Below, piece after piece: positions 1-64,000 of a stretch of DNA of 64,000 nucleotides. The translations under genes and the position numbers were made by a program. Under the pieces are notes generated by a model, which saw only the letters and a list, made by a program, of their open reading frames with translations, was not told the origin of the DNA and searched no databases. Each line of letters starts with the position of its first letter. Position 1 is the first letter of the stretch. The DNA comes from Pseudidiomarina tainanensis (lineage in GTDB: Bacteria > Pseudomonadota > Gammaproteobacteria > Enterobacterales > Alteromonadaceae), in the NCBI RefSeq assembly GCF_004214835.1, contig NZ_PIQJ01000001.1, positions 992,001 through 1,056,000 on the forward strand, read 5' to 3'.

Positions 1-195
1 TGGTTTGGCTGCGCGTCGCAATGCTTGCGCTGCGCCAGCCATTTCAGCCGGCTGCTCACCGCGCAGTTTCATTGCCGTTAACGCCGCGGTAATTTGGATA
101 TCATTCAGTTCACCTTTGACTAGGTGATCAAATAGCTTTTCTGCTTGGGGCAAGGTTAATGGCTCGCCGTTGAGTAATGTATGAAGTGCCTGCAT
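1..195 (-). CDS. trpD: Anthranilate phosphoribosyltransferase, N-terminal part
   Basis: Only the first 65 codons are in the window; the gene continues beyond base 1. The translation starts MQALHTLLNGEPLTLPQAEK and matches the N-terminal helical domain of TrpD, which transfers phosphoribose from PRPP to anthranilate in tryptophan synthesis. The ATG lies 2 bases after the trpG stop, so it is cotranscribed with trpE and trpG under the same attenuator. The PRPP-binding and catalytic parts are outside the window, so the call rests on the N-terminus and the gene order. Confidence 0.9.
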   Translation of the reverse strand, partial: MQALHTLLNGEPLTLPQAEKLFDHLVKGELNDIQITAALTAMKLRGEQPAEMAGAAQALRRAAKP

Positions 196-197
196 GT

Positions 198-839
198 TTA
201 ACTCCCGTACGGCTCAAATCGGTATTGTTGAAATAAATAGGCAACGGTTTGTGCTAATAATTGCGTGCCGCGGCTAGTCAATATCGATTCCGGATGGAAT
301 TGAAAGCCAAGCGCCTGAAACTCTGGAAACTCTGCAGCCATCGGAATAGCGCCGGTCGCTGCAAGTACTTTGATCGAGTCAGGTAATTTATAGCCACATA
401 ACGAGTGGTAACGCGCAACCGTTAACGGATTATCCAATTGTTCAAATATGGCGTGCGGGCGGGTTTCGATTAGTGCTTTTTTACCGTGCACAATATCGGG
501 ACATCTATCCACTTCACCGCCTGCAGCATGAATGAGCGCTTGAAAGCCCAGACAGATACCAAGCACGGGGAATTGCCCTTTGGCTGCTTTAATCAATGCA
601 AGCAGATTCCCCGAGTGAGCAGGGTGACCCGGCCCAGGCGATAAGCACAGCAATTGGCGACCTGAATAGTTACGCATGTTAGCAATCAGTTGCTGTGCAT
701 CCATGTCATTGCGATACACCACCAACGGATAACCAAGTTGGCGTAATTCATCCACGAGGTTGTAGCTAAACGAATCGAAGTTATCGAGCATGACAATCCG
801 ATCAGGAGCCGTTGAGTTAGTCATTGGATTAACGTTCAC
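198..839 (-). CDS. trpG: Anthranilate synthase glutamine amidotransferase subunit
   Basis: TrpG supplies ammonia from glutamine to TrpE for making anthranilate from chorismate. The class I amidotransferase triad is visible: Cys96 in GICLG, and His182 and Glu184 in FHPES. The 213-residue length is that of a stand-alone TrpG, not a TrpG-TrpD fusion as in E. coli. A GTG start at 839 is chosen because an AGGAGG sits 6 bases upstream; the next ATG at 824 lacks such a site. The start overlaps the trpE end by 11 bases, which implies translational coupling of the two subunits. Confidence 0.96.
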   Translation of the reverse strand: MNVNPMTNSTAPDRIVMLDNFDSFSYNLVDELRQLGYPLVVYRNDMDAQQLIANMRNYSGRQLLCLSPGPGHPAHSGNLLALIKAAKGQFPVLGICLGFQALIHAAGGEVDRCPDIVHGKKALIETRPHAIFEQLDNPLTVARYHSLCGYKLPDSIKVLAATGAIPMAAEFPEFQALGFQFHPESILTSRGTQLLAQTVAYLFQQYRFEPYGS

Positions 840-2445
840 GGGTTGCCTCCTGAATCAGTTGATTGGCCTTGCGCACAGCTTCAATGACCGCACGTGCTTT
901 GTTTTCGGTTTCCGCGACTTCAGCCGCCGGGTCGGAGTCATGGACAATGCCAGCGCCTGCTTGAATGGTTGCTAAACCGTCTTTCACAAAAGCTGAGCGA
1001 ATCACAATGCAGGTATCCATATCTCCCGCGCCATTCACATAGCCAACGGCGCCGCCGTAGCTGCCGCGGCGTTGTTTTTCGACTTGCCGGATGAGCGTGG
1101 CGGCACTGATTTTCGGCGCACCAACCAAAGTACCCATGTTCATACATGCGCGATAGGCGTGCAGTGCGTCTAAGTCATCGGCCAACTGAGCTACCACACG
1201 TGACACGAGATGCATGACGTGTGAATACCGGTCGACCTGTAATAAATCAGCGACATAACGTGTGCCCGGCTGCGCTATGCGGGCCAGATCGTTTCGAGCA
1301 AGATCCACCAGCATCATGTGTTCCGATAGTTCTTTTTGGTCAAGCCGAAGCTCGAGCTCTAAGCGGCTGTCGAGGTCGGCATGTATCGTACCGTCGGCAT
1401 TTTTACCCCGTGGGCGGGTGCCGGCAATCGGATATAACTCAACTTGATTTGTCGCCGCGGTATACTTGAGCGCTGATTCTGGCGATGCGCCAAACAATTC
1501 AAAACTATTAGTGCGCAAATAGAACATATACGGCGATGGATTGGCTTGTTTGAGTTGGGCGTAAGCCAGCAAACTATCACTACACGGCAATTGGAAACGG
1601 CGTGAGGGCACCACTTGGAATATATCGCCGGCACTTATGTTCTCTTTTAACTTTAATACTTGTTGCGCAAACTCTTTGGCTGATGGGGTTGCTTGTACCT
1701 CATTACTTACAAACGTAGCGTTAGCTCCTTGCTGTATCGATGGAAATTGGCAGAGCGCGGCGATTTGTCCCACTTGTGCGGCAATGTCGGCATAGTAACT
1801 AGCGCTATCAGGGCCGCTGATCAAACTAGCGAGTAGTTCGGTGGTTTGCTGTTGATGGTCGATCACCAATAATGTTTCCGCAAGGTAGAACTGATAATCG
1901 GGACAGCTGTTGTCCGCACTCGCCACCTCAGGGAGTTGTTCGAAGGTTGCCACGTAATCGTAGGCAAACACGCCGCCAATAAAAATGGCCATCGCATGTG
2001 GCGCGCCCAACTGGGCTTTGGTTTGTAGTTGTTGCTGGACAATCCGTAACGGCTCGATATTGCTGGCAGCGCGTAAACGTGAATCCTCGTCCGCTGCAAC
2101 CGTGGATGACTGAAACTCGCATACTAACTGCTTATCGGTCGCCGTCACTTGGCATACGTCCGCACCAAGTTGCTGCAAACGCTCGGCTAACCACGGCAGT
2201 AGCGCTGCGCCGTTATTGGTTAGTGCCTCAATCGTGACGGTTTGCCCCTGACAGGTAAACTGTACTGCAGCATTCACCATCAGCAAGCTTTTGAGGTTTT
2301 GTCTGGATTGAATTTCAGCGGAATCAAGTAACAAGCTCGGCTGTTTAGGTGAGCACAGCCGTTTGTAAAGAGCTAGCGTATCCGCTTGATACGGCAGCTT
2401 CATTCGCAAACTTGTAAGAAAGCCAGGTTGTTCAATAATGTTCAC
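829..2445 (-). CDS. trpE: Anthranilate synthase component I
   Basis: TrpE converts chorismate and ammonia to anthranilate, the first committed step of tryptophan synthesis. The 538 residues have the family's usual length. The N-terminal LLLDSAEI (residues 38-45) corresponds to the tryptophan feedback-binding element of the family. The C-terminal chorismate-binding domain shows GASPES, YPIAGTRPRG and DLARNDLARI. Translation starts at a GTG. The gene lies directly behind a trp leader peptide and attenuator, and is the first structural gene of trpE-trpG-trpD. Confidence 0.97.
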   Translation of the reverse strand: MNIIEQPGFLTSLRMKLPYQADTLALYKRLCSPKQPSLLLDSAEIQSRQNLKSLLMVNAAVQFTCQGQTVTIEALTNNGAALLPWLAERLQQLGADVCQVTATDKQLVCEFQSSTVAADEDSRLRAASNIEPLRIVQQQLQTKAQLGAPHAMAIFIGGVFAYDYVATFEQLPEVASADNSCPDYQFYLAETLLVIDHQQQTTELLASLISGPDSASYYADIAAQVGQIAALCQFPSIQQGANATFVSNEVQATPSAKEFAQQVLKLKENISAGDIFQVVPSRRFQLPCSDSLLAYAQLKQANPSPYMFYLRTNSFELFGASPESALKYTAATNQVELYPIAGTRPRGKNADGTIHADLDSRLELELRLDQKELSEHMMLVDLARNDLARIAQPGTRYVADLLQVDRYSHVMHLVSRVVAQLADDLDALHAYRACMNMGTLVGAPKISAATLIRQVEKQRRGSYGGAVGYVNGAGDMDTCIVIRSAFVKDGLATIQAGAGIVHDSDPAAEVAETENKARAVIEAVRKANQLIQEATRER

Positions 2446-2543
2446 GCTTCGTACTCTTTTATAGTTGAGTTATTGTCGATAACGATTGGTATTTAAAAGT
2501 TGTATAACTTTTTGTCTACCGCTTGATGCCGATAAGCGTGCAT

Positions 2544-2571
2544 AAAAAAACCCGCTTATCGAAGCGGGTTT
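2544..2571 (-). terminator. trp attenuator terminator
   Basis: A 10-bp perfect stem (AAACCCGCTT / AAGCGGGTTT) is followed on the minus strand by a run of seven T. It lies between the Trp-rich leader peptide and trpE. An alternative pairing is visible: AGCGGG just after the leader stop (2606-2611) can pair with CCCGCT of the terminator's first arm (2563-2568), which would form the antiterminator. CCCG near the end of the leader (2616-2619) can pair with the same CGGG when the ribosome does not stall. This is classical trp attenuation. Confidence 0.92.
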
Positions 2572-2609
2572 GTAGCAAACGTGATTCACACGCACAGATA
2601 CATCGCCCG

Positions 2610-2672
2610 CTAGCTCGGGAAATGCCACCACCAGTTTTTACGTAGTTGTGATTGCTGTGATGTCGTTAACAC
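2610..2672 (-). CDS. trpL: trp operon leader peptide
   Basis: A 20-residue reading frame starts at GTG with AAAGGAA about 6 bases upstream. It ends in RKNWWWHFPS, with three Trp codons in a row just before the stop. Ribosome stalling at these codons when charged tRNA-Trp is scarce would favour the antiterminator over the terminator at 2544-2571. The same frame is open further upstream, but that extension has no comparable ribosome-binding site and covers the promoter, so the short form is preferred. Confidence 0.9.
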   Translation of the reverse strand: MLTTSQQSQLRKNWWWHFPS

Positions 2673-2751
2673 GATTGCTTCCTTTATTTCTTTCGTGACT
2701 AAAACTATCGATTTATTCGTTAAATCGTTAGCTTGTCTAATTGATGGGTTG

Positions 2752-2780
2752 AATGTATCGCGATTAAAAAATGATGTCAA
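2752..2780 (-). promoter_or_regulatory. Sigma-70 promoter of the trp operon
   Basis: On the minus strand a perfect -35 box TTGACA (2775-2780) is separated by 17 bases from TACATT (2752-2757), five of six matches to the -10 consensus. It points at the trp leader peptide about 80 bases downstream. I did not find a convincing TrpR operator palindrome overlapping it. Confidence 0.85.
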
Positions 2781-2813
2781 CGCTGAATTGCTGGTCAATT
2801 TTGATCAGCACCA

Positions 2814-3293
2814 TTAACGCACGTTGTGCTTCATGATGCGTGCTTTTTGACGTTGCCAATCGCGCTCTTTAATGGTGTCGCGTTTGTCGTGCGATTTTTT
2901 ACCTTTAGCCAGATAAATTTCTAGCTTCACCAAGTGTTTTTTCCAATACATGGCGGTGGCGACTATCGCATAGCCTTCACGTTCGCTGGCTCCGATGAGT
3001 TTATCGAGTTCGCGCTTCTTTAATAGGAGTTTACGCGTGCGTTCCGGATCGCATACCACATGGCTTGAAGCGGAGATAAGCGGTTGTATTTGGGCGCCCA
3101 GTAAATACGCTTCGCCATTTTTAATAATGACGTAGGTGTCGCTGATATTTACCTTTCCGGCACGAATACTTTTTACTTCCCAGCCTTGCAGGGCGAGACC
3201 AGCCTCAAACTTGTCCTCGAGGAAATATTCATGACGCGCTTTTTTATTTAGCGCGATGGTGTTGGAATTTTGACTTTTTTTAGTTTTGCTCAT
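2814..3293 (-). CDS. smpB: SsrA-binding protein SmpB
   Basis: SmpB binds tmRNA and brings it to stalled ribosomes in trans-translation. The 159-residue length and the sequence through [28 protein letters not shown] and the basic C-terminal tail ([19 protein letters not shown]) are typical of the family. It is divergent from ratA-rnfH, as in E. coli. A TATAAT on the minus strand ends only 7 bases before the ATG and no Shine-Dalgarno is evident, so the message may be leaderless. The ssrA gene itself is not in the window. Confidence 0.97.
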
Positions 3294-3433
3294 GCCTAGT
3301 ATTATACCGATGGTAGGAAAAATAAAAATGTCTTTTATTGCAAAATCACGGGTTTATTTGGCGTATTTGAAAGGGTGATTCAGCGTATGAAATGCGCTAT
3401 CATGCGCTTCATTTTCAGCAAACGAGGATGCCA

Positions 3434-3871
3434 ATGCCGACTATCGAACGAAGTGCTTTAGTGCCATACAGCAATGCGCAGATGTACGCATTGGTGAATG
3501 ATATCGATCGTTATCCAGAATTTGTACCTGGCTGCCGCAGCGCAGCGGTTTTGGAAAACGACGAGCAGAATAAAGTTGCACGTCTCGATATTAGTAAAGC
3601 AGGTATCAGCAAGTCGTTTACTACGCGCAACACGCTAGTGCCATATGAGCGGATTGATATGGAATTAGTCGATGGTCCGTTTCAGTATTTACGCGGTGGT
3701 TGGAGCTTCCACAAGTTGGACGAAAACGCCTGTAAAATCGTGTTAAAGCTCGAATTTGAATTTGCCAACCGGCTGTTGGGCATGGCTTTTGGTAAAATTT
3801 TCAATGAGCTTCAAAGTCGAATGGTTGATGCGTTTGTGCAACGTGCACAGCAAGTTTATGGATCTCAGTAA
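3434..3871 (+). CDS. ratA: RatA-type START/SRPBCC (coenzyme Q-binding family) protein
   Basis: A 145-residue protein of the polyketide cyclase/START superfamily. It was described as a toxin inhibiting 70S assembly in E. coli, and its eukaryotic relatives (Coq10) bind ubiquinone. The ATG at 3434 is preferred because GAGG at 3424-3427 lies 6 bases upstream; the ATG at 3428 directly abuts that site. The sequence runs PTIERSALVPYSNAQMYALV and contains RYPEFVPGC, typical of the family. The pair with rnfH, divergent from smpB, is the conserved order. Which role applies here is not decided by sequence. Confidence 0.93.
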   Translation: MPTIERSALVPYSNAQMYALVNDIDRYPEFVPGCRSAAVLENDEQNKVARLDISKAGISKSFTTRNTLVPYERIDMELVDGPFQYLRGGWSFHKLDENACKIVLKLEFEFANRLLGMAFGKIFNELQSRMVDAFVQRAQQVYGSQ

Positions 3872-3874
3872 CTC

Positions 3875-4246
3875 ATGGCCCCGCAGCAAATTCAAATCGA
3901 AGTGGCTTACGCCACGCCAGAGCGTCAGCAAATTATCCCACTACGCGTTCCCGCTGGGACGGTTGTTGCGGATGCGATTGAGCGTTCACAAATCAAACAA
4001 TACTTTCCGGAAATTGATCTAGCCGAACAAAAGGTTGGTATTTGGAGTAAAGCGGTTAAGCTAGACCATGAACTACGAGACGGTGATCGTATCGAAATAT
4101 ATCGACCATTGATTGCCGATCCGAAAGCCGTCCGCCGCCGTCGTGCTGATCAAGCGAAAGATGAAGGGCGTGCAGATCCGGTGACTGGTGGACGTCGGCG
4201 TAAACGTACAGATGAATCAGCTGATGCAGCTGAGGAGAACGAATAA
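3875..4246 (+). CDS. rnfH: RnfH family ubiquitin-like protein
   Basis: A 123-residue RnfH family protein with a beta-grasp fold core (about residues 6-85) ending in DGDRIEIYRPLIADPKAVRRRRA, the family signature. It is followed by a charged, low-complexity tail rich in Arg, Asp and Glu. It starts 3 bases after the ratA stop, so the two are coupled as in E. coli (ratA-ratB). The function is unclear; the name comes from association with rnf electron-transport operons in some bacteria, none of which is seen here. Confidence 0.92.
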   Translation: MAPQQIQIEVAYATPERQQIIPLRVPAGTVVADAIERSQIKQYFPEIDLAEQKVGIWSKAVKLDHELRDGDRIEIYRPLIADPKAVRRRRADQAKDEGRADPVTGGRRRKRTDESADAAEENE

Positions 4247-4249
4247 ATC

Positions 4250-4741
4250 GTGGCTGTTACTTTGTTTATTATGCGTCATGGCGACGCAGAACCACCTCAG
4301 GCACTGAAAGCCGATGCCATTCGACCATTGAGTGCGCTGGGCGAAAGTGAAGTGTTAGCCAGTGCAAATTGGCTAAACGAGCATCTCCAGGAGCATCATG
4401 GCAAGCTTGATTGGCTACTTGCGAGCCCGTTTATTCGCGCACAACAAACCGCCACTATCGTCGAATCGATTGTTCCCTCTGGACAGCGAGATATTGTTGA
4501 CGATGCGATTCCTGAAAGTGATCCGCAAGATTTTTCAGATTGGTTCTTTGCCATGTTGCAAAGTCGCTATCCCAATGCCGAATCGGTTGTTTTGGTGTCG
4601 CATATGCCGTTTGTGAGTTATTTGGTTGCGACGTTGGATAAGAAGACGCCGCCGTTGTTGTTTCCGACTGCGGGAATGGCGGAGCTGAAGTTGGATGTGG
4701 CGATGCAGCGCGCAGACTTTATCCGCATGATTGTTCCTTAA
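4250..4741 (+). CDS. sixA: Phosphohistidine phosphatase SixA
   Basis: A 163-residue histidine phosphatase superfamily protein with the RHG catalytic motif at residues 9-11 (His10 accepts the phosphate) and a second histidine in LVSHMPF. SixA dephosphorylates phosphohistidine on HPt domains or PTS proteins. It starts with GTG 3 bases after the rnfH stop, so it belongs to the ratA-rnfH operon. In E. coli this third place is occupied by bamE instead. A large inverted repeat follows 9 bases after the stop. Confidence 0.9.
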   Translation: MAVTLFIMRHGDAEPPQALKADAIRPLSALGESEVLASANWLNEHLQEHHGKLDWLLASPFIRAQQTATIVESIVPSGQRDIVDDAIPESDPQDFSDWFFAMLQSRYPNAESVVLVSHMPFVSYLVATLDKKTPPLLFPTAGMAELKLDVAMQRADFIRMIVP

Positions 4742-4750
4742 AACAAGTAC

Positions 4751-4828
4751 GATATTAGCTATTGGATATTAGATATTAGCCCCGATGTTTCAGGTTTTTC
4801 TAATATCTAATATCCAATAGCTAATATC
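4751..4828. repeat. Long hairpin repeat, GATATTA family, copy 1
   Basis: A perfect 29-bp inverted repeat (arms 4751-4779 and 4800-4828) around a 20-base loop. Each arm reads as four heptamers, GATATTA, GCTATTG, GATATTA, GATATTA, plus a final G. It lies between the convergent sixA and smrB genes, and its last two bases are part of the smrB stop codon. Related copies are at 28443, 31576 and 35533. It lacks a T-run, so it is not a typical intrinsic terminator. Confidence 0.95.
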
Positions 4829-5333
4829 ACCTTTGAACTAGGATGAGTAGGGCGGCGTTGCCGCCGTGGGCTGCCGGTGCTTGATGAAAAGCTCGTACTG
4901 CCGGATGCTGAACCAACCAATGCGGTAAATTCTCCTTCAATACCCCTTTACCATGCCCACTCATGACCGCGCAGCATTCAATATGTTGTTTGGCGCACGC
5001 GTGTAACAATGCTCCGAGTTCGCGCTTTGCTTCGGCTTGGGTCATACCATGTAAATCAAGGAATAATTCTGGCGGGAAGTCGCCGCGCCTCAGTTGCTTG
5101 AGTATGTGTGATGATTCACCTTCGACACAATAGCGCACTGGGCCTTCGGGAAAGTGGGCACGAAAAGTGTCAGAGAAAAAGAACTCGGCTTGTTGTTGGC
5201 GCTCAGGTGTATTTTCCGCACGGCGACGTGGCGTGAGTTTGGGGCGCGGTGCCGCAACCGTTTCGCTACGAATACGGCGGTCAACCTTAACTTGCTCGCG
5301 AAATAGCGCGAAATCATCTGTATCTTCACTCAT
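4827..5333 (-). CDS. smrB: SmrB ribosome rescue endonuclease (Smr domain)
   Basis: A 168-residue protein with a charged N-terminal extension and a C-terminal Smr domain: DLHG at residues 93-96 and SGHGKG at 125-130. SmrB (YfcN) cleaves mRNA at collided ribosomes in E. coli. It is divergent from prmB, the same neighbourhood as in E. coli (smrB/prmB-aroC), which supports orthology over other Smr proteins. Its stop codon overlaps the end of repeat copy 1. Confidence 0.92.
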   Translation of the reverse strand: MSEDTDDFALFREQVKVDRRIRSETVAAPRPKLTPRRRAENTPERQQQAEFFFSDTFRAHFPEGPVRYCVEGESSHILKQLRRGDFPPELFLDLHGMTQAEAKRELGALLHACAKQHIECCAVMSGHGKGVLKENLPHWLVQHPAVRAFHQAPAAHGGNAALLILVQR

Positions 5334-5437
5334 AACACGTCGCTTTTTTGTGCCTATCTATCTGCATCTTAGGATGCGAACTCAGTGCTATTAGGGTATC
5401 TTATGGCTCAGAGTAGAACAACTTCGGAGAACCTACC

Positions 5438-6346
5438 TTGTCACAGGTATCTGTCAACTTTACGTCCACCAGTATGCATGATGCACTGCGTTGGGCAGTG
5501 AGCGCTATGCAGGGCGCGGATGTTTATTTCGGTCACGGCACCGATAATGCCTTAAGTGAAGCGCAATTATTGCTGGGCCACGTGACGCAACTGACGTTTG
5601 AGCAGCTAGCTGAATTTCAACAAGCGCGATTACAACCGCATGAATTTGAAGAGTTTGTTGGCCTTGTGACGACGCGTATCGAAGAACGTAAACCCGCGGC
5701 TTATTTGATTGGTCAAGCATGGTTTGCAGGGTTGCCATTTATGGTTGATGAACGGGTACTGGTGCCGCGTTCACCGATTGCCGAATTGATTGAAAAGCGC
5801 TTCACACCATGGCTTGCCCAAGAACCAAAGCGGATTCTTGATCTGTGCACGGGAAGCGGCTGTATTGCGATTGCTTGTGCCTATGCGTTCGATGACGCCG
5901 AAGTTGATGCCCTTGATTTGTCGATTGATGCATTAGCGGTCGCTGAAGAAAATATTGCGATGCATGGTCTTGAAGAGCGCGTTATTCCCATTCAATCGAA
6001 TCTTTATGATGGCGTGCCGAAACAGCGTTATGACCTAATTGTCACGAATCCGCCGTATGTTGATGCTGAGGACATGGCCGATTTGCCAGAGGAATTCCGC
6101 CATGAGCCAGAACTTGGATTGGCGGCTGGCGATGATGGTTTAGATTTGGTTCGAACGATTTTACGCGAAGCGCCGGATCATTTGACCGAGCAGGGTGTTT
6201 TGGTCTGCGAAGTGGGCAACTCGTGGGTTGCGCTTGCGGAAGAGTTTCCAGAAGTACCGTTTGATTGGGTTGAATTTGAACACGGCGGCGATGGTGTATT
6301 TGTTTTGAGCTATGCCGACCTTGTTGCGCATCGCGATAAATTCTAA
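5438..6346 (+). CDS. prmB: 50S ribosomal protein L3 glutamine methyltransferase
   Basis: PrmB methylates the glutamine of ribosomal protein L3 using S-adenosylmethionine. Motif I DLCTGSG is at residues 135-141 and the catalytic NPPY at 204-207, in a protein of 302 residues (E. coli about 310). The start is TTG at 5438 with GGAGA about 9 bases upstream; no ATG in frame gives a full N-terminus. PrmB rather than PrmC is supported by the prmB-aroC-epmC order and by divergent smrB. Confidence 0.94.
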
Positions 6347-6378
6347 CCATCTTGATGAATTAACAAAGAGACAGACTA

Positions 6379-7479
6379 ATGGCGGCGAATACTTGGGGTG
6401 AATTATTTCGAGTGACAACCTTTGGCGAGAGTCACGGCGTAGCGATAGGTGCTGTCGTTGATGGGTGTCCGCCAGGTTTAGAGCTGACCGAAGCTGATAT
6501 TCAGCCATTTTTGGATCGTCGCAAGCCAGGTCAAAACCGTTTCACCACGGCGCGTCGTGAGGCGGACCAAGTAAAAATTCTGTCTGGCGTGTTCGAAGGT
6601 AAAACAACGGGAACGCCGATTGGGCTGTTGATTGAAAACACTGACCAACGCAGTAAAGACTACGGCGATATTAAAGATAAATTTCGCCCCGGCCATGCCG
6701 ATTATACCTATGCGCACAAATACGGTATTCGTGATTACCGCGGTGGTGGGCGCTCGTCTGCGCGCGAAACCGCAATGCGCGTTGCTGCCGGCGCTATTGC
6801 GCAAAAGTATTTAGCAGAAAAATTCGGTATGACGTTTCATGCTGGGGTGGTGCAAATTGGACCGCACAACACGGATGCTGCGCAGCCCGACTTTGCATGG
6901 TCGCACGTTGCTGATGATCCGTTATTTTGTCCGGATCCCGCAATGTCCGCGCAAGCTCAGGACTATTTGAAACAACTCCTTAAAGATGGTGATTCGGTTG
7001 GTGCTCGTGTGCGCCTTGAAGTCAGCGGTGTGCCGGTTGGCTTAGGCGAGCCGGTGTTCGATCGACTCGATGCTGATTTAGCCAAAGCACTGATGAGTAT
7101 TAATGCGGTGAAAGCGGTGAGTATTGGTGATGGATTTGCGGTGGCCGGCCAACGTGGTAGTGAACACCGGGATGCTCTAACTCCAACTGGTTTTGCGAGC
7201 AATCATGCCGGCGGCGTACTTGGCGGTATTAGTAGTGGTCAGCCACTCATAGCGGAAGTCGCATTTAAACCGACATCAAGCATTACCATTGCTGGGGAAA
7301 CCATCGATAGTCAAGGTCAACCAAGTAGCATTGTGACGCGTGGTCGACATGATCCGTGTGTCGGTATTCGCGGTGTGCCGGTGGTCGAAGCGATGGCTGC
7401 GCTTGTGATCATGGATCACTGGCTGCGCCAGCGTGCGCAAAATGGTGACGTACAATCAACCGTGCCGAAGATTGATTAG
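6379..7479 (+). CDS. aroC: Chorismate synthase
   Basis: AroC makes chorismate from EPSP, using reduced FMN as a catalytic cofactor; this is the last shikimate step and feeds the trp genes at the start of the window. The 366-residue length is usual. The signatures [18 protein letters not shown] near the N-terminus, [20 protein letters not shown] in the middle and [17 protein letters not shown] near the end are intact. It follows prmB by 32 bases with AAAGAGA before the ATG, and is probably cotranscribed with it. Confidence 0.98.
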
Positions 7480-7511
7480 TTGGTTTTTCGCAGTAGGTAT
7501 ATTCTCGACGT

Positions 7512-8048
7512 ATGATAAAACATCATTATCAGCAACTTATTCAGTTGTTCGAACAATGCTTTTTTGATGAATTGAATACACGGTTGGTGGCCGGTACCGA
7601 CGAACCTTATTATCAGCCAGCACAATGCGCCGGTGAGAGTCATCAAATTGTCTTTGCGCACGGATTTTACGCCTCGGCGTTACATGAAATTGCACATTGG
7701 TGTATTGCTGGTGAACAGCGTCGGCAGGTATTCGATTATGGTTATTGGTATGAACCGGATGGCCGTAATACCGAGCAACAAGCTGAATTTGAGCAAGTTG
7801 AACGCAAGCCGCAGGCACTCGAATGGTTATTTTCATTATGCGCCGGCGTGCCATTTCAGGTGAGTGTGGATAACCTCGGTGGTATTGAGGTGGACCGCAG
7901 TGCGTTTACAAAAGCTGTTCAAGAGCAATTATCTCGCTATATAATTAACGGACTGCCGCCACGAGCGGAAAAATTTGCCCGCGCTCTGGCTGATTACTAC
8001 CAGCAGCCATGGCCTGCAACAACAATAACTACATGGAACATAACATGA
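7512..8048 (+). CDS. epmC: Elongation factor P hydroxylase EpmC
   Basis: EpmC (YfcM) hydroxylates the lysylated lysine of EF-P after EpmA and EpmB have acted. The 178-residue protein has the metal-binding HEIAH at residues 58-62 and the family's YGYWYEPDGR at 76-85. It lies downstream of aroC as in several gammaproteobacteria. Its stop overlaps the start of the next small gene in an ATGA. EF-P, epmA and epmB are not in the window. Confidence 0.93.
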   Translation: MIKHHYQQLIQLFEQCFFDELNTRLVAGTDEPYYQPAQCAGESHQIVFAHGFYASALHEIAHWCIAGEQRRQVFDYGYWYEPDGRNTEQQAEFEQVERKPQALEWLFSLCAGVPFQVSVDNLGGIEVDRSAFTKAVQEQLSRYIINGLPPRAEKFARALADYYQQPWPATTITTWNIT

Positions 8049-8179
8049 AGAATCGCTATTTTATTATGCTGTTAGTCGCGTTAGGTTTAAGCAGTTGTGC
8101 CACCATTGAAGGCATTGGCAAAGACCTAGAAAGTGCCGGTGAAGCTATTCAAGAAGGTACTCGCGATAAAGGTGAATAA
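8045..8179 (+). CDS. Small entericidin-like lipoprotein
   Basis: A 44-residue frame, MKNRYFIMLLVALGLSSC followed by ATIEGIGKDLESAGEAIQEG, with a clear lipobox (LSSC, cleavage before Cys18). The mature peptide is about 27 residues and resembles the entericidin A/B family, small membrane lipoproteins known as a toxin/antidote pair in enterics. The start overlaps the epmC stop as ATGA, and the end overlaps the next gene's start by 8 bases, so the three genes appear translationally coupled. Only one entericidin-like gene is seen, so no antidote/toxin pair can be claimed. Confidence 0.85.
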   Translation: MKNRYFIMLLVALGLSSCATIEGIGKDLESAGEAIQEGTRDKGE

Positions 8180-9314
8180 GTCTCCGTTGTTTCGTATTGG
8201 TTTAATCGTTAATGCGTTTGCAGGTCTTGGCGGTTCCGTCGCTCTGAAAGGTAGTGACGGCGCTGAGACCGCGCAGCGCGCACTTGCGTTAGGCGCAACA
8301 CCGAAAGCGCCGCAACGCGTCAAACAAGCCCTGCAGGTTATTCAGCCGCATACAGAGCAATTGCAGTTTGTCACTGGGGCGAACGGTCTCGGTGCTGATA
8401 TTGTGCACGACCTCGGTTTTTCCTGTGATGTCATTTATACCCCTGAGCAAAGCCTAACCAGTGCCACCGACACCCGTGAATTGGCGCGTTTATTAGGCCA
8501 GCGTGACGATATTGATTTATTACTGTTTGCCGGCGGTGATGGCACGGCTCGTGATGTCTGTGCTGTGTATCCGGAGTTGAGACCCGTACTGGGAATTCCG
8601 GCTGGGGTTAAAATTCATTCGGGTGTTTATGCGATTTCGCCAACCGCTGCAGGCAAAGTACTTGAGCAATTAATTCAAGGGCAGCTGACCAGTGTAACGA
8701 ATGCGGATGTCATGGACATTGATGAAGAGGCGTTTCGCCAAGGCACAGTAAAAGCGCGCCGCTACGGCGAAATGTTAGTACCAGCCGAGCTACGTTACGT
8801 GCAAGCGGTAAAAATGGGCGGCAAAGAAAGCGATGAATTAGTGCTTGCTGATATTGCCGCCGATGTTATTGAGAGCATGGAAGATGACACGCTTTATGTG
8901 ATGGGATCCGGCTCAACCGTCGCGTTTATAATGGAAGATTTAAACTTACCGAATACTTTGTTGGGCGTCGATGTTGTGCGTGCAGGTGAGGTTATTGCCA
9001 GTGACGTTACGGCACATCAGCTTGAACAGCTGATCAGTGAGCACCAAGGCCCGGTGCGCTTGATTATCACGGTCATCGGTGGGCAAGGGCATATCTTCGG
9101 GCGCGGAAATCAACAACTTAGCCCAGCAGTGATTCGCATGATTGGTAAGGACAATATTCAAATTGTGGCAACCAAAGCGAAGTTGCAAGCGCTTGGTCAG
9201 CGACCGTTGTTGGTTGATACTGGTGAACCTGATTTGGATGCCGAGTTGTCAGGCTTGATGCGCGTGACAACTGGCTACCATGATGAAGTCTTTGTGCGGG
9301 TAGAAAGCGCTTAA
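8172..9314 (+). CDS. ATP-NAD kinase family protein (COG3199-like)
   Basis: About 380 residues of the diacylglycerol/NAD kinase superfamily, with the phosphate-binding GGDGT at residues 121-125 in LLLFAGGDGTARDVC and the VLGIPAGVKIHSGVYA element that marks the COG3199 subfamily rather than NadK. The physiological substrate is not settled for this subfamily. A GTG at 8172 is chosen because VNKSPLFRIGLIVNAFAG begins the conserved core; an upstream GTG at 8133 would read through most of the lipoprotein gene in another frame. The 3' end overlaps the ferredoxin stop by 4 bases. Confidence 0.85.
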   Translation: MNKSPLFRIGLIVNAFAGLGGSVALKGSDGAETAQRALALGATPKAPQRVKQALQVIQPHTEQLQFVTGANGLGADIVHDLGFSCDVIYTPEQSLTSATDTRELARLLGQRDDIDLLLFAGGDGTARDVCAVYPELRPVLGIPAGVKIHSGVYAISPTAAGKVLEQLIQGQLTSVTNADVMDIDEEAFRQGTVKARRYGEMLVPAELRYVQAVKMGGKESDELVLADIAADVIESMEDDTLYVMGSGSTVAFIMEDLNLPNTLLGVDVVRAGEVIASDVTAHQLEQLISEHQGPVRLIITVIGGQGHIFGRGNQQLSPAVIRMIGKDNIQIVATKAKLQALGQRPLLVDTGEPDLDAELSGLMRVTTGYHDEVFVRVESA

Positions 9315-9631
9315 AATTGCGATTTCGGTAAGCGTACGACAATACCGTCGAGTTCTTCGGTCATGTCAATTTGACAGCTCAAACGGCTGTTATCTTGCGG
9401 GTCGATTACCATATCCAGCATATCTTCTTCCATTTCGCTGGCTGGCGGTATTTTGTTAACCCAAGCCGGATCGACATAACAGTGACATGTTGCACACGAC
9501 ATGACGCCACCGCATTCACCGAGAATACCGTCGATCATGTGATCAACAGCACCTTCCATCAGGTTTTGACCCACTTCGACTTCTGCTTCAAATTCGCCAC
9601 CTTGGGCATCAATGTATATGACACGAGGCAT
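9311..9631 (-). CDS. 2Fe-2S ferredoxin (putidaredoxin/adrenodoxin type)
   Basis: A 106-residue ferredoxin with the cluster cysteines Cys40, Cys46, Cys49 and Cys86 (CGGVMSCATC and LSCQ). This C-x5-C-x2-C spacing defines the adrenodoxin/putidaredoxin type, which feeds electrons to P450s, Rieske oxygenases or Fe-S assembly. No partner reductase or oxygenase lies nearby, so its client is unknown. It stands alone and is not next to isc genes in this window. GGAG lies upstream of the ATG. It is convergent with the NAD-kinase-like gene. Confidence 0.92.
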   Translation of the reverse strand: MPRVIYIDAQGGEFEAEVEVGQNLMEGAVDHMIDGILGECGGVMSCATCHCYVDPAWVNKIPPASEMEEDMLDMVIDPQDNSRLSCQIDMTEELDGIVVRLPKSQF

Positions 9632-9766
9632 AACAAAAAACTCCTTAAATAATGGTCGCCGGGTGCATTGTGGACGTTAAGGTTAGCACAAATCAGTGCG
9701 GCAAAAGTGATGAAATTATTGTAGAATACCGCAATTTTTTAATCAGCAGAGCGAGAGTGGGGGCTT

Positions 9767-11068
9767 ATGCAGGCTTTATTGGAGCGATTGTTTCAAATCA
9801 AAGCGCAAGGAAGTACGGTAAAACGTGAAGTGATTGCGGGTATCACGACGTTTTTAACCATGGCGTATATTATTTTCGTGAACCCTTCCATGCTCAGCCA
9901 AGCTGGGATGGACTATGGTGCCGTGTTTGTCGCAACTTGTTTGGCCGCAGCCATTGGTTGTTTGGTGATGGGGTTATGGGCAAATTATCCGGTCGCGTTA
10001 GCACCGGGCATGGGTCTCAACGCATTCTTTACCTATAGCGTTGTGTTAGGTATGGGCTACACCTGGCAAACCGCACTGGGCGCTGTGTTCTTCTCTGGTA
10101 TTTTATTTTTCTTGCTCTCGGCGTTGCGGATTCGTTCATGGATCATCAACTCGATTCCCGTCACACTAAGGTTGGCGATTGCCGCCGGTATTGGTGCATT
10201 TCTGGCGCTCATTGGTTTAAAAAACGCGAACATTATTGTTGCCGATAACGCGACGTTAGTATCGCTTGGTGACATGTCGCAACTGTCGGTATTGCTTGCC
10301 GGTGCTGGCTTCTTTTTGATTATTGGTATGGTTGCGCGCGGCATTCAAGGTGCGGCACTTATTAGTATACTTTTAGTGACCGTGGCCGGCTTTTTACTGG
10401 GTGATGTGCAGTACAATGGCATTGTTGCAGCACCGCCAAGCTTAGCGCCGACATTCATGCAAATGGACATTGCGGCTGCCTTTGACGTTGCCATGTTAAG
10501 CGTTATTTTTGCATTTTTGTTCGTTGATTTATTCGATACCTCAGGCACCTTAATGGCTGTTGCTCAGCGCGCTGGCTTAGCCAAACCAGATGGCTCATTA
10601 CCACGGCTTGAGCGCGCATTAATGGCCGATAGCACGGCAACCATTGCCGGTGCCGCTTTGGGTACTTCAACGACAACCAGTTATGTTGAATCAGCCTCAG
10701 GGGTAGCGTCGGGCGGTAAAACCGGACTGACTGCTGTTGTGGTTGGCTTGTTGTTTGTTTTAGCAATATTTTTTGCACCGTTAGCAGGTATGGTGCCTGC
10801 TTATGCCACGGCTGGCGCAATTATCTATGTGTCGGTATTGATGTTGTTCACACTGCGTTCCGTCGATTGGGACGACATTACCGAAGCGGCTCCGGTAGCC
10901 GTTGTATTGTTGATGACGCCGCTGACGTTTTCGATTGCTGATGGCATCGCCCTGGGCTTTATAAGCTACGTGGTGGTGAAAGCGCTCGGCGGTAAAATGC
11001 GTGAATTAAATTGGAGTGTTGCAATCTTAGCAGCGCTGTTTGTCGCTAAATTTATTTGGTTGGGGTAA
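9767..11068 (+). CDS. NCS2/AzgA family purine (hypoxanthine/guanine/adenine) permease
   Basis: A 433-residue inner-membrane transporter with about 12-14 hydrophobic segments. The family signatures are intact: [42 protein letters not shown] and [15 protein letters not shown]. Relatives GhxP and AdeP import hypoxanthine/guanine or adenine with protons. It is followed after 5 bases by gpt, so import and phosphoribosylation of purine bases are coupled in one operon. Which base is preferred cannot be read from sequence. Confidence 0.93.
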
Positions 11069-11073
11069 TCACT

Positions 11074-11559
11074 ATGGGATGGCATTCAAATCGCGAGTTT
11101 TTCGTATCGTGGGAAGAGTTACATCGGGCCACAAAGGAACTGGCGCGTCGTCAGTTACCAGCAGAGCAATGGCGCGGTATTATTGCGGTGAGTCGCGGTG
11201 GACTTGTACCTGCGGCAATTGTTGCGCGTGAGTTGAACGTACGTGTGGTCGATTCAGTGTGTGTGAGTTCGTATGACCATGATAGCCAACGCGACAGCGT
11301 GACCATGTTGAAAGACGTAAACGCCACCGACGATGGCGAAGGCTTCTTGGTGATTGATGATTTGGTTGATACCGGCAATACACTGAAGTTTTTACGTGAG
11401 CGCTTTCCTAAAGCAAAATTCATCACGGTTTACGCAAAGCCAGCAGGTATGCAACTGGTTGATGATTACGTTGCTGACTTAGAGCAAGAAACATGGATTC
11501 ACTTCCCGTGGGATATGCACTTGCATTATGTTGAGCCGTTGGCTGGTTCCGAAAGCTAA
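11074..11559 (+). CDS. gpt: Xanthine(-guanine) phosphoribosyltransferase
   Basis: Converts xanthine, guanine or hypoxanthine to the nucleotide with PRPP in purine salvage. The type I PRT motif [11 protein letters not shown] spans residues 93-103 and ISVSRGGL-like [11 protein letters not shown] lies at 38-48. 161 residues (E. coli Gpt 152). The ATG at 11074 is preferred to an upstream TTG that overlaps the permease, because [17 protein letters not shown] aligns with the family start. Cotranscribed with the permease and followed by a strong terminator. Confidence 0.92.
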
Positions 11560-11580
11560 TTGTGCGGTCACAAAGAGACA

Positions 11581-11610
11581 AAAAAGCCCGAATTAAATTC
11601 GGGCTTTTTT
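11581..11610. terminator. Bidirectional intrinsic terminator (gpt / proS)
   Basis: A 13-bp perfect stem, AAAAAGCCCGAAT with its complement, 3-base loop, flanked by A and T runs on both sides. It lies between the convergent gpt and proS genes and can stop transcripts from either side. Confidence 0.93.
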
Positions 11611-11645
11611 ATTTGTAATGACAATGCGTATAGGTCAGCGAACAA

Positions 11646-13352
11646 TTAGAGCTTGCTTTGCAAATGCTCCAATACTGCATCGATCGCCAGTTTTTCTTTG
11701 TCGCCACTACGACGCGACTTGTACTCAACGGCTTGTTCATCCAGATTACGCTCACCAATCACGATTTGATGGGGAATCCCAATCAATTCAAGATCAGCGA
11801 ACATCACGCCAGGGCGCTCTTTGCGGTCATCGAATAAGACTTCGATACCAGCTGCCGTTAACTCGTTATAGAGCTTCTCAGCAACTTCTTGTACACGTGC
11901 TGACTTGTGCATATTCATTGGAACCAACGCAACCTGGAATGGCGCTAATGCGTTAGGCCAGATGATGCCGTATTGATCGTGGTTTTGCTCAATAGCAGCA
12001 GCTACGATGCGTGACACGCCGATACCATAACAACCCATGGTTAAGGTTTCGTGTTTACCCGTCTCCGTCAACACGCCGACTTTCATAGCTTCTGAATATT
12101 TCTTACCCAGCTGGAAGATATGGCCAACTTCAATACCTCGCTTAATTTGCAAGGTTCCTTGACCGCATGGGCTTGGATCACCGGCAACCACGTTACGCAA
12201 ATCGAACGTTTCAGGCAGCGCAACGTCACGTTCCCAGTTGATGTTGAAGTAATGGTAGCCATCGTCGTTAGCGCCGGCTGCAAAATCTGCAAGTACGGCA
12301 ACACTTCGGTCAATAATCAATGGCATTGGCAAATTAACTGGTCCTAATGAACCTGGGCCGGCGCCAATCGCTGCTCGAATTTCTTCATCGCTGGCAAACA
12401 CTAATGGGCTGGCAACCAATGGATGTTTGGCTGCTTTAATTTCGTTCAATTCATGGTCACCGCGAATCATTAAGGCAACCAATTGACCTTCTTCAGCACC
12501 GTGAACGATCAGTGTTTTTACCGTTTTCTCAATCGGTAACTTAAATTGCTCGACCAGCGCTGCGATTGTTTTCGCATCTGGCGTTGCAACTTTTTCCATT
12601 GCTGCAGACGGCGCAGGGCGGTTGCCGGTAGGAGCGACGGCTTCTGCCATTTCGACGTTCGCGGCGTAATCAGAGCTATCTGAGAAGGCGATATCATCTT
12701 CACCTGAGCTCGCTAAAACATGGAACTCGTGCGATGAACTACCACCGATTGAACCGGTGTCAGCTATCACTGGACGATAATCTAGACCTAAACGCTCGAA
12801 AATACGGCAGTAGGCTGCATGCATCACGTCGTACGTTTGTTGCAAGCTCTCTTGGTCAAGATGGAATGAGTAAGCGTCTTTCATGATGAATTCGCGTGAA
12901 CGCATGACACCGAACCGCGGACGAATTTCATCACGAAATTTGGTCTGAATTTGGAATAAATTCAGTGGCAGTTGCTTATAGCTACTAATTTCTTTGCGCG
13001 CTAATTCGCTTATCACTTCTTCGTGGGTTGGTCCCAATACAAAATCACGATGGTTCCGATCATGTAAGCGTAACAATTCTGGACCATAGTCATTCCAGCG
13101 ACCAGACTCTTCCCATAAATCAGCGGGTTGAACCATTGGCATAAGAACTTCTAAAGCGCCGGCGCGTTCCATTTCTTCGCGAACCACTCGTTCAACTTTG
13201 CGGAGTACGCGCAAGCCGGTCGGTGTCCACGTATAGAGGCCAGCAGCAACTTTGCGAATCATACCGGCGCGCAGCATCAATTGATGACTGATGACTTCGG
13301 CATCGGCAGGGGTTTCTTTTAATGTTCCTAATAAATATTGGCTGGTACGCAT
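11646..13352 (-). CDS. proS: Prolyl-tRNA synthetase (bacterial type, with editing domain)
   Basis: Charges tRNA-Pro with proline. 568 residues, close to E. coli's 572, starting [19 protein letters not shown] exactly as the family does; GAGGATCAC precedes this ATG, so it is taken over an ATG 21 bases further upstream. Class II motif 2 appears as [17 protein letters not shown] and motif 3 as [17 protein letters not shown]. The inserted editing (INS/YbaK-like) domain occupies roughly residues 220-400. Stands alone, convergent with gpt. Confidence 0.97.
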
Positions 13353-13422
13353 GTGATCCTCAAATTCCAGCAAAATTCCAATGGTGTTATTGGGATGAAA
13401 TTCTATCAGTAGCGGGCCTGTG

Positions 13423-14151
13423 TCAAAAGCCTTTACTGATACTTATTACGTGATTTTGTTGATTCTTCACCTGCCAACGGATATTTACGTCGTATAGGGT
13501 CATACCGTATTCGCGTTCAGCAGTATCATTTTGTTGATAGGCAGGGCGGGGATCTTGCGCAAGCACTTGTGAAATCAACGCCTGTAACTCTGGATATTGC
13601 TGATTTAGCTGTTGTAACTGTTGCTGTGCATCCGCACTAAACGTTGTTGCTAGAGATTGTTCAGGTGCTGACGGAGCAAATCCGCCAACGGCTTCAGGTA
13701 TCGCATCGGCATAGGGTACATAGGGCTTAATATCAATCACTGGCGTGTGGTTCACCCAATCAGCGCTTTGTACTTCGATAATCGTTTGTTTGTCGCGATA
13801 CGTGATGCCAATTACTTTCACCACCGACATTCCGAGATTATTGGGACGAAAAGTTGAACGGGTTGCAAAAACACCGCGCTTTTCATTGCCGCCGAGCCGC
13901 GGTGGGCGCACTAATGGCTTCCAACCTTGCGCAGTGGTCTGGTGAAATAGAAACAGTACCCAAATGTGTGAAAACTCGGTCAGCCCACGCACACAGTCAG
14001 GGTTCGCATAGTCACCGTGCAAAACAATCCGAGCAGTAGCTGCTGGCACCAACCCTGGTTGTCGTGGTACCGCAAATTTCTCGGTATAGGGCGACTCAAT
14101 GAACCCTATGGGTTCAAGAACATGAGATTGGCTGTGCTGATGCTCGGACAT
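13423..14151 (-). CDS. trmO: tRNA (N6-threonylcarbamoyladenosine37-N6)-methyltransferase TrmO
   Basis: TrmO (TsaA/YaeB) methylates t6A37 of tRNA-Thr using S-adenosylmethionine. 242 residues. The N-terminal beta-barrel domain shows [19 protein letters not shown] and [14 protein letters not shown], followed by [17 protein letters not shown] and FRPNNLGMS, all family hallmarks. The C-terminal part is more variable. It lies next to proS, another tRNA gene, on the same strand with 70 bases between, so readthrough into proS is possible. Confidence 0.93.
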
Positions 14152-14366
14152 GATTGGCGTTTCTGACTGAATTAAATTTGAGTTATTTCAGCATAATTTT
14201 GTGATTTTGACTAATTTATAATAATTAAATAAGACACTCATTTTGTGTAACCTCCTGATAATTATATTAAAAATAATTGGCATGATAATTGCTTTATAAA
14301 CTTCGAGTGAAATTTTTACGTCACATAACGACGATGACAATATGAATCATTAGGGAGACAACAACA

Positions 14367-15014
14367 ATGAACCGTCAACGCACCACTTGGAGTATTGCAT
14401 TAGGAATGATTGCTGGTATTACCGTGATCAGTTTGCCATTTACCGCCAGCGCACAGCAGCATGAGAAGCACATGAATGCCGAGTATAGTGTGACCAGTGC
14501 CACTGAACTGAATTTTGATTCAGGCGTTGGCACCATCAAGTTTGAACGCAGTGAAGGCGATGTGATGGAAGTTTCAGTTCGTGCTTACAAAGACGATGAT
14601 ACGGTTTTTGACAAAGACGGTAACGTTGAGGACGCTGAATTAGTTGCAGAACAATCAGGCGATCAACTCACGTTACGGGTTCCAAATCAAGACGGCATTC
14701 AATTGGATTGGGTTATTAAAATGCCAAAGGTTAGCCGTGTAGAGACTGATTTAGGTGTGGGTGAAATTAGTGGCGATTTATGGACCACAAACATTCAAAT
14801 TGATTTGGGTGTTGGTGAAGTTGATTTAGATATCTATGGCGATTATAAAACTATTAAAACCGATGTTGGCGTAGGTGATAGTTCAATTAAAGGTATGGGC
14901 AACATTGAGAATAATCGTTTTCTCATGACAGCGAATAGTCGTGCGACTTCGTCAGGTACTCACCGAGTGAACGTTGATGCCGGCGTAGGTGATATCAATA
15001 TTCACGTGCATTAA
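14367..15014 (+). CDS. Secreted GVG-repeat protein (DUF4097-like beta-solenoid)
   Basis: 215 residues with a Sec signal peptide (about 1-29, ending TASAQ). The mature part carries five repeats of the pattern D-x-GVG: DSGVG (51), DLGVG (128), DLGVG (146), DVGVG (166) and DAGVG (204). Spacings are 18, 20 and 38 residues, i.e. one or two turns of about 19, which suggests a short beta-solenoid like DUF4097 putative adhesins. No function is known to me. AGGGAG precedes the ATG; a terminator follows. It is convergent with hns. The upstream 215 bases are AT-rich with no clear promoter. Confidence 0.75.
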   Translation: MNRQRTTWSIALGMIAGITVISLPFTASAQQHEKHMNAEYSVTSATELNFDSGVGTIKFERSEGDVMEVSVRAYKDDDTVFDKDGNVEDAELVAEQSGDQLTLRVPNQDGIQLDWVIKMPKVSRVETDLGVGEISGDLWTTNIQIDLGVGEVDLDIYGDYKTIKTDVGVGDSSIKGMGNIENNRFLMTANSRATSSGTHRVNVDAGVGDINIHVH

Positions 15015-15039
15015 TCATTGATTAAGTTTGTTTAAAGAA

Positions 15040-15067
15040 AAAGCCCCGTTTGAACGGGGCTTTTTTT
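15040..15067. terminator. Intrinsic terminator between GVG-repeat gene and hns
   Basis: AAGCCCCGTT pairs with AACGGGGCTT around a 2-base loop, with an A-run on the left and seven T on the right. It lies between two convergent genes and could act in both directions, with the stronger T-run for the plus-strand gene. Confidence 0.92.
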
Positions 15068-15080
15068 ATATAATAAGTTT

Positions 15081-15485
15081 TTATTTAATTAGAAACTTTT
15101 CTAACGGCTGACCTGAATCAACAGCTGCCTTTAATGCTTTTGGCATACGGCCCTGTCCAGTCCAAGTCACGTGATTACCCTCAGCATCGGTAATTTCGTA
15201 TTTAGGTGGCTTCGGTGCGCGCTTCTTTGGGGTTTTCGTTGTCGTTGCTACTTCGCCAACGAGTTCAGATAATTCAATGCCAGCTTCATCAATAAAGCGT
15301 TTTACTTCATCGATTTTGCGTTGTTTTTCAGCTTCAAGTTTTCTCAGCTCGGCTTCTTCTTCGCGGCGATCTTCGATAACTTTATTCAATTTTTCGCGTA
15401 CTTCTTCTAATTCAGTGACAGATAAATCCTTTACTGCTGCCTTTAAACGTCGTCCATGGGTTAAGATTTTCAAAAACTCGCTCAT
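15081..15485 (-). CDS. hns: H-NS family nucleoid-associated protein
   Basis: A 134-residue H-NS homologue that silences AT-rich DNA. The N-terminal two-thirds is a coiled-coil oligomerisation region (about residues 1-75, rich in Glu and Lys). A basic linker (TTKTPKKRAPKPPK) leads to the C-terminal DNA-binding domain with TWTGQGRMPKAL (107-118), containing the AT-hook-like QGR loop. It lies 117 bases downstream of etfQO on the same strand, with its own AT-rich, inverted-repeat-containing leader. Confidence 0.94.
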   Translation of the reverse strand: MSEFLKILTHGRRLKAAVKDLSVTELEEVREKLNKVIEDRREEEAELRKLEAEKQRKIDEVKRFIDEAGIELSELVGEVATTTKTPKKRAPKPPKYEITDAEGNHVTWTGQGRMPKALKAAVDSGQPLEKFLIK

Positions 15486-15507
15486 ATTTATTCCAAGTTA
15501 TTAACAA

Positions 15508-15581
15508 TGTGTGTAATTAATTTAATACAGAGTTTAATAAGACGACAATCTTAAAAATTTGTCTTAAATATCTTACACACA
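15508..15581 (-). promoter_or_regulatory. hns upstream region with nested inverted repeats and candidate promoter
   Basis: The 117-base gap before hns is very AT-rich. A 9-bp inverted repeat (TGTGTGTAA at 15508-15516, TTACACACA at 15573-15581) encloses a second one (TAAGAC at 15538-15543, GTCTTA at 15561-15566). A weak minus-strand promoter, TTGTCG (15543-15548) and TTAAAT (15520-15525) with 17 bases between, lies inside. AT-rich DNA here would suit H-NS autoregulation, which is known in other species; that is inference. Confidence 0.45.
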
Positions 15582-15602
15582 AAGTTAATTCATTTAAATA
15601 AA

Positions 15603-17246
15603 TTACATATTCGGGTAGTTCGGACCACCGGTGCCTTCAGGCGTTACCCAAGTAATGTTTTGCGACGGATCTTTAATATCGCAAGTTTTACAGTGAATGC
15701 AGTTTTGCGCGTTTATTTTAAATACTGCTTCGCCATTTTCTTCAACGACTTCATAAACGCCAGCCGGACAATAACGTTGTGCCGGTTCAGCGTATTCTGG
15801 CAGATTAACTTTTAATGGAATCGAACTATCTTTTAATTGAAGGTGACAAGGTTGATCTTCTTCATGATTCGTATTTGAAAGAAATACTGAAGATAACCGA
15901 TCAAAGGTCAATTTATTATCCGGTTTTGGATATTCAAGCGGCTGACATTCGCTGGCTTTACGCATTTGGCTATAGTCAGCGTGATCATCTTTAATCGTGA
16001 ACGGTAATTTACCACCAAACCAGTTCTGATCGATGGTGTTATAAGCGCCGCCTAAAATCGTACCAAATTTGTGTACTGCGGGGCCAAAATTACGTGAACG
16101 ATACAGCTCATCGTATAACCAAGACTTTTCAAAACGCTCAGCAAAATCAGGAAGCACTGCTGGTGCTTCGTCATGTTGCAGCGCCGCGAAAATGCTTTCC
16201 GCAGCCAACATACCCGATTTCATTGCCGTGTGGTTCCCTTTAATTTTGGCAAAGTTTAATGTACCCGCATTACAGCCAACTAAGACACCACCAGCAAAGG
16301 TCATTTTCGGTAGTGAATAGAAACCGCCTTTAGCAATGGCGCGTGCGCCATAAGTAACGCGTTTGCCACCTTGTAGTGTTTTAGCGATTTTTGGATGAGT
16401 TTTAAATTTCTGGAACTCACCGAACGGGTTCAGATATGGGTTGCTATAGTTTAAATCGACAATCAAACCAACATACACTTGGCCGTCTTCAGCGTGATAT
16501 AGATAACCGCCGCCGCTCGCATCGTCAGTAAGTGGCCAGCCGGTGCTGTGTACTACGAGACCAGGCTGATGCTGTTCGGCTGGAATATCCCAAATTTCTT
16601 TGAAACCAATGGCGTAATGTTGCGGTGATTTACCTTCGGCAAGATTAAACTGTTGTTGCAAACGTTTGCCTAAATGGCCGCGGCAACCTTCAGCGAATAC
16701 GGTATATTTCGCACGCAATTCCATGCCAGGCTCAAAGCCAGGTTTTTGTTCACCTTTATTATCAATCCCCATATCACCGGTAATAATGCCAGCGACGCGG
16801 CCGTCTTCAACGATAATATCGGCAGCCGGAAAGCCAGGGAAAATTTCGACGCCCAGTTGCTCAGCTTGCTCTGCGAGCCAACGACAGACATTGCCCATAC
16901 TGGCGATGTAATTGCCTTTGTTATGGAATGTTTTGGGTACCATAAAGCCCGGTAACTTGGTTGCCGATTCCGCGCTTTTGAACAGCATAATGTCATCGCC
17001 AGTTACGGCTGTATTTAACGGCGCGCCACGCTCTTTCCAGTCTGGGATTAATTCGTTAAGTGCACGCGGTTCAAACACGGCGCCAGACAAGATATGCGCA
17101 CCAACTTCTGAGCCTTTTTCGACCACGCAAATCATCAGTTCTTGGTTGTTCTCTTGCGCTTGTTGAGCGAGACGAATGGCACAACTTAAGCCCGCAGGGC
17201 CTGCACCAACGACGACGACATCAAATTCCATACTTTCGCGTTGCAT
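15603..17246 (-). CDS. Electron transfer flavoprotein-ubiquinone oxidoreductase
   Basis: ETF-QO accepts electrons from reduced ETF and reduces quinone in the membrane, linking acyl-CoA dehydrogenases such as LiuA to respiration. The N-terminal FAD-binding GAGPAGLSCA is at residues 14-23. The C-terminal 4Fe-4S ligands are seen in YCPAGVYEV and CIHCKTCDIKDPSQNI. 547 residues is the usual length. AGGAG lies 7 bases before the ATG, within the end of the GGDEF/EAL gene 3 bases away, so the two are translationally linked. It is the last gene of the liu operon. ETF alpha and beta are not in the window. Confidence 0.97.
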   Translation of the reverse strand: MQRESMEFDVVVVGAGPAGLSCAIRLAQQAQENNQELMICVVEKGSEVGAHILSGAVFEPRALNELIPDWKERGAPLNTAVTGDDIMLFKSAESATKLPGFMVPKTFHNKGNYIASMGNVCRWLAEQAEQLGVEIFPGFPAADIIVEDGRVAGIITGDMGIDNKGEQKPGFEPGMELRAKYTVFAEGCRGHLGKRLQQQFNLAEGKSPQHYAIGFKEIWDIPAEQHQPGLVVHSTGWPLTDDASGGGYLYHAEDGQVYVGLIVDLNYSNPYLNPFGEFQKFKTHPKIAKTLQGGKRVTYGARAIAKGGFYSLPKMTFAGGVLVGCNAGTLNFAKIKGNHTAMKSGMLAAESIFAALQHDEAPAVLPDFAERFEKSWLYDELYRSRNFGPAVHKFGTILGGAYNTIDQNWFGGKLPFTIKDDHADYSQMRKASECQPLEYPKPDNKLTFDRLSSVFLSNTNHEEDQPCHLQLKDSSIPLKVNLPEYAEPAQRYCPAGVYEVVEENGEAVFKINAQNCIHCKTCDIKDPSQNITWVTPEGTGGPNYPNM

Positions 17247-17249
17247 AGT

Positions 17250-19463
17250 TTACTCCTGAAAAGGCGTGTCATTATTTGTGGGTTCGGGCTGTTCGAGCAT
17301 ACCTTTAACTTGTTCTGCAGGAACAGGGCGCGCGAGGAAGTAACCTTGCGCTAATAAACAATCACGCTGCAATAAAAAATCAATTTGTTGTTGTGTTTCT
17401 ACACCCACGGCGCAAATGTGAATGCCGCGCTCATGGGCAAATTTTATCATGGTGTCGGCAATCAACGCCTGTACTTTATTGTGCGGTATGTCTGAGAGTA
17501 GCGCTTGACTGATTTTCAGCAAGTATGGCGGACATAACTGCATTGCTTTCATGGTAATAAAGTTGAGACCGGTACCATCGACGGTCAATTTAACGCCAAT
17601 GGCCCGCAGTTTTGCTAATACACCGTCTTCTTGGCAGGCATGGCTACAATACAGCTCTTCGCGAATTTCGATGTATAAATTCTCTGGCGGGACATTGTAG
17701 CGACGCAAGTTGGTTCGCAGTAACTCAGGGAGTTCAGGCAAGGCCAGTTGTTTACCCGATAAATTGATATGAATGGTTAATTGTGAATAACCAGCCGCGA
17801 GCCATTCGCGATAATCGTTGAGAACGCGTTTCAACAAATTATCGGTTAAAGGAACAATTAAACCGGTGTCTTCAATTAACGATAAAAATTCTTCCGGTAA
17901 GGCGAGCTCACCGTCGTCTTGGCGCCAGCGCATAAGCGCTTCTAAGCCTGTGACATGCTTTGAGCGAAGGTCAAAAATAGGCTGGTAGTGCACTTCGACG
18001 CGGTGGGCTTCTACGGCTTTATGCAATTGCTCGAGCAAGAATTGACGCTTGGATAGCTCTGACTGATGCGCACGGTTGTAAATTGTGATGCCGTGGTAAT
18101 CTGATTTCTTTGCCTGATTTAATGCAGCATCGGTGTGTCGTAAAAGATTATCTGCATCAAAGTCAGCATCGTTGGCAAACGCAATTCCTAACGAAGCCGA
18201 GGCATACACTTCATGGCTATTGATATAAAACTCAGGTTTCACAATACGCACTAATTGATCAGCGATTTCAGTGGCTTGTTGGTCTGTGGTAACGCCTTCT
18301 TTGACGACTAAAAACTCATCGCCACCAATTCTGGCAATAAAGTCAAAGGTGATTGGGCAGCGTTGAATACGGTGCGCGAGGCGACGCAATAGTTCATCGC
18401 CAATTTTGTGACCCAGAGCGTTATTGATTTCTTTAAAATGATCAACGTTAAGTTGAATGGCGACCAACTGACCTTGGCGAATGGCAAGTTCAGGTAAGCG
18501 TTCTTGTAAATAGCGGAGCAGGGCGTTGCGGTTGGGGACTTCCGTTAACGCATCATGTTCTGATAAATAGGCGAGTTGTTTCTCAATTTCGTCACGCTTT
18601 TGTAACTGTCGATTTAACTCTTCGTTATTTAATTTAAGTCTGTCGTAACGTTGCTGCTGAAGCTTAATACGTGACACGAGTACCATAAAAAAGCCGGTCA
18701 TAAACATACCTAGCAACGGTACAATATATGAATTCACAACATGCATTTCGGAGAATTTTAAAGGCGTTGGCCAAACCATAAATTGCCACTGTTGATCAGC
18801 AACGCGAATTGTAAATTCAGTATTCCATTCGTTTTTTAATTCACTGTTACCAGCAAACGTATAAATGGTTTCATTATTCTGTTTTACCTCAACTTGATAG
18901 CCTTCAATAATGTGATGATGAATGGTGCTTTTTAACAGTTCTTGCGCATCAATCACCATCGCCACGTAATAATGTTGGTCGACATTCATTATTGGCAAGA
19001 ATAACGCTAAGTCATGGGGCTTAAGTGAGAGGTTCAGTGCAGGCATCAACACTGTCGTGTTGTTGGACTGTTGTAATTCGAGTCGTTGCTCAGGGTTTCC
19101 TTGATAGCTTTCAATGATAATTTCTTCGGAACCATTTAAGAGTTCTTGATCAACAAAGTTGAGTTGTTGATCGAGCACTGTAATATGCTGCACTGATTGA
19201 TAGAACGAATTCACTGCGCGGCGCAGTTGTGGCAGTAATTGTGCTGGCTCGTTGTCGCTTACTTTTAATAATTCGCCGGCAATTTCACCGGCATAAAGCA
19301 AGCGAATTAAGCTACCGCGCACATTCCCTTCTAAACTTTGCGCATCGGCGCGCATACGTTCAGCAATGCGCTTGTGGTCATACTGTTCAAGCAGCAGTGC
19401 TGCCGCAATGGTAAGTACAAGTCCAACTGCGGCAGTGATGATCAACGAGCGCCATTGCTTCAT
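17250..19463 (-). CDS. Membrane GGDEF protein with degenerate EAL domain
   Basis: 737 residues. Membrane segments at about 7-25 and 246-264 enclose a periplasmic sensor region of about 220 residues with no family I recognise. The GGDEF domain has an intact GGDEF motif (380-384) and the metal Asp in NVDHF, so diguanylate cyclase activity is plausible. The inhibitory site RxxD is changed to ITFD (371-374). The EAL domain keeps Glu508 (EAL), Asn567 and Glu599, but DDFG becomes DGTG (629-632), KID becomes KIS (650-652) and AEGVE becomes AVGVE (685-689), so c-di-GMP hydrolysis is probably lost. It sits 10 bases after aacS and 3 before etfQO, inside the leucine operon. Confidence 0.92.
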   Translation of the reverse strand: MKQWRSLIITAAVGLVLTIAAALLLEQYDHKRIAERMRADAQSLEGNVRGSLIRLLYAGEIAGELLKVSDNEPAQLLPQLRRAVNSFYQSVQHITVLDQQLNFVDQELLNGSEEIIIESYQGNPEQRLELQQSNNTTVLMPALNLSLKPHDLALFLPIMNVDQHYYVAMVIDAQELLKSTIHHHIIEGYQVEVKQNNETIYTFAGNSELKNEWNTEFTIRVADQQWQFMVWPTPLKFSEMHVVNSYIVPLLGMFMTGFFMVLVSRIKLQQQRYDRLKLNNEELNRQLQKRDEIEKQLAYLSEHDALTEVPNRNALLRYLQERLPELAIRQGQLVAIQLNVDHFKEINNALGHKIGDELLRRLAHRIQRCPITFDFIARIGGDEFLVVKEGVTTDQQATEIADQLVRIVKPEFYINSHEVYASASLGIAFANDADFDADNLLRHTDAALNQAKKSDYHGITIYNRAHQSELSKRQFLLEQLHKAVEAHRVEVHYQPIFDLRSKHVTGLEALMRWRQDDGELALPEEFLSLIEDTGLIVPLTDNLLKRVLNDYREWLAAGYSQLTIHINLSGKQLALPELPELLRTNLRRYNVPPENLYIEIREELYCSHACQEDGVLAKLRAIGVKLTVDGTGLNFITMKAMQLCPPYLLKISQALLSDIPHNKVQALIADTMIKFAHERGIHICAVGVETQQQIDFLLQRDCLLAQGYFLARPVPAEQVKGMLEQPEPTNNDTPFQE

Positions 19464-19473
19464 GCCAGTATTC

Positions 19474-21417
19474 CTATTGGTTCAGTTCGGCGCGATTGCG
19501 GAACTGCTCGAGCGCTTCAGGATTCGCTAAAGCATCAGTGTTTTTAACGGTTTCACCATGGACGACTTGGCGCACGGCTAACTCAACGATTTTTCCGCTA
19601 ATGGTACGCGGTATGTCGGTGACTTGTGCGATAATGGCGGGCACGTGTCTTGGCGTTGCGTTGCTTCGAATGATTTTACGAATGTCTTGTTCCAATTGCT
19701 CGTCGAGTGTAACGCCGTCGCGCAAGCGCACGAACAAAACAACGCGTTCATCATCTTGCCAACGTTGACCGATGGCGATACTTTCGAGCACGCTATCAAT
19801 CTTTTCAACTTGGCGATAAATTTCTGCAGTACCGATGCGGACGCCACCTGGATTCAATACAGCATCTGAACGACCGTAAATGATCACGCCATCGTGCTCG
19901 GTAATTTCAGCATAGTCGCCATGTGCCCAAGTGTTTTCAAAGCGCGCGAAGTAGGCATTGAAGTAGCGTTGACCGTCGTCATCATTCCAAAAACCGATTG
20001 GCATGCAAGGGAAGCTATTACGACAAACTAGTTCGCCTTTTTCTTGAGTGATGGCCTCGCCGTTGTCGTTGCATACCTGGACGTCTAAGCCGAGCCCTTT
20101 GCACTGCAATTCACCGCGGTATACCGGTAAAATCGGATTACCTAATGCGAAGCATGAGACGATATCAGTGCCGCCGGAAATTGACGATAAACATAAGTTG
20201 GCTTTGATATCGCGATACACATAATCAAAGCTTTCAGGCGCAAGTACAGAACCGGTCGTCAAAATAGCCCGTAAGGAGTCAAGACGGTGGGTGGTGCGCG
20301 GTGTGCATTCGGCTTTCTCAAGCGCAGATAAATATTTCGCACTGGTACCGAACACGCTAATTTTTTCTTGTTCGGCGATATCCCATAGCACAGTAGGGGC
20401 TGGATAGAATGGTGAGCCGTCGAATAATACCAGCGTGGCACCTTGTGCGAGACCTGAGACCAGCCAGTTCCACATCATCCAACCACAGGTGGTGAAATAG
20501 AAAAACACGTCATCGCGATCAATATCGGTATGCAGTGCATGTTCTTTAAGATGCTGCAACAACGTACCACCAACACCGTGCACGATACATTTTGGTACAC
20601 CGGTGGTGCCTGAACTAAACATGATATACAACGGCGCATTAAATGGCATTTTGACGAACTCAAGCGTGGTTGCTGAGCGGTCTAAATAATCATTCCATGC
20701 CACCGATGTTGCATCGTAACGATGTTCAAGACCGGCAAAATCGACAATGATAGTGGTTTCTAGAGTCTTTAATTCGGTGCGAATGGCGTTAACTTTTTCA
20801 CTAATATCAAGTTGTTTACCGTTGTAAAAGTAGCCATCGACCGTGATAAATAGCTTCGGCTCAATTTGACCAAAGCGATCAACAACCCCTTGTACGCCAA
20901 AATCAGGCGAGCAGCTTGACCAAATGGCACCCAAGCTGGTGGTTGCCAGCATCGCAATAATGGTTTCAATGCAGTTTGGCATCATCGCTGCTACGCGGTC
21001 ACCTGCAACTACACCTTGCTGTTTAAATGCTGCTGCTAAAGCAGCGACTTCATGGCGTAATTCGGCATACGTGAGTTGTTGTCGAGCACCGTTTTCACCA
21101 CGAAAAATCAGTGCGATGTGATCATCTTGATAGCGCAATAGGTTTTCGGCGAAGTTCAGTTGAGCATCTGGAAACCATTGTGCCCCTGGGAGTTTGTCAC
21201 CATCAACTAAAGTGCGTTCGCCAGCCTCGCCGAGCACATCAAAATAATCCCAAATACTGCGCCAAAATGTTTCGTGATGCTGAACAGACCAGTCGTGTAG
21301 CTGCGCATAGGAATTTAGCTCAAGGTTTTGCGCGCGACTGATATGTTGCATGAAATCATTCATGCGAGTGGCTGCAATTTGGCTTGAATCAGGTTGCCAC
21401 ATTATTTTCGTTGTCAT
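19474..21417 (-). CDS. aacS: Acetoacetyl-CoA synthetase
   Basis: Activates acetoacetate, the end product of HMG-CoA lyase, to acetoacetyl-CoA with ATP. 647 residues, usual for AACS. The adenylate-forming signature YIMFSSGTTGVPKCIVHG and the later ISGGTDIVSCF, DAVLNPGGVRIGTAEIY and RTISGKIVE (catalytic Lys) are present. The ATG at 21417 is used, with AGGAA upstream; an in-frame upstream start would overlap liuE. With the thiolase at 28.6 kb it completes leucine breakdown to acetyl-CoA. Confidence 0.95.
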   Translation of the reverse strand: MTTKIMWQPDSSQIAATRMNDFMQHISRAQNLELNSYAQLHDWSVQHHETFWRSIWDYFDVLGEAGERTLVDGDKLPGAQWFPDAQLNFAENLLRYQDDHIALIFRGENGARQQLTYAELRHEVAALAAAFKQQGVVAGDRVAAMMPNCIETIIAMLATTSLGAIWSSCSPDFGVQGVVDRFGQIEPKLFITVDGYFYNGKQLDISEKVNAIRTELKTLETTIIVDFAGLEHRYDATSVAWNDYLDRSATTLEFVKMPFNAPLYIMFSSGTTGVPKCIVHGVGGTLLQHLKEHALHTDIDRDDVFFYFTTCGWMMWNWLVSGLAQGATLVLFDGSPFYPAPTVLWDIAEQEKISVFGTSAKYLSALEKAECTPRTTHRLDSLRAILTTGSVLAPESFDYVYRDIKANLCLSSISGGTDIVSCFALGNPILPVYRGELQCKGLGLDVQVCNDNGEAITQEKGELVCRNSFPCMPIGFWNDDDGQRYFNAYFARFENTWAHGDYAEITEHDGVIIYGRSDAVLNPGGVRIGTAEIYRQVEKIDSVLESIAIGQRWQDDERVVLFVRLRDGVTLDEQLEQDIRKIIRSNATPRHVPAIIAQVTDIPRTISGKIVELAVRQVVHGETVKNTDALANPEALEQFRNRAELNQ

Positions 21418-21439
21418 TTTGTGTTCCTGTTGAGCAAGT

Positions 21440-22348
21440 TTATGAAGCGTTGCGCTTGGCCAGCTCGGCAAGCGCGACATTTGAGCGCGGCCCGTGGTTT
21501 AAGTGCTGACAGATTGTCGCGCCAGCTTGCACTAATTGGTTCAAATCAATACCGGTATCAATACCCATCCCATGCAGCATATAAACTACATCTTCAGTGG
21601 CGACGTTGCCGCTTGCACCTTTTGCGTACGGGCAACCACCAAGCCCAGCGACCGCGCTGTCGATGGTTGCAACGCCCATTGGTAAACAACTCGCAATATT
21701 CGCTAGGGCTTGGCCATAGGTATTATGAAAATGCAGGGCTAATTGTTGCATCGGTACTTTCTCGGCAACGCTCGCAAGCATACGCTGCGCATGTAACGGT
21801 GTACCGACCCCGATGGTATCGCCTAACGATACTTCGTAACAGCCCATCTGCCACAGTTGTTCCGCAACATAAGCTACATCACTGAGTGCGACCTCGCCCT
21901 GATACGGGCAACCCAGTACGCAACTCACATAGCCACGAACTTTCATGTTGTGCGCTTTTGCTGCCTCGATAACAGGAGCAAACCGTTTGAGGCTTTCGGC
22001 AATACTGCAGTTGATATTTTTCTGGCTGAACGCTTCTGAAGCCGCACCGAAAATTGCAACCTCATCGGCACTTGCTGCGATAGCTGCCTCAAAGCCTTTC
22101 AAATTAGGCGTCAACGCAGCATAAGTGCGACCATCGAGGCGTTCAATACCATCAAAAACAGCCGTACTATCGGCCATTTGCGGCACCCATTTGGGGCTTA
22201 CGAAGGCGCCTGTTTCAATATAAGACAGCCCTGCATGAGCCAGTGCATTAACAAGTTCTATTTTTGCCTCAACGGGCACGGCTTGCTCGTTTTGCAAGCC
22301 ATCGCGCGGGCCAACTTCAACAATTTTCACTTGTTGTGGCAAGCTCAT
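21440..22348 (-). CDS. liuE: Hydroxymethylglutaryl-CoA lyase
   Basis: Cleaves HMG-CoA to acetyl-CoA and acetoacetate, the last specific step of leucine degradation. 302 residues. The TIM-barrel start [13 protein letters not shown], the metal-binding [12 protein letters not shown] and the catalytic-cysteine loop [19 protein letters not shown] are all intact. It lies 9 bases after liuD in the liu operon, and 22 bases before aacS. Confidence 0.97.
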
Positions 22349-22357
22349 AAAGCGTCC

Positions 22358-24316
22358 TTATTCATCTTTCAAACTAATTAATTCAGCACCGTCACTGACT
22401 AAATCGCCAGCTTGATAGAATACTTGCGCAATTTCGCCATCCCGTGGTGCGCGAATCGTGTATTCCATCTTCATTGCTTCCATAATCACAAGTGCTTGAT
22501 CTGCAGTTACATTATCGCCAGCTTTCACCATAACTTGAACAACCGTGCCGTTCATTGGTGCAGTTAGGCTACCCGCAGCGGTTTCCTGCTCAAGCGTATC
22601 GGTCACGTTGTGACGATTGAAGCGTAAACTTGCGTGTTCGGTCATCACGACAATATCGTGTTCTGCACGCAAAATATGCGCTTGGAAGCGATGTCCGTTT
22701 TTACTGAAGAACCATTGGTCGTTGATGCGTTCAACTTGCCAAGCATCATCACTGTCAACTTGGAACCATGATTGGTCACGTTCAATCAGCTGAATTTCAT
22801 GTAAGTTATCACCGAACTGTAAACTCAAGGCGAATTGACGCGGTTGATTTAGGCGAAAACTATGTTGGGTAAACCACGGGTTTTCATTGTCTGTAGCCTT
22901 TTCATCAAAACGTTCAGCCAAGGTCGCCATAATGGCATAGTCGTTGACCAAATGGCTGGTGTCTGGGAACAAGTCTTGTTCATATTTCTCGATAAAGCGC
23001 GTGGTTAATTCGGCTTGGCCAAATTTCTTATGGCTGGTAATTCGGCGTAAGAAATCGATGTTGGTGCGCACACCAGCTACGCGATAATCGTTCAATGCTT
23101 GAATGAGACGACGTAGCGCGATGGTTCGATTCTCACCCCAGACGATGAGTTTTGCGATCATTGGATCATAGTACGAACTCACTTCATCGCCAGCAACGAC
23201 ACCGCTGTCAATACGCACGTAATCATTGCTCTGCGGCGGTTGCAATACGTGTAACGTGCCAGTACTTGGTAAAAATTCGTGATCTGGGTCTTCAGCGTAG
23301 ATTCGCGCTTCAAACGAGTGGCCGTTGACTTCAATTTGATCTTGCGCCAGTGGCAGGGGAGCGCCGCTGGCAACCATTAATTGCCAGGCTACCAGATCTT
23401 GACCGGTTACCATTTCGGTTACTGGGTGTTCAACCTGCAAGCGTGTATTCATTTCCATGAAATAGAACTTGTTGTCGGTATCAAGCAAGAATTCAACGGT
23501 ACCCGCACCCACATAATCAATTGCTTGCGCGGCACGAACAGCTGCTTCACCCATGGCTTGGCGGGTGCTTGAACTCATGGACGGTGCCGGCGCCTCTTCA
23601 ATAACCTTTTGATGGCGACGTTGTACCGAGCAATCACGTTCAGCAAGATAAACGGCATTACCGTGTTCGTCACAGAATACTTGGATTTCAACATGACGTG
23701 GATTACCGATAAACTTTTCCACGAGCATTTTGTCATTACCAAACGCCGCTTGCGCCTCGCGTTTCGCTGAGCTTAATGCTTCGTCAAATTGTTTAGCATT
23801 TTCAACCACGCGCATCCCTTTACCGCCGCCACCATAGGCTGCTTTGAGAAGCACGGGGAAGCCAATTTTTTCAGCTTCAGCGCGCAATACCTCTGCGCTT
23901 TGGTCACTGCCATGATAGCCAGGCACCAAAGGCACGCCGGCTTCGCTCATGATGGCCTTGGCCGCGCTTTTTGAACCCATTGCTGCAATGGCACTGGTTG
24001 GCGGGCCAACGAAAATAATATTGTTGCTGGCACAAGCATCGGCGAAATCTTCGTTCTCAGACAAAAATCCATAGCCTGGATGGATAGCATCAGCACCAGT
24101 TTGCTTGGCTGCGGCAATAATTTTGTCGATAACCAAATAGCTTTCAGCACTTGGTGCCGCGCCGATATGAATACTTTCATCGGCAAGTTGGACGTGCTGC
24201 GCACGACGATCGGCATCGGAATAAACAGCTACGGTACGGATACCAAGCTGTCGAGCCGTTTTAATAATGCGGCAAGCGATTTCGCCGCGGTTAGCAATTA
24301 GCAATTTTTGCAACAT
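22358..24316 (-). CDS. liuD: 3-methylcrotonyl-CoA carboxylase biotin-containing alpha subunit
   Basis: 652 residues: an ATP-grasp biotin carboxylase domain (about 1-445, with KAAYGGGGKGMRVV and MNTRLQVEHPVTEMVTGQDL), a linker domain, and a C-terminal biotinyl domain with the biotin site EAMKMEY, modified Lys616. Carboxylates biotin for transfer to 3-methylcrotonyl-CoA by LiuB. Placement between liuC and liuE identifies it as the methylcrotonyl rather than acetyl- or propionyl-CoA enzyme. Confidence 0.97.
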   Translation of the reverse strand: MLQKLLIANRGEIACRIIKTARQLGIRTVAVYSDADRRAQHVQLADESIHIGAAPSAESYLVIDKIIAAAKQTGADAIHPGYGFLSENEDFADACASNNIIFVGPPTSAIAAMGSKSAAKAIMSEAGVPLVPGYHGSDQSAEVLRAEAEKIGFPVLLKAAYGGGGKGMRVVENAKQFDEALSSAKREAQAAFGNDKMLVEKFIGNPRHVEIQVFCDEHGNAVYLAERDCSVQRRHQKVIEEAPAPSMSSSTRQAMGEAAVRAAQAIDYVGAGTVEFLLDTDNKFYFMEMNTRLQVEHPVTEMVTGQDLVAWQLMVASGAPLPLAQDQIEVNGHSFEARIYAEDPDHEFLPSTGTLHVLQPPQSNDYVRIDSGVVAGDEVSSYYDPMIAKLIVWGENRTIALRRLIQALNDYRVAGVRTNIDFLRRITSHKKFGQAELTTRFIEKYEQDLFPDTSHLVNDYAIMATLAERFDEKATDNENPWFTQHSFRLNQPRQFALSLQFGDNLHEIQLIERDQSWFQVDSDDAWQVERINDQWFFSKNGHRFQAHILRAEHDIVVMTEHASLRFNRHNVTDTLEQETAAGSLTAPMNGTVVQVMVKAGDNVTADQALVIMEAMKMEYTIRAPRDGEIAQVFYQAGDLVSDGAELISLKDE

Positions 24317-24329
24317 TGCTGTTCCTTAA

Positions 24330-25115
24330 TTATTGAGTGTTTTTCCAGTTCGGTGTGCGCTTTTCTAAAAATGCGCTCAGACCTTCTTGGCCTTCAGCCG
24401 ATACCCGAATTGCTGCGATTCGTTCAATAGTCACGCGCCGTGTTCCTGCGTTCAACGGTTGTTGGTCGATATCGAGTGCTAGTTGTTTAGCTGCGGTAAC
24501 CGCGGCAGGACTGTTGCCAACCAACGTATCAAGTAGCGGGCGCACTGCAGTTTGCAGGTCATCGACAACGTCGTGAACTAAACCAATTTGTTGCGCGATT
24601 CCCGCGCCAAAGCGTTCGGCCGTCACCATATAACGGCGCGCTTGGCGAGTACCCATGGCGCGCATGACATATGGACTAATCACTGCTGGGATAAGACCAA
24701 TTTTCACTTCGCTCAAACAGAAGCTACTCGCTGGCGTCGCCAACGCGATATCACAGCAAGCGGCTAAACCAACTGCGCCGCCAAATGCTGCACCTTGTAC
24801 GAGCGCAATGGTTGGCTTTGGTAGTTCATCGAGCTCTTGCATTAGGCGCGAAAGCTCGCCGGCGTCGGCCATGTTCTCATCATAATCTTTCGCTGCCATT
24901 GAACGCATCCAGCCTAAGTCCGCGCCGGCCGAAAAATTCTTTCCGTTGGATTGCAGAACCAGAGCTCGAACGTGGTCGTTACCACGAACTGCGCCGAGCG
25001 CAGCTAATAGCTCCGCGATCATGCGATCATCAAAAGCGTTGTGCACTTCAGGACGATTTAACGTCAGGTACGCGACATGACCAGTTATGCTGAGATCAAT
25101 TGCTTGATATGCCAT
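24330..25115 (-). CDS. liuC: Methylglutaconyl-CoA hydratase (enoyl-CoA hydratase family)
   Basis: A 261-residue crotonase-fold enzyme that hydrates 3-methylglutaconyl-CoA to HMG-CoA. Features are the oxyanion-hole stretch GKNFSAGADLGWMRSM, the second GAAFGGAVGLAACCDIA, and the catalytic region FCLSEVKIGLIPAVISPYV. Specificity is assigned from its place between liuB and liuD, not from residues alone. Confidence 0.94.
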   Translation of the reverse strand: MAYQAIDLSITGHVAYLTLNRPEVHNAFDDRMIAELLAALGAVRGNDHVRALVLQSNGKNFSAGADLGWMRSMAAKDYDENMADAGELSRLMQELDELPKPTIALVQGAAFGGAVGLAACCDIALATPASSFCLSEVKIGLIPAVISPYVMRAMGTRQARRYMVTAERFGAGIAQQIGLVHDVVDDLQTAVRPLLDTLVGNSPAAVTAAKQLALDIDQQPLNAGTRRVTIERIAAIRVSAEGQEGLSAFLEKRTPNWKNTQ

Positions 25116-25126
25116 CTATCGCTCCT

Positions 25127-26734
25127 TTACATGCGGAATACGCCGAACTTGGTGTCGGCAATTGGTGCATTGTTGGCAGCAGCTAAGCTCAATCCCAAAA
25201 CAGTGCGCGTTTGCGCCGGATCGATGATACCGTCGTCCCACAATCGTGCTGAAGCGTAGTAGGGGTGTCCTTGCTTTTCATAGGTATCGATAATTGGCTG
25301 TTTTAGCTTTTGCTCGTCTTCTGCGCTCATGCTTTCGCCTTTGCGTGCCAAGTTGTCTTTGGTCACTTGGGCCATCACGCCAGCGGCTTGCTCACCACCC
25401 ATCACGGAAATTCGCGCGTTTGGCCACATAAACATCAGAGTCGGGTCATAAGCGCGACCACACATGCCGTAGTTACCGGCACCGTAACTGCCGCCAATTA
25501 ATACGGTGAATTTAGGTACTTGTGCGCAACTTACTGCGGTTACCATTTTGGCACCGTGTTTTGCGATACCTTCAGCTTCGTACTTTTTACCCACCATGAA
25601 GCCGGTAATATTTTGCAGGAACACTAATGGAATTTTGCGTTGGGCACAGAGCTCAATAAAGTGCGCGCCTTTTTGTGCCGACTCAGAGAACAAAATACCG
25701 TTGTTGGCGACAATCCCAACTGGATAGCCATGAATACGGGCAAAACCAGTGACCAAGGTATTCCCATAATTCTGTTTAAATTCGTCAAAATCAGAGTCGT
25801 CGACAATACGAGCAATGACTTCACGCACATCGTAAGGCTTGCGCAGATCGGTACCGACAATGCCATAGAGTTCTTTAGCATCGAAACGGGGTTCTTTTAC
25901 TGCGCTTGGCTGTACTGGCTTGGCGCCTTGATAATTCAGCCGTGCAACTGAACGTCGAGCCAACGCTAAAGCGTGCTCATCGTTCATCGCAAAGTGGTCC
26001 GCAACACCCGAAACGCGAGTGTGAACATCGGCACCACCTAGCTCTTCGGCGCTTACTTCTTCACCAGTTGCTGCTTTGACGAGCGGAGGCCCGGCAAGGA
26101 AGATGGTTCCTTGTTCTTTAACAATGATACTTTCATCCGCCATAGCCGGAACATACGCGCCACCTGCAGTACACAGGCCCATCACCACGGCGATTTGGGG
26201 AATTCCTTTGGCGGACATGTTGGCCTGATTAAAGAAAATACGACCGAAGTGGTCCCGATCTGGAAATACTTCGTCTTGGCGTGGCAAGTTCGCACCGCCC
26301 GAGTCAACGAGATAAATACAGGGCAGGTGGCAACGCTCTGCAATTTCCTGCGCGCGTAAATGCTTTTTCACCGTCAGTGGATAATAAGTCCCGCCTTTGA
26401 CGGTGGCGTCGTTGGCGACGATCATGCATTGCACACCCTCAACACGACCGATACCCGCAACCACACCGGCTGCAGGTACGTAATCTTCGTAACAATCCCA
26501 AGCGGCAAATTGACCAATTTCTAGAAATGGTGAACCGCTGTCGAGGAGCTTTTCGATACGTTGGCGTGCGAGTAATTTACCGCGAGAAAGATGGCGTTCC
26601 TGGTATTTCGGGCCGCCACCTTGTTTAATTTGTTCAGCTTTGGCGAATAAATCATTCACCACTTCTTGCATGGCTTGTTGATTCGCCAAAAACGTTTCGT
26701 CTTTTGGGTTCACTGTGCTGGTTAATACCGTCAC
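25127..26734 (-). CDS. liuB: 3-methylcrotonyl-CoA carboxylase beta subunit
   Basis: 535-residue carboxyltransferase that moves CO2 from biotin on LiuD to 3-methylcrotonyl-CoA. It has the two crotonase-like halves typical of acyl-CoA carboxylases, with [20 protein letters not shown] in the first and [18 protein letters not shown] in the second. The length and the latter motif agree with methylcrotonyl-CoA carboxylases. It lies 32 bases after liuA and 11 before liuC. Confidence 0.97.
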
Positions 26735-26766
26735 GATAGCGACTCCTAATAATTAGTTGCGCAGAA

Positions 26767-27936
26767 TTAAGCTGATTCGCTGAAAAGTTCGCGGCCGATC
26801 AACATACGACGAATTTCAGAGGTACCCGCACCAATTTCGTACAGTTTGGCGTCACGCAGGAGGCGTCCTGTTGGATACTCATTAATGTAACCGTTCCCAC
26901 CCAATAATTGAATGGCATCAAGCGCTAATTGTGTGGCTAATTCTGCGGCATATAAAATTGCACCTGCGGCGTCTTTGCGCGTGGTTTCACCGCGATCGCA
27001 TGACTGCGCTACCGCATATACGTAGGCGCGAGCCGCGTTGGTACGGGTATACATGTCAGCAACTTTGCCTTGTACAAGTTGGAATTCGCCGATGGCTTTA
27101 CCGAATTGTTTGCGATCGTGAACGTATGGAATCACCACATCCAAACATGCCTGCATAATGCCACACGGACCAGCTGCGAGTACGGCGCGTTCGTAGTCGA
27201 GACCACTCATGAGTACTTCAACGCCGCCATCTAAGGTACCCAATACGTTTTCCACTGGCACTTTGCAGTTTTCGAAGACGAGCTCACAGGTGTTGGAGCC
27301 GCGCATGCCGAGCTTATCGAGCTTTTGCGCTGTACTGAAACCAGCAAAATCTTTCTCAATGATAAATGCTGTGATACCGCGAGAGTTTTTCTCTGGCGAA
27401 GTTTTCGCATACACCACCAACACGTCAGCGTCAGGTCCATTGGTGATCCACATTTTATTGCCGTTCAGCACGTAATGGTCACCCTGCAGCTCGGCACGCA
27501 GTTTCATGCTGACCACGTCCGAACCCGCATTTGGCTCACTCATTGCCAATGCGCCAACATGTTCACCACTGCATAATTTTGGTAAATACTTTTCTTTTTG
27601 CGCTTGGTTACCATTGCGAGCAATTTGGTTCACGCATAAGTTGGAATGGGCGCCGTAACTTAGACCAACAGATGCTGATGCGCGACTAATTTCTTCCATG
27701 GCAACCACGTGCTCGAGGTAACCCAAACCAGAACCACCAAACTCTTCAGGCACGGTCATGCCAAGCAAGCCAAGATCGCCCATTTTGCGCCACAAATCAG
27801 CAGGGAATTCGTTCTTTTCGTCAATTTCTGCAGCGCGCGGTGCAATTTCATCACGCGCAAAAGCATTCACAGTTTCGCGGATCATCTCGGCGGTTTCACC
27901 CAGACCAAAGTTAAACGTGGTGTACTGACTAATCAT
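26767..27936 (-). CDS. liuA: Isovaleryl-CoA dehydrogenase
   Basis: FAD-dependent oxidation of isovaleryl-CoA to 3-methylcrotonyl-CoA, with ETF as electron acceptor. 389 residues. The catalytic base is Glu249 in [11 protein letters not shown]; its position on this helix, rather than near the C-terminus, is diagnostic of isovaleryl-CoA dehydrogenases. [11 protein letters not shown] (131-141) and [13 protein letters not shown] near the end bind FAD. First enzyme gene after liuR, from which it is separated by 2 bases. Confidence 0.97.
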
Positions 27937-27938
27937 AT

Positions 27939-28364
27939 TTACTCCTGATTTGTTACTGCAGAATTCGCTGTGCTCTGATTTGCTTCAATATCAGCAAGCT
28001 CATCACGACAACGGTCTTCTAAGTTGGTGAGTTCCACTAAGAGAACCTTAATATCTTCAAGTTGTTGCTTGAGTGACATTTTCTTGTCATCAATCAACGC
28101 TAATACGGTATGCAACTGGCGCGCGCTGCTATTTTCCATGTCATACAAATCAAACAAATTTTTGGTTTCTGCCAATGAGAATCCAAGCCGTTTACCACGC
28201 AAAATCAGTTTCAGCCGCACCCGGTCTTTATTGGTATAAAGTCGTGTTTGTCCTTGTCGCTGTGGCGACAGTAGCCCTTGGTCCTCGTAAAAGCGGATGC
28301 TACGAGTGGTGATGTCGAATTCGCGGGCGAGTTCGCCGATGCTGTAAATGGTTGTTGCGTTCAT
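27939..28364 (-). CDS. liuR: LiuR, MerR family regulator of branched-chain catabolism
   Basis: 141 residues: MerR helix-turn-helix at the N-terminus ([20 protein letters not shown], then EDQGLLSP), a recognition wing, and a C-terminal dimerisation helix. It lacks the cysteines of metal-sensing MerR proteins. As the first gene of the liu cluster and with a matching palindrome 45 bases upstream, it is very probably the LiuR repressor known in gammaproteobacteria. The inducer is thought to be an acyl-CoA intermediate in the family; nothing in the sequence fixes it here. Confidence 0.92.
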
Positions 28365-28408
28365 TTTTGCTTGCTTGTCATGGTTGAGGGCGTTAAGCTT
28401 AAAACAAG

Positions 28409-28424
28409 TTGACGTTAACGTAAA
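28409..28424. promoter_or_regulatory. Candidate LiuR operator
   Basis: The 16-bp imperfect palindrome TTGACGTTAACGTAAA resembles the gammaproteobacterial LiuR motif as I recall it. On the minus strand it sits between a TTACCT-like -35 and a TTTTAA-like -10 about 19 bases apart, the elongated spacing usual for MerR-controlled promoters. It lies between liuR and the divergent thiolase and could control both. Confidence 0.75.
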
Positions 28425-28442
28425 GGTAAGAAAGGCCGAAAA

Positions 28443-28531
28443 CGATATTAGCTACTAGATATTAGATATTAGAACTGATGTATCGAGCTTTTGTGTTTCA
28501 TCTAATATCCAATATCTAGTAGCTAATATCG
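28443..28531. repeat. Long hairpin repeat, GATATTA family, copy 2
   Basis: Arms at 28443-28473 and 28501-28531 pair over 31 positions with a single mismatch, around a 27-base loop containing TGATGTATCGAGCTTTTGTG. The second and third heptamers differ from copy 1 at two positions, and the opposite arm carries the matching changes. It lies between the LiuR site and the thiolase start, so it would be in the thiolase 5' untranslated region. Confidence 0.95.
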
Positions 28532-28555
28532 AAGTTGATCTTCATGGGAGTTTTT

Positions 28556-29734
28556 ATGTCTGATGCAGTAGTCATTGTTGCCGCCAAACGCACCCCAATG
28601 GGTGGTTTTCAAGGCAGTTTAACCGACGTGAGCGCGCCTAATTTAGGTGCTATCGCCATTAAAGCCGCGCTTGCCGAGAGTGGTTTGCAAGGTAGCGATG
28701 TGCAAGAAGTGATTATGGGTAATGTGTTGCCAGCCGGATTGGGACAAGCGCCGGCGCGTCAGGCAACATTATATGCCGGGTTACCGCGTAGTGCTGGTGC
28801 GACGACCATCAACAAGGTGTGTGGTTCTGGTTTGAAAGCGGTGATGTTTGCGCATGACTTGATTCACGTGGGTTCTGCAGACGTTGTTGTGGCTGGTGGT
28901 ATGGAGAGTATGTCGAATGCGCCATATTTGCTGAAGAAAGCGCGTGCTGGCTTCCGGATGGGGCACGATGCGATTTATGACCATATGATGCTGGACGGTC
29001 TTGAAGACGCGTACGAAGGCAAAGCGATGGGTTGTTATGCACAGAGCACGGCAGATGAATATGGTCTTGGTCGTGAAGCGATGGATAACTTTGCGTTAGC
29101 TTCGTTGAACCGCGCTCAAACCGCGATTAAAGATGGTTTGTTTAAAGATGAAATTACGCCAGTGACCTACAGCACTCGTAAGGGTGATGTGACCGTTGAA
29201 ATCGATGAGCAACCGGGTAAAGCAATGCCAGAGAAAATTCCTGGTTTGCGCCCAGCGTTTGCGAAAGATGGCACCATTACTGCCGCCAACTCAAGCTCGA
29301 TTTCAGATGGCGCAGCCGCGTTAGTGTTGATGCGCGAAAGCGACGCCAAAGCACGTGGTTTAAAACCTTTGGCGCGGGTGGTTGGTCATGCAACACATTC
29401 ACAAGCTCCAGCTGAATTCACCGTTGCTCCAATTGGTGCCATGAACAAGTTACTCGACAAAGTGCAATGGAACAAAGATGACGTTGATTTGTGGGAAATC
29501 AACGAAGCGTTTGCGATGGTGACGATGCTGGCCATGCAACAGATGGATATCGACCATGACAAAGTTAACGTTCATGGTGGTGCTTGTGCACTTGGTCATC
29601 CAATTGGTGCCAGCGGTGCACGTTTGCTTGTCACCTTGTTGCACGCATTGAAACAACGTGGCAAGAAGCGCGGCGTCACCTCACTGTGCATTGGTGGCGG
29701 CGAAGCGGTTGCTGTTGCTGTTGAAATGATCTAA
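28556..29734 (+). CDS. Acetyl-CoA C-acetyltransferase (thiolase)
   Basis: 392 residues. Splits acetoacetyl-CoA to two acetyl-CoA, or 2-methylacetoacetyl-CoA in isoleucine degradation. Catalytic elements: Cys in INKVCGSGLKAVMFA, His in GGACALGHPIGASGAR, and Cys in SLCIGGGEAVA. The ATG at 28556 has GGGAG 5 bases upstream and gives MSDAVVIVAAKRTPMG; an upstream TTG has no support. It is divergent from liuR and completes the liu/aacS route. Its end overlaps the EamA stop by 4 bases. Confidence 0.95.
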   Translation: MSDAVVIVAAKRTPMGGFQGSLTDVSAPNLGAIAIKAALAESGLQGSDVQEVIMGNVLPAGLGQAPARQATLYAGLPRSAGATTINKVCGSGLKAVMFAHDLIHVGSADVVVAGGMESMSNAPYLLKKARAGFRMGHDAIYDHMMLDGLEDAYEGKAMGCYAQSTADEYGLGREAMDNFALASLNRAQTAIKDGLFKDEITPVTYSTRKGDVTVEIDEQPGKAMPEKIPGLRPAFAKDGTITAANSSSISDGAAALVLMRESDAKARGLKPLARVVGHATHSQAPAEFTVAPIGAMNKLLDKVQWNKDDVDLWEINEAFAMVTMLAMQQMDIDHDKVNVHGGACALGHPIGASGARLLVTLLHALKQRGKKRGVTSLCIGGGEAVAVAVEMI

Positions 29735-30579
29735 GTCGGCTTTCGTGATGCGAGCCATACTGAGCTAATTAAGATCACACCGCCGGCGGCAAGCCGTGGC
29801 CAGTCCACGGCTTGACCCCAAAAGGCATAGTTGATTAGAAGTCCTGCGGGAATCAGCATATTGTTCATGGTGGCGAGCTGTGCGACGTTAACGCGTTTCG
29901 CACCAAGGTTCCAAGCAAGGTAACCAAGCCCAGAGGCTCCAAGACCAAGCCAGAGTAAAATACCCCATTCTAATGGGCTGGTCGGAACTTTCGAGAAGTC
30001 GGCAAAGAGTGCCATCGCAATGCCTGAAGCGGCGGTAGCACCAATAAAAAATAACGCAAACGCATGCACTTGGTTACGGGTATCACCGAGCTCAAGTCGC
30101 TTATAGAACACTTGTCCCGCAGCAAAACAAATATTGGCTGCTTGGATGAGTAAAAAGCCGATCACAAAAGAGTCGCTGAGGGTTTCAAACCGTATTACGG
30201 CGGCTCCAATAACAGCGACGAGAGCTGCCATCCACCAGCGCGCTGGTAAGTGGCGGCGTTGAAAGATAACGTCGTCAATTAGCGTCACGTAAAGCGGGGT
30301 GAAAATGGTAAATAGCAGTACCTCGGGTACCGACAAATAAAGAAAGGCGTGATAGAGAAACAGATACATGACGCCGATTTGAATGGCACCAATGATTGCG
30401 AGTTGCCATTGTTGTTTAAATGCCAGGCGAGCAGGACGCCATAGCGGCAAAAATAGGGCTAAGGCAAGAACCATGCGGATAAATACGGCGATATAACCGT
30501 CGACGTGGCCGGCAAGAAACTCTCCGATGAGCGAAAAGCTTGCAGCCCAAAGTGCGGTTACTGCCCATAAAATCCACAT
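29731..30579 (-). CDS. EamA/DMT family transporter
   Basis: 282 residues with about ten membrane segments forming two EamA repeats (about 1-135 and 140-280), typical of drug/metabolite transporters such as amino-acid exporters. The second half contains WGILLWLGLGASGLGYLAWN, characteristic of the fold. The substrate is unknown; its position between leucine and valine catabolic genes hints at amino acids or their derivatives, which is inference only. It lies 14 bases downstream of the AraC-type regulator on the same strand, so the two probably form an operon. Confidence 0.88.
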   Translation of the reverse strand: MWILWAVTALWAASFSLIGEFLAGHVDGYIAVFIRMVLALALFLPLWRPARLAFKQQWQLAIIGAIQIGVMYLFLYHAFLYLSVPEVLLFTIFTPLYVTLIDDVIFQRRHLPARWWMAALVAVIGAAVIRFETLSDSFVIGFLLIQAANICFAAGQVFYKRLELGDTRNQVHAFALFFIGATAASGIAMALFADFSKVPTSPLEWGILLWLGLGASGLGYLAWNLGAKRVNVAQLATMNNMLIPAGLLINYAFWGQAVDWPRLAAGGVILISSVWLASRKPT

Positions 30580-30593
30580 AGCGTTCTCCTGGT

Positions 30594-31481
30594 TTATTGA
30601 ATGCTCTTGGTCGCAGAGCTTTCGCGATAGTGTTGAGGGGAAATCCCCATCGTTTTTTTGAACAGACGCGAAAAATAATACGGGTCATCAAAGCCAAGTT
30701 GTTGGCTGATTTGGCGAATTGAGTCGGTTGATGCGTCGAGCAACTGACAGGCTATTTTAACTCGAATTTGATTAAAGTAACGCATCGGGCTGGTGCCAGT
30801 GAATTGTTTAAACTTTTTGCTGAAATGAAAGCGCGATAGACCAGCAAAATCAGCAAAATCGTCTAGGCTTAAGTCGCGATGCGAGTTGTCGTACATGAAT
30901 CGCTCTAGGGCGGGTAAGTCAAAGCCTTGCGGCGCTTGCATGGTTGCCGTTAAGCGCGGTAATTCAGCAATAATGCGCTGTAACAAGCTTGCGGCAACGA
31001 CAGCTGCCGCAAATTGATGACGTTGTGTTTGCAGGTTTAGCAAGTCGGTAACCACCGGAATCAACTGACGCCAACGGGCGAGAGTTAACACTGGCTGCTG
31101 TTGTGACAACTCAAGAAATTCGAGACAGGCACTAGCGGCAGAACCTTGAAAATGCGCCCAATAAATACTCCATGGATGATCTGAATGCGCGGCATAAGCG
31201 TGAGCTTCGCCAGCAGGTAATAGCAATAATTGTCCAGCACTCAGTATGCCGCTGACGCTCTCAGTGCGATACCAACCGCTACCACGATGACAGAATATGA
31301 GTAAGTAATCGGTATGTTGTTGGCGTTCAACTTGGTGTCCTTGAGCATCGACATAATGCCCGTATGCAAGCGGATATAAATGTTTTGTCAATGGATGACG
31401 GGACAATTGTCTGGTCAATTGTAGTGGCAAAACTACCCGTGAGCTTCCGGGCGGAAGTGGCCACGATGATGGTTGACTCAT
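30594..31481 (-). CDS. AraC family transcriptional regulator, MmsR-like
   Basis: 295 residues. The N-terminal cupin sensor domain (about 25-120, with LLIFCHRGSGWYRTE and LLPAGEAHAYAAH) is followed by the C-terminal double helix-turn-helix (about 190-290, with LDDFADFAGLSRFHFSKKFK and LGFDDPYYFSRLFKK). GGAG lies 7 bases before the chosen ATG at 31481. It is divergent from mmsA; in Pseudomonas the AraC-type MmsR activates mmsAB, so control of the valine cluster is a reasonable inference. Confidence 0.88.
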   Translation of the reverse strand: MSQPSSWPLPPGSSRVVLPLQLTRQLSRHPLTKHLYPLAYGHYVDAQGHQVERQQHTDYLLIFCHRGSGWYRTESVSGILSAGQLLLLPAGEAHAYAAHSDHPWSIYWAHFQGSAASACLEFLELSQQQPVLTLARWRQLIPVVTDLLNLQTQRHQFAAAVVAASLLQRIIAELPRLTATMQAPQGFDLPALERFMYDNSHRDLSLDDFADFAGLSRFHFSKKFKQFTGTSPMRYFNQIRVKIACQLLDASTDSIRQISQQLGFDDPYYFSRLFKKTMGISPQHYRESSATKSIQ

Positions 31482-31575
31482 GGAAGGCTCCGAGATCGCA
31501 ATTTTGTCCATTATAGGGGCAAAATAGTCGATGTTAAAGGGCCTCGAAAACAACGACAATGGATAAATGCAAAAA

Positions 31576-31664
31576 CGATAACAGCTATTGGATATTGGAT
31601 ATTAGCACTGATGTTTCGGGCATTTGTGTTTTTACTAATATCTAATATCCAATAGCTGATATCG
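31576..31664. repeat. Long hairpin repeat, GATATTA family, copy 3
   Basis: Arms 31576-31605 and 31635-31664 pair over 30 positions with one mismatch and one G-T wobble, around a 29-base loop (ACTGATGTTTCGGGC then TTTGTG) very like the loop of copy 2. A T-to-C change at arm position 6 relative to copy 1 is matched on the other arm. It lies between the divergent AraC regulator and mmsA, about 30 bases before the mmsA start. Confidence 0.95.
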
Positions 31665-31696
31665 CAGTTGAAGAATTCAATAAAGAGGTAATACAG

Positions 31697-33196
31697 ATGA
31701 GCAAGAAAGTTCCTTTATTTATCGACGGCGAATTCGTCCAGTCGAATACCAGCAACTGGATTGACGTGACCAACCCGGCCACGCAGGAAGTGATTGCGCA
31801 AGCACCTTGTGCAACTCAAGACGAGATGAAAAAAGCGGTTGAGAGCGCCAAGAAAGCGTTTTTGACGTGGAAAGAAGTACCAGTTTCTGAGCGTGCACGC
31901 GTGATGATGCGTTACCAAGCATTGCTCAAAGAGCATCACGATGAAATTGCTGAAATTCTTGCGAGTGAAACCGGTAAAACCTTTGATGATGCGAAAGGCG
32001 ATGTTTGGCGTGGTATCGAAGTCGTCGAACATGCGGCGAACATTCCATCGTTGTTGATGGGTGAAACCGTTGAAAACGTTGCGCGTGGTATTGATAGCTA
32101 CAGCTACACCCAACCATTGGGTGTGTGTGCAGGGATTACCCCATTTAACTTCCCAGCCATGATTCCATTGTGGATGTTCCCACTGGCCATTGCTTGCGGT
32201 AACACTTTTATTTTGAAGCCATCAGAGCAAGATCCGTTAACGCCAACCCGTTTGGTTGAATTATTTGAGCAAGCTGGCGCGCCAAAAGGCGTATTGCAAG
32301 TGATTCACGGTGGTAAAGAGCAGGTTGATTTCTTATTAGACGAGCCTGCAGTTCGAGCGATTTCTTTTGTTGGATCCGTGGCCGTTGGTCAGTATATCTA
32401 TCGTCGTGGTACCGAGAACATGAAGCGCGTACAAGCGTTTGCTGGTGCCAAAAACCACTGCGTGATTATGCCTGATGCAAACAAGTCACAGGTTATTAGC
32501 AACTTGGTTGGAGCCTCTGTTGGTGCAGCAGGTCAGCGTTGTATGGCGATTTCTGTCGCAGTATTTGTGGGCGCAGCACGTGAGTGGATTCCTGAAGTTG
32601 CCGCTGAACTTGCAAAAGTGAAGCCGGGCGGCTGGAACGATAAAGACGCGGCGTACGGTCCGTTGATTAGCCCACAAGCGAAACAGCGTGTTGAGAACTT
32701 TATTACACAAGGTCAAAAAGAAGGTGCTGAGTTGTTGGTTGATGGCCGCAACTGCCAAGTTGAAGGCTTCCCGAATGGCAACTGGGTTGGCCCGACCATG
32801 TTTAGCAAAGTAACCACCGATATGGAAATCTACAAAAATGAGATTTTCGGTCCGGTACTTTGTGCCACTGAAGTTGAAACACTCGACGACGCTTTGGCGA
32901 TGGTAAACGCTAACCCATACGGTAACGGAACGTCGATCTTTACGGCGAGTGGTGCGGCTGCGCGTAAATATCAACATAACGTCGAAGTTGGCCAAGTGGG
33001 TATCAACATTCCAATTCCGGTGCCATTACCATTCTTCTCATTCACCGGTTGGAAAGGTTCGTTCTTTGGCGACTTGCATGCTTACGGTAAGCAAGCTGTG
33101 CGTTTCTACAGCGAAACTAAAACCATCACTGCCCGTTGGTTCGAAAGCGATATCGCTGACGCCAATGGTCCGAATATGACGATTCATTTGAAGTAA
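31697..33196 (+). CDS. mmsA: Methylmalonate-semialdehyde dehydrogenase (CoA-acylating)
   Basis: Oxidises methylmalonate semialdehyde to propionyl-CoA with CoA and NAD, the last valine-specific step. 499 residues of the aldehyde dehydrogenase fold, with catalytic Cys282 in [12 protein letters not shown], the NAD-binding FVGSVAVG and the family's [24 protein letters not shown] precedes the ATG. First gene of the valine cluster, divergent from the AraC regulator. Confidence 0.97.
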
Positions 33197-33208
33197 TAGG
33201 ACGTTGTC

Positions 33209-34366
33209 ATGAACTTTAATTTAACTGACGACCAACAAGCTTTTGTCGATACGGCAAAAGCTTTTGCTGAAAAAGAGCTGGCGCCTTTTGCGGCGCAGTG
33301 GGATGAAGAATCACACTTCCCGATTGAGGTGTTCCGTAAAGCTGGCGAAATGGGCTTCATGGGTATGTACACCCCGGAAGACGCCGGCGGTTTTGGTATG
33401 AGCCGTTTGGATGCGGCGTTGATTTTCGAACAGTTATCCATGGGTTGTACGGCAACCACCGCGATGATGACCATTCACAATATGGTCACTTGGATGATTG
33501 GCTCATTTGCCAAACCTGACGTGATTGAACAGTGGGTTCCGGAGTTGGTTACTGGTGAAAAGTTAGGTTCGTATTGCTTAACTGAGCCAGGTGCTGGTTC
33601 TGACGCCGCAAGCTTGCGTACAACCGCCAAAAAAGATGGCGATGAATATGTATTGAACGGCTCAAAAATGTTCATCTCAGGTGCAGGTAGCACCGATGTG
33701 CTAGTGGTTATGGCACGCACCGGTGAAGCGGGTCCAAAAGGCATCTCTGCATTTGTGGTACCAGCTGATGCTGCCGGTATTAGTTACGGTAAAAAAGAGG
33801 CGAAAATGGGTTGGAACGCACAACCGACTCGCCTCGTCACGTTTGAAGATGTGCGCATTCCAGCGGGCAATTTGTTGGGTGAAGAAGGTGAAGGTTTCAA
33901 GTTTGCCATGATGGGCTTAGACGGCGGCCGTATTAACATCGCTGTTTGCTCTGTGGGCACTGCCCAGGCGGCCTTGGATACAGCGCGTAACTATATGCAT
34001 GAACGCACGCAATTCGGCAAGGAGCTAGGTCATTTCCAAGCGTTACAATTTAAATTAGCCGATATGGCCACCGAATTGGTTGCTGCGCGTCAAATGGTGC
34101 GTTTGGCGGCATTTAAAGTGGACAGTAATGATTCTGACAAAACCACATACTGCGCAATGGCGAAGCGATTCGCGACCGATGTTGGCTTCCAAGTTTGTAA
34201 CGAAGCACTGCAAATTCATGGCGGTTATGGCTATATCAAAGAATATCCGTTGGAGCGCCATGTGCGCGACGTGCGGGTGCATCAAATTCTTGAGGGTACT
34301 AACGAGATTATGCGCGTGATTATTGCCCGTCGCTTACTCGCCGATATGGACCGAGCCATCCTTTAA
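33209..34366 (+). CDS. Acyl-CoA dehydrogenase, probably isobutyryl-CoA dehydrogenase
   Basis: 385 residues. Oxidises isobutyryl-CoA to methacrylyl-CoA in valine degradation, passing electrons through ETF to ETF-QO. FAD-binding LTEPGAGSDAASL and HGGYGYIKEYPLERHVRDV are present; the catalytic Glu362 lies in LEGTNEIMR near the C-terminus, as in short-chain and isobutyryl enzymes and unlike LiuA. Substrate is inferred from its place 12 bases after mmsA. Confidence 0.93.
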   Translation: MNFNLTDDQQAFVDTAKAFAEKELAPFAAQWDEESHFPIEVFRKAGEMGFMGMYTPEDAGGFGMSRLDAALIFEQLSMGCTATTAMMTIHNMVTWMIGSFAKPDVIEQWVPELVTGEKLGSYCLTEPGAGSDAASLRTTAKKDGDEYVLNGSKMFISGAGSTDVLVVMARTGEAGPKGISAFVVPADAAGISYGKKEAKMGWNAQPTRLVTFEDVRIPAGNLLGEEGEGFKFAMMGLDGGRINIAVCSVGTAQAALDTARNYMHERTQFGKELGHFQALQFKLADMATELVAARQMVRLAAFKVDSNDSDKTTYCAMAKRFATDVGFQVCNEALQIHGGYGYIKEYPLERHVRDVRVHQILEGTNEIMRVIIARRLLADMDRAIL

Positions 34367-34398
34367 GGGTGGCTTTTCTGTTTTAAAAGGAGGTCATC

Positions 34399-35523
34399 AT
34401 GGATCCAGTGGTCTTATTCGAAGAACTTGATGCCAGCAATGATAAACGTATTGGCATCATCACTCTGAATTCTGAAAAATCATTGAATGCGCTAAGTCTA
34501 CCAATGATTCAACTGCTGCAACCACAATTACAAAAGTGGGCAGAAGACGATGCCATTGCTTGTGTATTTATGCAAGGTGCTGGTGATAAGGCGTTCTGTG
34601 CTGGCGGTGATATCGTGGCTATGTATAAAGCGATGCAAGCCAAACCAGGTGTGCTTGTTGATGAAGTGGCTGACTTTTTTAGCCAAGAATATCGTCTTGA
34701 TTACGCCATACATACTTTCCCCAAACCGATTGTGTTGTGGGGGCATGGCATTGTTATGGGCGGCGGCATGGGCCTGATGAACGGTGCGAGCGATCGTATT
34801 GTGACTGAACGCTCGTTATTAGCGATGCCGGAAGTCACCATTGGTTTATACCCAGATGTTGGTGCAACTCACTTTTTGAATCAAATGCCAGAAGGCTGCG
34901 GTTTGTTTTTAGGGCTAACTGGGGCGCACATGAATGCCACCGACGCGCTCTATTTAAAGCTCGCCGATCATTTTGTGGCGAGTTCAAGCAAAGATGATGT
35001 GTTGCAGGGCTTAAAAGAAGTGAAATGGGGCGATACCGCGGCGCTTAATCACCAAAAAGTTACCGATGTTCTTAACGGTATTGGTTTACGTGACAGCAGT
35101 CAGCGCCCGGCGGGACAGGTTGAAGCGCATCAACAGTTGATTAAAAAGCTTACACAAGGCGCCGATATCGAAACCGTGGTTGCAGCCATTGTGAATGACA
35201 GCACTGACGACAAGTGGTTAGCACGGGCGCGTCAGACGCTTGCCGCAGGCTGTCCGATGACCGCACATATCGTATGGAATCAGTTACAGCACGGCGCTGA
35301 TTTAAGTTTGGTTGATTGTTTCCGTCTGGAATTAACCTTGTCAGTTCAGTGTGCGATGCGTGGTGATTTCGCCGAGGGTATTCGTGCTCTGTTAATTGAC
35401 AAGGATAAACAACCGAAATGGCAGCATGCCTCGGTTGCGGATGTTTCTGCGCAAGAGGTGGATGGTTTCTTTACGTCGCCGTGGGCAGCCGATGAGCACC
35501 CACTTGCAAATTTAGGTAAATAA
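34399..35523 (+). CDS. 3-hydroxyisobutyryl-CoA hydrolase (crotonase family)
   Basis: 374 residues, longer than enoyl-CoA hydratases and matching HIBYL-CoA hydrolases. Oxyanion-hole GDKAFCAGGDIVAMYKA (62-78), WGHGIVMGGGMGLMNGA (114-130) and AMPEVTIGLYPDVGATHFL with catalytic Glu145 and Asp153 are diagnostic. It frees 3-hydroxyisobutyrate from CoA for oxidation by MmsB. AAAGGAGG precedes the ATG. Repeat copy 4 follows 9 bases after the stop. Confidence 0.95.
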   Translation: MDPVVLFEELDASNDKRIGIITLNSEKSLNALSLPMIQLLQPQLQKWAEDDAIACVFMQGAGDKAFCAGGDIVAMYKAMQAKPGVLVDEVADFFSQEYRLDYAIHTFPKPIVLWGHGIVMGGGMGLMNGASDRIVTERSLLAMPEVTIGLYPDVGATHFLNQMPEGCGLFLGLTGAHMNATDALYLKLADHFVASSSKDDVLQGLKEVKWGDTAALNHQKVTDVLNGIGLRDSSQRPAGQVEAHQQLIKKLTQGADIETVVAAIVNDSTDDKWLARARQTLAAGCPMTAHIVWNQLQHGADLSLVDCFRLELTLSVQCAMRGDFAEGIRALLIDKDKQPKWQHASVADVSAQEVDGFFTSPWAADEHPLANLGK

Positions 35524-35532
35524 GAGCAAAAA

Positions 35533-35610
35533 CGCTTTTAGCTATTAGATATTAGATATTAGCCCGTAGCATAGGGGTTTCTAATATCTAATATCCACTA
35601 TCAAATATCG
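35533..35610. repeat. Long hairpin repeat, GATATTA family, copy 4 (decayed)
   Basis: The inner 15 bp of the arms (35548-35562 and 35581-35595) pair perfectly around an 18-base loop, but the outer halves (35534-35547, 35596-35609) have diverged and pair only in part. The terminal C...G pair is kept. It lies between the hydrolase gene and mmsB on the same strand, 15 bases before the mmsB start. Confidence 0.9.
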
Positions 35611-35625
35611 AATTGGATTTTAATT

Positions 35626-36519
35626 ATGGCTAATGTTGGATTTATTGGGCTCGGCAATATGGGCGGACCGATGGCCGCTAATTTGGTCAAAGGCGGTCAT
35701 CAAGTTAAAGTTTTTGATTTAGCTGAAGCAGCGTTGCAAGCAGCGAAAGAAGCGGGTTGCAGTGTCGCCGCATCGGCACATGATGCCGCGAAAAACGTTG
35801 ATTTTGTGATAACAATGTTGCCGGCGGATAAGCACGTTGTGGGTGTTTATTTAGGCGATAACGGTTTGATTCACGATCTGCCAAAAAGCACGCTCGTGAT
35901 TGATTGTAGTACCATAAGTGCAACAACCGCACGTCAGGTAGGACAAGCTCTAGCCGCAGAAGGCATTGCGTTTATCGATGCGCCAGTTTCCGGCGGTGTG
36001 GGTGGCGCTAAGGCCGGTACGCTTACGTTTATTTGTGGCGGCGAGCCAGCAGCGGTTGAGCGCGCACGCGACGTGCTGCAGCACATGGGTAAGAATATTT
36101 TCCGTGCTGGTGATACTGGCGCTGGTCAGGTGGCGAAAATCTGTAACAATATGTTGTTATCGGTGCTGATGGTCGGTACGTCGGAAGCATTGCAATTAGG
36201 TATTGCGCACGGTCTTGATCCCAAAGTGCTGTCGGAGATCATGTCGAAAAGTTCCGGTAGTAACTGGACTTTAGATGTATATAATCCGTGCCCTGGTGTG
36301 ATGGATAATGTGCCTTCTAGCAACGACTACCAAGGTGGCTTTTTGGTTGACCTAATGAGCAAAGATCTTGGTTTGGCGCAACAAGCAGCGTTGGCAAGCG
36401 GTGCGGCGACCCCAATGGGTGGCCTAACGCATAACTTGTATCGTAGCTGGTCACAGTTAGGACACGGTCGCGAAGACTTTTCCAGTATCTTTAATTTCGT
36501 TAAAGCGAATCAAAAATAA
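35626..36519 (+). CDS. mmsB: 3-hydroxyisobutyrate dehydrogenase
   Basis: Oxidises 3-hydroxyisobutyrate to methylmalonate semialdehyde with NAD. 297 residues. The Rossmann start FIGLGNMGGPMAANLVKGGH, the substrate-binding DAPVSGGVGGAKAGTLTF (119-136) and the catalytic Lys171 in GAGQVAKICNNMLL are all present. It feeds MmsA. It lies 106 bases downstream of the hydrolase gene, with a hairpin repeat in the gap, and 10 bases before the SDR gene. Confidence 0.97.
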   Translation: MANVGFIGLGNMGGPMAANLVKGGHQVKVFDLAEAALQAAKEAGCSVAASAHDAAKNVDFVITMLPADKHVVGVYLGDNGLIHDLPKSTLVIDCSTISATTARQVGQALAAEGIAFIDAPVSGGVGGAKAGTLTFICGGEPAAVERARDVLQHMGKNIFRAGDTGAGQVAKICNNMLLSVLMVGTSEALQLGIAHGLDPKVLSEIMSKSSGSNWTLDVYNPCPGVMDNVPSSNDYQGGFLVDLMSKDLGLAQQAALASGAATPMGGLTHNLYRSWSQLGHGREDFSSIFNFVKANQK

Positions 36520-36529
36520 CGGATAAATT

Positions 36530-37294
36530 ATGAAAATTGCTGAAAGTACCATTGTAATTACTGGTGGCGCGCAAGGGTTAGGCCGCGCTATGGCCGAACA
36601 TTTTGCAGCAGAAGGTGCGCAATTGGCACTGATTGATATGAATGCCGATACGTTGACTGAAGCGGAAGGTATTTGTACCGCGAAAGGCGCCCCAAAAGTG
36701 AAAGGTTACGTGGTCAATGTGACTGACGAAGCGGCTGTTGAGCAAGTATTTAATGATATCGTTGCTGATTTTGGTGCGGTTAACGTACTCATCAACAATG
36801 CCGGCATTTTGCGCGATGGTATGCTGATTAAATGCAAAGATGGCGAAATTACTCATAAAATGCCGCTGCAACAGTTTCAGTCGGTTTTAGACGTCAACTT
36901 AACCGGTAGCTTCTTGTGTGGTCGCGAAGCGTCTGCGCATATGGCAAAAGCTGGTAATGGCGGCGTGATTATAAATATTTCAAGCGTGGCGCGTGCAGGT
37001 AACATTGGTCAAACCAACTACGCAGCGACAAAAGCTGGTGTGGTTGCTATGACAGTAACTTGGGCACGTGAACTGGGCCGTTTTGGTATCCGTTGTGGTG
37101 CGATTGCGCCAGGATTTATTGAAACACCAATGACTGCGCAAATGAAGCCTGAGGCAATTGAGCGTGCGTTGAGCATGGTGCCATTACGCCGCTGGGGACA
37201 GCCTGATGAGATTGCCCACAGTGCGCGTTATATTATTGAGAATGACTTCTTTAGTGGACGTGTGATAGAAATAGATGGTGGCGTTCGACTATAA
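36530..37294 (+). CDS. Short-chain dehydrogenase, possibly 3-hydroxy-2-methylbutyryl-CoA dehydrogenase
   Basis: 254-residue classical SDR: NAD(P)-binding TGGAQGLG (11-18), NNAG (89-92), catalytic Ser151/152, Tyr164 and Lys168 in NYAATKAG. An insertion before the active-site helix (KDGEITHKMPLQQFQSVLDV) and the end IIENDFFSGRVIEIDGG resemble HSD10-type 2-methyl-3-hydroxybutyryl-CoA dehydrogenase of isoleucine breakdown. FabG-like annotation would also fit the fold. The place right after mmsB favours a branched-chain role. Confidence 0.82.
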   Translation: MKIAESTIVITGGAQGLGRAMAEHFAAEGAQLALIDMNADTLTEAEGICTAKGAPKVKGYVVNVTDEAAVEQVFNDIVADFGAVNVLINNAGILRDGMLIKCKDGEITHKMPLQQFQSVLDVNLTGSFLCGREASAHMAKAGNGGVIINISSVARAGNIGQTNYAATKAGVVAMTVTWARELGRFGIRCGAIAPGFIETPMTAQMKPEAIERALSMVPLRRWGQPDEIAHSARYIIENDFFSGRVIEIDGGVRL

Positions 37295-37303
37295 CGAGTA
37301 CTG

Positions 37304-38203
37304 ATGCGTAAATTACCCCCATTAAATGCCTTAAAAGCGTTTGAAGTAGCTGCCCGACAACTGAGTTTTACTCGGGCAGCTGATGAGTTGTTTGTCACCC
37401 AAGCTGCGGTAAGTCACCAAGTGAAAGCACTTGAGGATTTTTTGGGGGTACAATTATTTTTGCGCCGCAATCGGTCGTTATTGCTTACTCCAGAGGGCCA
37501 AACCTACTACCTCGAACTCAAAGAAATTTTTGACCACATTGTGCAAGCCACCGAAAAAGTTCGGTTTGCGAGTCAACGTGGTTCTTTGACCATCTCATTA
37601 CCCCCTAGCTTTGCCATTTTATGGTTTGTACCGCGTTTAAGTCGATTTCGCGAAGCTTATCCGGATATTGATGTGCGTATCCGCGCCGTCGATGAAGTGG
37701 ATGGCTCGTTGACCGATGATGTTGACGTGGCCATATACTACGGTGCCGGCAAGTGGCCGGGCTTAAAAGCGTATAAACTTCATAATGAATATCTGATACC
37801 AGTCTGTTCGCCGTTGTTATTAAACGGCACGAAGCCGCTACGTGAACCGCGTGATTTACTGAATCACACGCTATTGCATGATGAAACCCGCAACGCCTGG
37901 AAAGATTGGTTCAAATTAGTCGGAATCGATAAAGATAAAGGTGATAACGGTCCTATTTTTAGTCACTCTAATCTTGCGCTGAAGGCTGCTGTGCATGGGC
38001 AAGGCATTGCATTAGCCAACAACGTGTTGGTAAAGCCAGAGATTGACGCGGGTCATTTGATTCAAATTTTTCCTGAAGCATTACCGCGGCAAAAGTCTTT
38101 TTATCTGGTTTGTCGTGACTCTCAGTCAGAAGTCGGTAAAATCGCCACCTTCCGAAATTGGCTACTTCAAGTAGTCGAAGAAGAAGAGGACAGTTATGAG
38201 TGA
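37304..38203 (+). CDS. LysR family transcriptional regulator, GcvA type
   Basis: 299 residues with the N-terminal winged helix (LNALKAFEVAARQLSFTRAA, DELFVTQAAVSHQVKALED) and a periplasmic-binding-like effector domain (about 90-295). PPLNALKAFE at the start and the neighbouring rlmM match GcvA of E. coli, regulator of glycine cleavage. It starts 9 bases after the SDR gene, so transcription may come partly from the valine cluster. Whether it regulates gcv or local genes cannot be told. Confidence 0.88.
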   Translation: MRKLPPLNALKAFEVAARQLSFTRAADELFVTQAAVSHQVKALEDFLGVQLFLRRNRSLLLTPEGQTYYLELKEIFDHIVQATEKVRFASQRGSLTISLPPSFAILWFVPRLSRFREAYPDIDVRIRAVDEVDGSLTDDVDVAIYYGAGKWPGLKAYKLHNEYLIPVCSPLLLNGTKPLREPRDLLNHTLLHDETRNAWKDWFKLVGIDKDKGDNGPIFSHSNLALKAAVHGQGIALANNVLVKPEIDAGHLIQIFPEALPRQKSFYLVCRDSQSEVGKIATFRNWLLQVVEEEEDSYE

Positions 38204-38831
38204 TAGTCAGCGGGTTGCGATTCATCGTGACAACGCCGAAGGTAAGGCTCGGATTATTTTTGCTCATGGCGCTGGTGCAGGCTTGCAAAGTGATTTCATG
38301 CAGTATTTCGCACTAGCGCTGGCATTAAATGATATTGAAGTCGTGCGCTTCAACTTTCCGTATTGGCAAAAGTTCATGGATTCTGGCGTACGTCGACCAC
38401 CTAATCGCATGCCTGAACTCGAGCATTGTATGCGCACCGTAGCAAGCCAGTTTGACGATGGTAAGCCATTGTTTTTAATGGGTAAGTCGATGGGATCCCG
38501 TGTGGCGTTTCGACTTGCCAATGAGCTGGATGCGAAAGCCGCTATTGCCCTAGGTTTTCCATTTCATCCGATTGGTAAACCTGAAAAACTCAGGCTAGAT
38601 GACTTAAATAATTGCTGCGTACAGAATCTGATTATTCAAGGTACGCGTGATAATTTTGGCAAACCTGAACAAGTGCGCCGTTATGATTTGCCTGCTAATG
38701 TTGCCGTAAAATGGATTGAGGGTGGTGATCACAGTCTTGAGCCGACTAAGCGCAGCGGCTATGCGCGCGAGCAATTATGGCAAGCAGCAGTAAACGAAGT
38801 AACGAAATTAATTAAGAGCGTTATTCGTTAG
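38196..38831 (+). CDS. Alpha/beta hydrolase, KANL3/Tex30-like
   Basis: 211 residues. The fold is seen in IIFAHGAGAGLQSDFM, the nucleophile elbow GKSMGS with Ser98, Asp in IIQGTRDNFGKP and His in GGDHSLEP. This small family (dienelactone hydrolase-like) is widespread but has no settled substrate. The start overlaps the gcvA-like gene by 8 bases, so the pair is coupled. Confidence 0.87.
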   Translation: MSDSQRVAIHRDNAEGKARIIFAHGAGAGLQSDFMQYFALALALNDIEVVRFNFPYWQKFMDSGVRRPPNRMPELEHCMRTVASQFDDGKPLFLMGKSMGSRVAFRLANELDAKAAIALGFPFHPIGKPEKLRLDDLNNCCVQNLIIQGTRDNFGKPEQVRRYDLPANVAVKWIEGGDHSLEPTKRSGYAREQLWQAAVNEVTKLIKSVIR

Positions 38832-38832
38832 T

Positions 38833-38938
38833 CGTCCGTTCACTTCGTTCACTGTTCGTGCGCGCTTCGCGCCGTTCGTGAAATCAATCTACGAAGAGCG
38901 TAGCGGACGAACAGCGAAGCTATCGAACAACGAAAAAC
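38833..38938. repeat. TTCGT-rich imperfect inverted repeat
   Basis: The 128-base gap between the hydrolase gene and rlmM is filled by short TTCGT/ACGAA units. TTCGTTCACTGTTCGTGCGC on the left pairs in part with the GCGGACGAACAGCGAAG segment on the right, and GCGCGCTTCGCGC is itself a small hairpin. It resembles dispersed intergenic repeats of many gammaproteobacteria. No second copy is in the window. Confidence 0.7.
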
Positions 38939-38959
38939 GTTTTCACCAAGGGGTTATGA

Positions 38960-40051
38960 ATGACTGGAATTGTGGCCTATTGCCGGCCTGGATTTGAAAA
39001 CGATAGTGCCGCCGAGTTGCAAGACAAAACTGCAGCGCTGGGTATTTATGGCTATTGCCAAACCAAACCACAGCAGGGGTTTGTGGTGTATCGCTGCCAG
39101 TCTGAAGAGGCCGAACACTTAGCTAAGAAGCTGATATTAAGTGAACTTATTTTTACCCGGCAATTCATCGTTATTTTGGCGCATGTGACAGACTTACCTC
39201 AAGAAGATAGGGTGAGTGCGGTGCAGGTCGCATTGTTAGATGAAGACGTGCAAGAGGCTTTTGCAGGCGTTAAACCGTGTGGCGATATTCGGGTAGAAAC
39301 ACCGGATACCAACGATGGCAAAGAGCTGTCCAAGTTTTGCCGTAAGTTCACTGTGCCACTGCGTCAGGGCTTGCGTAAAATTGAATGGCTGACGGCAAAA
39401 GAGAGCGATCGCCGTCCAACTTTACATGCATTCTTTTTAAGTAACCAAGAAGTCTATATTGGTTTTTCTTATTCGTTTAACCAATCGCCATGGCTTATGG
39501 GTATTCCACGCCTACGCTTCCCAAGTGACGCACCAAGCCGTTCGACATTGAAGCTAGACGAAGCTTTTCAGGTGTTTGTGCCTGAGCATGAGCGTGAAGA
39601 ACGGATTACGTCAGGCATGAATGCGGTAGATTTGGGGGCTGCGCCGGGCGGTTGGACGTATCAGTTAGTGCGCCGCGGGATGATGGTACAAGCGGTTGAT
39701 AATGGCCCCATGGCAGAAAGTTTGATGGAGACAGGCCAAGTGAAACATGTTCGTGAGGACGGTTTTAAATACCGCCCGAAAAAGAAGAATGTCACTTGGT
39801 TGGTGTGCGACATGGTGGAAAAGCCAGCGCGCGTTGGTGAACTCATGACAAGTTGGTTAATTGACGGCGACTGTAAAGAAGCTATTTTTAACTTAAAACT
39901 ACCGATGAAACGACGTTATGCGGCGGTTGCTGAGTATCTTGAACATATTAAACAAACGTTGGTAGAGCAGGGGCGTGGTCGGTTTGAGTTACAAGCCAAG
40001 CAGCTGTATCACGATCGTGAAGAAATCACCGTTCATATTCGCTGGTTGTAG
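38960..40051 (+). CDS. rlmM: 23S rRNA (cytidine2498-2'-O)-methyltransferase
   Basis: RlmM methylates C2498 of 23S rRNA with S-adenosylmethionine. 363 residues: an N-terminal THUMP-like region (about 1-180) and a Rossmann methyltransferase domain with motif I VDLGAAPGGWTYQLVRRGM, VTWLVCDMVEKP and the end HDREEITVHIRWL. Preceded by AAGGGG. The gcvA-hydrolase-rlmM order resembles gcvA-ygdD-rlmM of E. coli. Confidence 0.96.
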   Translation: MTGIVAYCRPGFENDSAAELQDKTAALGIYGYCQTKPQQGFVVYRCQSEEAEHLAKKLILSELIFTRQFIVILAHVTDLPQEDRVSAVQVALLDEDVQEAFAGVKPCGDIRVETPDTNDGKELSKFCRKFTVPLRQGLRKIEWLTAKESDRRPTLHAFFLSNQEVYIGFSYSFNQSPWLMGIPRLRFPSDAPSRSTLKLDEAFQVFVPEHEREERITSGMNAVDLGAAPGGWTYQLVRRGMMVQAVDNGPMAESLMETGQVKHVREDGFKYRPKKKNVTWLVCDMVEKPARVGELMTSWLIDGDCKEAIFNLKLPMKRRYAAVAEYLEHIKQTLVEQGRGRFELQAKQLYHDREEITVHIRWL

Positions 40052-40078
40052 GTTTTAAATCATTTGCGTTAATCACAA

Positions 40079-40110
40079 AAAAGCCCGAGACCAACTGGAA
40101 TCGGGCTTTT
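40079..40110. terminator. Bidirectional intrinsic terminator (rlmM / isocitrate dehydrogenase)
   Basis: AAAAGCCCGA pairs with TCGGGCTTTT around a 12-base loop, with A-run and T-run flanks. It lies between convergent genes and can serve both. Confidence 0.9.
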
Positions 40111-40131
40111 CATAACCAACGACAATAATTA

Positions 40132-41136
40132 TTACAGTCGGTCAATCACTGCTTGAGTGAAGTCAGTAGTACCGCCGTTGCCGCCTAAATCGCGGGTTGT
40201 GCGATCGCCTGTGGCAATCACATCGGTAACCGCTGCAAGAATACGTTTCGCCTGATCTTGCATGCCAAGGTATTCCAACATTTGGATAGCAGCTAAAATA
40301 ACTGAGGTTGGATTCGCTAGGTTTTGACCCGCGATATCCGGTGCTGAACCATGAACGGCCTCAAAGATAGCAGAGTTATCACCAATGTTAGCCCCCGGAG
40401 CCATACCTAGACCGCCAACTAAACCGGCACATAAATCAGATAAAATATCACCGAACAGGTTGGTGGTAACAATCACGTCAAACTGTTCTGGGTTCATCAC
40501 CAGCTTCATACATACCGCATCAACAATCATCTCATCCGATTGAATATCTGGGTATTCCGCAGCAATTTCGCGCGCTACTTTCAGGAATAAACCTGAAGTA
40601 GACTTCAAAATATTGGCTTTATGAACCGCAGTTACTTTTTTGCGACCTTCACGGCGTGCGAGCTCATAGGCAAAACGCACAATGCGCTCAGCACCCGCGC
40701 GGGTAATTTTACTCATCGCTTGTGCTTCAGAGCCGTCTTCAGACACCACTTGGCCGAGGCCTGAGTACATGCCTTCAGTATTTTCGCGCACGGTAATAAT
40801 GTCGATATCTTCGTAGCGTGCTTTGGTACCTTTAAATGATTTAACCGGGCGCACATTGGCGTAAAGGTTAAACTGTTTACGCAGACTCACGTTGATAGAG
40901 GTAAAGCCTTCACCGACTGGTGTCGTCAGTGGGCCTTTTAAAGTCGCTTTGTTACGCGCAATGGCATCAAGCGTTGCTTGGGGTAATAGCTCGCCAGTTT
41001 TTTCCAACGCAGCTAAACCGGCATCAGCAAATTCATAGTTGAAATCACAGCCTGCTTTATCAAGAATCTTTAGTGTTGCATCGATGATGTCTGGACCAAT
41101 TCCATCACCTGGGATTACGGTAATTGTGGTGCTCAT
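40132..41136 (-). CDS. Isocitrate dehydrogenase, short NAD-type
   Basis: 334 residues of the isocitrate/isopropylmalate dehydrogenase family, starting TTITVIPGDGIGPDII. SINVSLRKQFNLYANVRPVK carries the substrate-binding Ser and Arg residues, TVRENTEGMYSGLGQ and the metal-binding Asp in NLFGDILSDLCAG follow, and GSAPDIAGQNLANPTS is near the end. The short length and sequence match mitochondrial-type NAD-IDH rather than the 416-residue E. coli Icd. The cofactor is inferred from family. Monocistronic, with an extended -10 upstream. Confidence 0.9.
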   Translation of the reverse strand: MSTTITVIPGDGIGPDIIDATLKILDKAGCDFNYEFADAGLAALEKTGELLPQATLDAIARNKATLKGPLTTPVGEGFTSINVSLRKQFNLYANVRPVKSFKGTKARYEDIDIITVRENTEGMYSGLGQVVSEDGSEAQAMSKITRAGAERIVRFAYELARREGRKKVTAVHKANILKSTSGLFLKVAREIAAEYPDIQSDEMIVDAVCMKLVMNPEQFDVIVTTNLFGDILSDLCAGLVGGLGMAPGANIGDNSAIFEAVHGSAPDIAGQNLANPTSVILAAIQMLEYLGMQDQAKRILAAVTDVIATGDRTTRDLGGNGGTTDFTQAVIDRL

Positions 41137-41192
41137 TGCGGGTACCTTCTTACTTCTAGGGTCGTCAAAATGTGTGTACGAAATTGGCGCGA

Positions 41193-41201
41193 ACTATAGC
41201 A
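41193..41201 (-). promoter_or_regulatory. Extended -10 promoter element for isocitrate dehydrogenase
   Basis: On the minus strand TGC precedes TATAGT (41193-41198), an extended -10 arrangement, about 57 bases before the ATG. No convincing -35 hexamer was found. Confidence 0.4.
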
Positions 41202-41233
41202 GATTTTGACCTAACGAATGGTGTTAAGCGTCA

Positions 41234-41605
41234 TTAAAACGATTGATACTCACTATAAGCATCAGCACCCCAAGCGATCAGTGCGTTGTCTTTGAATAGC
41301 AGTGGCGTACACTCATCACGAGTTGTTATACCATCAGACTTTACGTGGTGGGTACGATAAAACAAAATGAGGACTTCACCACTATCAGTGGCCTTAGCTT
41401 CGCTGATATCTGGTGAGCCAAGTAAACGAATTACGTCGTCGCGTGGCGTGCCCAAATTTAATCGTCCAATTTGCTTTAAATTGAACGTTTCACGTTCCTG
41501 CCAACTCATATTCTCTGGATCGGCTTGATAAAAGTGCAGGACCAGCGCAGCGGCTGCCGCATAAATAGCAAAGCCGATTAATACGACCTTCAGCATTTTC
41601 GACAT
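41234..41605 (-). CDS. DUF3192 family membrane-anchored protein
   Basis: 123 residues with one N-terminal membrane segment (about 4-24) and a soluble part with FNLKQIGRLNLGTPRDDVIRLLG, an SmpA/BamE-like start seen in DUF3192, and a single pair-forming region around DECTPLLF. Function unknown. The ATG at 41605 is chosen because AGGGAGG lies 8 bases upstream; the longer frame overlaps the ppnN end. It probably shares the ppnN transcript. Confidence 0.8.
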   Translation of the reverse strand: MSKMLKVVLIGFAIYAAAAALVLHFYQADPENMSWQERETFNLKQIGRLNLGTPRDDVIRLLGSPDISEAKATDSGEVLILFYRTHHVKSDGITTRDECTPLLFKDNALIAWGADAYSEYQSF

Positions 41606-41627
41606 TGACTGCGCCTCCCTAGCAATT

Positions 41628-42983
41628 CTAATCAGTAATGACACGATAACATGGATGATACACCGATCCTGGCAATTTCATCCGGCTTTGTTCGACGAAT
41701 GCCCGCAACAATACGTCCAACTTCTTCATCATGTCGCGCTCACCATGAATTTCAAACACACCGTGCTTACGAATGGCACGAATGCCATCGTCTTTCACGT
41801 TGCCCGCAACAATTGCGGAAAATGCACGACGTAGGTCAGCCGCAAGAGCTTGAGGTTCTTGGTCGCGATGCAGGTTTAAATTACGCACATTATCATGATT
41901 GGGCACAAATGGACGCTGGAATGCTTCGTCAATATGTAAGGTCCAGTTGAAGCAATAAGAATCACCGGTATCACGGCGATATTCTTTCACCGCTTGCGCG
42001 CCTTGGGTCATCGTCTTCGCCACAGTGGCAGGATCAGCAATGATGATTTGATACAGTTTACGTGCTTCGTGACCGAGCGTTTCAGCAATGAAATCGTCAA
42101 TTGCCTCAAAGTAACCGCGGCTGCTTTCGGGACCAGTTAAAATGATAGGTAATACCTGACGCTGATTATTTGGATGCATCAAAATACCCAAAATATATAG
42201 CAATTCCTCGGCAGTACCAGCACCACCTGGGAATATCACAATACCGTGTGCACAGCGAACAAACGCTTCAAGACGCTTTTCGATATCCGGCAGGATAACC
42301 AATTCGTTCACGATAGGGTTCGGTGGCTCTGCAGCAATAATTCCAGGCTCAGTGAAGCCTAAGTAACGACCGTCGACAATCCGTTGTTTAGCGTGGCCAA
42401 TCGTGGCACCTTTCATTGGTCCTTTCATTGCGCCGGGTCCACAACCGGTGCAGATATTGAGGCTACGTAAACCGAGTTGATAACCCACTTCTTTCGTGTA
42501 CTTATACTCAACTTCGTTGATTGAGTGACCGCCCCAACAAACAATGACGTTCGGGTCGAGGTTCGGTTGGACGACTTGGGCGTTGCGTAAGATGTCGAAA
42601 ACAACGTGAGTGAGGGTATGCGTGTCGGCTGAATCGAGCGTTTGTGCATTATAACGTTCGCCCGTGAATAGAATATCACGAAGCACCGCTTCAACGAGCT
42701 CTTGCATACCAGCAATCAGCTTACCATCAACAAACGCTTCCGCCGGTGGGTTCACTAATTCGAGTTGCACGCCGCGCTCACATTTAATGACGTTCACATC
42801 AAAATCTTTATATTTTTCGAAAATCTCTTCACTGCTATCAGTATTACTGCCCGCGTTTAAAACTGCTAAGCAGCAGTTACGAAACAGACGATACAATTGC
42901 TCGTCACTGCTTTGTTGTAAGCGGTTAATTTCTAATTGCGACAGCAAACTCATGCTGCCACGTGGAGATATCTTGAATCTCAT
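41628..42983 (-). CDS. ppnN: Nucleotide 5'-monophosphate nucleosidase PpnN
   Basis: 451 residues (E. coli PpnN/YgdH 454) with the same start pattern, [19 protein letters not shown]. The central LOG-type domain contains [32 protein letters not shown] and [13 protein letters not shown], the nucleotide-binding PGG-GTxxE motif. PpnN cleaves purine and pyrimidine monophosphates to base and ribose 5-phosphate and responds to (p)ppGpp in E. coli. It lies downstream of queF with 19 bases between. Confidence 0.95.
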
Positions 42984-43002
42984 AGTGTTTCCTTGTTCAT
43001 TA

Positions 43003-43833
43003 TTATTGGCGACTTAACCGCACAGACTGTGGTGTTGGCTCGAAATCTGAACGAAAAGGATTTATATCCAAGCCACCGCGGCGCGTATAACGCGCATAAA
43101 CAGTTAACTGTGTTGGTTTGAGTCGCGTTTTTATATCCATATAGAGCCGTTCTACGCATTGCTCGTGAAACTCATTATGATGTCGAAATGAGACGATATA
43201 GCGAAGCAGGGCTGCATGGTCAATTGCCGGACCGTGGTAGCGAATGAGAACTGACCCCCAGTCCGGTTGATTGGTTATAAGGCAGTTTGATTTCAACAAG
43301 TGACTGTGAAGTGTTTCAGACACGATCTTGGTTGAGCTTAACTGCAAAAGCTCAGGGTTGTAGTCATAACATTCAATTGCAATATTTTGCTCGTCAATGC
43401 AGTGCCCAGGTAATTCACCGAATGGCATACGTTGCGCCTGTTGTACCGTGTTTAGGCGCACAGATACCGGTGCCCCAGCACAATGTGAGAGATCAAGTGC
43501 GAGCTGTTCTTGTACGTCCTGCCAGTGCGCCCAGCGGCTTTCGTTAAAGCTATTGAGATACAGTTTAAACGACTTCGATTCAATTAAATTTTTACTCGTG
43601 CAGGGCACTCGAAATTCCGCAATCGCAACCTGCGGAAGGCCTTGCGCGTTTAACCAAGATAGCTCATAACCATGCCAAATATCGTCACCATGAAAGGGTA
43701 TTTCGGCTCCTTCGGCGAGGCCGATTGGCGTCCGGTTGAGTTGGCGTGGAACCGCCTGCAACAGCGAGGCGTCATAATGCGTGGGATATTGTGTGGGTTG
43801 ACCCAAGTTTAAATGGGCAAGCTCATGCTTCAT
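43003..43833 (-). CDS. queF: NADPH-dependent 7-cyano-7-deazaguanine reductase (long type)
   Basis: Reduces preQ0 to preQ1 in queuosine synthesis. 276 residues, the duplicated-fold bimodular QueF of gammaproteobacteria. The catalytic Cys lies in [20 protein letters not shown], which includes the QueF motif [20 protein letters not shown] and [16 protein letters not shown] follow in the second half. Divergent from syd and followed by ppnN, an order shared with E. coli. Confidence 0.96.
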
Positions 43834-43929
43834 CGATTTTAATTACCTGTTACACTACCATTTTTAATGCAGTCGGTCATTGTAGCGCCGCTGTCAATGA
43901 GTTACCAGCAAAAACCATAGGGCTGTTTC

Positions 43930-44502
43930 ATGTCGCTTGATACCGTATTTGATGACTTTATTCAACGTTATACTGCTGCCTATGCAGCTGCTAATGTACC
44001 ACTTTTAACCGAAGCACATGACGATTGGCAGGCGCCGATATATCAACGCCAAACAACGGCAACGGAAGCGCAGGGCGAAGACGTTGTATGGCAACCCGTA
44101 CGTCAACAACAGCCGCTGCAATTTCAAGACCTTGCAAATGCACTTGAACAACCATTTCATCCGGATATCGCCACGTTCTACGGACGTTGGTATGCTGCAG
44201 ATCTCAATGTGTCATACGATAATCATCCACTGGTTTTATTACAAAACCACTGTCATGAAGACGGCGAACGCTTACAAGCTAATCTAGCGGGTCATGTACT
44301 GATGAAACGCCGCTTGCGTCAACCCATGACATTATTTATTGGATTAGCTGAAGAGTCCGATGACTTGTTGATTACGGTGGATAATGAGACCGGCCAAGTT
44401 GGACTTGAGTTTGTCGGTCAACCGCAGCACGAAATTTTGGCACCGTCGCTCGCCGAGCTTATGACGATTGTTCAACCACGAGTTGTCACTAACGCAGCGT
44501 AA
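43930..44502 (+). CDS. syd: SecY-interacting protein Syd
   Basis: 190 residues. Syd binds SecY on the cytoplasmic face of the membrane and may check translocon quality. The family's FYGRWYAADLNVSYDNHPLVLLQ and a C-terminal LAPSLAELMTIVQPRV are visible. The queF/syd divergent arrangement, with yqcC and truC further on, matches enteric gene order. The 144 bases after the stop hold only a small hairpin (GAGCGTT / AACGCTC near 44583-44614). Confidence 0.93.
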   Translation: MSLDTVFDDFIQRYTAAYAAANVPLLTEAHDDWQAPIYQRQTTATEAQGEDVVWQPVRQQQPLQFQDLANALEQPFHPDIATFYGRWYAADLNVSYDNHPLVLLQNHCHEDGERLQANLAGHVLMKRRLRQPMTLFIGLAEESDDLLITVDNETGQVGLEFVGQPQHEILAPSLAELMTIVQPRVVTNAA

Positions 44503-44646
44503 TAAGAAGCCTAATAGGGTGTAGCCAAATTGATTGAGATCAAGTAATTTGAGCATAAGCACGTTGTAGAAGTGACGTATCCGAGCGTTGAGGTTGTAAC
44601 GGTGTAGTAACGCTCACCAAACCGAGTACGAACGAAAGGGCACATA

Positions 44647-45309
44647 ATGACAACAATAAATCCAGCTCAATTGCGTGAAGGTCAGTTAACTTACTTAGTC
44701 GCTGAAGATTTAAAAATGGCGGCCTCATTGCTTTATCAAGCCTATCATGACGACGCGTTATTGATGGCCATTTTCCAAGCGGAAAAGCCGGACTACGAAA
44801 AGCGTTTGCGTGCGGCTATACGCGAAGAGTTAATGGCGTTTTGGGAAGCTCAGCAGCCGATGCTGGGCGTGTTTGACGGTGACTCGCTCATCGGCGTGGT
44901 TTGTTTGACCCAGCCGGGTAAGAGCTTTGGTCCCGGCAAATATTGGCATTGGCGCTTAAAAATGCTGTTAACAGCAGGTTACGTGAGTACGATGCAGTTG
45001 CTTGAGAAAGAGCGTTTAATTCAAGAAGCTGTTGGTGGTGACGATTACCATATGTTGGCGTTTATTGCAGTAAGCCCGCGTTATCAACAACAAGGTTGGG
45101 GTGATTTGTTAGTTCGTGCAGCTCAAGCGGCACTTGATGAAGAACCACAATCGCGAGGTTTGGCGGTTTATGTGACACAACCGCAGCACCTGAAACTATT
45201 CGAGCAAAATGGCTATGAACTCGTTCAAGAACTTGACGTTGGCGATGTGCATGGCAAATTGTTGTTTCAATCACGGGCTCAAGCGAATGAGGTGAATCGT
45301 GCAGTTTAA
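44647..45309 (+). CDS. GNAT family N-acetyltransferase
   Basis: 220 residues of the GCN5-related fold. The acetyl-CoA-binding region is MLAFIAVSPRYQQQGWGDLLVRAAQ, matching the Q/RxxGxG/A pattern, followed by the usual AVYVTQPQHLKLFEQNGYEL. The N-terminal part resembles acetyltransferases acting on small molecules, but the substrate is unknown. The end overlaps the next gene by 11 bases. Confidence 0.85.
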   Translation: MTTINPAQLREGQLTYLVAEDLKMAASLLYQAYHDDALLMAIFQAEKPDYEKRLRAAIREELMAFWEAQQPMLGVFDGDSLIGVVCLTQPGKSFGPGKYWHWRLKMLLTAGYVSTMQLLEKERLIQEAVGGDDYHMLAFIAVSPRYQQQGWGDLLVRAAQAALDEEPQSRGLAVYVTQPQHLKLFEQNGYELVQELDVGDVHGKLLFQSRAQANEVNRAV

Positions 45310-45622
45310 TAGTTTCGCAGAGTTTTATCCCTATTACCTAGCTGAGCATTCTGATCCGCGCTGTCGTGCTATGCATTATATTGGCAGCACACTCGTGTTG
45401 GCAGTGTTAGCCTACGCTATTTTTACTCAGCAGTGGCTTTGGTTATTCGCTATACCGGTTGTCGGCTATGGTTTTGCATGGTTTGGGCATTTAGGTTTCG
45501 AACATAATAAGCCGGCGACATTTAAGTATCCGGCATACTCATTGTTGGGTGACTGGGTCATGTATGGGCAGTTCTTGTTGCGCCTAATTGGCGTGAAAAC
45601 GGGTCCCAAGGCTCCGAACTAA
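45299..45622 (+). CDS. DUF962 / Mpo1-like small membrane protein
   Basis: 107 residues starting at GTG, with two or three hydrophobic segments (about 29-43, 46-62). MHYIGSTLVL, FAWFGHLGFEHNKPATFKYP and LLGDWVMYGQF are the DUF962 hallmarks, including the histidines that bind iron in the yeast dioxygenase Mpo1. The activity of the bacterial members is unproven. Coupled to the GNAT gene by an 11-base overlap. Confidence 0.88.
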   Translation: MQFNSFAEFYPYYLAEHSDPRCRAMHYIGSTLVLAVLAYAIFTQQWLWLFAIPVVGYGFAWFGHLGFEHNKPATFKYPAYSLLGDWVMYGQFLLRLIGVKTGPKAPN

Positions 45623-45626
45623 TTGA

Positions 45627-45938
45627 TTATGCACTCGGCACTCGGTGTGGTGGCACTTGCACGTCGACCAAACGCAAATTAAGCAATTTCGCTTGGCCGA
45701 CGTAACGGCTTTCGCCATCGCTACTAAAACCAAACTCATACGTACTCAGCCAACCAATATGGCGTGCCCATTTCGCTGGACGCCCTCGTTGCCACGCAAT
45801 ATCCAAAAACTGTAATTGATGTTGTTTACAGTAGTGTTCAACATGGCGTCGAGCCTGTTCAGCTTGGCGTCGCCCCTGCCAGAAAAGAAGCACAATAAAG
45901 CCAACGACGATAAGCAGAATAGCATCGCCTAGTATCAT
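45627..45938 (-). CDS. DUF3301 family protein
   Basis: 103 residues with one N-terminal membrane helix (about 2-20) followed by basic RRQAEQARRHVEHYC and a small soluble domain ending in LLNLRLVDVQVPPHR. Family of unknown function found in gammaproteobacteria. The ATG at 45938 is chosen because it overlaps the upstream gene's stop as ATGA and has GGAG 7 bases upstream. Confidence 0.82.
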   Translation of the reverse strand: MILGDAILLIVVGFIVLLFWQGRRQAEQARRHVEHYCKQHQLQFLDIAWQRGRPAKWARHIGWLSTYEFGFSSDGESRYVGQAKLLNLRLVDVQVPPHRVPSA

Positions 45939-47005
45939 GATTTTGCTCCAATAAACTGTTGCCATACCTGATATAAAGGCGTCGGTAAGTCATTGCGTTG
46001 AACTAGACCTAAAGCAAATATACGAGTTTCTGGTAATCGTAAAAGGTCACGCACAATGCCAGCAAACAGGGCAGCATTATTGAGCTCGGCTAAGCGCAGG
46101 AGATAGCTTTCCATTAAACTTGAACCACTACTTGCACCTTCAGGTGAAGCACCAATCAAGGCTGGCCATAGCCGCGCGGTTATAATAACCAGTTCATCGG
46201 CCGTTGCGAGAGGAATGCGTTGGCCGAGTGCTTGTTGCATTTCGGCGGTGTTAGCAAAGCCTGCGAGGGCGCGCAGTGCATTCATTCGTAACTGCATCTG
46301 CTCAGCGTTTAAAAGAGGTAACAATTTATCGCGTAATTGAACGGGCGGCTGAGTATGTTCTAATGCTTCGGCTAACGCATTCTGTAATGGCTCAGGGTAG
46401 GTGGCAAAGTTTTCTGTTATCGCCTTAACCACCTCCGGATGCTCAGCCAAACGCATCGCGACATCATGAATACCTTGCAGACCAAGATGCTGCCAACCAT
46501 CAGGCGTTGGCGTTTGGAACTCAGTAAGCGCAGCGCTAAAATAACGCGAGGGCGGACGCTGCCAAGTCGTAATGAGCTGAGCATGAAGGGCAGCGCGTTT
46601 CGCTTCTGATGGGGTGAACAAATAAGCCGATTGCTGCAATTGTTGCTCTTGTTCATCGCTTAGCGCGCCAGTAATTTGCTGACCAAGCAGTGCAATCACG
46701 TGGGCCATGAATTCCTGTTGTGCGGCATGGTTTAATAAACCGCGCTCGTCGAGCGGCATTTTAAGGAACCATAAGAATGGCTCGGGCTGCTCAGCTTGCA
46801 GTTTGGGCCAAAACACGACAGCAAACCACGCATGGTCTTGTAGCGGATACGGATAAGGGCGCTGTTGCGCACAAATGGCATCAAATACTTGTGATTCAAG
46901 TGGCTGAACACGGCGGCCTAAATCGTAAACGAGGTAATCACTATGGCTTTCGCTGAGTAACTCAGCCAGGTTTGTCATGGTCATGAAACTTGCAACATTT
47001 ATCAT
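45935..47005 (-). CDS. DUF3549 family protein
   Basis: About 356 residues, soluble, without signal peptide. It begins with a beta-rich region (LVYDLGRRVQPL, PYPYPLQDHAWFAVVFWP) and continues with helical, HEAT-like stretches (QNALAEALEHTQPPVQLR, RMNALRALAGFAN). It belongs to a marine-gammaproteobacterial family of unknown role, paired with DUF3301. Starts at 47005, 46984 and 46978 are possible; none has a strong ribosome-binding site. Its start is 51 bases from the divergent yqcC. Confidence 0.8.
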   Translation of the reverse strand: MINVASFMTMTNLAELLSESHSDYLVYDLGRRVQPLESQVFDAICAQQRPYPYPLQDHAWFAVVFWPKLQAEQPEPFLWFLKMPLDERGLLNHAAQQEFMAHVIALLGQQITGALSDEQEQQLQQSAYLFTPSEAKRAALHAQLITTWQRPPSRYFSAALTEFQTPTPDGWQHLGLQGIHDVAMRLAEHPEVVKAITENFATYPEPLQNALAEALEHTQPPVQLRDKLLPLLNAEQMQLRMNALRALAGFANTAEMQQALGQRIPLATADELVIITARLWPALIGASPEGASSGSSLMESYLLRLAELNNAALFAGIVRDLLRLPETRIFALGLVQRNDLPTPLYQVWQQFIGAKS

Positions 47006-47056
47006 TTTGCTTAAAGATGTCGCCCATTATAACTAAAATAAGTCGTGGAGGTAGTC

Positions 47057-47401
47057 ATGGACCAACGACAACGCGCAGCGCGTTTACTGGAACGAATTGA
47101 AGCAGAACTAAATTGTTTGGGCTTATGGCAAACCCATTATCCGTCAGCGCAAGCGCTTGAAAGTACGGAACCGTTTGCAATGGATACCTTAGATTTTCAT
47201 CAATGGCTGCAATTTATAATGTTGCCACGAATGTGGGCGATGCTCGATGGTGAACATCCGTTACCGCAGAATATCGCGGTAAGTCCAATGGCAACGCATG
47301 TGTATCGTGAAGAGCTCGAGCATCATGAAGGGCTTATCTCAAGTTTACGTGAATTCGATATCTTACTCAGTGGGGCAGACCCACTAGCCGAAGATGTCTA
47401 G
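47057..47401 (+). CDS. yqcC: YqcC family protein (DUF446)
   Basis: 114 residues, mostly helical. The sequence LLERIEAELNCLGLWQ and FHQWLQFIMLPRM are family signatures. YqcC lies next to truC in E. coli and here as well; its role is unknown. The ATG at 47057 has GGAGG about 5 bases upstream, so it is preferred to a GTG at 47045 that contains this site. The end overlaps truC by 8 bases. Confidence 0.88.
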   Translation: MDQRQRAARLLERIEAELNCLGLWQTHYPSAQALESTEPFAMDTLDFHQWLQFIMLPRMWAMLDGEHPLPQNIAVSPMATHVYREELEHHEGLISSLREFDILLSGADPLAEDV

Positions 47402-48119
47402 TGCGACCAACGAATTGCCCATCGTCTTTCATGACGATTATTTCGTGGCGATTGATAAACCTAGTGGGTTGCTCGTTCACCGCAGTTGGATAGCGCGCGA
47501 AGCGACTGAATTTGCGCTGCAAAAGGTGCGCGATCAAATCGGTCAGCGGGTGTATCCCGTGCACCGTCTTGATCGTCCAACGTCCGGTATTTTATTGTTC
47601 GCAAAAGATGCCGATACGGCCCGTTTAACCACTGAATTATTTGCAAGTCGTCAGGTTGAGAAAATCTACCATGCTGTGGTGCGTGGGTATTTGCAAGACG
47701 GTGTTTTGGACTACCCACTAAAAGAAGAACTCGACAAAATTGCGGATGCTCAGGCCGATCCGAACAAAGAAGCTCAAACTGCCGTAACTGAGTATCGTTG
47801 CTTGAAACAAATTGAGTTACCGTTTGCGGTTGGCAAACGGCATGCAACATCGCGTTACTCGTTAATGGAACTGAAGCCGCGCACTGGCCGCAAGCATCAA
47901 CTGCGGCGCCATATGGCGCATTTACGCCATCCAATTATTGGTGACAGTCATCATGGTGACGGGCGCCATAACCGGTTTTTTAGAGAGCACTTCAACTTAC
48001 ACCGCTTGATGCTTGCGGCAACGACACTCGCATTTGAACATCCGTATACGAAAACGGCAGTTCGAATCGAACTGCCGTTACCGCAGGATTTGTTATTACC
48101 GTTTGCTAACGAAGATTAG
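47394..48119 (+). CDS. truC: tRNA pseudouridine65 synthase
   Basis: 241 residues of the RluA family. [13 protein letters not shown] carries the catalytic Asp, and [18 protein letters not shown] is motif III. TruC makes pseudouridine 65 in tRNA-Ile and tRNA-Asp. The yqcC-truC pair identifies it among the RluA paralogues. Its stop overlaps the dapD stop by 4 bases in convergent orientation, with no terminator between. Confidence 0.94.
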
Positions 48120-48940
48120 TCGGCGGCACGTAATAACTCATTGATGCCAACTTTTGCACGTGTTTTCGCATCAACTTTTTTCACAATGATGGCGGCATAG
48201 AGGCTGTGAGTACCGTCTTTTGCAGGCAGGGTGCCTGGCACAACAACGGCACCTGCAGGCACACGGCCATAGTGAATTTCACCGGTTTCACGATCATAAA
48301 TACGGGTGCTTTGGCCAATATAAACCCCCATAGAAATCACCGCGCCTTCTTCGACGATTACGCCCTCAACGATTTCTGAGCGTGCGCCAATAAAACAGTT
48401 GTCTTCAATGATTGTTGGGGCAGCTTGCAATGGCTCTAAGACGCCACCAATCCCCACGCCGCCTGACAAATGTACATTTTTACCAATCTGAGCGCATGAA
48501 CCGACCGTAGCCCACGTATCAACCATGGTGCCTTCATCAACATAAGCGCCAATATTCACATACGATGGCATAAGGACGACGTTGCGACCGATAAATGCAC
48601 CTTTTCGTACCATTGCTGGTGGCACCACACGCATTCCCTCGGCACGGAAACGAGCATCGTCATAGCCAATAAACTTACTATCAACTTTGTCAAAGAAGCG
48701 CGTTTCACCGCCGTTCATGACGTGGTTATCTTGCGTGCGAAACGACAGTAGCACGGCCTTTTTCAGCCATTCGTTGACAACCCACTTGCCGTCAACTTTT
48801 TCGGCGACACGGTATTCTCCTTGATCAATTTTTTGAATCACGTCAGTCAAATCACGTTGTAGTTCGGCCGGAACTCGGCTGGGTGAAATATCCGCGCGTT
48901 GCTCAAATGCGGCTTCAATACGTGCTTGTAATGTGCTCAT
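48116..48940 (-). CDS. dapD: Tetrahydrodipicolinate N-succinyltransferase
   Basis: Succinylates tetrahydrodipicolinate in lysine and diaminopimelate synthesis. 274 residues, same as E. coli DapD. The left-handed beta-helix hexapeptides are visible from about residue 105 ([40 protein letters not shown]). The dapD-glnD-map order on this strand matches E. coli. Confidence 0.97.
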
Positions 48941-48983
48941 GAAATATCCTATTACTACTTAATCGTACGTCAAATGAGACGTT

Positions 48984-51587
48984 TTAATGGTCGAGTGCAG
49001 CAATGATTTGCTTGCGCAATTGCTGCTTTTGTTCGTTATCTAAGGCTTCATTGCGGCGGGTGGTGATAATAAATAAGTCCTCCGCCTGCTCGCCAACCGT
49101 GGTGATTTTAGCGGTAAGTATATTTAAATCCAATGCTTGGAGGACTTTTGCCACTCGTGCCACTAACCCGGGTCGATCCAGTGCCGTTAATTCAAACGCT
49201 GTGCGACGCGGATTGCGTTCGCTGACAAACTCAATTTTGGTTGCCACATTAAAGCTACGCAAACGCCGCGGTAGTCGTCGTTGAGCATTTGGTGCAGATT
49301 GGCGTTGACGTAATACATCGTGCAGTTGCTGTTTCAATGATTCGATACGACGAATATCCGTCAGAGGCTCGCCATCGTCTTGCAACACCACAAAGGTATC
49401 CATGACATAACCATCGCGTGTCGCCAAAATTTGTGCATCGTGAATGCTCAGTGCTTGGCTATCCAGTACCGCGGCCACCGCAGCGAATAAGTTTTCATGC
49501 TCTAGGTGATAAACAAATAGCTCGGTAGTACCTTGATTATTTTCGTCACCGACTAAAATCAGTGGTAATTGCTCATCCGAGTGAACTTGCAAAATATATT
49601 GTGAGTGCCAAGCAATCTGCTCAGGTTGATGGCGTAAAAAATAGTCGGCTGTAAACCGGCTCCACAATTCGTTCACTGCTTGTGCGGCAAACCCAAGGCT
49701 CAGTAGCAAGCCCATTGCATGCGCTTGGTGCTGATGAATCCGTTGGCGCATTTCGCCAGCTGCCGACGGTTTACTTTGGGCTAGAAACTGCTTGGTGGAT
49801 TGATAGAGATTCTCAAGTAATGTCGCTTTCCAGTTGTTCCACAAACTACTGTTGGTGGCGCGAATATCAGCCACCGTTAAACAGTAGAGATAATCAAGAT
49901 ATCGTTGATTACCGACCTGTTCAGCAAATTGTCGAACCACTTCAGGATCATGGATATCACGTTTTTGCGCAGTGACAGACATCACTAAATGATTGCGCAC
50001 AAGCCAAGCGATCAACTTGCCATCTTCAGCTTTCAACTCGTGTAAGCGAGCAAAGTTTAATGCGTCAATTTCGCCAAGCTCAGAGTGATCACCGCCGCGC
50101 CCTTTGGCGATGTCGTGAAAAATTCCGGCAAGATAGAGCAGCTCAGGTTTGTCCATGCTGCTGACGATTTCGGCGCACAGCGGAAACTCTTCGTTGTAGT
50201 CGCTATCGGTATAACGGTATAGGTTTCGAACCAAACGGAACGTGTGCTCATCGACGGTGTAGGCATGAAATAAATCGAATTGCATTTGCCCAACAATTTG
50301 CTGCCACTGCGGCAAATAATTCGCCAATATTTGATGCTTATGCATGAGGCGGAAAGCATCGCCACAACCATTCGGATGGCGTAATAGTCGCATAAACAAC
50401 TGCCGACACGCCGCATCATTATTTAATGGCTGGCGTAGTTGCCGTCTCGCATTACGCAATAAACGGAGCGTTTGTGCCTGCAGCTGCTTTAATTGAGAGT
50501 GCTCAGCAACTAACAGCATGCATTGTAATAAATGACGAGGATCGTCAAATACATTGACGTGACGGGCCGCAATCAATGGCCCGTAGGCTTCAAAATTCTC
50601 GTTAAGATGCAACGGCTCGATATGTTTACTACTTAGGATGCTCTGCTCAAAAAACTGCAGCAACATTTCGTTGAGTTCAGTGACACCGACCACGGCATTA
50701 AAGTAGTCCTTCATTAAGGCTTCAACCGCATGCTTACCGGGCTCGCCATAACCGAGGCGAGCGGCAACACCCGGTTGATAATCAAACAGTAAACGGTCTT
50801 CTTTTTTTGCTGCCTCAAGGTGTAGAGCAAACCGAATCCGGCCCAATAACTGTTGATATTCTCTGAGCTCGAGTAACTCTTCGGCAGTGATATAGCCGTG
50901 TTGGACTAGGGTTTCATCGTTTTGCGTATGAAAGTGACGCTTGGCAATCCAACTAATGGTTTGAATATCGCGTAAGCCGCCTGGTGTGCTCTTAACGTTT
51001 GGCTCTAGATTATACGCAGTGCCATGGTAGCGTTGATGGCGCTCTTGTTGCTCGGCGTATTTCGCTTGATAGTAAGCACGACTCGACCATGGAAACTCTC
51101 GTTGTACTTGCCATAAAAACTGGTCGGCAAGCGCTTTGTTTCCACAGAGTAAACGTTGTTCCAATAAGCTGGTGGCAACAGTGACATCGTCTGCAGCTTG
51201 CTCGATGCATTGGCTCGGTGTGCGCACGCTATGCCCAACATCGAGGCGCAGATCCCAGAGAAACTGAATGATGTGTTGAATATGTTCTTTTTCACGCGAT
51301 GACAGCGGCTCAGCATGCAGAAATAATAAATCGATGTCGGACTGGGGATGCAAGGCGCCGCGGCCATAACCGCCGACCGCAATTAAACTGAGTTGGCTTT
51401 GATTTAATTCAAATTGCTGCCATAGCTGTTGTAGCAGTGTATCGATAAATGCACTGCGATCAGCAAGTAAAAACTCGATGTCGGCCGTTACAAACGCATC
51501 GGCCTGCCATTGATGATAAGCTTCAAGGCATTCGCGCCCCGTGCTTAAGGTGACCGGGTTTGGCCAACGGGGTGGGGCGCTAAGCAT
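48984..51587 (-). CDS. glnD: Bifunctional PII uridylyltransferase/uridylyl-removing enzyme
   Basis: The nitrogen sensor that uridylylates and deuridylylates PII proteins according to glutamine. 867 residues: N-terminal nucleotidyltransferase with GGYGRGALHPQSDIDLLFL (carrying the catalytic Asp pair), a central HD domain with FHDIAKGRGGDHSELG, and two C-terminal ACT domains (last one ELTALDRPGLVARVAKVLQ). It starts 3 bases after map and is part of map-glnD-dapD. Confidence 0.97.
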   Translation of the reverse strand: MLSAPPRWPNPVTLSTGRECLEAYHQWQADAFVTADIEFLLADRSAFIDTLLQQLWQQFELNQSQLSLIAVGGYGRGALHPQSDIDLLFLHAEPLSSREKEHIQHIIQFLWDLRLDVGHSVRTPSQCIEQAADDVTVATSLLEQRLLCGNKALADQFLWQVQREFPWSSRAYYQAKYAEQQERHQRYHGTAYNLEPNVKSTPGGLRDIQTISWIAKRHFHTQNDETLVQHGYITAEELLELREYQQLLGRIRFALHLEAAKKEDRLLFDYQPGVAARLGYGEPGKHAVEALMKDYFNAVVGVTELNEMLLQFFEQSILSSKHIEPLHLNENFEAYGPLIAARHVNVFDDPRHLLQCMLLVAEHSQLKQLQAQTLRLLRNARRQLRQPLNNDAACRQLFMRLLRHPNGCGDAFRLMHKHQILANYLPQWQQIVGQMQFDLFHAYTVDEHTFRLVRNLYRYTDSDYNEEFPLCAEIVSSMDKPELLYLAGIFHDIAKGRGGDHSELGEIDALNFARLHELKAEDGKLIAWLVRNHLVMSVTAQKRDIHDPEVVRQFAEQVGNQRYLDYLYCLTVADIRATNSSLWNNWKATLLENLYQSTKQFLAQSKPSAAGEMRQRIHQHQAHAMGLLLSLGFAAQAVNELWSRFTADYFLRHQPEQIAWHSQYILQVHSDEQLPLILVGDENNQGTTELFVYHLEHENLFAAVAAVLDSQALSIHDAQILATRDGYVMDTFVVLQDDGEPLTDIRRIESLKQQLHDVLRQRQSAPNAQRRLPRRLRSFNVATKIEFVSERNPRRTAFELTALDRPGLVARVAKVLQALDLNILTAKITTVGEQAEDLFIITTRRNEALDNEQKQQLRKQIIAALDH

Positions 51588-51590
51588 GAT

Positions 51591-52379
51591 TTAACTCGTG
51601 TGGCGAATAACGCGCGGCAAGTCTTCATCGCTACGCAACGTTAATACTTCGACACCGTCTTCGGTGACTAACAGTGTGTGTTCCCACTGAGCGCTCAAAC
51701 TGCGGTCTTTGGTGAGTACCGTCCAACCGTCGCGCATGAGTTTGGTGTGACGTTTGCCCGCGTTAACCATCGGTTCGATAGTAAAACACATGCCCGGCTG
51801 TAATAGGTCGCCGGTACCTGCGGTGCCATAATGCAAAATCTGTGGCTCTTCATGGAATACGGCGCCAATGCCGTGACCACAATATTCACGTACAATCGAG
51901 TAACCGTGCTGTTCAGCATGCTTTTGAATAACCGCCGCGAAGTCACCAGTGCGCATACCCGGTTTGACCATTTTGATAGCCATGTAGAGTGACTCTTGAG
52001 TGACGCGAATCAGACGCTCAGCCAAAATACTCGGTTTGCCAACAACAAACATTTTCGAAGTGTCGCCGTGGTAACCATTGAGTTTAACGGTCACATCCAA
52101 GTTCATGATGTCGCCTTCTTTCAATGGCTTTTCATTTGGAATGCCATGACAAACAACATGATTTAATGAGGTGCATACCGACTTCGGGAAGCCGTGATAA
52201 TTTAGTGGAGCAGGGATAGCGCCGTGAGAAACAATATAATCGTGACAGATCTGGTCAATCTCAGCGGTGGTAACGCCAGCTTTGATGTATGGACCAATCA
52301 TTTCTAATACGTCCGCCGCCAACTTTCCGGCCGCACGCATTTTTTCGATTTCTTCAGGCGTTTTAATACTAATACTCAT
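51591..52379 (-). CDS. map: Methionine aminopeptidase, type I
   Basis: Removes the initiator methionine from nascent proteins. 263 residues from the start MSISIKTPEEIEKMRAAGKL, which aligns with E. coli Map; a longer frame begins 42 bases upstream but has no counterpart in the family. Metal ligands are seen in NLDVTVKLNGYHGDTSKMF, GHGIGAVFHEEPQI and FTIEPMVN. Divergent from rpsB, as usual. Confidence 0.96.
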   Translation of the reverse strand: MSISIKTPEEIEKMRAAGKLAADVLEMIGPYIKAGVTTAEIDQICHDYIVSHGAIPAPLNYHGFPKSVCTSLNHVVCHGIPNEKPLKEGDIMNLDVTVKLNGYHGDTSKMFVVGKPSILAERLIRVTQESLYMAIKMVKPGMRTGDFAAVIQKHAEQHGYSIVREYCGHGIGAVFHEEPQILHYGTAGTGDLLQPGMCFTIEPMVNAGKRHTKLMRDGWTVLTKDRSLSAQWEHTLLVTEDGVEVLTLRSDEDLPRVIRHTS

Positions 52380-52473
52380 GAGGCTTGTTAAGTCCCTGCT
52401 TAAGTCAATAAAATTGCGCATAGTTTACCAGTAAACCTGAGCATCGTGAAGCATGGTGATAGCCGCATAAAAC

Positions 52474-52503
52474 TTGATTTGCAGTAAAGGTTTATGGTAT
52501 AAA
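52474..52503 (+). promoter_or_regulatory. Candidate rpsB promoter
   Basis: TTGATT (52474-52479) and TATAAA (52498-52503) with 18 bases between, followed by a GC-rich stretch GCGCCCGC typical of a stringently controlled discriminator. It would give a leader of about 135 bases before rpsB. Confidence 0.6.
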
Positions 52504-52567
52504 GCGCCCGCAATTTCTGATTGCACGAAAACTAACTTAAACACACACATACATCGACACATAGCTC

Positions 52568-52648
52568 GGGGTGCCCAAATACGCAATGACGTTACGGGTC
52601 GAACTATGGGATGTATGGAGGCATAACCCCTTAAAAAGGAAAATTATC
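52568..52648 (+). promoter_or_regulatory. rpsB leader, candidate S2 autoregulatory element
   Basis: The long rpsB leader holds GGGGTGCCC (52568-52576) and ACCCC (52626-52630), which can close a structure about 60 bases long just upstream of the ribosome-binding site AAAAAGGA. Gammaproteobacterial rpsB leaders are known to bind S2 and repress rpsB-tsf; this one has the same position and GGGGT/ACCCC closing pairs. The fold was judged by eye only. Confidence 0.6.
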
Positions 52649-53380
52649 ATGGCAAACGTGTCTATGCGTGACATGCTGAAAGCTGGTGTACACTTCGGTC
52701 ACCAAACCCGTTTCTGGAACCCAAAAATGAAGCCATTCATTTTTGGCGCGCGTAACAAGATTCATATCATCAACCTTGAGAAAACTGTGCCGATGTTCAA
52801 CGACGCGTTGAACTTCTTGCAACACGTTGCTTCAAACAAAGGTAAAATTTTGTTTGTTGGTACTAAACGTGCAGCAGCAGACTCAGTACAAGAAGCTGCA
52901 GTTAACTGTAAGCAGTTTTATGTAAATCACCGTTGGTTAGGTGGTATGTTGACGAACTGGAAAACTGTCCGTCAATCAATCAAGCGCTTAAAAGAACTTG
53001 AAACCATGAGCCAAGACGGCACTTTCGAAAAGCTGACCAAGAAAGAAGCGTTGGTTAATACCCGCGAAATGGAAAAGCTAGAGAAGAGCCTTGGTGGTAT
53101 CAAAGATATGGCTGGCTTGCCAGATGTATTGTTTGTAATTGATGCTGATCACGAGCACATTGCAATTAAAGAAGCGAATAACCTGGGTATCCCAGTTATC
53201 TCGGTTGTTGATACTAACTCAAACCCTGATGGCGTTGATTACGTAATTCCTGGTAACGACGATGCGATTCGTGCAGTACAACTGTACTTGAACGCAGCAG
53301 CTGCAGCTATCAACGACGCGCGCGGCGTTGTTGTTGAAGGTAAAGCTGACGACTTCGTTGAAGCTGAAGAAACTGAATAA
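52649..53380 (+). CDS. rpsB: 30S ribosomal protein S2
   Basis: 243 residues (E. coli 241), starting [20 protein letters not shown], the universal S2 beginning; AAAAAGGA lies 8 bases upstream. The frame is open further upstream into the leader, but this has no family support. The conserved [15 protein letters not shown] and [20 protein letters not shown] are intact. It is followed by tsf after 25 bases. Confidence 0.98.
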
Positions 53381-53405
53381 AGTCATCTGATTAGAGGACA
53401 AATAC

Positions 53406-54284
53406 ATGGCTATTACAGCAGCTCTGGTTAAAGAACTGCGCGAGCGCACTGGCGCTGGCATGATGGATTGCAAAAAAGCATTGGAAGAGACCGGCGGCGA
53501 TATCGACGCGGCGATCGAAAACATGCGTAAAAGTGGTCAAGCGAAAGCAGCTAAGAAAGCTGGTCGCGTAGCTGCTGAAGGTGTAATCCTGACTAAGACT
53601 GAAGGTAACGTAGGTACTTTGGTTGAATTGAACTGTGAAACTGACTTCGTTGCACGTGACGAAAGCTTCTTAGCATTTGGTAGCAAAGTTATCGATGCGG
53701 CATTCGCTAATAAGCACACTGACGTTGAAGCGCTGAAAGCGACCAACATCGGTGACGGCACTGTTGAAGAAGTTCGCGAAGCACTCGTTGCGAAAATCGG
53801 TGAGAACATGAACGTTCGCCGTGTGATCACTATTGAAGGTGGTGACTTGGTTGAAGCTTACGTTCACGGCGGCCGTATTGGTGTATTGGTTGCAATCACT
53901 GGTGGTGATTCTGACCTAGCTAAAGATTTAGCAATGCACGTTGCAGCAAGCGCTCCACAGTTTGTGAAGCCTGAAGACGTATCAGCTGAAGTGGTTGAGA
54001 AAGAGCGTGCTATTCAACTTGATATCGCAATGCAAAGTGGCAAGCCACAAGACATCGCTGAGAAAATGGTTGAAGGCCGTATGCGTAAATTCACTGGCGA
54101 AATCAGCTTAACTGGTCAAGCTTTCGTGAAAGATCCATCAATCACTGTTGCAGATTTACTGAAGCAGAAAGGCGCTGACGTTCTTACTTTTGTTCGCTTT
54201 GAAGTGGGTGAAGGTATTGAGAAGAAAGCTGAAGACTTCGCTGCTGAAGTACAAGCGCAAATGGCAGCTGCGAAAAAGGCTTAA
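53406..54284 (+). CDS. tsf: Elongation factor Ts
   Basis: Guanine nucleotide exchange factor for EF-Tu. 292 residues. The N-terminal [20 protein letters not shown] and the core [13 protein letters not shown] are the two family signatures. AGAGGACA precedes the ATG. Cotranscribed with rpsB; a strong terminator follows. Confidence 0.98.
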
Positions 54285-54322
54285 TGCCAATGACGCTGCC
54301 GACGACAGACAGTCGATAATAG

Positions 54323-54358
54323 AAACCGCATCCTGCTCGGCAGGATGCGGTTTTTTTT
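54323..54358 (+). terminator. Intrinsic terminator after tsf
   Basis: AAACCGCATCCTG pairs perfectly with CAGGATGCGGTTT around a 5-base loop, followed by eight T in total. It ends the rpsB-tsf unit before pyrH. Confidence 0.95.
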
Positions 54359-54397
54359 AAGGTGAACCCCCTCAAAACCTGAACATGGAGCGAACTT

Positions 54398-55144
54398 ATG
54401 ACACCAAGTAGCAAACCTGCATACCGCCGTGTACTTTTAAAATTAAGCGGTGAAGCGCTAATGGGCGATGAGCCTTTTGGCATTGATGCAAAAGTTTTAG
54501 ACCGCATGGCTCAGGAAATTAAAGAATTGGTTGAACTGGGCGTTCAAGTTGGATTAGTGATTGGCGGTGGTAACCTATTTCGCGGTGAAGGCCTCGCTAA
54601 AGCTGGGATGAACCGTGTGGTTGGTGATCATATGGGCATGTTGGCAACCGTAATGAACGGCTTGGCGATGCGTGATGCACTGCATCGTGCGTTTGTGAAC
54701 GCACGATTGATGTCAGCCATTGAATTAAATGGTGTTTGCGATAGCTATAATTGGGCAGACGCGATTAGTTTATTAAAATCGGGTCGAGTCGTGATATTTT
54801 CGGCCGGTACCGGTAACCCATTCTTTACCACTGATTCAGCAGCTTGCCTACGCGGCATTGAAATCGAAGCTGACTTAGTGCTCAAAGGAACGAAAGTTGA
54901 CGGGGTGTTCTCTGCGGATCCAGTCAAAGATCCAAACGCCAAATTGTTCCGTCAAATCAGTTATAATGACGTACTACAACAACAGCTTAAAGTCATGGAT
55001 TTAGCGGCGTTTACGCTTGCTCGCGACCATAATTTACCGATTCGTGTGTTTAATATGAATAAACCCGGTGCGTTAAGAGCCGTGATTATGGGCGAAGAAG
55101 AAGGTACACTAATAGCCAGTGAAAGCGTGATTGAGCAAGCATAA
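54398..55144 (+). CDS. pyrH: UMP kinase
   Basis: Phosphorylates UMP to UDP. 248 residues of the amino-acid kinase fold: [14 protein letters not shown] at the start, [20 protein letters not shown] in the middle and [19 protein letters not shown] near residue 170. Preceded by ATGGAGCG. The pyrH-frr pair is conserved. Confidence 0.97.
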
Positions 55145-55184
55145 ACCAAAGAGTTTGTGCACTAAGAATTGAAAGGATAAAAAC

Positions 55185-55742
55185 GTGATAAACGAAATTA
55201 AGCAAGACGCCAAGCAGCGTATGGAAAAGAGTGTTGAAGCGCTGCGCTCACAAATTTCAAAGGTTCGCACCGGGCGTGCGCACCCAAGCATTCTAGACGG
55301 TATTATGGTGCCATATTACGGCGCTGATACGCCATTGAAGCAACTGGCTAACATTACTGTTGAAGATTCACGAACACTGGCGATTACGGTGTTTGATAAA
55401 TCTTCAAGCGCTGCAGTTGAAAAAGCCATCATGACCTCAGATCTAGGGTTGAATCCGGCCGCGGCAGGTACTGTTATTCGTGTGCCACTACCGCCACTGA
55501 CCGAAGAGCGTCGTCGCGATTTAGTGAAAGTTGTGCGCGCTGAAGCTGAGCAGGGGCGTGTTGCGGTTCGCAACATTCGTCGCGATGCGAATAATGATTT
55601 GAAAGAATTATTGAAAGAAAAAGAAATCACTGAAGATGAAGAACGTAAAGGCACTGATGAAATTCAGAAGCTTACTGACACTTACATCGCAAAAATTGAT
55701 GAACTGCTGGCTGAAAAAGAAAAAGATTTGATGGAAGTTTAA
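55185..55742 (+). CDS. frr: Ribosome recycling factor
   Basis: Splits post-termination ribosomes together with EF-G. 185 residues, the normal length. It starts at GTG with GAAAGGA 8 bases upstream. Conserved [34 protein letters not shown] and the C-terminal coiled-coil arm ([19 protein letters not shown]) are present. Confidence 0.97.
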
Positions 55743-55762
55743 GCAGTCATTTGTATTCCACG

Positions 55763-55791
55763 TTGGTGGAGAGCGCCGTGTCAGGTATACT
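55763..55791 (+). promoter_or_regulatory. Candidate uppS promoter overlapping a terminator hairpin
   Basis: TTGGTG (55763-55768) and TATACT (55786-55791) are separated by exactly 17 bases and point at uppS. The -10 box lies in the loop of the hairpin at 55774-55806. Confidence 0.5.
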
Positions 55792-55806
55792 CGCACGGCG
55801 TTTTTT
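55774..55806 (+). terminator. Intrinsic terminator between frr and uppS
   Basis: CGCCGTG pairs with CACGGCG around a 13-base loop, followed by six T. It would end pyrH-frr transcripts 6 bases before the uppS start codon; a promoter-like pair overlaps it. Confidence 0.8.
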
Positions 55807-55811
55807 CTTGT

Positions 55812-56597
55812 ATGGCATTACCTATGACAACAACGGAAGTCTCGACAATAAAAATTCCACGGCACGTGGCAATCATCATGGATGGTAACGGGCGCTGGGC
55901 GCAAATGCGTGGCAAGCGCCGCACCGCAGGTCATAAGGCGGGCGCGCAAGCGGTGCGTGAAGCAGTTGAATTTGCTCGCAAAAAAGGTATTGAGTCATTA
56001 ACCTTGTTTGCGTTTAGTAGTGAAAACTGGAAGCGGCCAGAACAGGAAGTTTCAGTGCTCATGGAATTATTCATGACTGTGCTAAAACGTGAAGTCAAAA
56101 AACTTCACAAGTATAATGTTCGGTTACGAATCATCGGCGATAAGTCAGCTTTTGGCGAGCGTTTGCAACGACAAATGCACGAGGCCGAAGCATTAACTGC
56201 GGGTAATACGGCGTTAAACTTGAATATTGCAGCGAATTACGGTGGTCATTGGGATATCACCCAAGCCGCTCGGAAGTTGGCAGTACAAGTTGAGGCGGGA
56301 GAGCTCACGCCAGCAGATATTACCGAAGAAAAACTGGCTGGCCAGCTTGAGTTAGCTGAACAGCCAGTGCCAGATTTATTAATAAGAACAGGTGGCGAAC
56401 ACCGAATTAGCAATTTTCTGCTGTGGCAATTAGCCTATGCGGAGTTTTATTTTAGTAAGGTATTATGGCCAGACTTTGACGATCGTGAATTTGCCGCAGC
56501 TATTGCAGACTTTAGCTGTCGGGAAAGACGCTTCGGGCTTACGAGTGAGCAATTACAACAAGCCATTTTAGATACCGACGTGACAACCGGGGATTAG
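55812..56597 (+). CDS. uppS: Undecaprenyl diphosphate synthase
   Basis: Makes the C55 lipid carrier for peptidoglycan and O-antigen. 261 residues from the first ATG. The catalytic Asp24 is in [26 protein letters not shown] follows, and [19 protein letters not shown] is the isopentenyl-diphosphate-binding region. The alternative ATG four codons later is equally possible; neither has a clear ribosome-binding site. Confidence 0.95.
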
Positions 56598-56598
56598 T

Positions 56599-57462
56599 TT
56601 GCTGAAACAACGTTTAATAACTGCAATTATTTTAATCCCATTAGCTTTATATGCGGTGTTTGGGCTGCCATTATTTTGGTTTGCGATTGCCGTGATTGGG
56701 TTAATGGCAGCAGGAGCGTGGGAATGGGCGCCACTGATGAATGTGACGCGCACCAGCGCTCGCATTGCATACACGGCGTTTGTCGCGATCTTACTGGGTT
56801 GTCTCATGTGGTTAGTGCCACTGAATAAGATTTGGTTAGACGGTGAGCTCGACCCGATTATTTATGCATTAATAGTAATTGGATGCGTCTGGTGGTTGCT
56901 GGCGATAGCTCTGGTGATTAATTATCCGAAAAGTCGTCGTGTGTGGTCACGAACTCGTTCAATTGTAGGGGTGTTTGGTTTATTGACCCTCGTTCCAGCA
57001 TGGGCCGGCTTGGTTGCCGTACGTTCACTAAATTATGCTGAGCAACCGTTGTTTGGCGGTTTTGCGGTATTGTTTGTACTACTTCTTGTGTGGGCTGCCG
57101 ATGTCGGTGCCTATTTCGCCGGTGTGCGCTATGGCCGTAACAAACTGATGCCAGCAGTGAGCCCAGGCAAAACAATGGAAGGCCTGTGTGGCGGTATCAC
57201 CTTAGCTTTTGTGGTGATGATGGTATTGGCACATTGGTTGAAAATTCCTGCCGAGCAGTTTAGCGGTTACTACGTAACAGGTTTAGTCACAGTTGTCGCA
57301 TCCGTATTCGGTGACCTCAATGAAAGTATGTTTAAACGCTGTGCCGGCGTAAAAGACAGTGGTTCATTGTTGCCGGGTCATGGTGGCATTCTTGATCGTA
57401 TTGATAGTTTAACCGCTGCGTTACCGATTTTTACGCTCGCTTATTTGTGGTTCTTAGCCTGA
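56599..57462 (+). CDS. cdsA: Phosphatidate cytidylyltransferase
   Basis: Makes CDP-diacylglycerol for phospholipid synthesis in the inner membrane. 287 residues with about eight membrane segments and the C-terminal signature [20 protein letters not shown] followed by GILDRID. Translation begins at TTG one base after the uppS stop, giving [17 protein letters not shown], the standard family start. Confidence 0.95.
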
Positions 57463-57463
57463 T

Positions 57464-58654
57464 ATGAAGCAACGAGTTACCGTTCTTGGCGCAACTGGCT
57501 CAATTGGCCAGAATACTTTAGCTGTGATGGCAAATCACCCTGAGCACTTCGAGCTGTTTGCGGTAACCGCAAACGGTAACGTGACTGATATGGCGACACT
57601 ATGTCGTCAGTTTAAGCCGCGGGTAGCGGTAATGGCAGATAAACAAGCTGCGCTGCGTTTACAGCAAGAATTAATTGATCTTGACTGCGAAGTTTTAGGC
57701 GGTGCCGAGGCCGTTATTGCGGTCGCCGCTGAACCGCAAGTTGATACGGTTATGGCTGCGATTGTTGGGGCAGCGGGATTGCTGCCAACGATGGCGGCCG
57801 TTAAAGCAGGTAAACGCGTGCTATTGGCAAATAAAGAAGCGTTAGTCATGTCAGGGCAACTATTTATGGATGCCGTGGCGACGCATGGCGCTGAGCTATT
57901 GCCAATCGACAGCGAGCATAATGCGATTTATCAGTGTTTACCGCCAGAAGTGCAACAGCCGTTAGGGCATGCTGATCTCGCTGCAGCGGGCATCCATCAA
58001 ATTTTGTTAACTGGCTCAGGTGGTCCTTTCCGCGAATTACCGATAAGCCAACTTGCGCAACAAACACCGGCGGCAGCGTGTAACCATCCCAACTGGTCGA
58101 TGGGACAAAAAATTTCTGTTGATTCGGCAACCATGTTAAATAAAGGTCTCGAGTATATTGAGGCGCGCTGGTTGTTTAATTGTAACAAGCAACAACTACA
58201 GGTGTTGGTGCATCCGCAAAGTGTCATTCATTCGATGGTGAGCTATTGTGACGGTTCGGTTATTGCGCAACTAGGTCAGCCCGATATGCGTACGCCGATT
58301 GCCTATGGTTTAGGTTACCCGACGCGTATTGAGAGTGGCGTTCAAGCATTGGATTTTCTCCAGCTTAGTGCGCTAACCTTTATGCCTGCTGATGCGGCGC
58401 GTTATCCATGCTTGCAATTAGCGATTGATGCGTGTTGGGAAGGACAGTGGGCGACCACCAGTTTAAATGCAGCCAATGAAATTGCTGTTGCAGCATTCTT
58501 ACAAGAACGTATTCCATTCACCGCAATCGCTAAAATTTGTGATAGTGTGTTACAGCAACTGAACGCAACTGAACTGACAACGGTTGAAGCGTTAATCGAT
58601 TTAGATACTGAAGCACGCGCCATGGCGCGGCAGCAGGTGGAGCAAGTTTCGTAA
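57464..58654 (+). CDS. dxr: 1-deoxy-D-xylulose 5-phosphate reductoisomerase
   Basis: Second step of the MEP isoprenoid pathway, whose products feed UppS. 396 residues. NADPH-binding [16 protein letters not shown] at the start, [14 protein letters not shown], and the metal/substrate region [13 protein letters not shown] are intact. One base separates it from cdsA, and its stop overlaps the rseP start by one base. Confidence 0.97.
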
Positions 58655-60009
58655 TGGGCAGTATTATTTGGTCGCTTGGTGCCTTTGTCATCACCCTTGG
58701 TATTTTGGTGACCTTTCATGAATTTGGACACTATTGGGTAGCCCGTCGTTGTGGTGTGAAAGTACTGACGTTTTCAGTTGGTTTTGGTAAACCAATTTGG
58801 CAACGCCAAGCGCGAGACGGTACCGTGTACCAAGTTGGTCTTATTCCACTCGGCGGCTACGTGCGAATGCTCGATGAGCGCGTAGATGAAGTGCCTGCAG
58901 AGCAACGTCATTTAAGTTTCAATTCAAAATCTGTCGCGCAACGCGCTGCAGTCATCGCAGCGGGGCCAATCGCTAATTTCATTTTGGCAATTGCGGTATT
59001 GTGGTTAATGTTCCTATTGGGGGTGCCATCAGTGAAGCCGATTATCGGCACCACAGACGCTAACTCAATTGCAGCAGCTGCAGGAATTGAAACGCCAGCC
59101 GAAATTGTCTCGGTGGATAACCAACGTACGGCTGACTGGCAACAGGTTAACCTGAACTTGGCGGCAGCACTTGGTAACGAAACTGTGACGCTACAAATCC
59201 GCGACGAAAATAATCGCCTGCGTGACTACACGTTAGACATCAAACAGTGGCGTTTAGATGATAACCAACAGCCAACATTTGTGGCGTTGGGCATGCGTCC
59301 GTTCCAGCCGGAAGTGTCATTAACGTTAAGTTACGTTGCAGAAAATTCGCCGGCAGCTGAGGCTGGTTTACAGCTTCAAGATAAAATTCTCGGATTTAAT
59401 GGAACTCCTGTAACTGATTGGCCTCAAACGAGAGACTTAATCATGCAGGCGCCAGGGCAAGTGGTCGATTTGACCATCGAACGCCAAGGCCAGCAGATGG
59501 TTGTGACAACGCGTTTAGGTAGTCGCGAAGCAAATGGCCAACAAATCGGCTTTTTAGGGGTTGAACCTACCGTTGCCCCGTATCCTGAAGCCTATCGATT
59601 CACCCAACAATTTGGGGTTATCGATGCGCTATGGCAGGGTGCAGAGCGCACCTGGGAATTGATGGTTCTTAGCGTAAAAATGCTGGGTAAACTGGTTACT
59701 GGAACCGTTTCGGTAAGTAATTTAAGCGGGCCTGTTGCGATAGCTGAAGGTGCTGGAGCAACAGCGAGCTATGGATTCGTTTATTTTTTAGGGTTTCTAG
59801 CATTAATTAGTGTCAACTTGGGCATCATTAATTTGGTACCGTTACCGGTATTGGATGGCGGGCACCTCGCATTTTTAGCCATTGAAGGCGCGAGAGGCAA
59901 ACCCGTTTCAGAACGTGTTCAAGAAATTTGTTACCGTATTGGCGGTATTCTAATTTTTGCACTCATGGCAATCGCAATCAGTAATGATATTTTGCGATTG
60001 TCGCAATGA
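58654..60009 (+). CDS. rseP: Site-2 protease RseP
   Basis: Intramembrane zinc protease that cleaves anti-sigma factor RseA in the sigma-E envelope response. 451 residues. HEFGH at 22-26 is in the first membrane helix, two PDZ domains fill about residues 115-305, and LPVLDGGHL near residue 395 gives the third metal ligand. ATG overlaps the dxr stop (TAATG). Confidence 0.96.
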   Translation: MGSIIWSLGAFVITLGILVTFHEFGHYWVARRCGVKVLTFSVGFGKPIWQRQARDGTVYQVGLIPLGGYVRMLDERVDEVPAEQRHLSFNSKSVAQRAAVIAAGPIANFILAIAVLWLMFLLGVPSVKPIIGTTDANSIAAAAGIETPAEIVSVDNQRTADWQQVNLNLAAALGNETVTLQIRDENNRLRDYTLDIKQWRLDDNQQPTFVALGMRPFQPEVSLTLSYVAENSPAAEAGLQLQDKILGFNGTPVTDWPQTRDLIMQAPGQVVDLTIERQGQQMVVTTRLGSREANGQQIGFLGVEPTVAPYPEAYRFTQQFGVIDALWQGAERTWELMVLSVKMLGKLVTGTVSVSNLSGPVAIAEGAGATASYGFVYFLGFLALISVNLGIINLVPLPVLDGGHLAFLAIEGARGKPVSERVQEICYRIGGILIFALMAIAISNDILRLSQ

Positions 60010-60047
60010 AACGACATGTACAACATAAAACAATTAAGTAGCACAGA

Positions 60048-62564
60048 ATGACGTTGAAACAGCTGTTTTTAAGCGCCCTCGTTGCAGCGGCGTCACTGCC
60101 GGCCCACGAGGCGAGTAGTGCAGAAAATAATTCACAAGTAAATGCCGAAAAATTCGTTGTTGAAGATATTCGGGTGCGCGGTTTACAACGTGTCGCATTA
60201 GGTGCGGCGTTAACCTACATTCCTATTCGAGTGGGTGACGAAGTGGATGCGAATCGTATCCGCGCGAGTATTCGTTCTCTCAACTCTGCCGCGTATTTTG
60301 AGAATATTATCGTTAAACGCGACGGTAATACGTTGGTGTTTGAAGTCATCGAACGGCCGACTATTTCAAGTATCGAATTTGATGGCAACAAAGAAATTAA
60401 AGACGAAATGTTGGAAGAGAGTTTGACCGACAGCGGTATCGTTGTTGGCGAACAGCTTGATCGCACGATGATCTCATCGATTGAAACCGGTCTTGAAGAT
60501 TTCTTCCATGGCGTTGGTAAATATAACGCGACAGTTGATATCAACGTGATTGAGTTACCGCGTAACCGAGTGCGTCTCGAATTACAATTCGAAGAAGGTG
60601 ATTCAGCCGAAATTCAACAGATCAATATCGTTGGTAACAGTAGTTTCACTGATGAGCAGTTGCTGGTTGATTTCGAATTAAAAGACCAGTTGCCGTGGTG
60701 GAACTTTATCGGCGAGCGCCGCTACCAGAAGCAGCAGTTAACCGGCGATTTGGAAAAGTTGGAAAGCTTTTATCGTAATCGTGGTTATTTAGCGTTTCAG
60801 GTTGAATCTGTTCAAGTCAGCATGACCCCAGATAGAGAGGGCGTTTACATTACAATTAATGTGAACGAAGGCGACGTATACGATATTCGCGACGTCAATG
60901 TCATTGGCGACCTGAAAGGGCACGAAGAAGTTATTAAACGACTGACTGCTATCGACCCTGGTACGCGTTATAACGCAGAACAAATCACTTTCCTTGAAGA
61001 TGCGATATCGCGCTATTACGGCCGATTTGGCTATGCGTATCCAGAAGTTCGCGCCATACCAGATATGCAAGAAGGTAGTAACGAGGTTGATCTAACGTTT
61101 TCAGTCAATCCTGGTCAACGTATCTATGTTGATAGAATTAACTTCATTGGTAACAACATTACTGCCGATGAAGTCTTGCGTCGTGAAATGCGTCAACTTG
61201 AAGGTGCGCCATTAAACGATCAATTGATTGAACAAAGTAAGGTGCGACTTGAACGCCTTGGTTATTTTGAGACCGTCGAAACCTCAACCCGCAAATCAGA
61301 CACCGAAGATGATCGGGTAGAAGTCGATTTTACCGTAAAAGAACAGCCGTCAGGCAGTTTCAACTTCACCTTGGGTTACGGTGATTATTCAGGTTTCCAA
61401 ATTGGCCTTGGTTTGTCGCAAGAAAACTTCTTAGGCTCGGGTAACCGTGCTGCCATTAACGTCAATACCAACCGCTATAACAAAAGTGCCTCGGTATCGT
61501 ATACCGACCGCTACTTAACCAAAGACGGTGTGAGCTTGTCTGGACAGGTTTATATCAGCGAGTTTGATGCCGGTAACCTTGAAAACTATATTCGTTACAA
61601 CAAAAAACAATATGGTATTGGCAGTTCTATTGGTTTCCCAATTAACGAAGTGACCAGCTTGAATTTCGGTGCAACTTACCGTAACGAGCAAATCAGTAAC
61701 GTTGATAGTTATGAGCAAGTATCACGCTTCTATCGTCCGTACCTTGATGAGCAAAATCCTAATCTTGGCGTTAAATTCGATATTTTTGAGTTATCGGCGG
61801 GTATCAGCCGCGTGACATTGAACCGTGGGATGTTTCCAACGGCAGGTTCATCGAATAGCTTAAGTTTTGAAGTTGCGACGCCAAATAGTGACGTGAATTA
61901 CTTCCGTACTAACTACGACTATCGTCAATATTTCCCAATTACCGACAGCCATAGCTTTGTGTTTATGACACGCTTACGTATTGGCTACGGTAATGGTTAT
62001 GGCACCGATGATAACGGTAACGAGTACTTGTTCCCATTTTATGAGAACTTCCGTTTAGGTGGTCGTGATAACTTGCGTGGCTTTGAGGGCAACACCATTG
62101 GCCCACGTGCGATTTATCGCTATCCACAAACGATTCCTGGTCAGCCAGGATATGATGGTATTCCAACCGGACTGCCAGCATACCCAGGAGCAGATCAACT
62201 CGCGGTAAGCCAATATTCGGTTGGTGGTAACGCGATGGCTGTTGGTGGTCTAGAATTAATTGTGCCAACACCGTTTATTTCTGAAGAGAATAAAAACACG
62301 GTAAGAACAAGTTTCTATATCGATGTTGGTAACGTTTGGGATACCGAGTTTGACTACGCAACGTATAGTCAACTCGAGCTCATCGGTAACTCAGAAGCAT
62401 TGAAGGATTACAGCGAGCCAACGCACTATCGCGCTGCCGCCGGTATTTCTATACAATGGATTTCACCTATGGGACCTATCACGTTATCATTTGGTCGGCC
62501 GATTAAATCAGAAGAGACCGATCGTACGCAGACGTTTACGTTCAATATCGGTACAACATTCTAA
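60048..62564 (+). CDS. bamA: Outer membrane assembly factor BamA
   Basis: Central component of the beta-barrel assembly machine. 838 residues: signal peptide (about 1-25), five POTRA domains (about 33-430; for example VVEDIRVRGLQRVALGAAL) and a C-terminal barrel with NLRGFEGNTIGPRAIY, the conserved VRGF-like loop, and the closing FTFNIGTTF with terminal Phe. Preceded by a weak ribosome-binding site. Followed by its chaperone Skp. Confidence 0.97.
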   Translation: MTLKQLFLSALVAAASLPAHEASSAENNSQVNAEKFVVEDIRVRGLQRVALGAALTYIPIRVGDEVDANRIRASIRSLNSAAYFENIIVKRDGNTLVFEVIERPTISSIEFDGNKEIKDEMLEESLTDSGIVVGEQLDRTMISSIETGLEDFFHGVGKYNATVDINVIELPRNRVRLELQFEEGDSAEIQQINIVGNSSFTDEQLLVDFELKDQLPWWNFIGERRYQKQQLTGDLEKLESFYRNRGYLAFQVESVQVSMTPDREGVYITINVNEGDVYDIRDVNVIGDLKGHEEVIKRLTAIDPGTRYNAEQITFLEDAISRYYGRFGYAYPEVRAIPDMQEGSNEVDLTFSVNPGQRIYVDRINFIGNNITADEVLRREMRQLEGAPLNDQLIEQSKVRLERLGYFETVETSTRKSDTEDDRVEVDFTVKEQPSGSFNFTLGYGDYSGFQIGLGLSQENFLGSGNRAAINVNTNRYNKSASVSYTDRYLTKDGVSLSGQVYISEFDAGNLENYIRYNKKQYGIGSSIGFPINEVTSLNFGATYRNEQISNVDSYEQVSRFYRPYLDEQNPNLGVKFDIFELSAGISRVTLNRGMFPTAGSSNSLSFEVATPNSDVNYFRTNYDYRQYFPITDSHSFVFMTRLRIGYGNGYGTDDNGNEYLFPFYENFRLGGRDNLRGFEGNTIGPRAIYRYPQTIPGQPGYDGIPTGLPAYPGADQLAVSQYSVGGNAMAVGGLELIVPTPFISEENKNTVRTSFYIDVGNVWDTEFDYATYSQLELIGNSEALKDYSEPTHYRAAAGISIQWISPMGPITLSFGRPIKSEETDRTQTFTFNIGTTF

Positions 62565-62584
62565 TAAGTATCAAGGAGTTAATA

Positions 62585-63100
62585 GTGAAAGCTATCGTTA
62601 AATCTAGTATCGCAGTGGCTTTGTTGTCATCTGCAATGTTTGCAAATGCTGCTGAAGCACAGCAAAAAATCGGTTTTGTTAGCATGCAAGAAGTTTTTGC
62701 GAACTTGCCACAAGCGCGCAACCTTGAACAACAAGTTCAAGACGAATTTAAAGGTCAAATTGACGAAGTGACTAAACTTGAAGAGCAAATGCGTGCTTTG
62801 AGTGAAAAAGCACAGCGTGACGCGTCAATCATGTCACCAGCTGAGCGCGTTAAAATGGAACGCGAAATGGAAATGCTCGACACCACTCGTCAACTTAAAA
62901 TGAAAGCTTTGCGCGAAGACATGGGCCGTCGTGGTAATGAATTACGTGACAAATTGATGACTGACGTGATGCGCAATGCACAAGCTGTTGCCAGCGAGCA
63001 AAGCTTTGATGTGGTATTACAAAGCAGTGCATTAATTTACGCCGCTGACTCAGCTAATTTGACTGATGAAGTTGTGAAAAAAATGACTGGTGGAAACTAA
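62585..63100 (+). CDS. skp: Periplasmic chaperone Skp (OmpH)
   Basis: 171 residues with a signal peptide ending FANAAEA and long charged helices (about 45-130) that form the tentacles of the trimer. It escorts unfolded outer-membrane proteins to BamA, encoded just upstream. The start is GTG with AAGGAG 8 bases upstream. [15 protein letters not shown] is the family start of the mature protein. Confidence 0.95.
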
Positions 63101-63104
63101 GTTA

Positions 63105-64000
63105 ATGCAAACACTCACATTGCAGCAGCTTGCTGACGCAATTGGTGCGCAGGTGCAGGGCGATGCCGCCCTCACGGTAACCGGTGTTGCAACTCTTGCC
63201 TCGGCTCAGCCGGGGCAAATTGCCTTTTTGGCGAATGAAAAATATCGAAGTCAGCTTGATACGTCGAAAGCAAGTGCCGTCATCGTGGCTCCGAATATCG
63301 AGGTTCCGGCAGGCATGTCAGTTTTGTGCACATCAAATCCATATGCGGGATTTGCGAAAGTTGCGCAGCTGTTAGATACCACGCCAAAGGCTGCTGAAAG
63401 CATCCATGCCAGTGCGCAGATTCATCCAAGTGCAAAGATCGGGAAAAATGTCGCCATTGGTGCGAATGCGGTGATTGCTGAAAATGTTGAGCTCGCCGAC
63501 AATGTAACCATTGGTGTTGGCTGCTATGTCGGCCCTGGTACACGCATTGGCGCGCATACGCAGTTATGGCAACACGTGGTGATTTATCACAACTGCGTGA
63601 TTGGTGAGCACTGTTTGGTGCACGCCGGTAGTGTGATTGGAGCCGATGGTTTTGGTTGGGCCAATGAAGGCGGTAAATGGATTAAAATTCCACAGCTTGG
63701 TCGTGTCGTCATCGGCAATCGAGTCGATATTGGTGCGAGCACGACGATTGATCGCGGAGCCCTAGACGATACTGTGATTAGCAATGGTGTGATTATTGAT
63801 AATCAGTGCCAGATTGCGCATAACGTGTTTATCGATGAAGATACTGCGATTGCTGGTTGTACGGTATTAGCTGGTAGTTGTCGTATTGGTAAACGTTGTC
63901 TGATCGGTGGTGCTACCGCAATTAACGGACATATTTCGATTTGCGATGACGTACAAATCAGTGGTTTCTCAATGGTTATCAAAGAGATTACTGAGCCTGG
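63105..64000 (+). CDS. lpxD: UDP-3-O-acyl-glucosamine N-acyltransferase, N-terminal part
   Basis: The first 298 codons are present; the gene runs off the window. LpxD adds the second acyl chain in lipid A synthesis. The uridine-binding N-terminal domain ([17 protein letters not shown]) is followed by left-handed beta-helix hexapeptides ([19 protein letters not shown]) and the region [20 protein letters not shown] with [16 protein letters not shown]. The bamA-skp-lpxD order is standard. Confidence 0.97.

Follow-up and report, generated by a model that had tools for sequence, protein, structure and literature searches.

The window, a 64,000-nt stretch of the genome under study (G000), contains four long hairpins between protein genes. 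Copy 1 (4742–4840; no strand is assigned to any copy) has an outer flank at 4742–4750, arms at 4751–4779 and 4800–4828 around a loop at 4780–4799, and a right flank from 4829. It begins directly past the TAA (4739–4741) of an ORF at 4250–4741 (+); on the other side, its right arm shares bases with the stop codon (4827–4829) of a convergent Smr-domain ORF at 4827–5333 (−). Copy 2 (28433–28541; arms 28443–28473 and 28501–28531) carries the family loop word ACTGATGTATCG in its loop (28474–28500) and is flanked by divergent MerR-type (−) and thiolase (+) ORFs. Divergent ORFs, AraC-type (−) and aldehyde dehydrogenase (+), also flank copy 3 (31566–31674; arms 31576–31605 and 31635–31664). Copy 4 (35524–35621; arms 35534–35562 and 35581–35609) lies between co-directional genes, 10 nt past the TAA (35521–35523) of an enoyl-CoA hydratase-type ORF and 16 nt ahead of the ATG of a 3-hydroxyisobutyrate dehydrogenase-type ORF.

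An inverted-repeat search gives arm complementarities of 100%, 97% and 93% for copies 1, 2 and 3; copy 4 was recovered as a longer 74% inverted pair containing its two arms. A 29-base arm, allowing up to three mismatches, matches the window at eight places, which are the eight arms, and nowhere in 100 dinucleotide shuffles, confirming the four heptamer-built hairpins that an earlier note had described. The common loop words, the AAAACG ahead of copies 2–4 and the CGAAGTTGA-like right tails that it listed are all present. Outward of the arms, the inverted repeat continues approximately as AAAANCAANNNCG ... CGNNNTTGNTTTT across 25 copies from G000, so the AAAACG and tail flanks are part of the family. 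Intrinsic terminators, defined by a G+C-rich stem followed by a T run, were considered and rejected; these stems are A+T-rich and about 29–31 bp long. Two copies outside the window hold a terminator-like hairpin within the loop. Rfam at gathering thresholds finds nothing at the four hairpins, its only match in the window being t44 at 52526–52627, and no already catalogued repeat family of this kind was found in the searched libraries and the available texts of the literature.

The family extends well beyond these four copies, so the earlier note's refuting case of a family confined to them did not arise. A covariance model gives 124 strand-matches in G000, or about 62 sites. Outer repeats and loop words are common to copies at unlinked sites, and a nested copy, tandem arms and left-arm arrays of heptads are also seen. 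Like miniature inverted-repeat elements (MITEs), the window copies are short and repetitive, with inverted ends and no gene of their own. Many copies sit just behind genes: 26 of 50 copy ends lie 9–13 nt from a stop codon, a count made on 39 rows that include four registers of one copy (L024), and 26 of 44 when three of these are removed. In 200-kb samples this spacing is found at 8/24 hairpin ends, compared with 3/33 ends of other inverted repeats and 44/1316 random-box ends. The argument from stop codons is weaker for stops within an array, because heptamers with TAG or TGA can themselves make stops.

One copy in the genome, at 649 kb of contig C1, is full-length. It has the same arms, and its loop holds a gene for an S23 (23S_rRNA_IVP) protein, the only such gene in G000 and the only gene in the element. 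The protein scores 116.3 bits against TIGR02436 (cut-off 24) and 118.7 against PF05635 (cut-off 33.8). Its AF2 model (mean pLDDT 96.2) has four helices and forms a four-helix bundle like 2GSC, the S23 structure XCC0516 from X. campestris (Foldseek match to 2gsc_B: TM 0.90, rmsd 0.9, 41% identity). The ends of the gene-less copies match those of the S23 element. As a hairpin-bounded element with an S23 ORF, the full-length copy corresponds to the intervening sequences (IVSs) of rRNA genes, which the window copies do not; it too sits between protein genes, outside the rRNA gene. We conclude that the hairpins are probably gene-less members, resembling MITEs or REPINs, of an S23 hairpin element family related to rRNA intervening sequences, and we infer that S23 drives their spread.

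Many bacterial phyla have S23 genes set within inverted 7-base repeats. Of 140 S23 loci collected, nine were set aside because the ORF was not recognisable and four for short flanks. The remaining 127 (15 from the genus, 10 from the family, 73 diverse named and 29 phylum loci, or 25 from this family and 102 from wider groups) are not independent. Inverted repeats surround 81/127 of them, against 2/511 and 3/378 in controls, and tandem period-7 flanks occur at 52/127, against 25/739. All eight cyanobacterial plasmid S23 loci fetched pass the inverted-repeat threshold. At the thresholds used, 31/127 loci, including 5/10 from the wider family, have neither an inverted repeat nor a period-7/8 array. 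These counts bear on the idea that an unrelated transposase moves the hairpins, either a REP-associated tyrosine transposase (RAYT) or the transposase of an insertion sequence whose ends they carry. The palindromic, intergenic, high-copy and tandemly clustered copies are broadly REPIN-like, but in the sole full-length copy found S23 is the only gene, and the S23–hairpin pairing recurs across phyla. We regard this idea as decidedly unlikely.

Occupied and empty sites were compared among relatives, as the earlier note had envisaged, and both empty sites and sites with another heptamer type at the same spot were found. Two relatives are comparable at the copy-2 site: G076 has a hairpin of the same type and G059 has none. 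At the copy-3 site, among 17 relatives, G076 has a GATATTA hairpin, G074 and G069 have TTCGTTA-type hairpins and none is seen in the other 14; a possible decayed hairpin in G067 failed the inverted-repeat test. The copy-4 site in 18 relatives has GATATTA hairpins in G074 and G069, a TTCG-type hairpin in G076 and none seen in the other 15. Neither a transposition event nor a target duplication was observed; the flanks at empty sites are too diverged to define the latter. Different hairpin types at one site, along with tandem heptads and left-arm arrays, could also arise if local DNA processes (heptamer slippage, or template switching that mends quasi-palindromes) built and rewrote hairpins in place with no role for S23. 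That account leaves unexplained both the outer repeats and loop words common to unlinked sites and the association with S23, and is very unlikely.

Within the genus, a hairpin model built on GATATTA hairpins (R1) matches 16/17 genomes with S23 and 3/9 without it (Fisher p 0.002). G068 has S23 and no R1 match, and the three S23-less genomes have 16, 8 and 2 matches. Independent contrasts of S23 presence and hairpins comprise three pairs only (p 0.5). A de novo survey of 200 kb from each of 10 genus genomes found 14 heptad hairpins in G000, 3 in G063 and 1 in G067, with 0 in the S23-bearing G068, G073 and G071 and 0 in four S23-less genomes. Since heptad hairpins appeared in 3/6 sampled S23-bearing genomes, high copy number is not general among species with S23.

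The hairpins might instead have spread by another route, with the S23 gene as a passenger that homes into existing hairpins. In G000 there are about 60 gene-less hairpins for each S23 copy. The dispersed GATATTA hairpins of G074, G076 and G077 are unlike the TTCGTTA arms of their own S23 loci, and those of G071, G070 and G063 also look mismatched. At a further site (D), a GATATTA hairpin adjoins a short stretch resembling TTCGTTA; G079 carries a complete TTCGTTA hairpin at this spot. Against a passenger role, arm class, assigned visually, shows one change on the S23 tree against four on the tree of the host marker murJ, so that it tracks the S23 lineage, and inverted repeats accompany S23 in many phyla. 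On this evidence the passenger explanation is less than probable, with an appreciable chance of being right. Separately, the heptads across the genus give, by eye, the impression of a pattern GNTNYTN.

The earlier note had offered two readings, a non-autonomous mobile element or a regulatory RNA hairpin family. The first is well supported by copies dispersed genome-wide, presence and absence at orthologous sites, the nested copy and the gene-bearing full-length copy. The second finds no clear support: in the 39-pair stem of 25 copies, pairing is 85.9%, compared with 86.2% in shuffles. Cells changed on both sides were as frequent in 251/500 shuffles and the covariation score as high in 112/500; pairs changed on both sides (44/500) and further pair types (42/500) fall near the upper tail. 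Because the stem does not clearly beat shuffles, a riboregulator was not adopted as the main reading. Functional RNA hairpins kept by selection on the fold, whether as RNase III sites, mRNA stabilisers or 3′ end signals, would fit the many copies just behind stop codons and copy 4 between co-directional genes, and the available text of PMC4990558 describes RNase III cleavage of the related rRNA IVS hairpins. Besides the lack of clear covariation, most relatives compared have no hairpin at the sites of copies 3 and 4, and divergent ORFs flank copies 2 and 3; we consider this explanation unlikely. A search for IVSs with these arms found 23S rRNA matches in 15/26 genus genomes. The one 23S rRNA gene seen in G000 gives a match spanning 2880 nt, in which nothing points to an insert; apparent inserts in G064 and G077 were rejected, as these longer matches hold runs of N and give no evidence of an IVS.

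Under the preferred reading, in which the hairpins belong to an S23 element family, the full-length element consists of inverted arms, each with about four heptads and a short outer repeat, around one S23/IVP gene. The S23 protein may recognise the RNA or single-stranded DNA form of the heptad hairpin, and a copying enzyme, possibly a reverse transcriptase, would be supplied in trans. New copies would land closely after stop codons or inside older hairpins, positions that would spare genes from damage, and one gene-bearing copy could serve many gene-less ones.

Several known systems share parts of this design. In the available text of PMC4990558, 23S rRNA IVSs such as that of Coxiella likewise have an S23-family ORF inside an inverted-repeat hairpin, with three tandem heptamers ahead of the ORF in Coxiella; that text describes IVSs as long suspected to be mobile and the function of S23/IVP proteins as not known. 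In contrast, the present elements lie between protein genes, include dozens of dispersed gene-less copies and vary in arm type at the same site between species. REPINs, in the parts of PMC3116915 available, are also short, palindromic, extragenic, multi-copy and presumed non-autonomous, with a partner gene, RAYT, in trans. The partner here is a four-helix-bundle S23 protein rather than a tyrosine transposase, it lies inside the full-length hairpin, and the arms are tandem heptads. Avd of diversity-generating retroelements has the same fold class as S23 (Foldseek TM 0.57–0.74 to 4DWL at 12–14% identity, with weak E-values of 0.1 or more), and PF05635 is likened to Avd in the available text of PMC10053308; unlike those retroelements, the S23 element shows no reverse transcriptase, template repeat or variable repeat inside it.

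Heptamer repeats between genes have been reported repeatedly, with no cause given. The GGGAATC and GGGGATT repeats of Xanthomonas and Nostoc (PMC4692102) are alike by description, being intergenic heptamer arrays with a preference for four units that lie near or overlap stop codons; the available text, which treats them as G-quadruplex repeats, reports 70 and 75 inverted pairs in two Xanthomonas genomes and few in Nostoc. The TAACTGA repeats of Beggiatoaceae, cyanobacteria and Bacteroidetes (PMC4679880) are similarly dispersed intergenic heptamers, many near gene boundaries, but in the available text they are direct repeats with one inverted case, unlike the present hairpins. The words 'S23' and 'four helix' have 0 occurrences in the available text of either paper, and nothing in the open-access texts available was found to connect S23 with dispersed heptamer hairpins.

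Pairing S23 with heptamer repeats offers one hypothesis for both, that the protein serves the hairpin, and the recurrence of this pairing in many phyla gives a function-orphan protein family a testable role. We tentatively propose, as possible rather than probable, that S23/IVP genes mark phylum-wide transposase-free mobile elements, each a heptad hairpin that carries a single Avd-like gene and gives rise to gene-less, REPIN-like offspring. These would settle after stop codons and replace one another at fixed sites, perhaps via RNA that a reverse transcriptase acting in trans would copy. The rRNA IVSs and the orphan heptamer repeats of Xanthomonas, Nostoc, Beggiatoaceae and Coxiella would be their footprints. 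The hypothesis that the protein serves the hairpin would itself bring in a mobile element that lacks a transposase, would account for the S23 genes found between unrelated genes, including cas genes, and predicts which repeat belongs to which genome. Dispersed gene-less copies were looked for in the source genus and one other. In that distant genus, whose S23 heptamer is TAGGCAG, seven of eight genomes match the heptamer pattern (G203 does not), and the heptamer is also present away from S23 genes: of 15 distinct loci extracted, 13 lack an S23 motif within 500 nt.

The four window hairpins lie at 4751-4828, 28443-28531, 31576-31664 and 35533-35610 (copies 1-4), where the earlier note had placed them, and its arm lengths and complementarity match the values from a repeat search. 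A 29-base arm with up to three mismatches allowed matched the window eight times, once at each arm, whereas 100 shuffles gave no match. An Rfam search of the window gave no match at any of the four hairpin sites; its sole match was t44 RNA at 52526-52627 (81.4 bits).

The family was counted across the 2.37 Mb genome of Pseudidiomarina tainanensis (G000; the window is G000:C1:992001-1056000). Ten copies fit a strict two-arm pattern. An 18-base arm with at most two mismatches matches 113 times forward and 90 times in reverse, and both reversed-pattern controls gave none. A covariance model built from 25 copies gave 124 strand-matches at E <= 0.001. Since most sites in the list are hit on both strands, this corresponds to about 62 sites, maybe an undercount, with 144 of 776 candidates scored. 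Such a genome-wide search had been suggested in the earlier note, and it takes the family far beyond four copies. Beyond the heptads, the outer part of the inverted repeat is roughly AAAANCAANNNCG ... CGNNNTTGNTTTT, and words such as ACTGATGTATCGGGTATTTGTGTTTT are common to a number of loops in either orientation.

One copy in G000 encloses a gene. At locus L020 an arm match is followed by an open reading frame and then by the complementary arm. The frame encodes a 118 aa S23 (23S_rRNA_IVP) protein (TIGR02436, 116 bits; PF05635, 119 bits); it is the sole TIGR02436 match in the genome and lies between the genes for ribosomal protein S20 and MurJ. Its AlphaFold model is confident, has four helices, and matches XCC0516 (2GSC; TM 0.90, 41% identity) and another S23-family structure, 2RLD; the match to Avd proteins of diversity-generating retroelements is weaker. 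The hairpins are very probably gene-less members of a family of S23 hairpin elements.

Within the genus, TIGR02436 has exactly one match in each of 17 of the 26 genomes. By coordinates these loci adjoin the S20-gene side of the G000 locus, and 14 of the 17 also have a direct junction with murJ. The arms of the locus vary from species to species. With arm classes assigned by eye, separating class C/D from the rest takes a single change on the 16-row S23 tree and four on the 17-row murJ tree, so the arms track the S23 lineage. R1, a covariance model built on GATATTA hairpins of G000, matches 16 of 17 genomes with S23 and 3 of 9 without, with too few independent contrasts for a test. Across the genus and family surveys, some S23 genes look broken, with split or partial matches at L090 (in relative G069) and L050/L054 (in G042). 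Beside the S20 gene of G064, locus L319 has no TIGR02436 match, but by eye it contains what could be a decayed remnant, a stretch similar to the 3' part of the S23 gene in a relative.

In the window's GTDB family, TIGR02436 is present in 10 of 59 genomes; by eye, heptamer arrays accompany several of these S23 genes and differ from genome to genome, and 5 of 10 usable loci carry a repeat signature by set thresholds. PF05635 matches 62 of 398 genomes of the phylum. The 140 S23 loci screened for repeats came from this genus and family, from a set of 80 named loci across many phyla, and from the phylum (30 loci); 127 of them were usable. Tandem period 7 occurs within about 220 nt of S23 at 52 of the 127, compared with 25 of 739 same-locus control pairs, and period 8 at 14 compared with 3 of 739; periods 4-6 and 9-13 occur at 0 to 2 loci. 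The upstream and downstream flanks share an inverted repeat at 81 loci (controls: 2/511 same-locus, 3/378 mismatched loci) and a direct repeat at 18. The 73 diverse named loci alone include 45 with the inverted repeat and 56 with any feature. In Coxiella, the S23-bearing intervening sequence (IVS) of 23S rRNA is cleaved by RNase III and has three tandem heptamers ahead of the ORF; mobility of IVSs was a guess of earlier authors (PMC4990558).

S23 relatives are found in 31 plasmid records, mostly from cyanobacteria. All eight plasmid loci examined from these records reach the inverted-repeat threshold (scores 14-31), and all except L416 and L419 (six of eight) also pass the one for period 7 on one or both sides. 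Two cyanobacterial plasmid S23 genes with inverted repeats, L413 and L419, have cas neighbours: L413 lies between cas6 and cas4, and L419 between cas10 and a Cmr3-family gene. In a large CRISPR survey, 23S rRNA IVP appears in a figure legend on associations of CRISPR adaptation modules and arrays (PMC10910872); the presence of S23 elements among cas genes may account for this.

Gene-less arrays are also found in a distant genus, four S23 loci of which (L173, L176, L180 and L187) have TAGGCAG arms. A 21-base TAGGCAG pattern with up to two mismatches occurs in seven of eight genomes of that genus and one of five others (reversed-pattern control, 0). The 30 loci cut represent 15 distinct sites by coordinates, 13 of them with no S23 motif within 500 nt. 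At 10 of the 15, no more than 10 nt separate an array end from the stop codon of an ORF with 80 codons or more, and several arrays are inverted pairs by eye. Two Xanthomonas genomes are described with 186 and 183 heptamer arrays near stop codons, most of them of four units, and with 70 and 75 inverted pairs; these are treated as G-quadruplex repeats unconnected with mobile elements, and S23 goes unmentioned (PMC4692102). TAACTGA repeats of Beggiatoaceae were interpreted as regulatory (PMC4679880).

Among 50 copy ends in G000 that face the stop codon of an ORF 100 aa or longer, a count that includes several registers of one copy, 26 lie at 9-13 nt and 16 of those at exactly 10; the 25 ends facing a start codon spread more widely (4 to 298 nt). 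In 200-kb samples, 8 of 24 ends of heptad hairpins lie at 9-13 nt from a stop, whereas other inverted repeats have 3 of 33 such ends and random boxes 44 of 1316. For diverse S23 elements, 50 of 133 ends facing a stop fall in bins -10 to +9. Since heptamers with TAG or TGA can themselves supply a stop, little weight can be put on a stop that lies within an array.

Occupied and empty sites were compared among relatives, as the earlier note had advised, and hairpins are present or absent at two of the window sites. The copy-3 site has a GATATTA hairpin in G000 and G076, a TTCGTTA-type one in G074 and G069, and none seen in 14 other relatives; the copy-4 site has GATATTA in G000, G074 and G069, the TTCGTTA type in G076, and none seen in 15 others. 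In a separate 20-kb stretch, relative G079 has a palindrome of another type at four of four sites, which were chosen for broken alignment with G000 and so give no rate. At one of these, a short TTCGTTA-like stretch beside the G000 GATATTA hairpin looks as if left over. At a fifth site (L206:8752) the alignment runs through. At one locus of G079, a hairpin sits inside the loop of another.

The earlier note had also considered a regulatory RNA hairpin family, a reading that the 25 copies do not favour: 85.9% of stem cells pair, versus 86.2% with 3' letters shuffled, and 112 of 500 shuffles reach the observed covariation score, with two further measures near the upper tail (44 and 42 of 500). The copies look instead like DNA insertions decaying independently. 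We propose the whole explanation, an S23 element family with S23-driven spread in trans as the best mechanism, as a reasonably likely one.

At L010 1282-1573 (G000:C5), six tandem left arms follow one another at 41 bp, separated by the spacer AAAAGCAAGAAC; the sixth is part of one complete hairpin. The GATATTA hairpins at L028 1476-1608 and L203 18735-18859 each hold a terminator-like G+C-rich hairpin and T run in the loop. At three contig ends of G000 (L029, L030 and L036), TTCGTGC-like repeats behind an apparent 5S rRNA gene and terminator adjoin a GATATTA hairpin arm. G000 also has a second family of dispersed palindromes, of TTCGTTA/TTCGTAC type, which is represented at L206:10860-10980 and has matches in several relatives.
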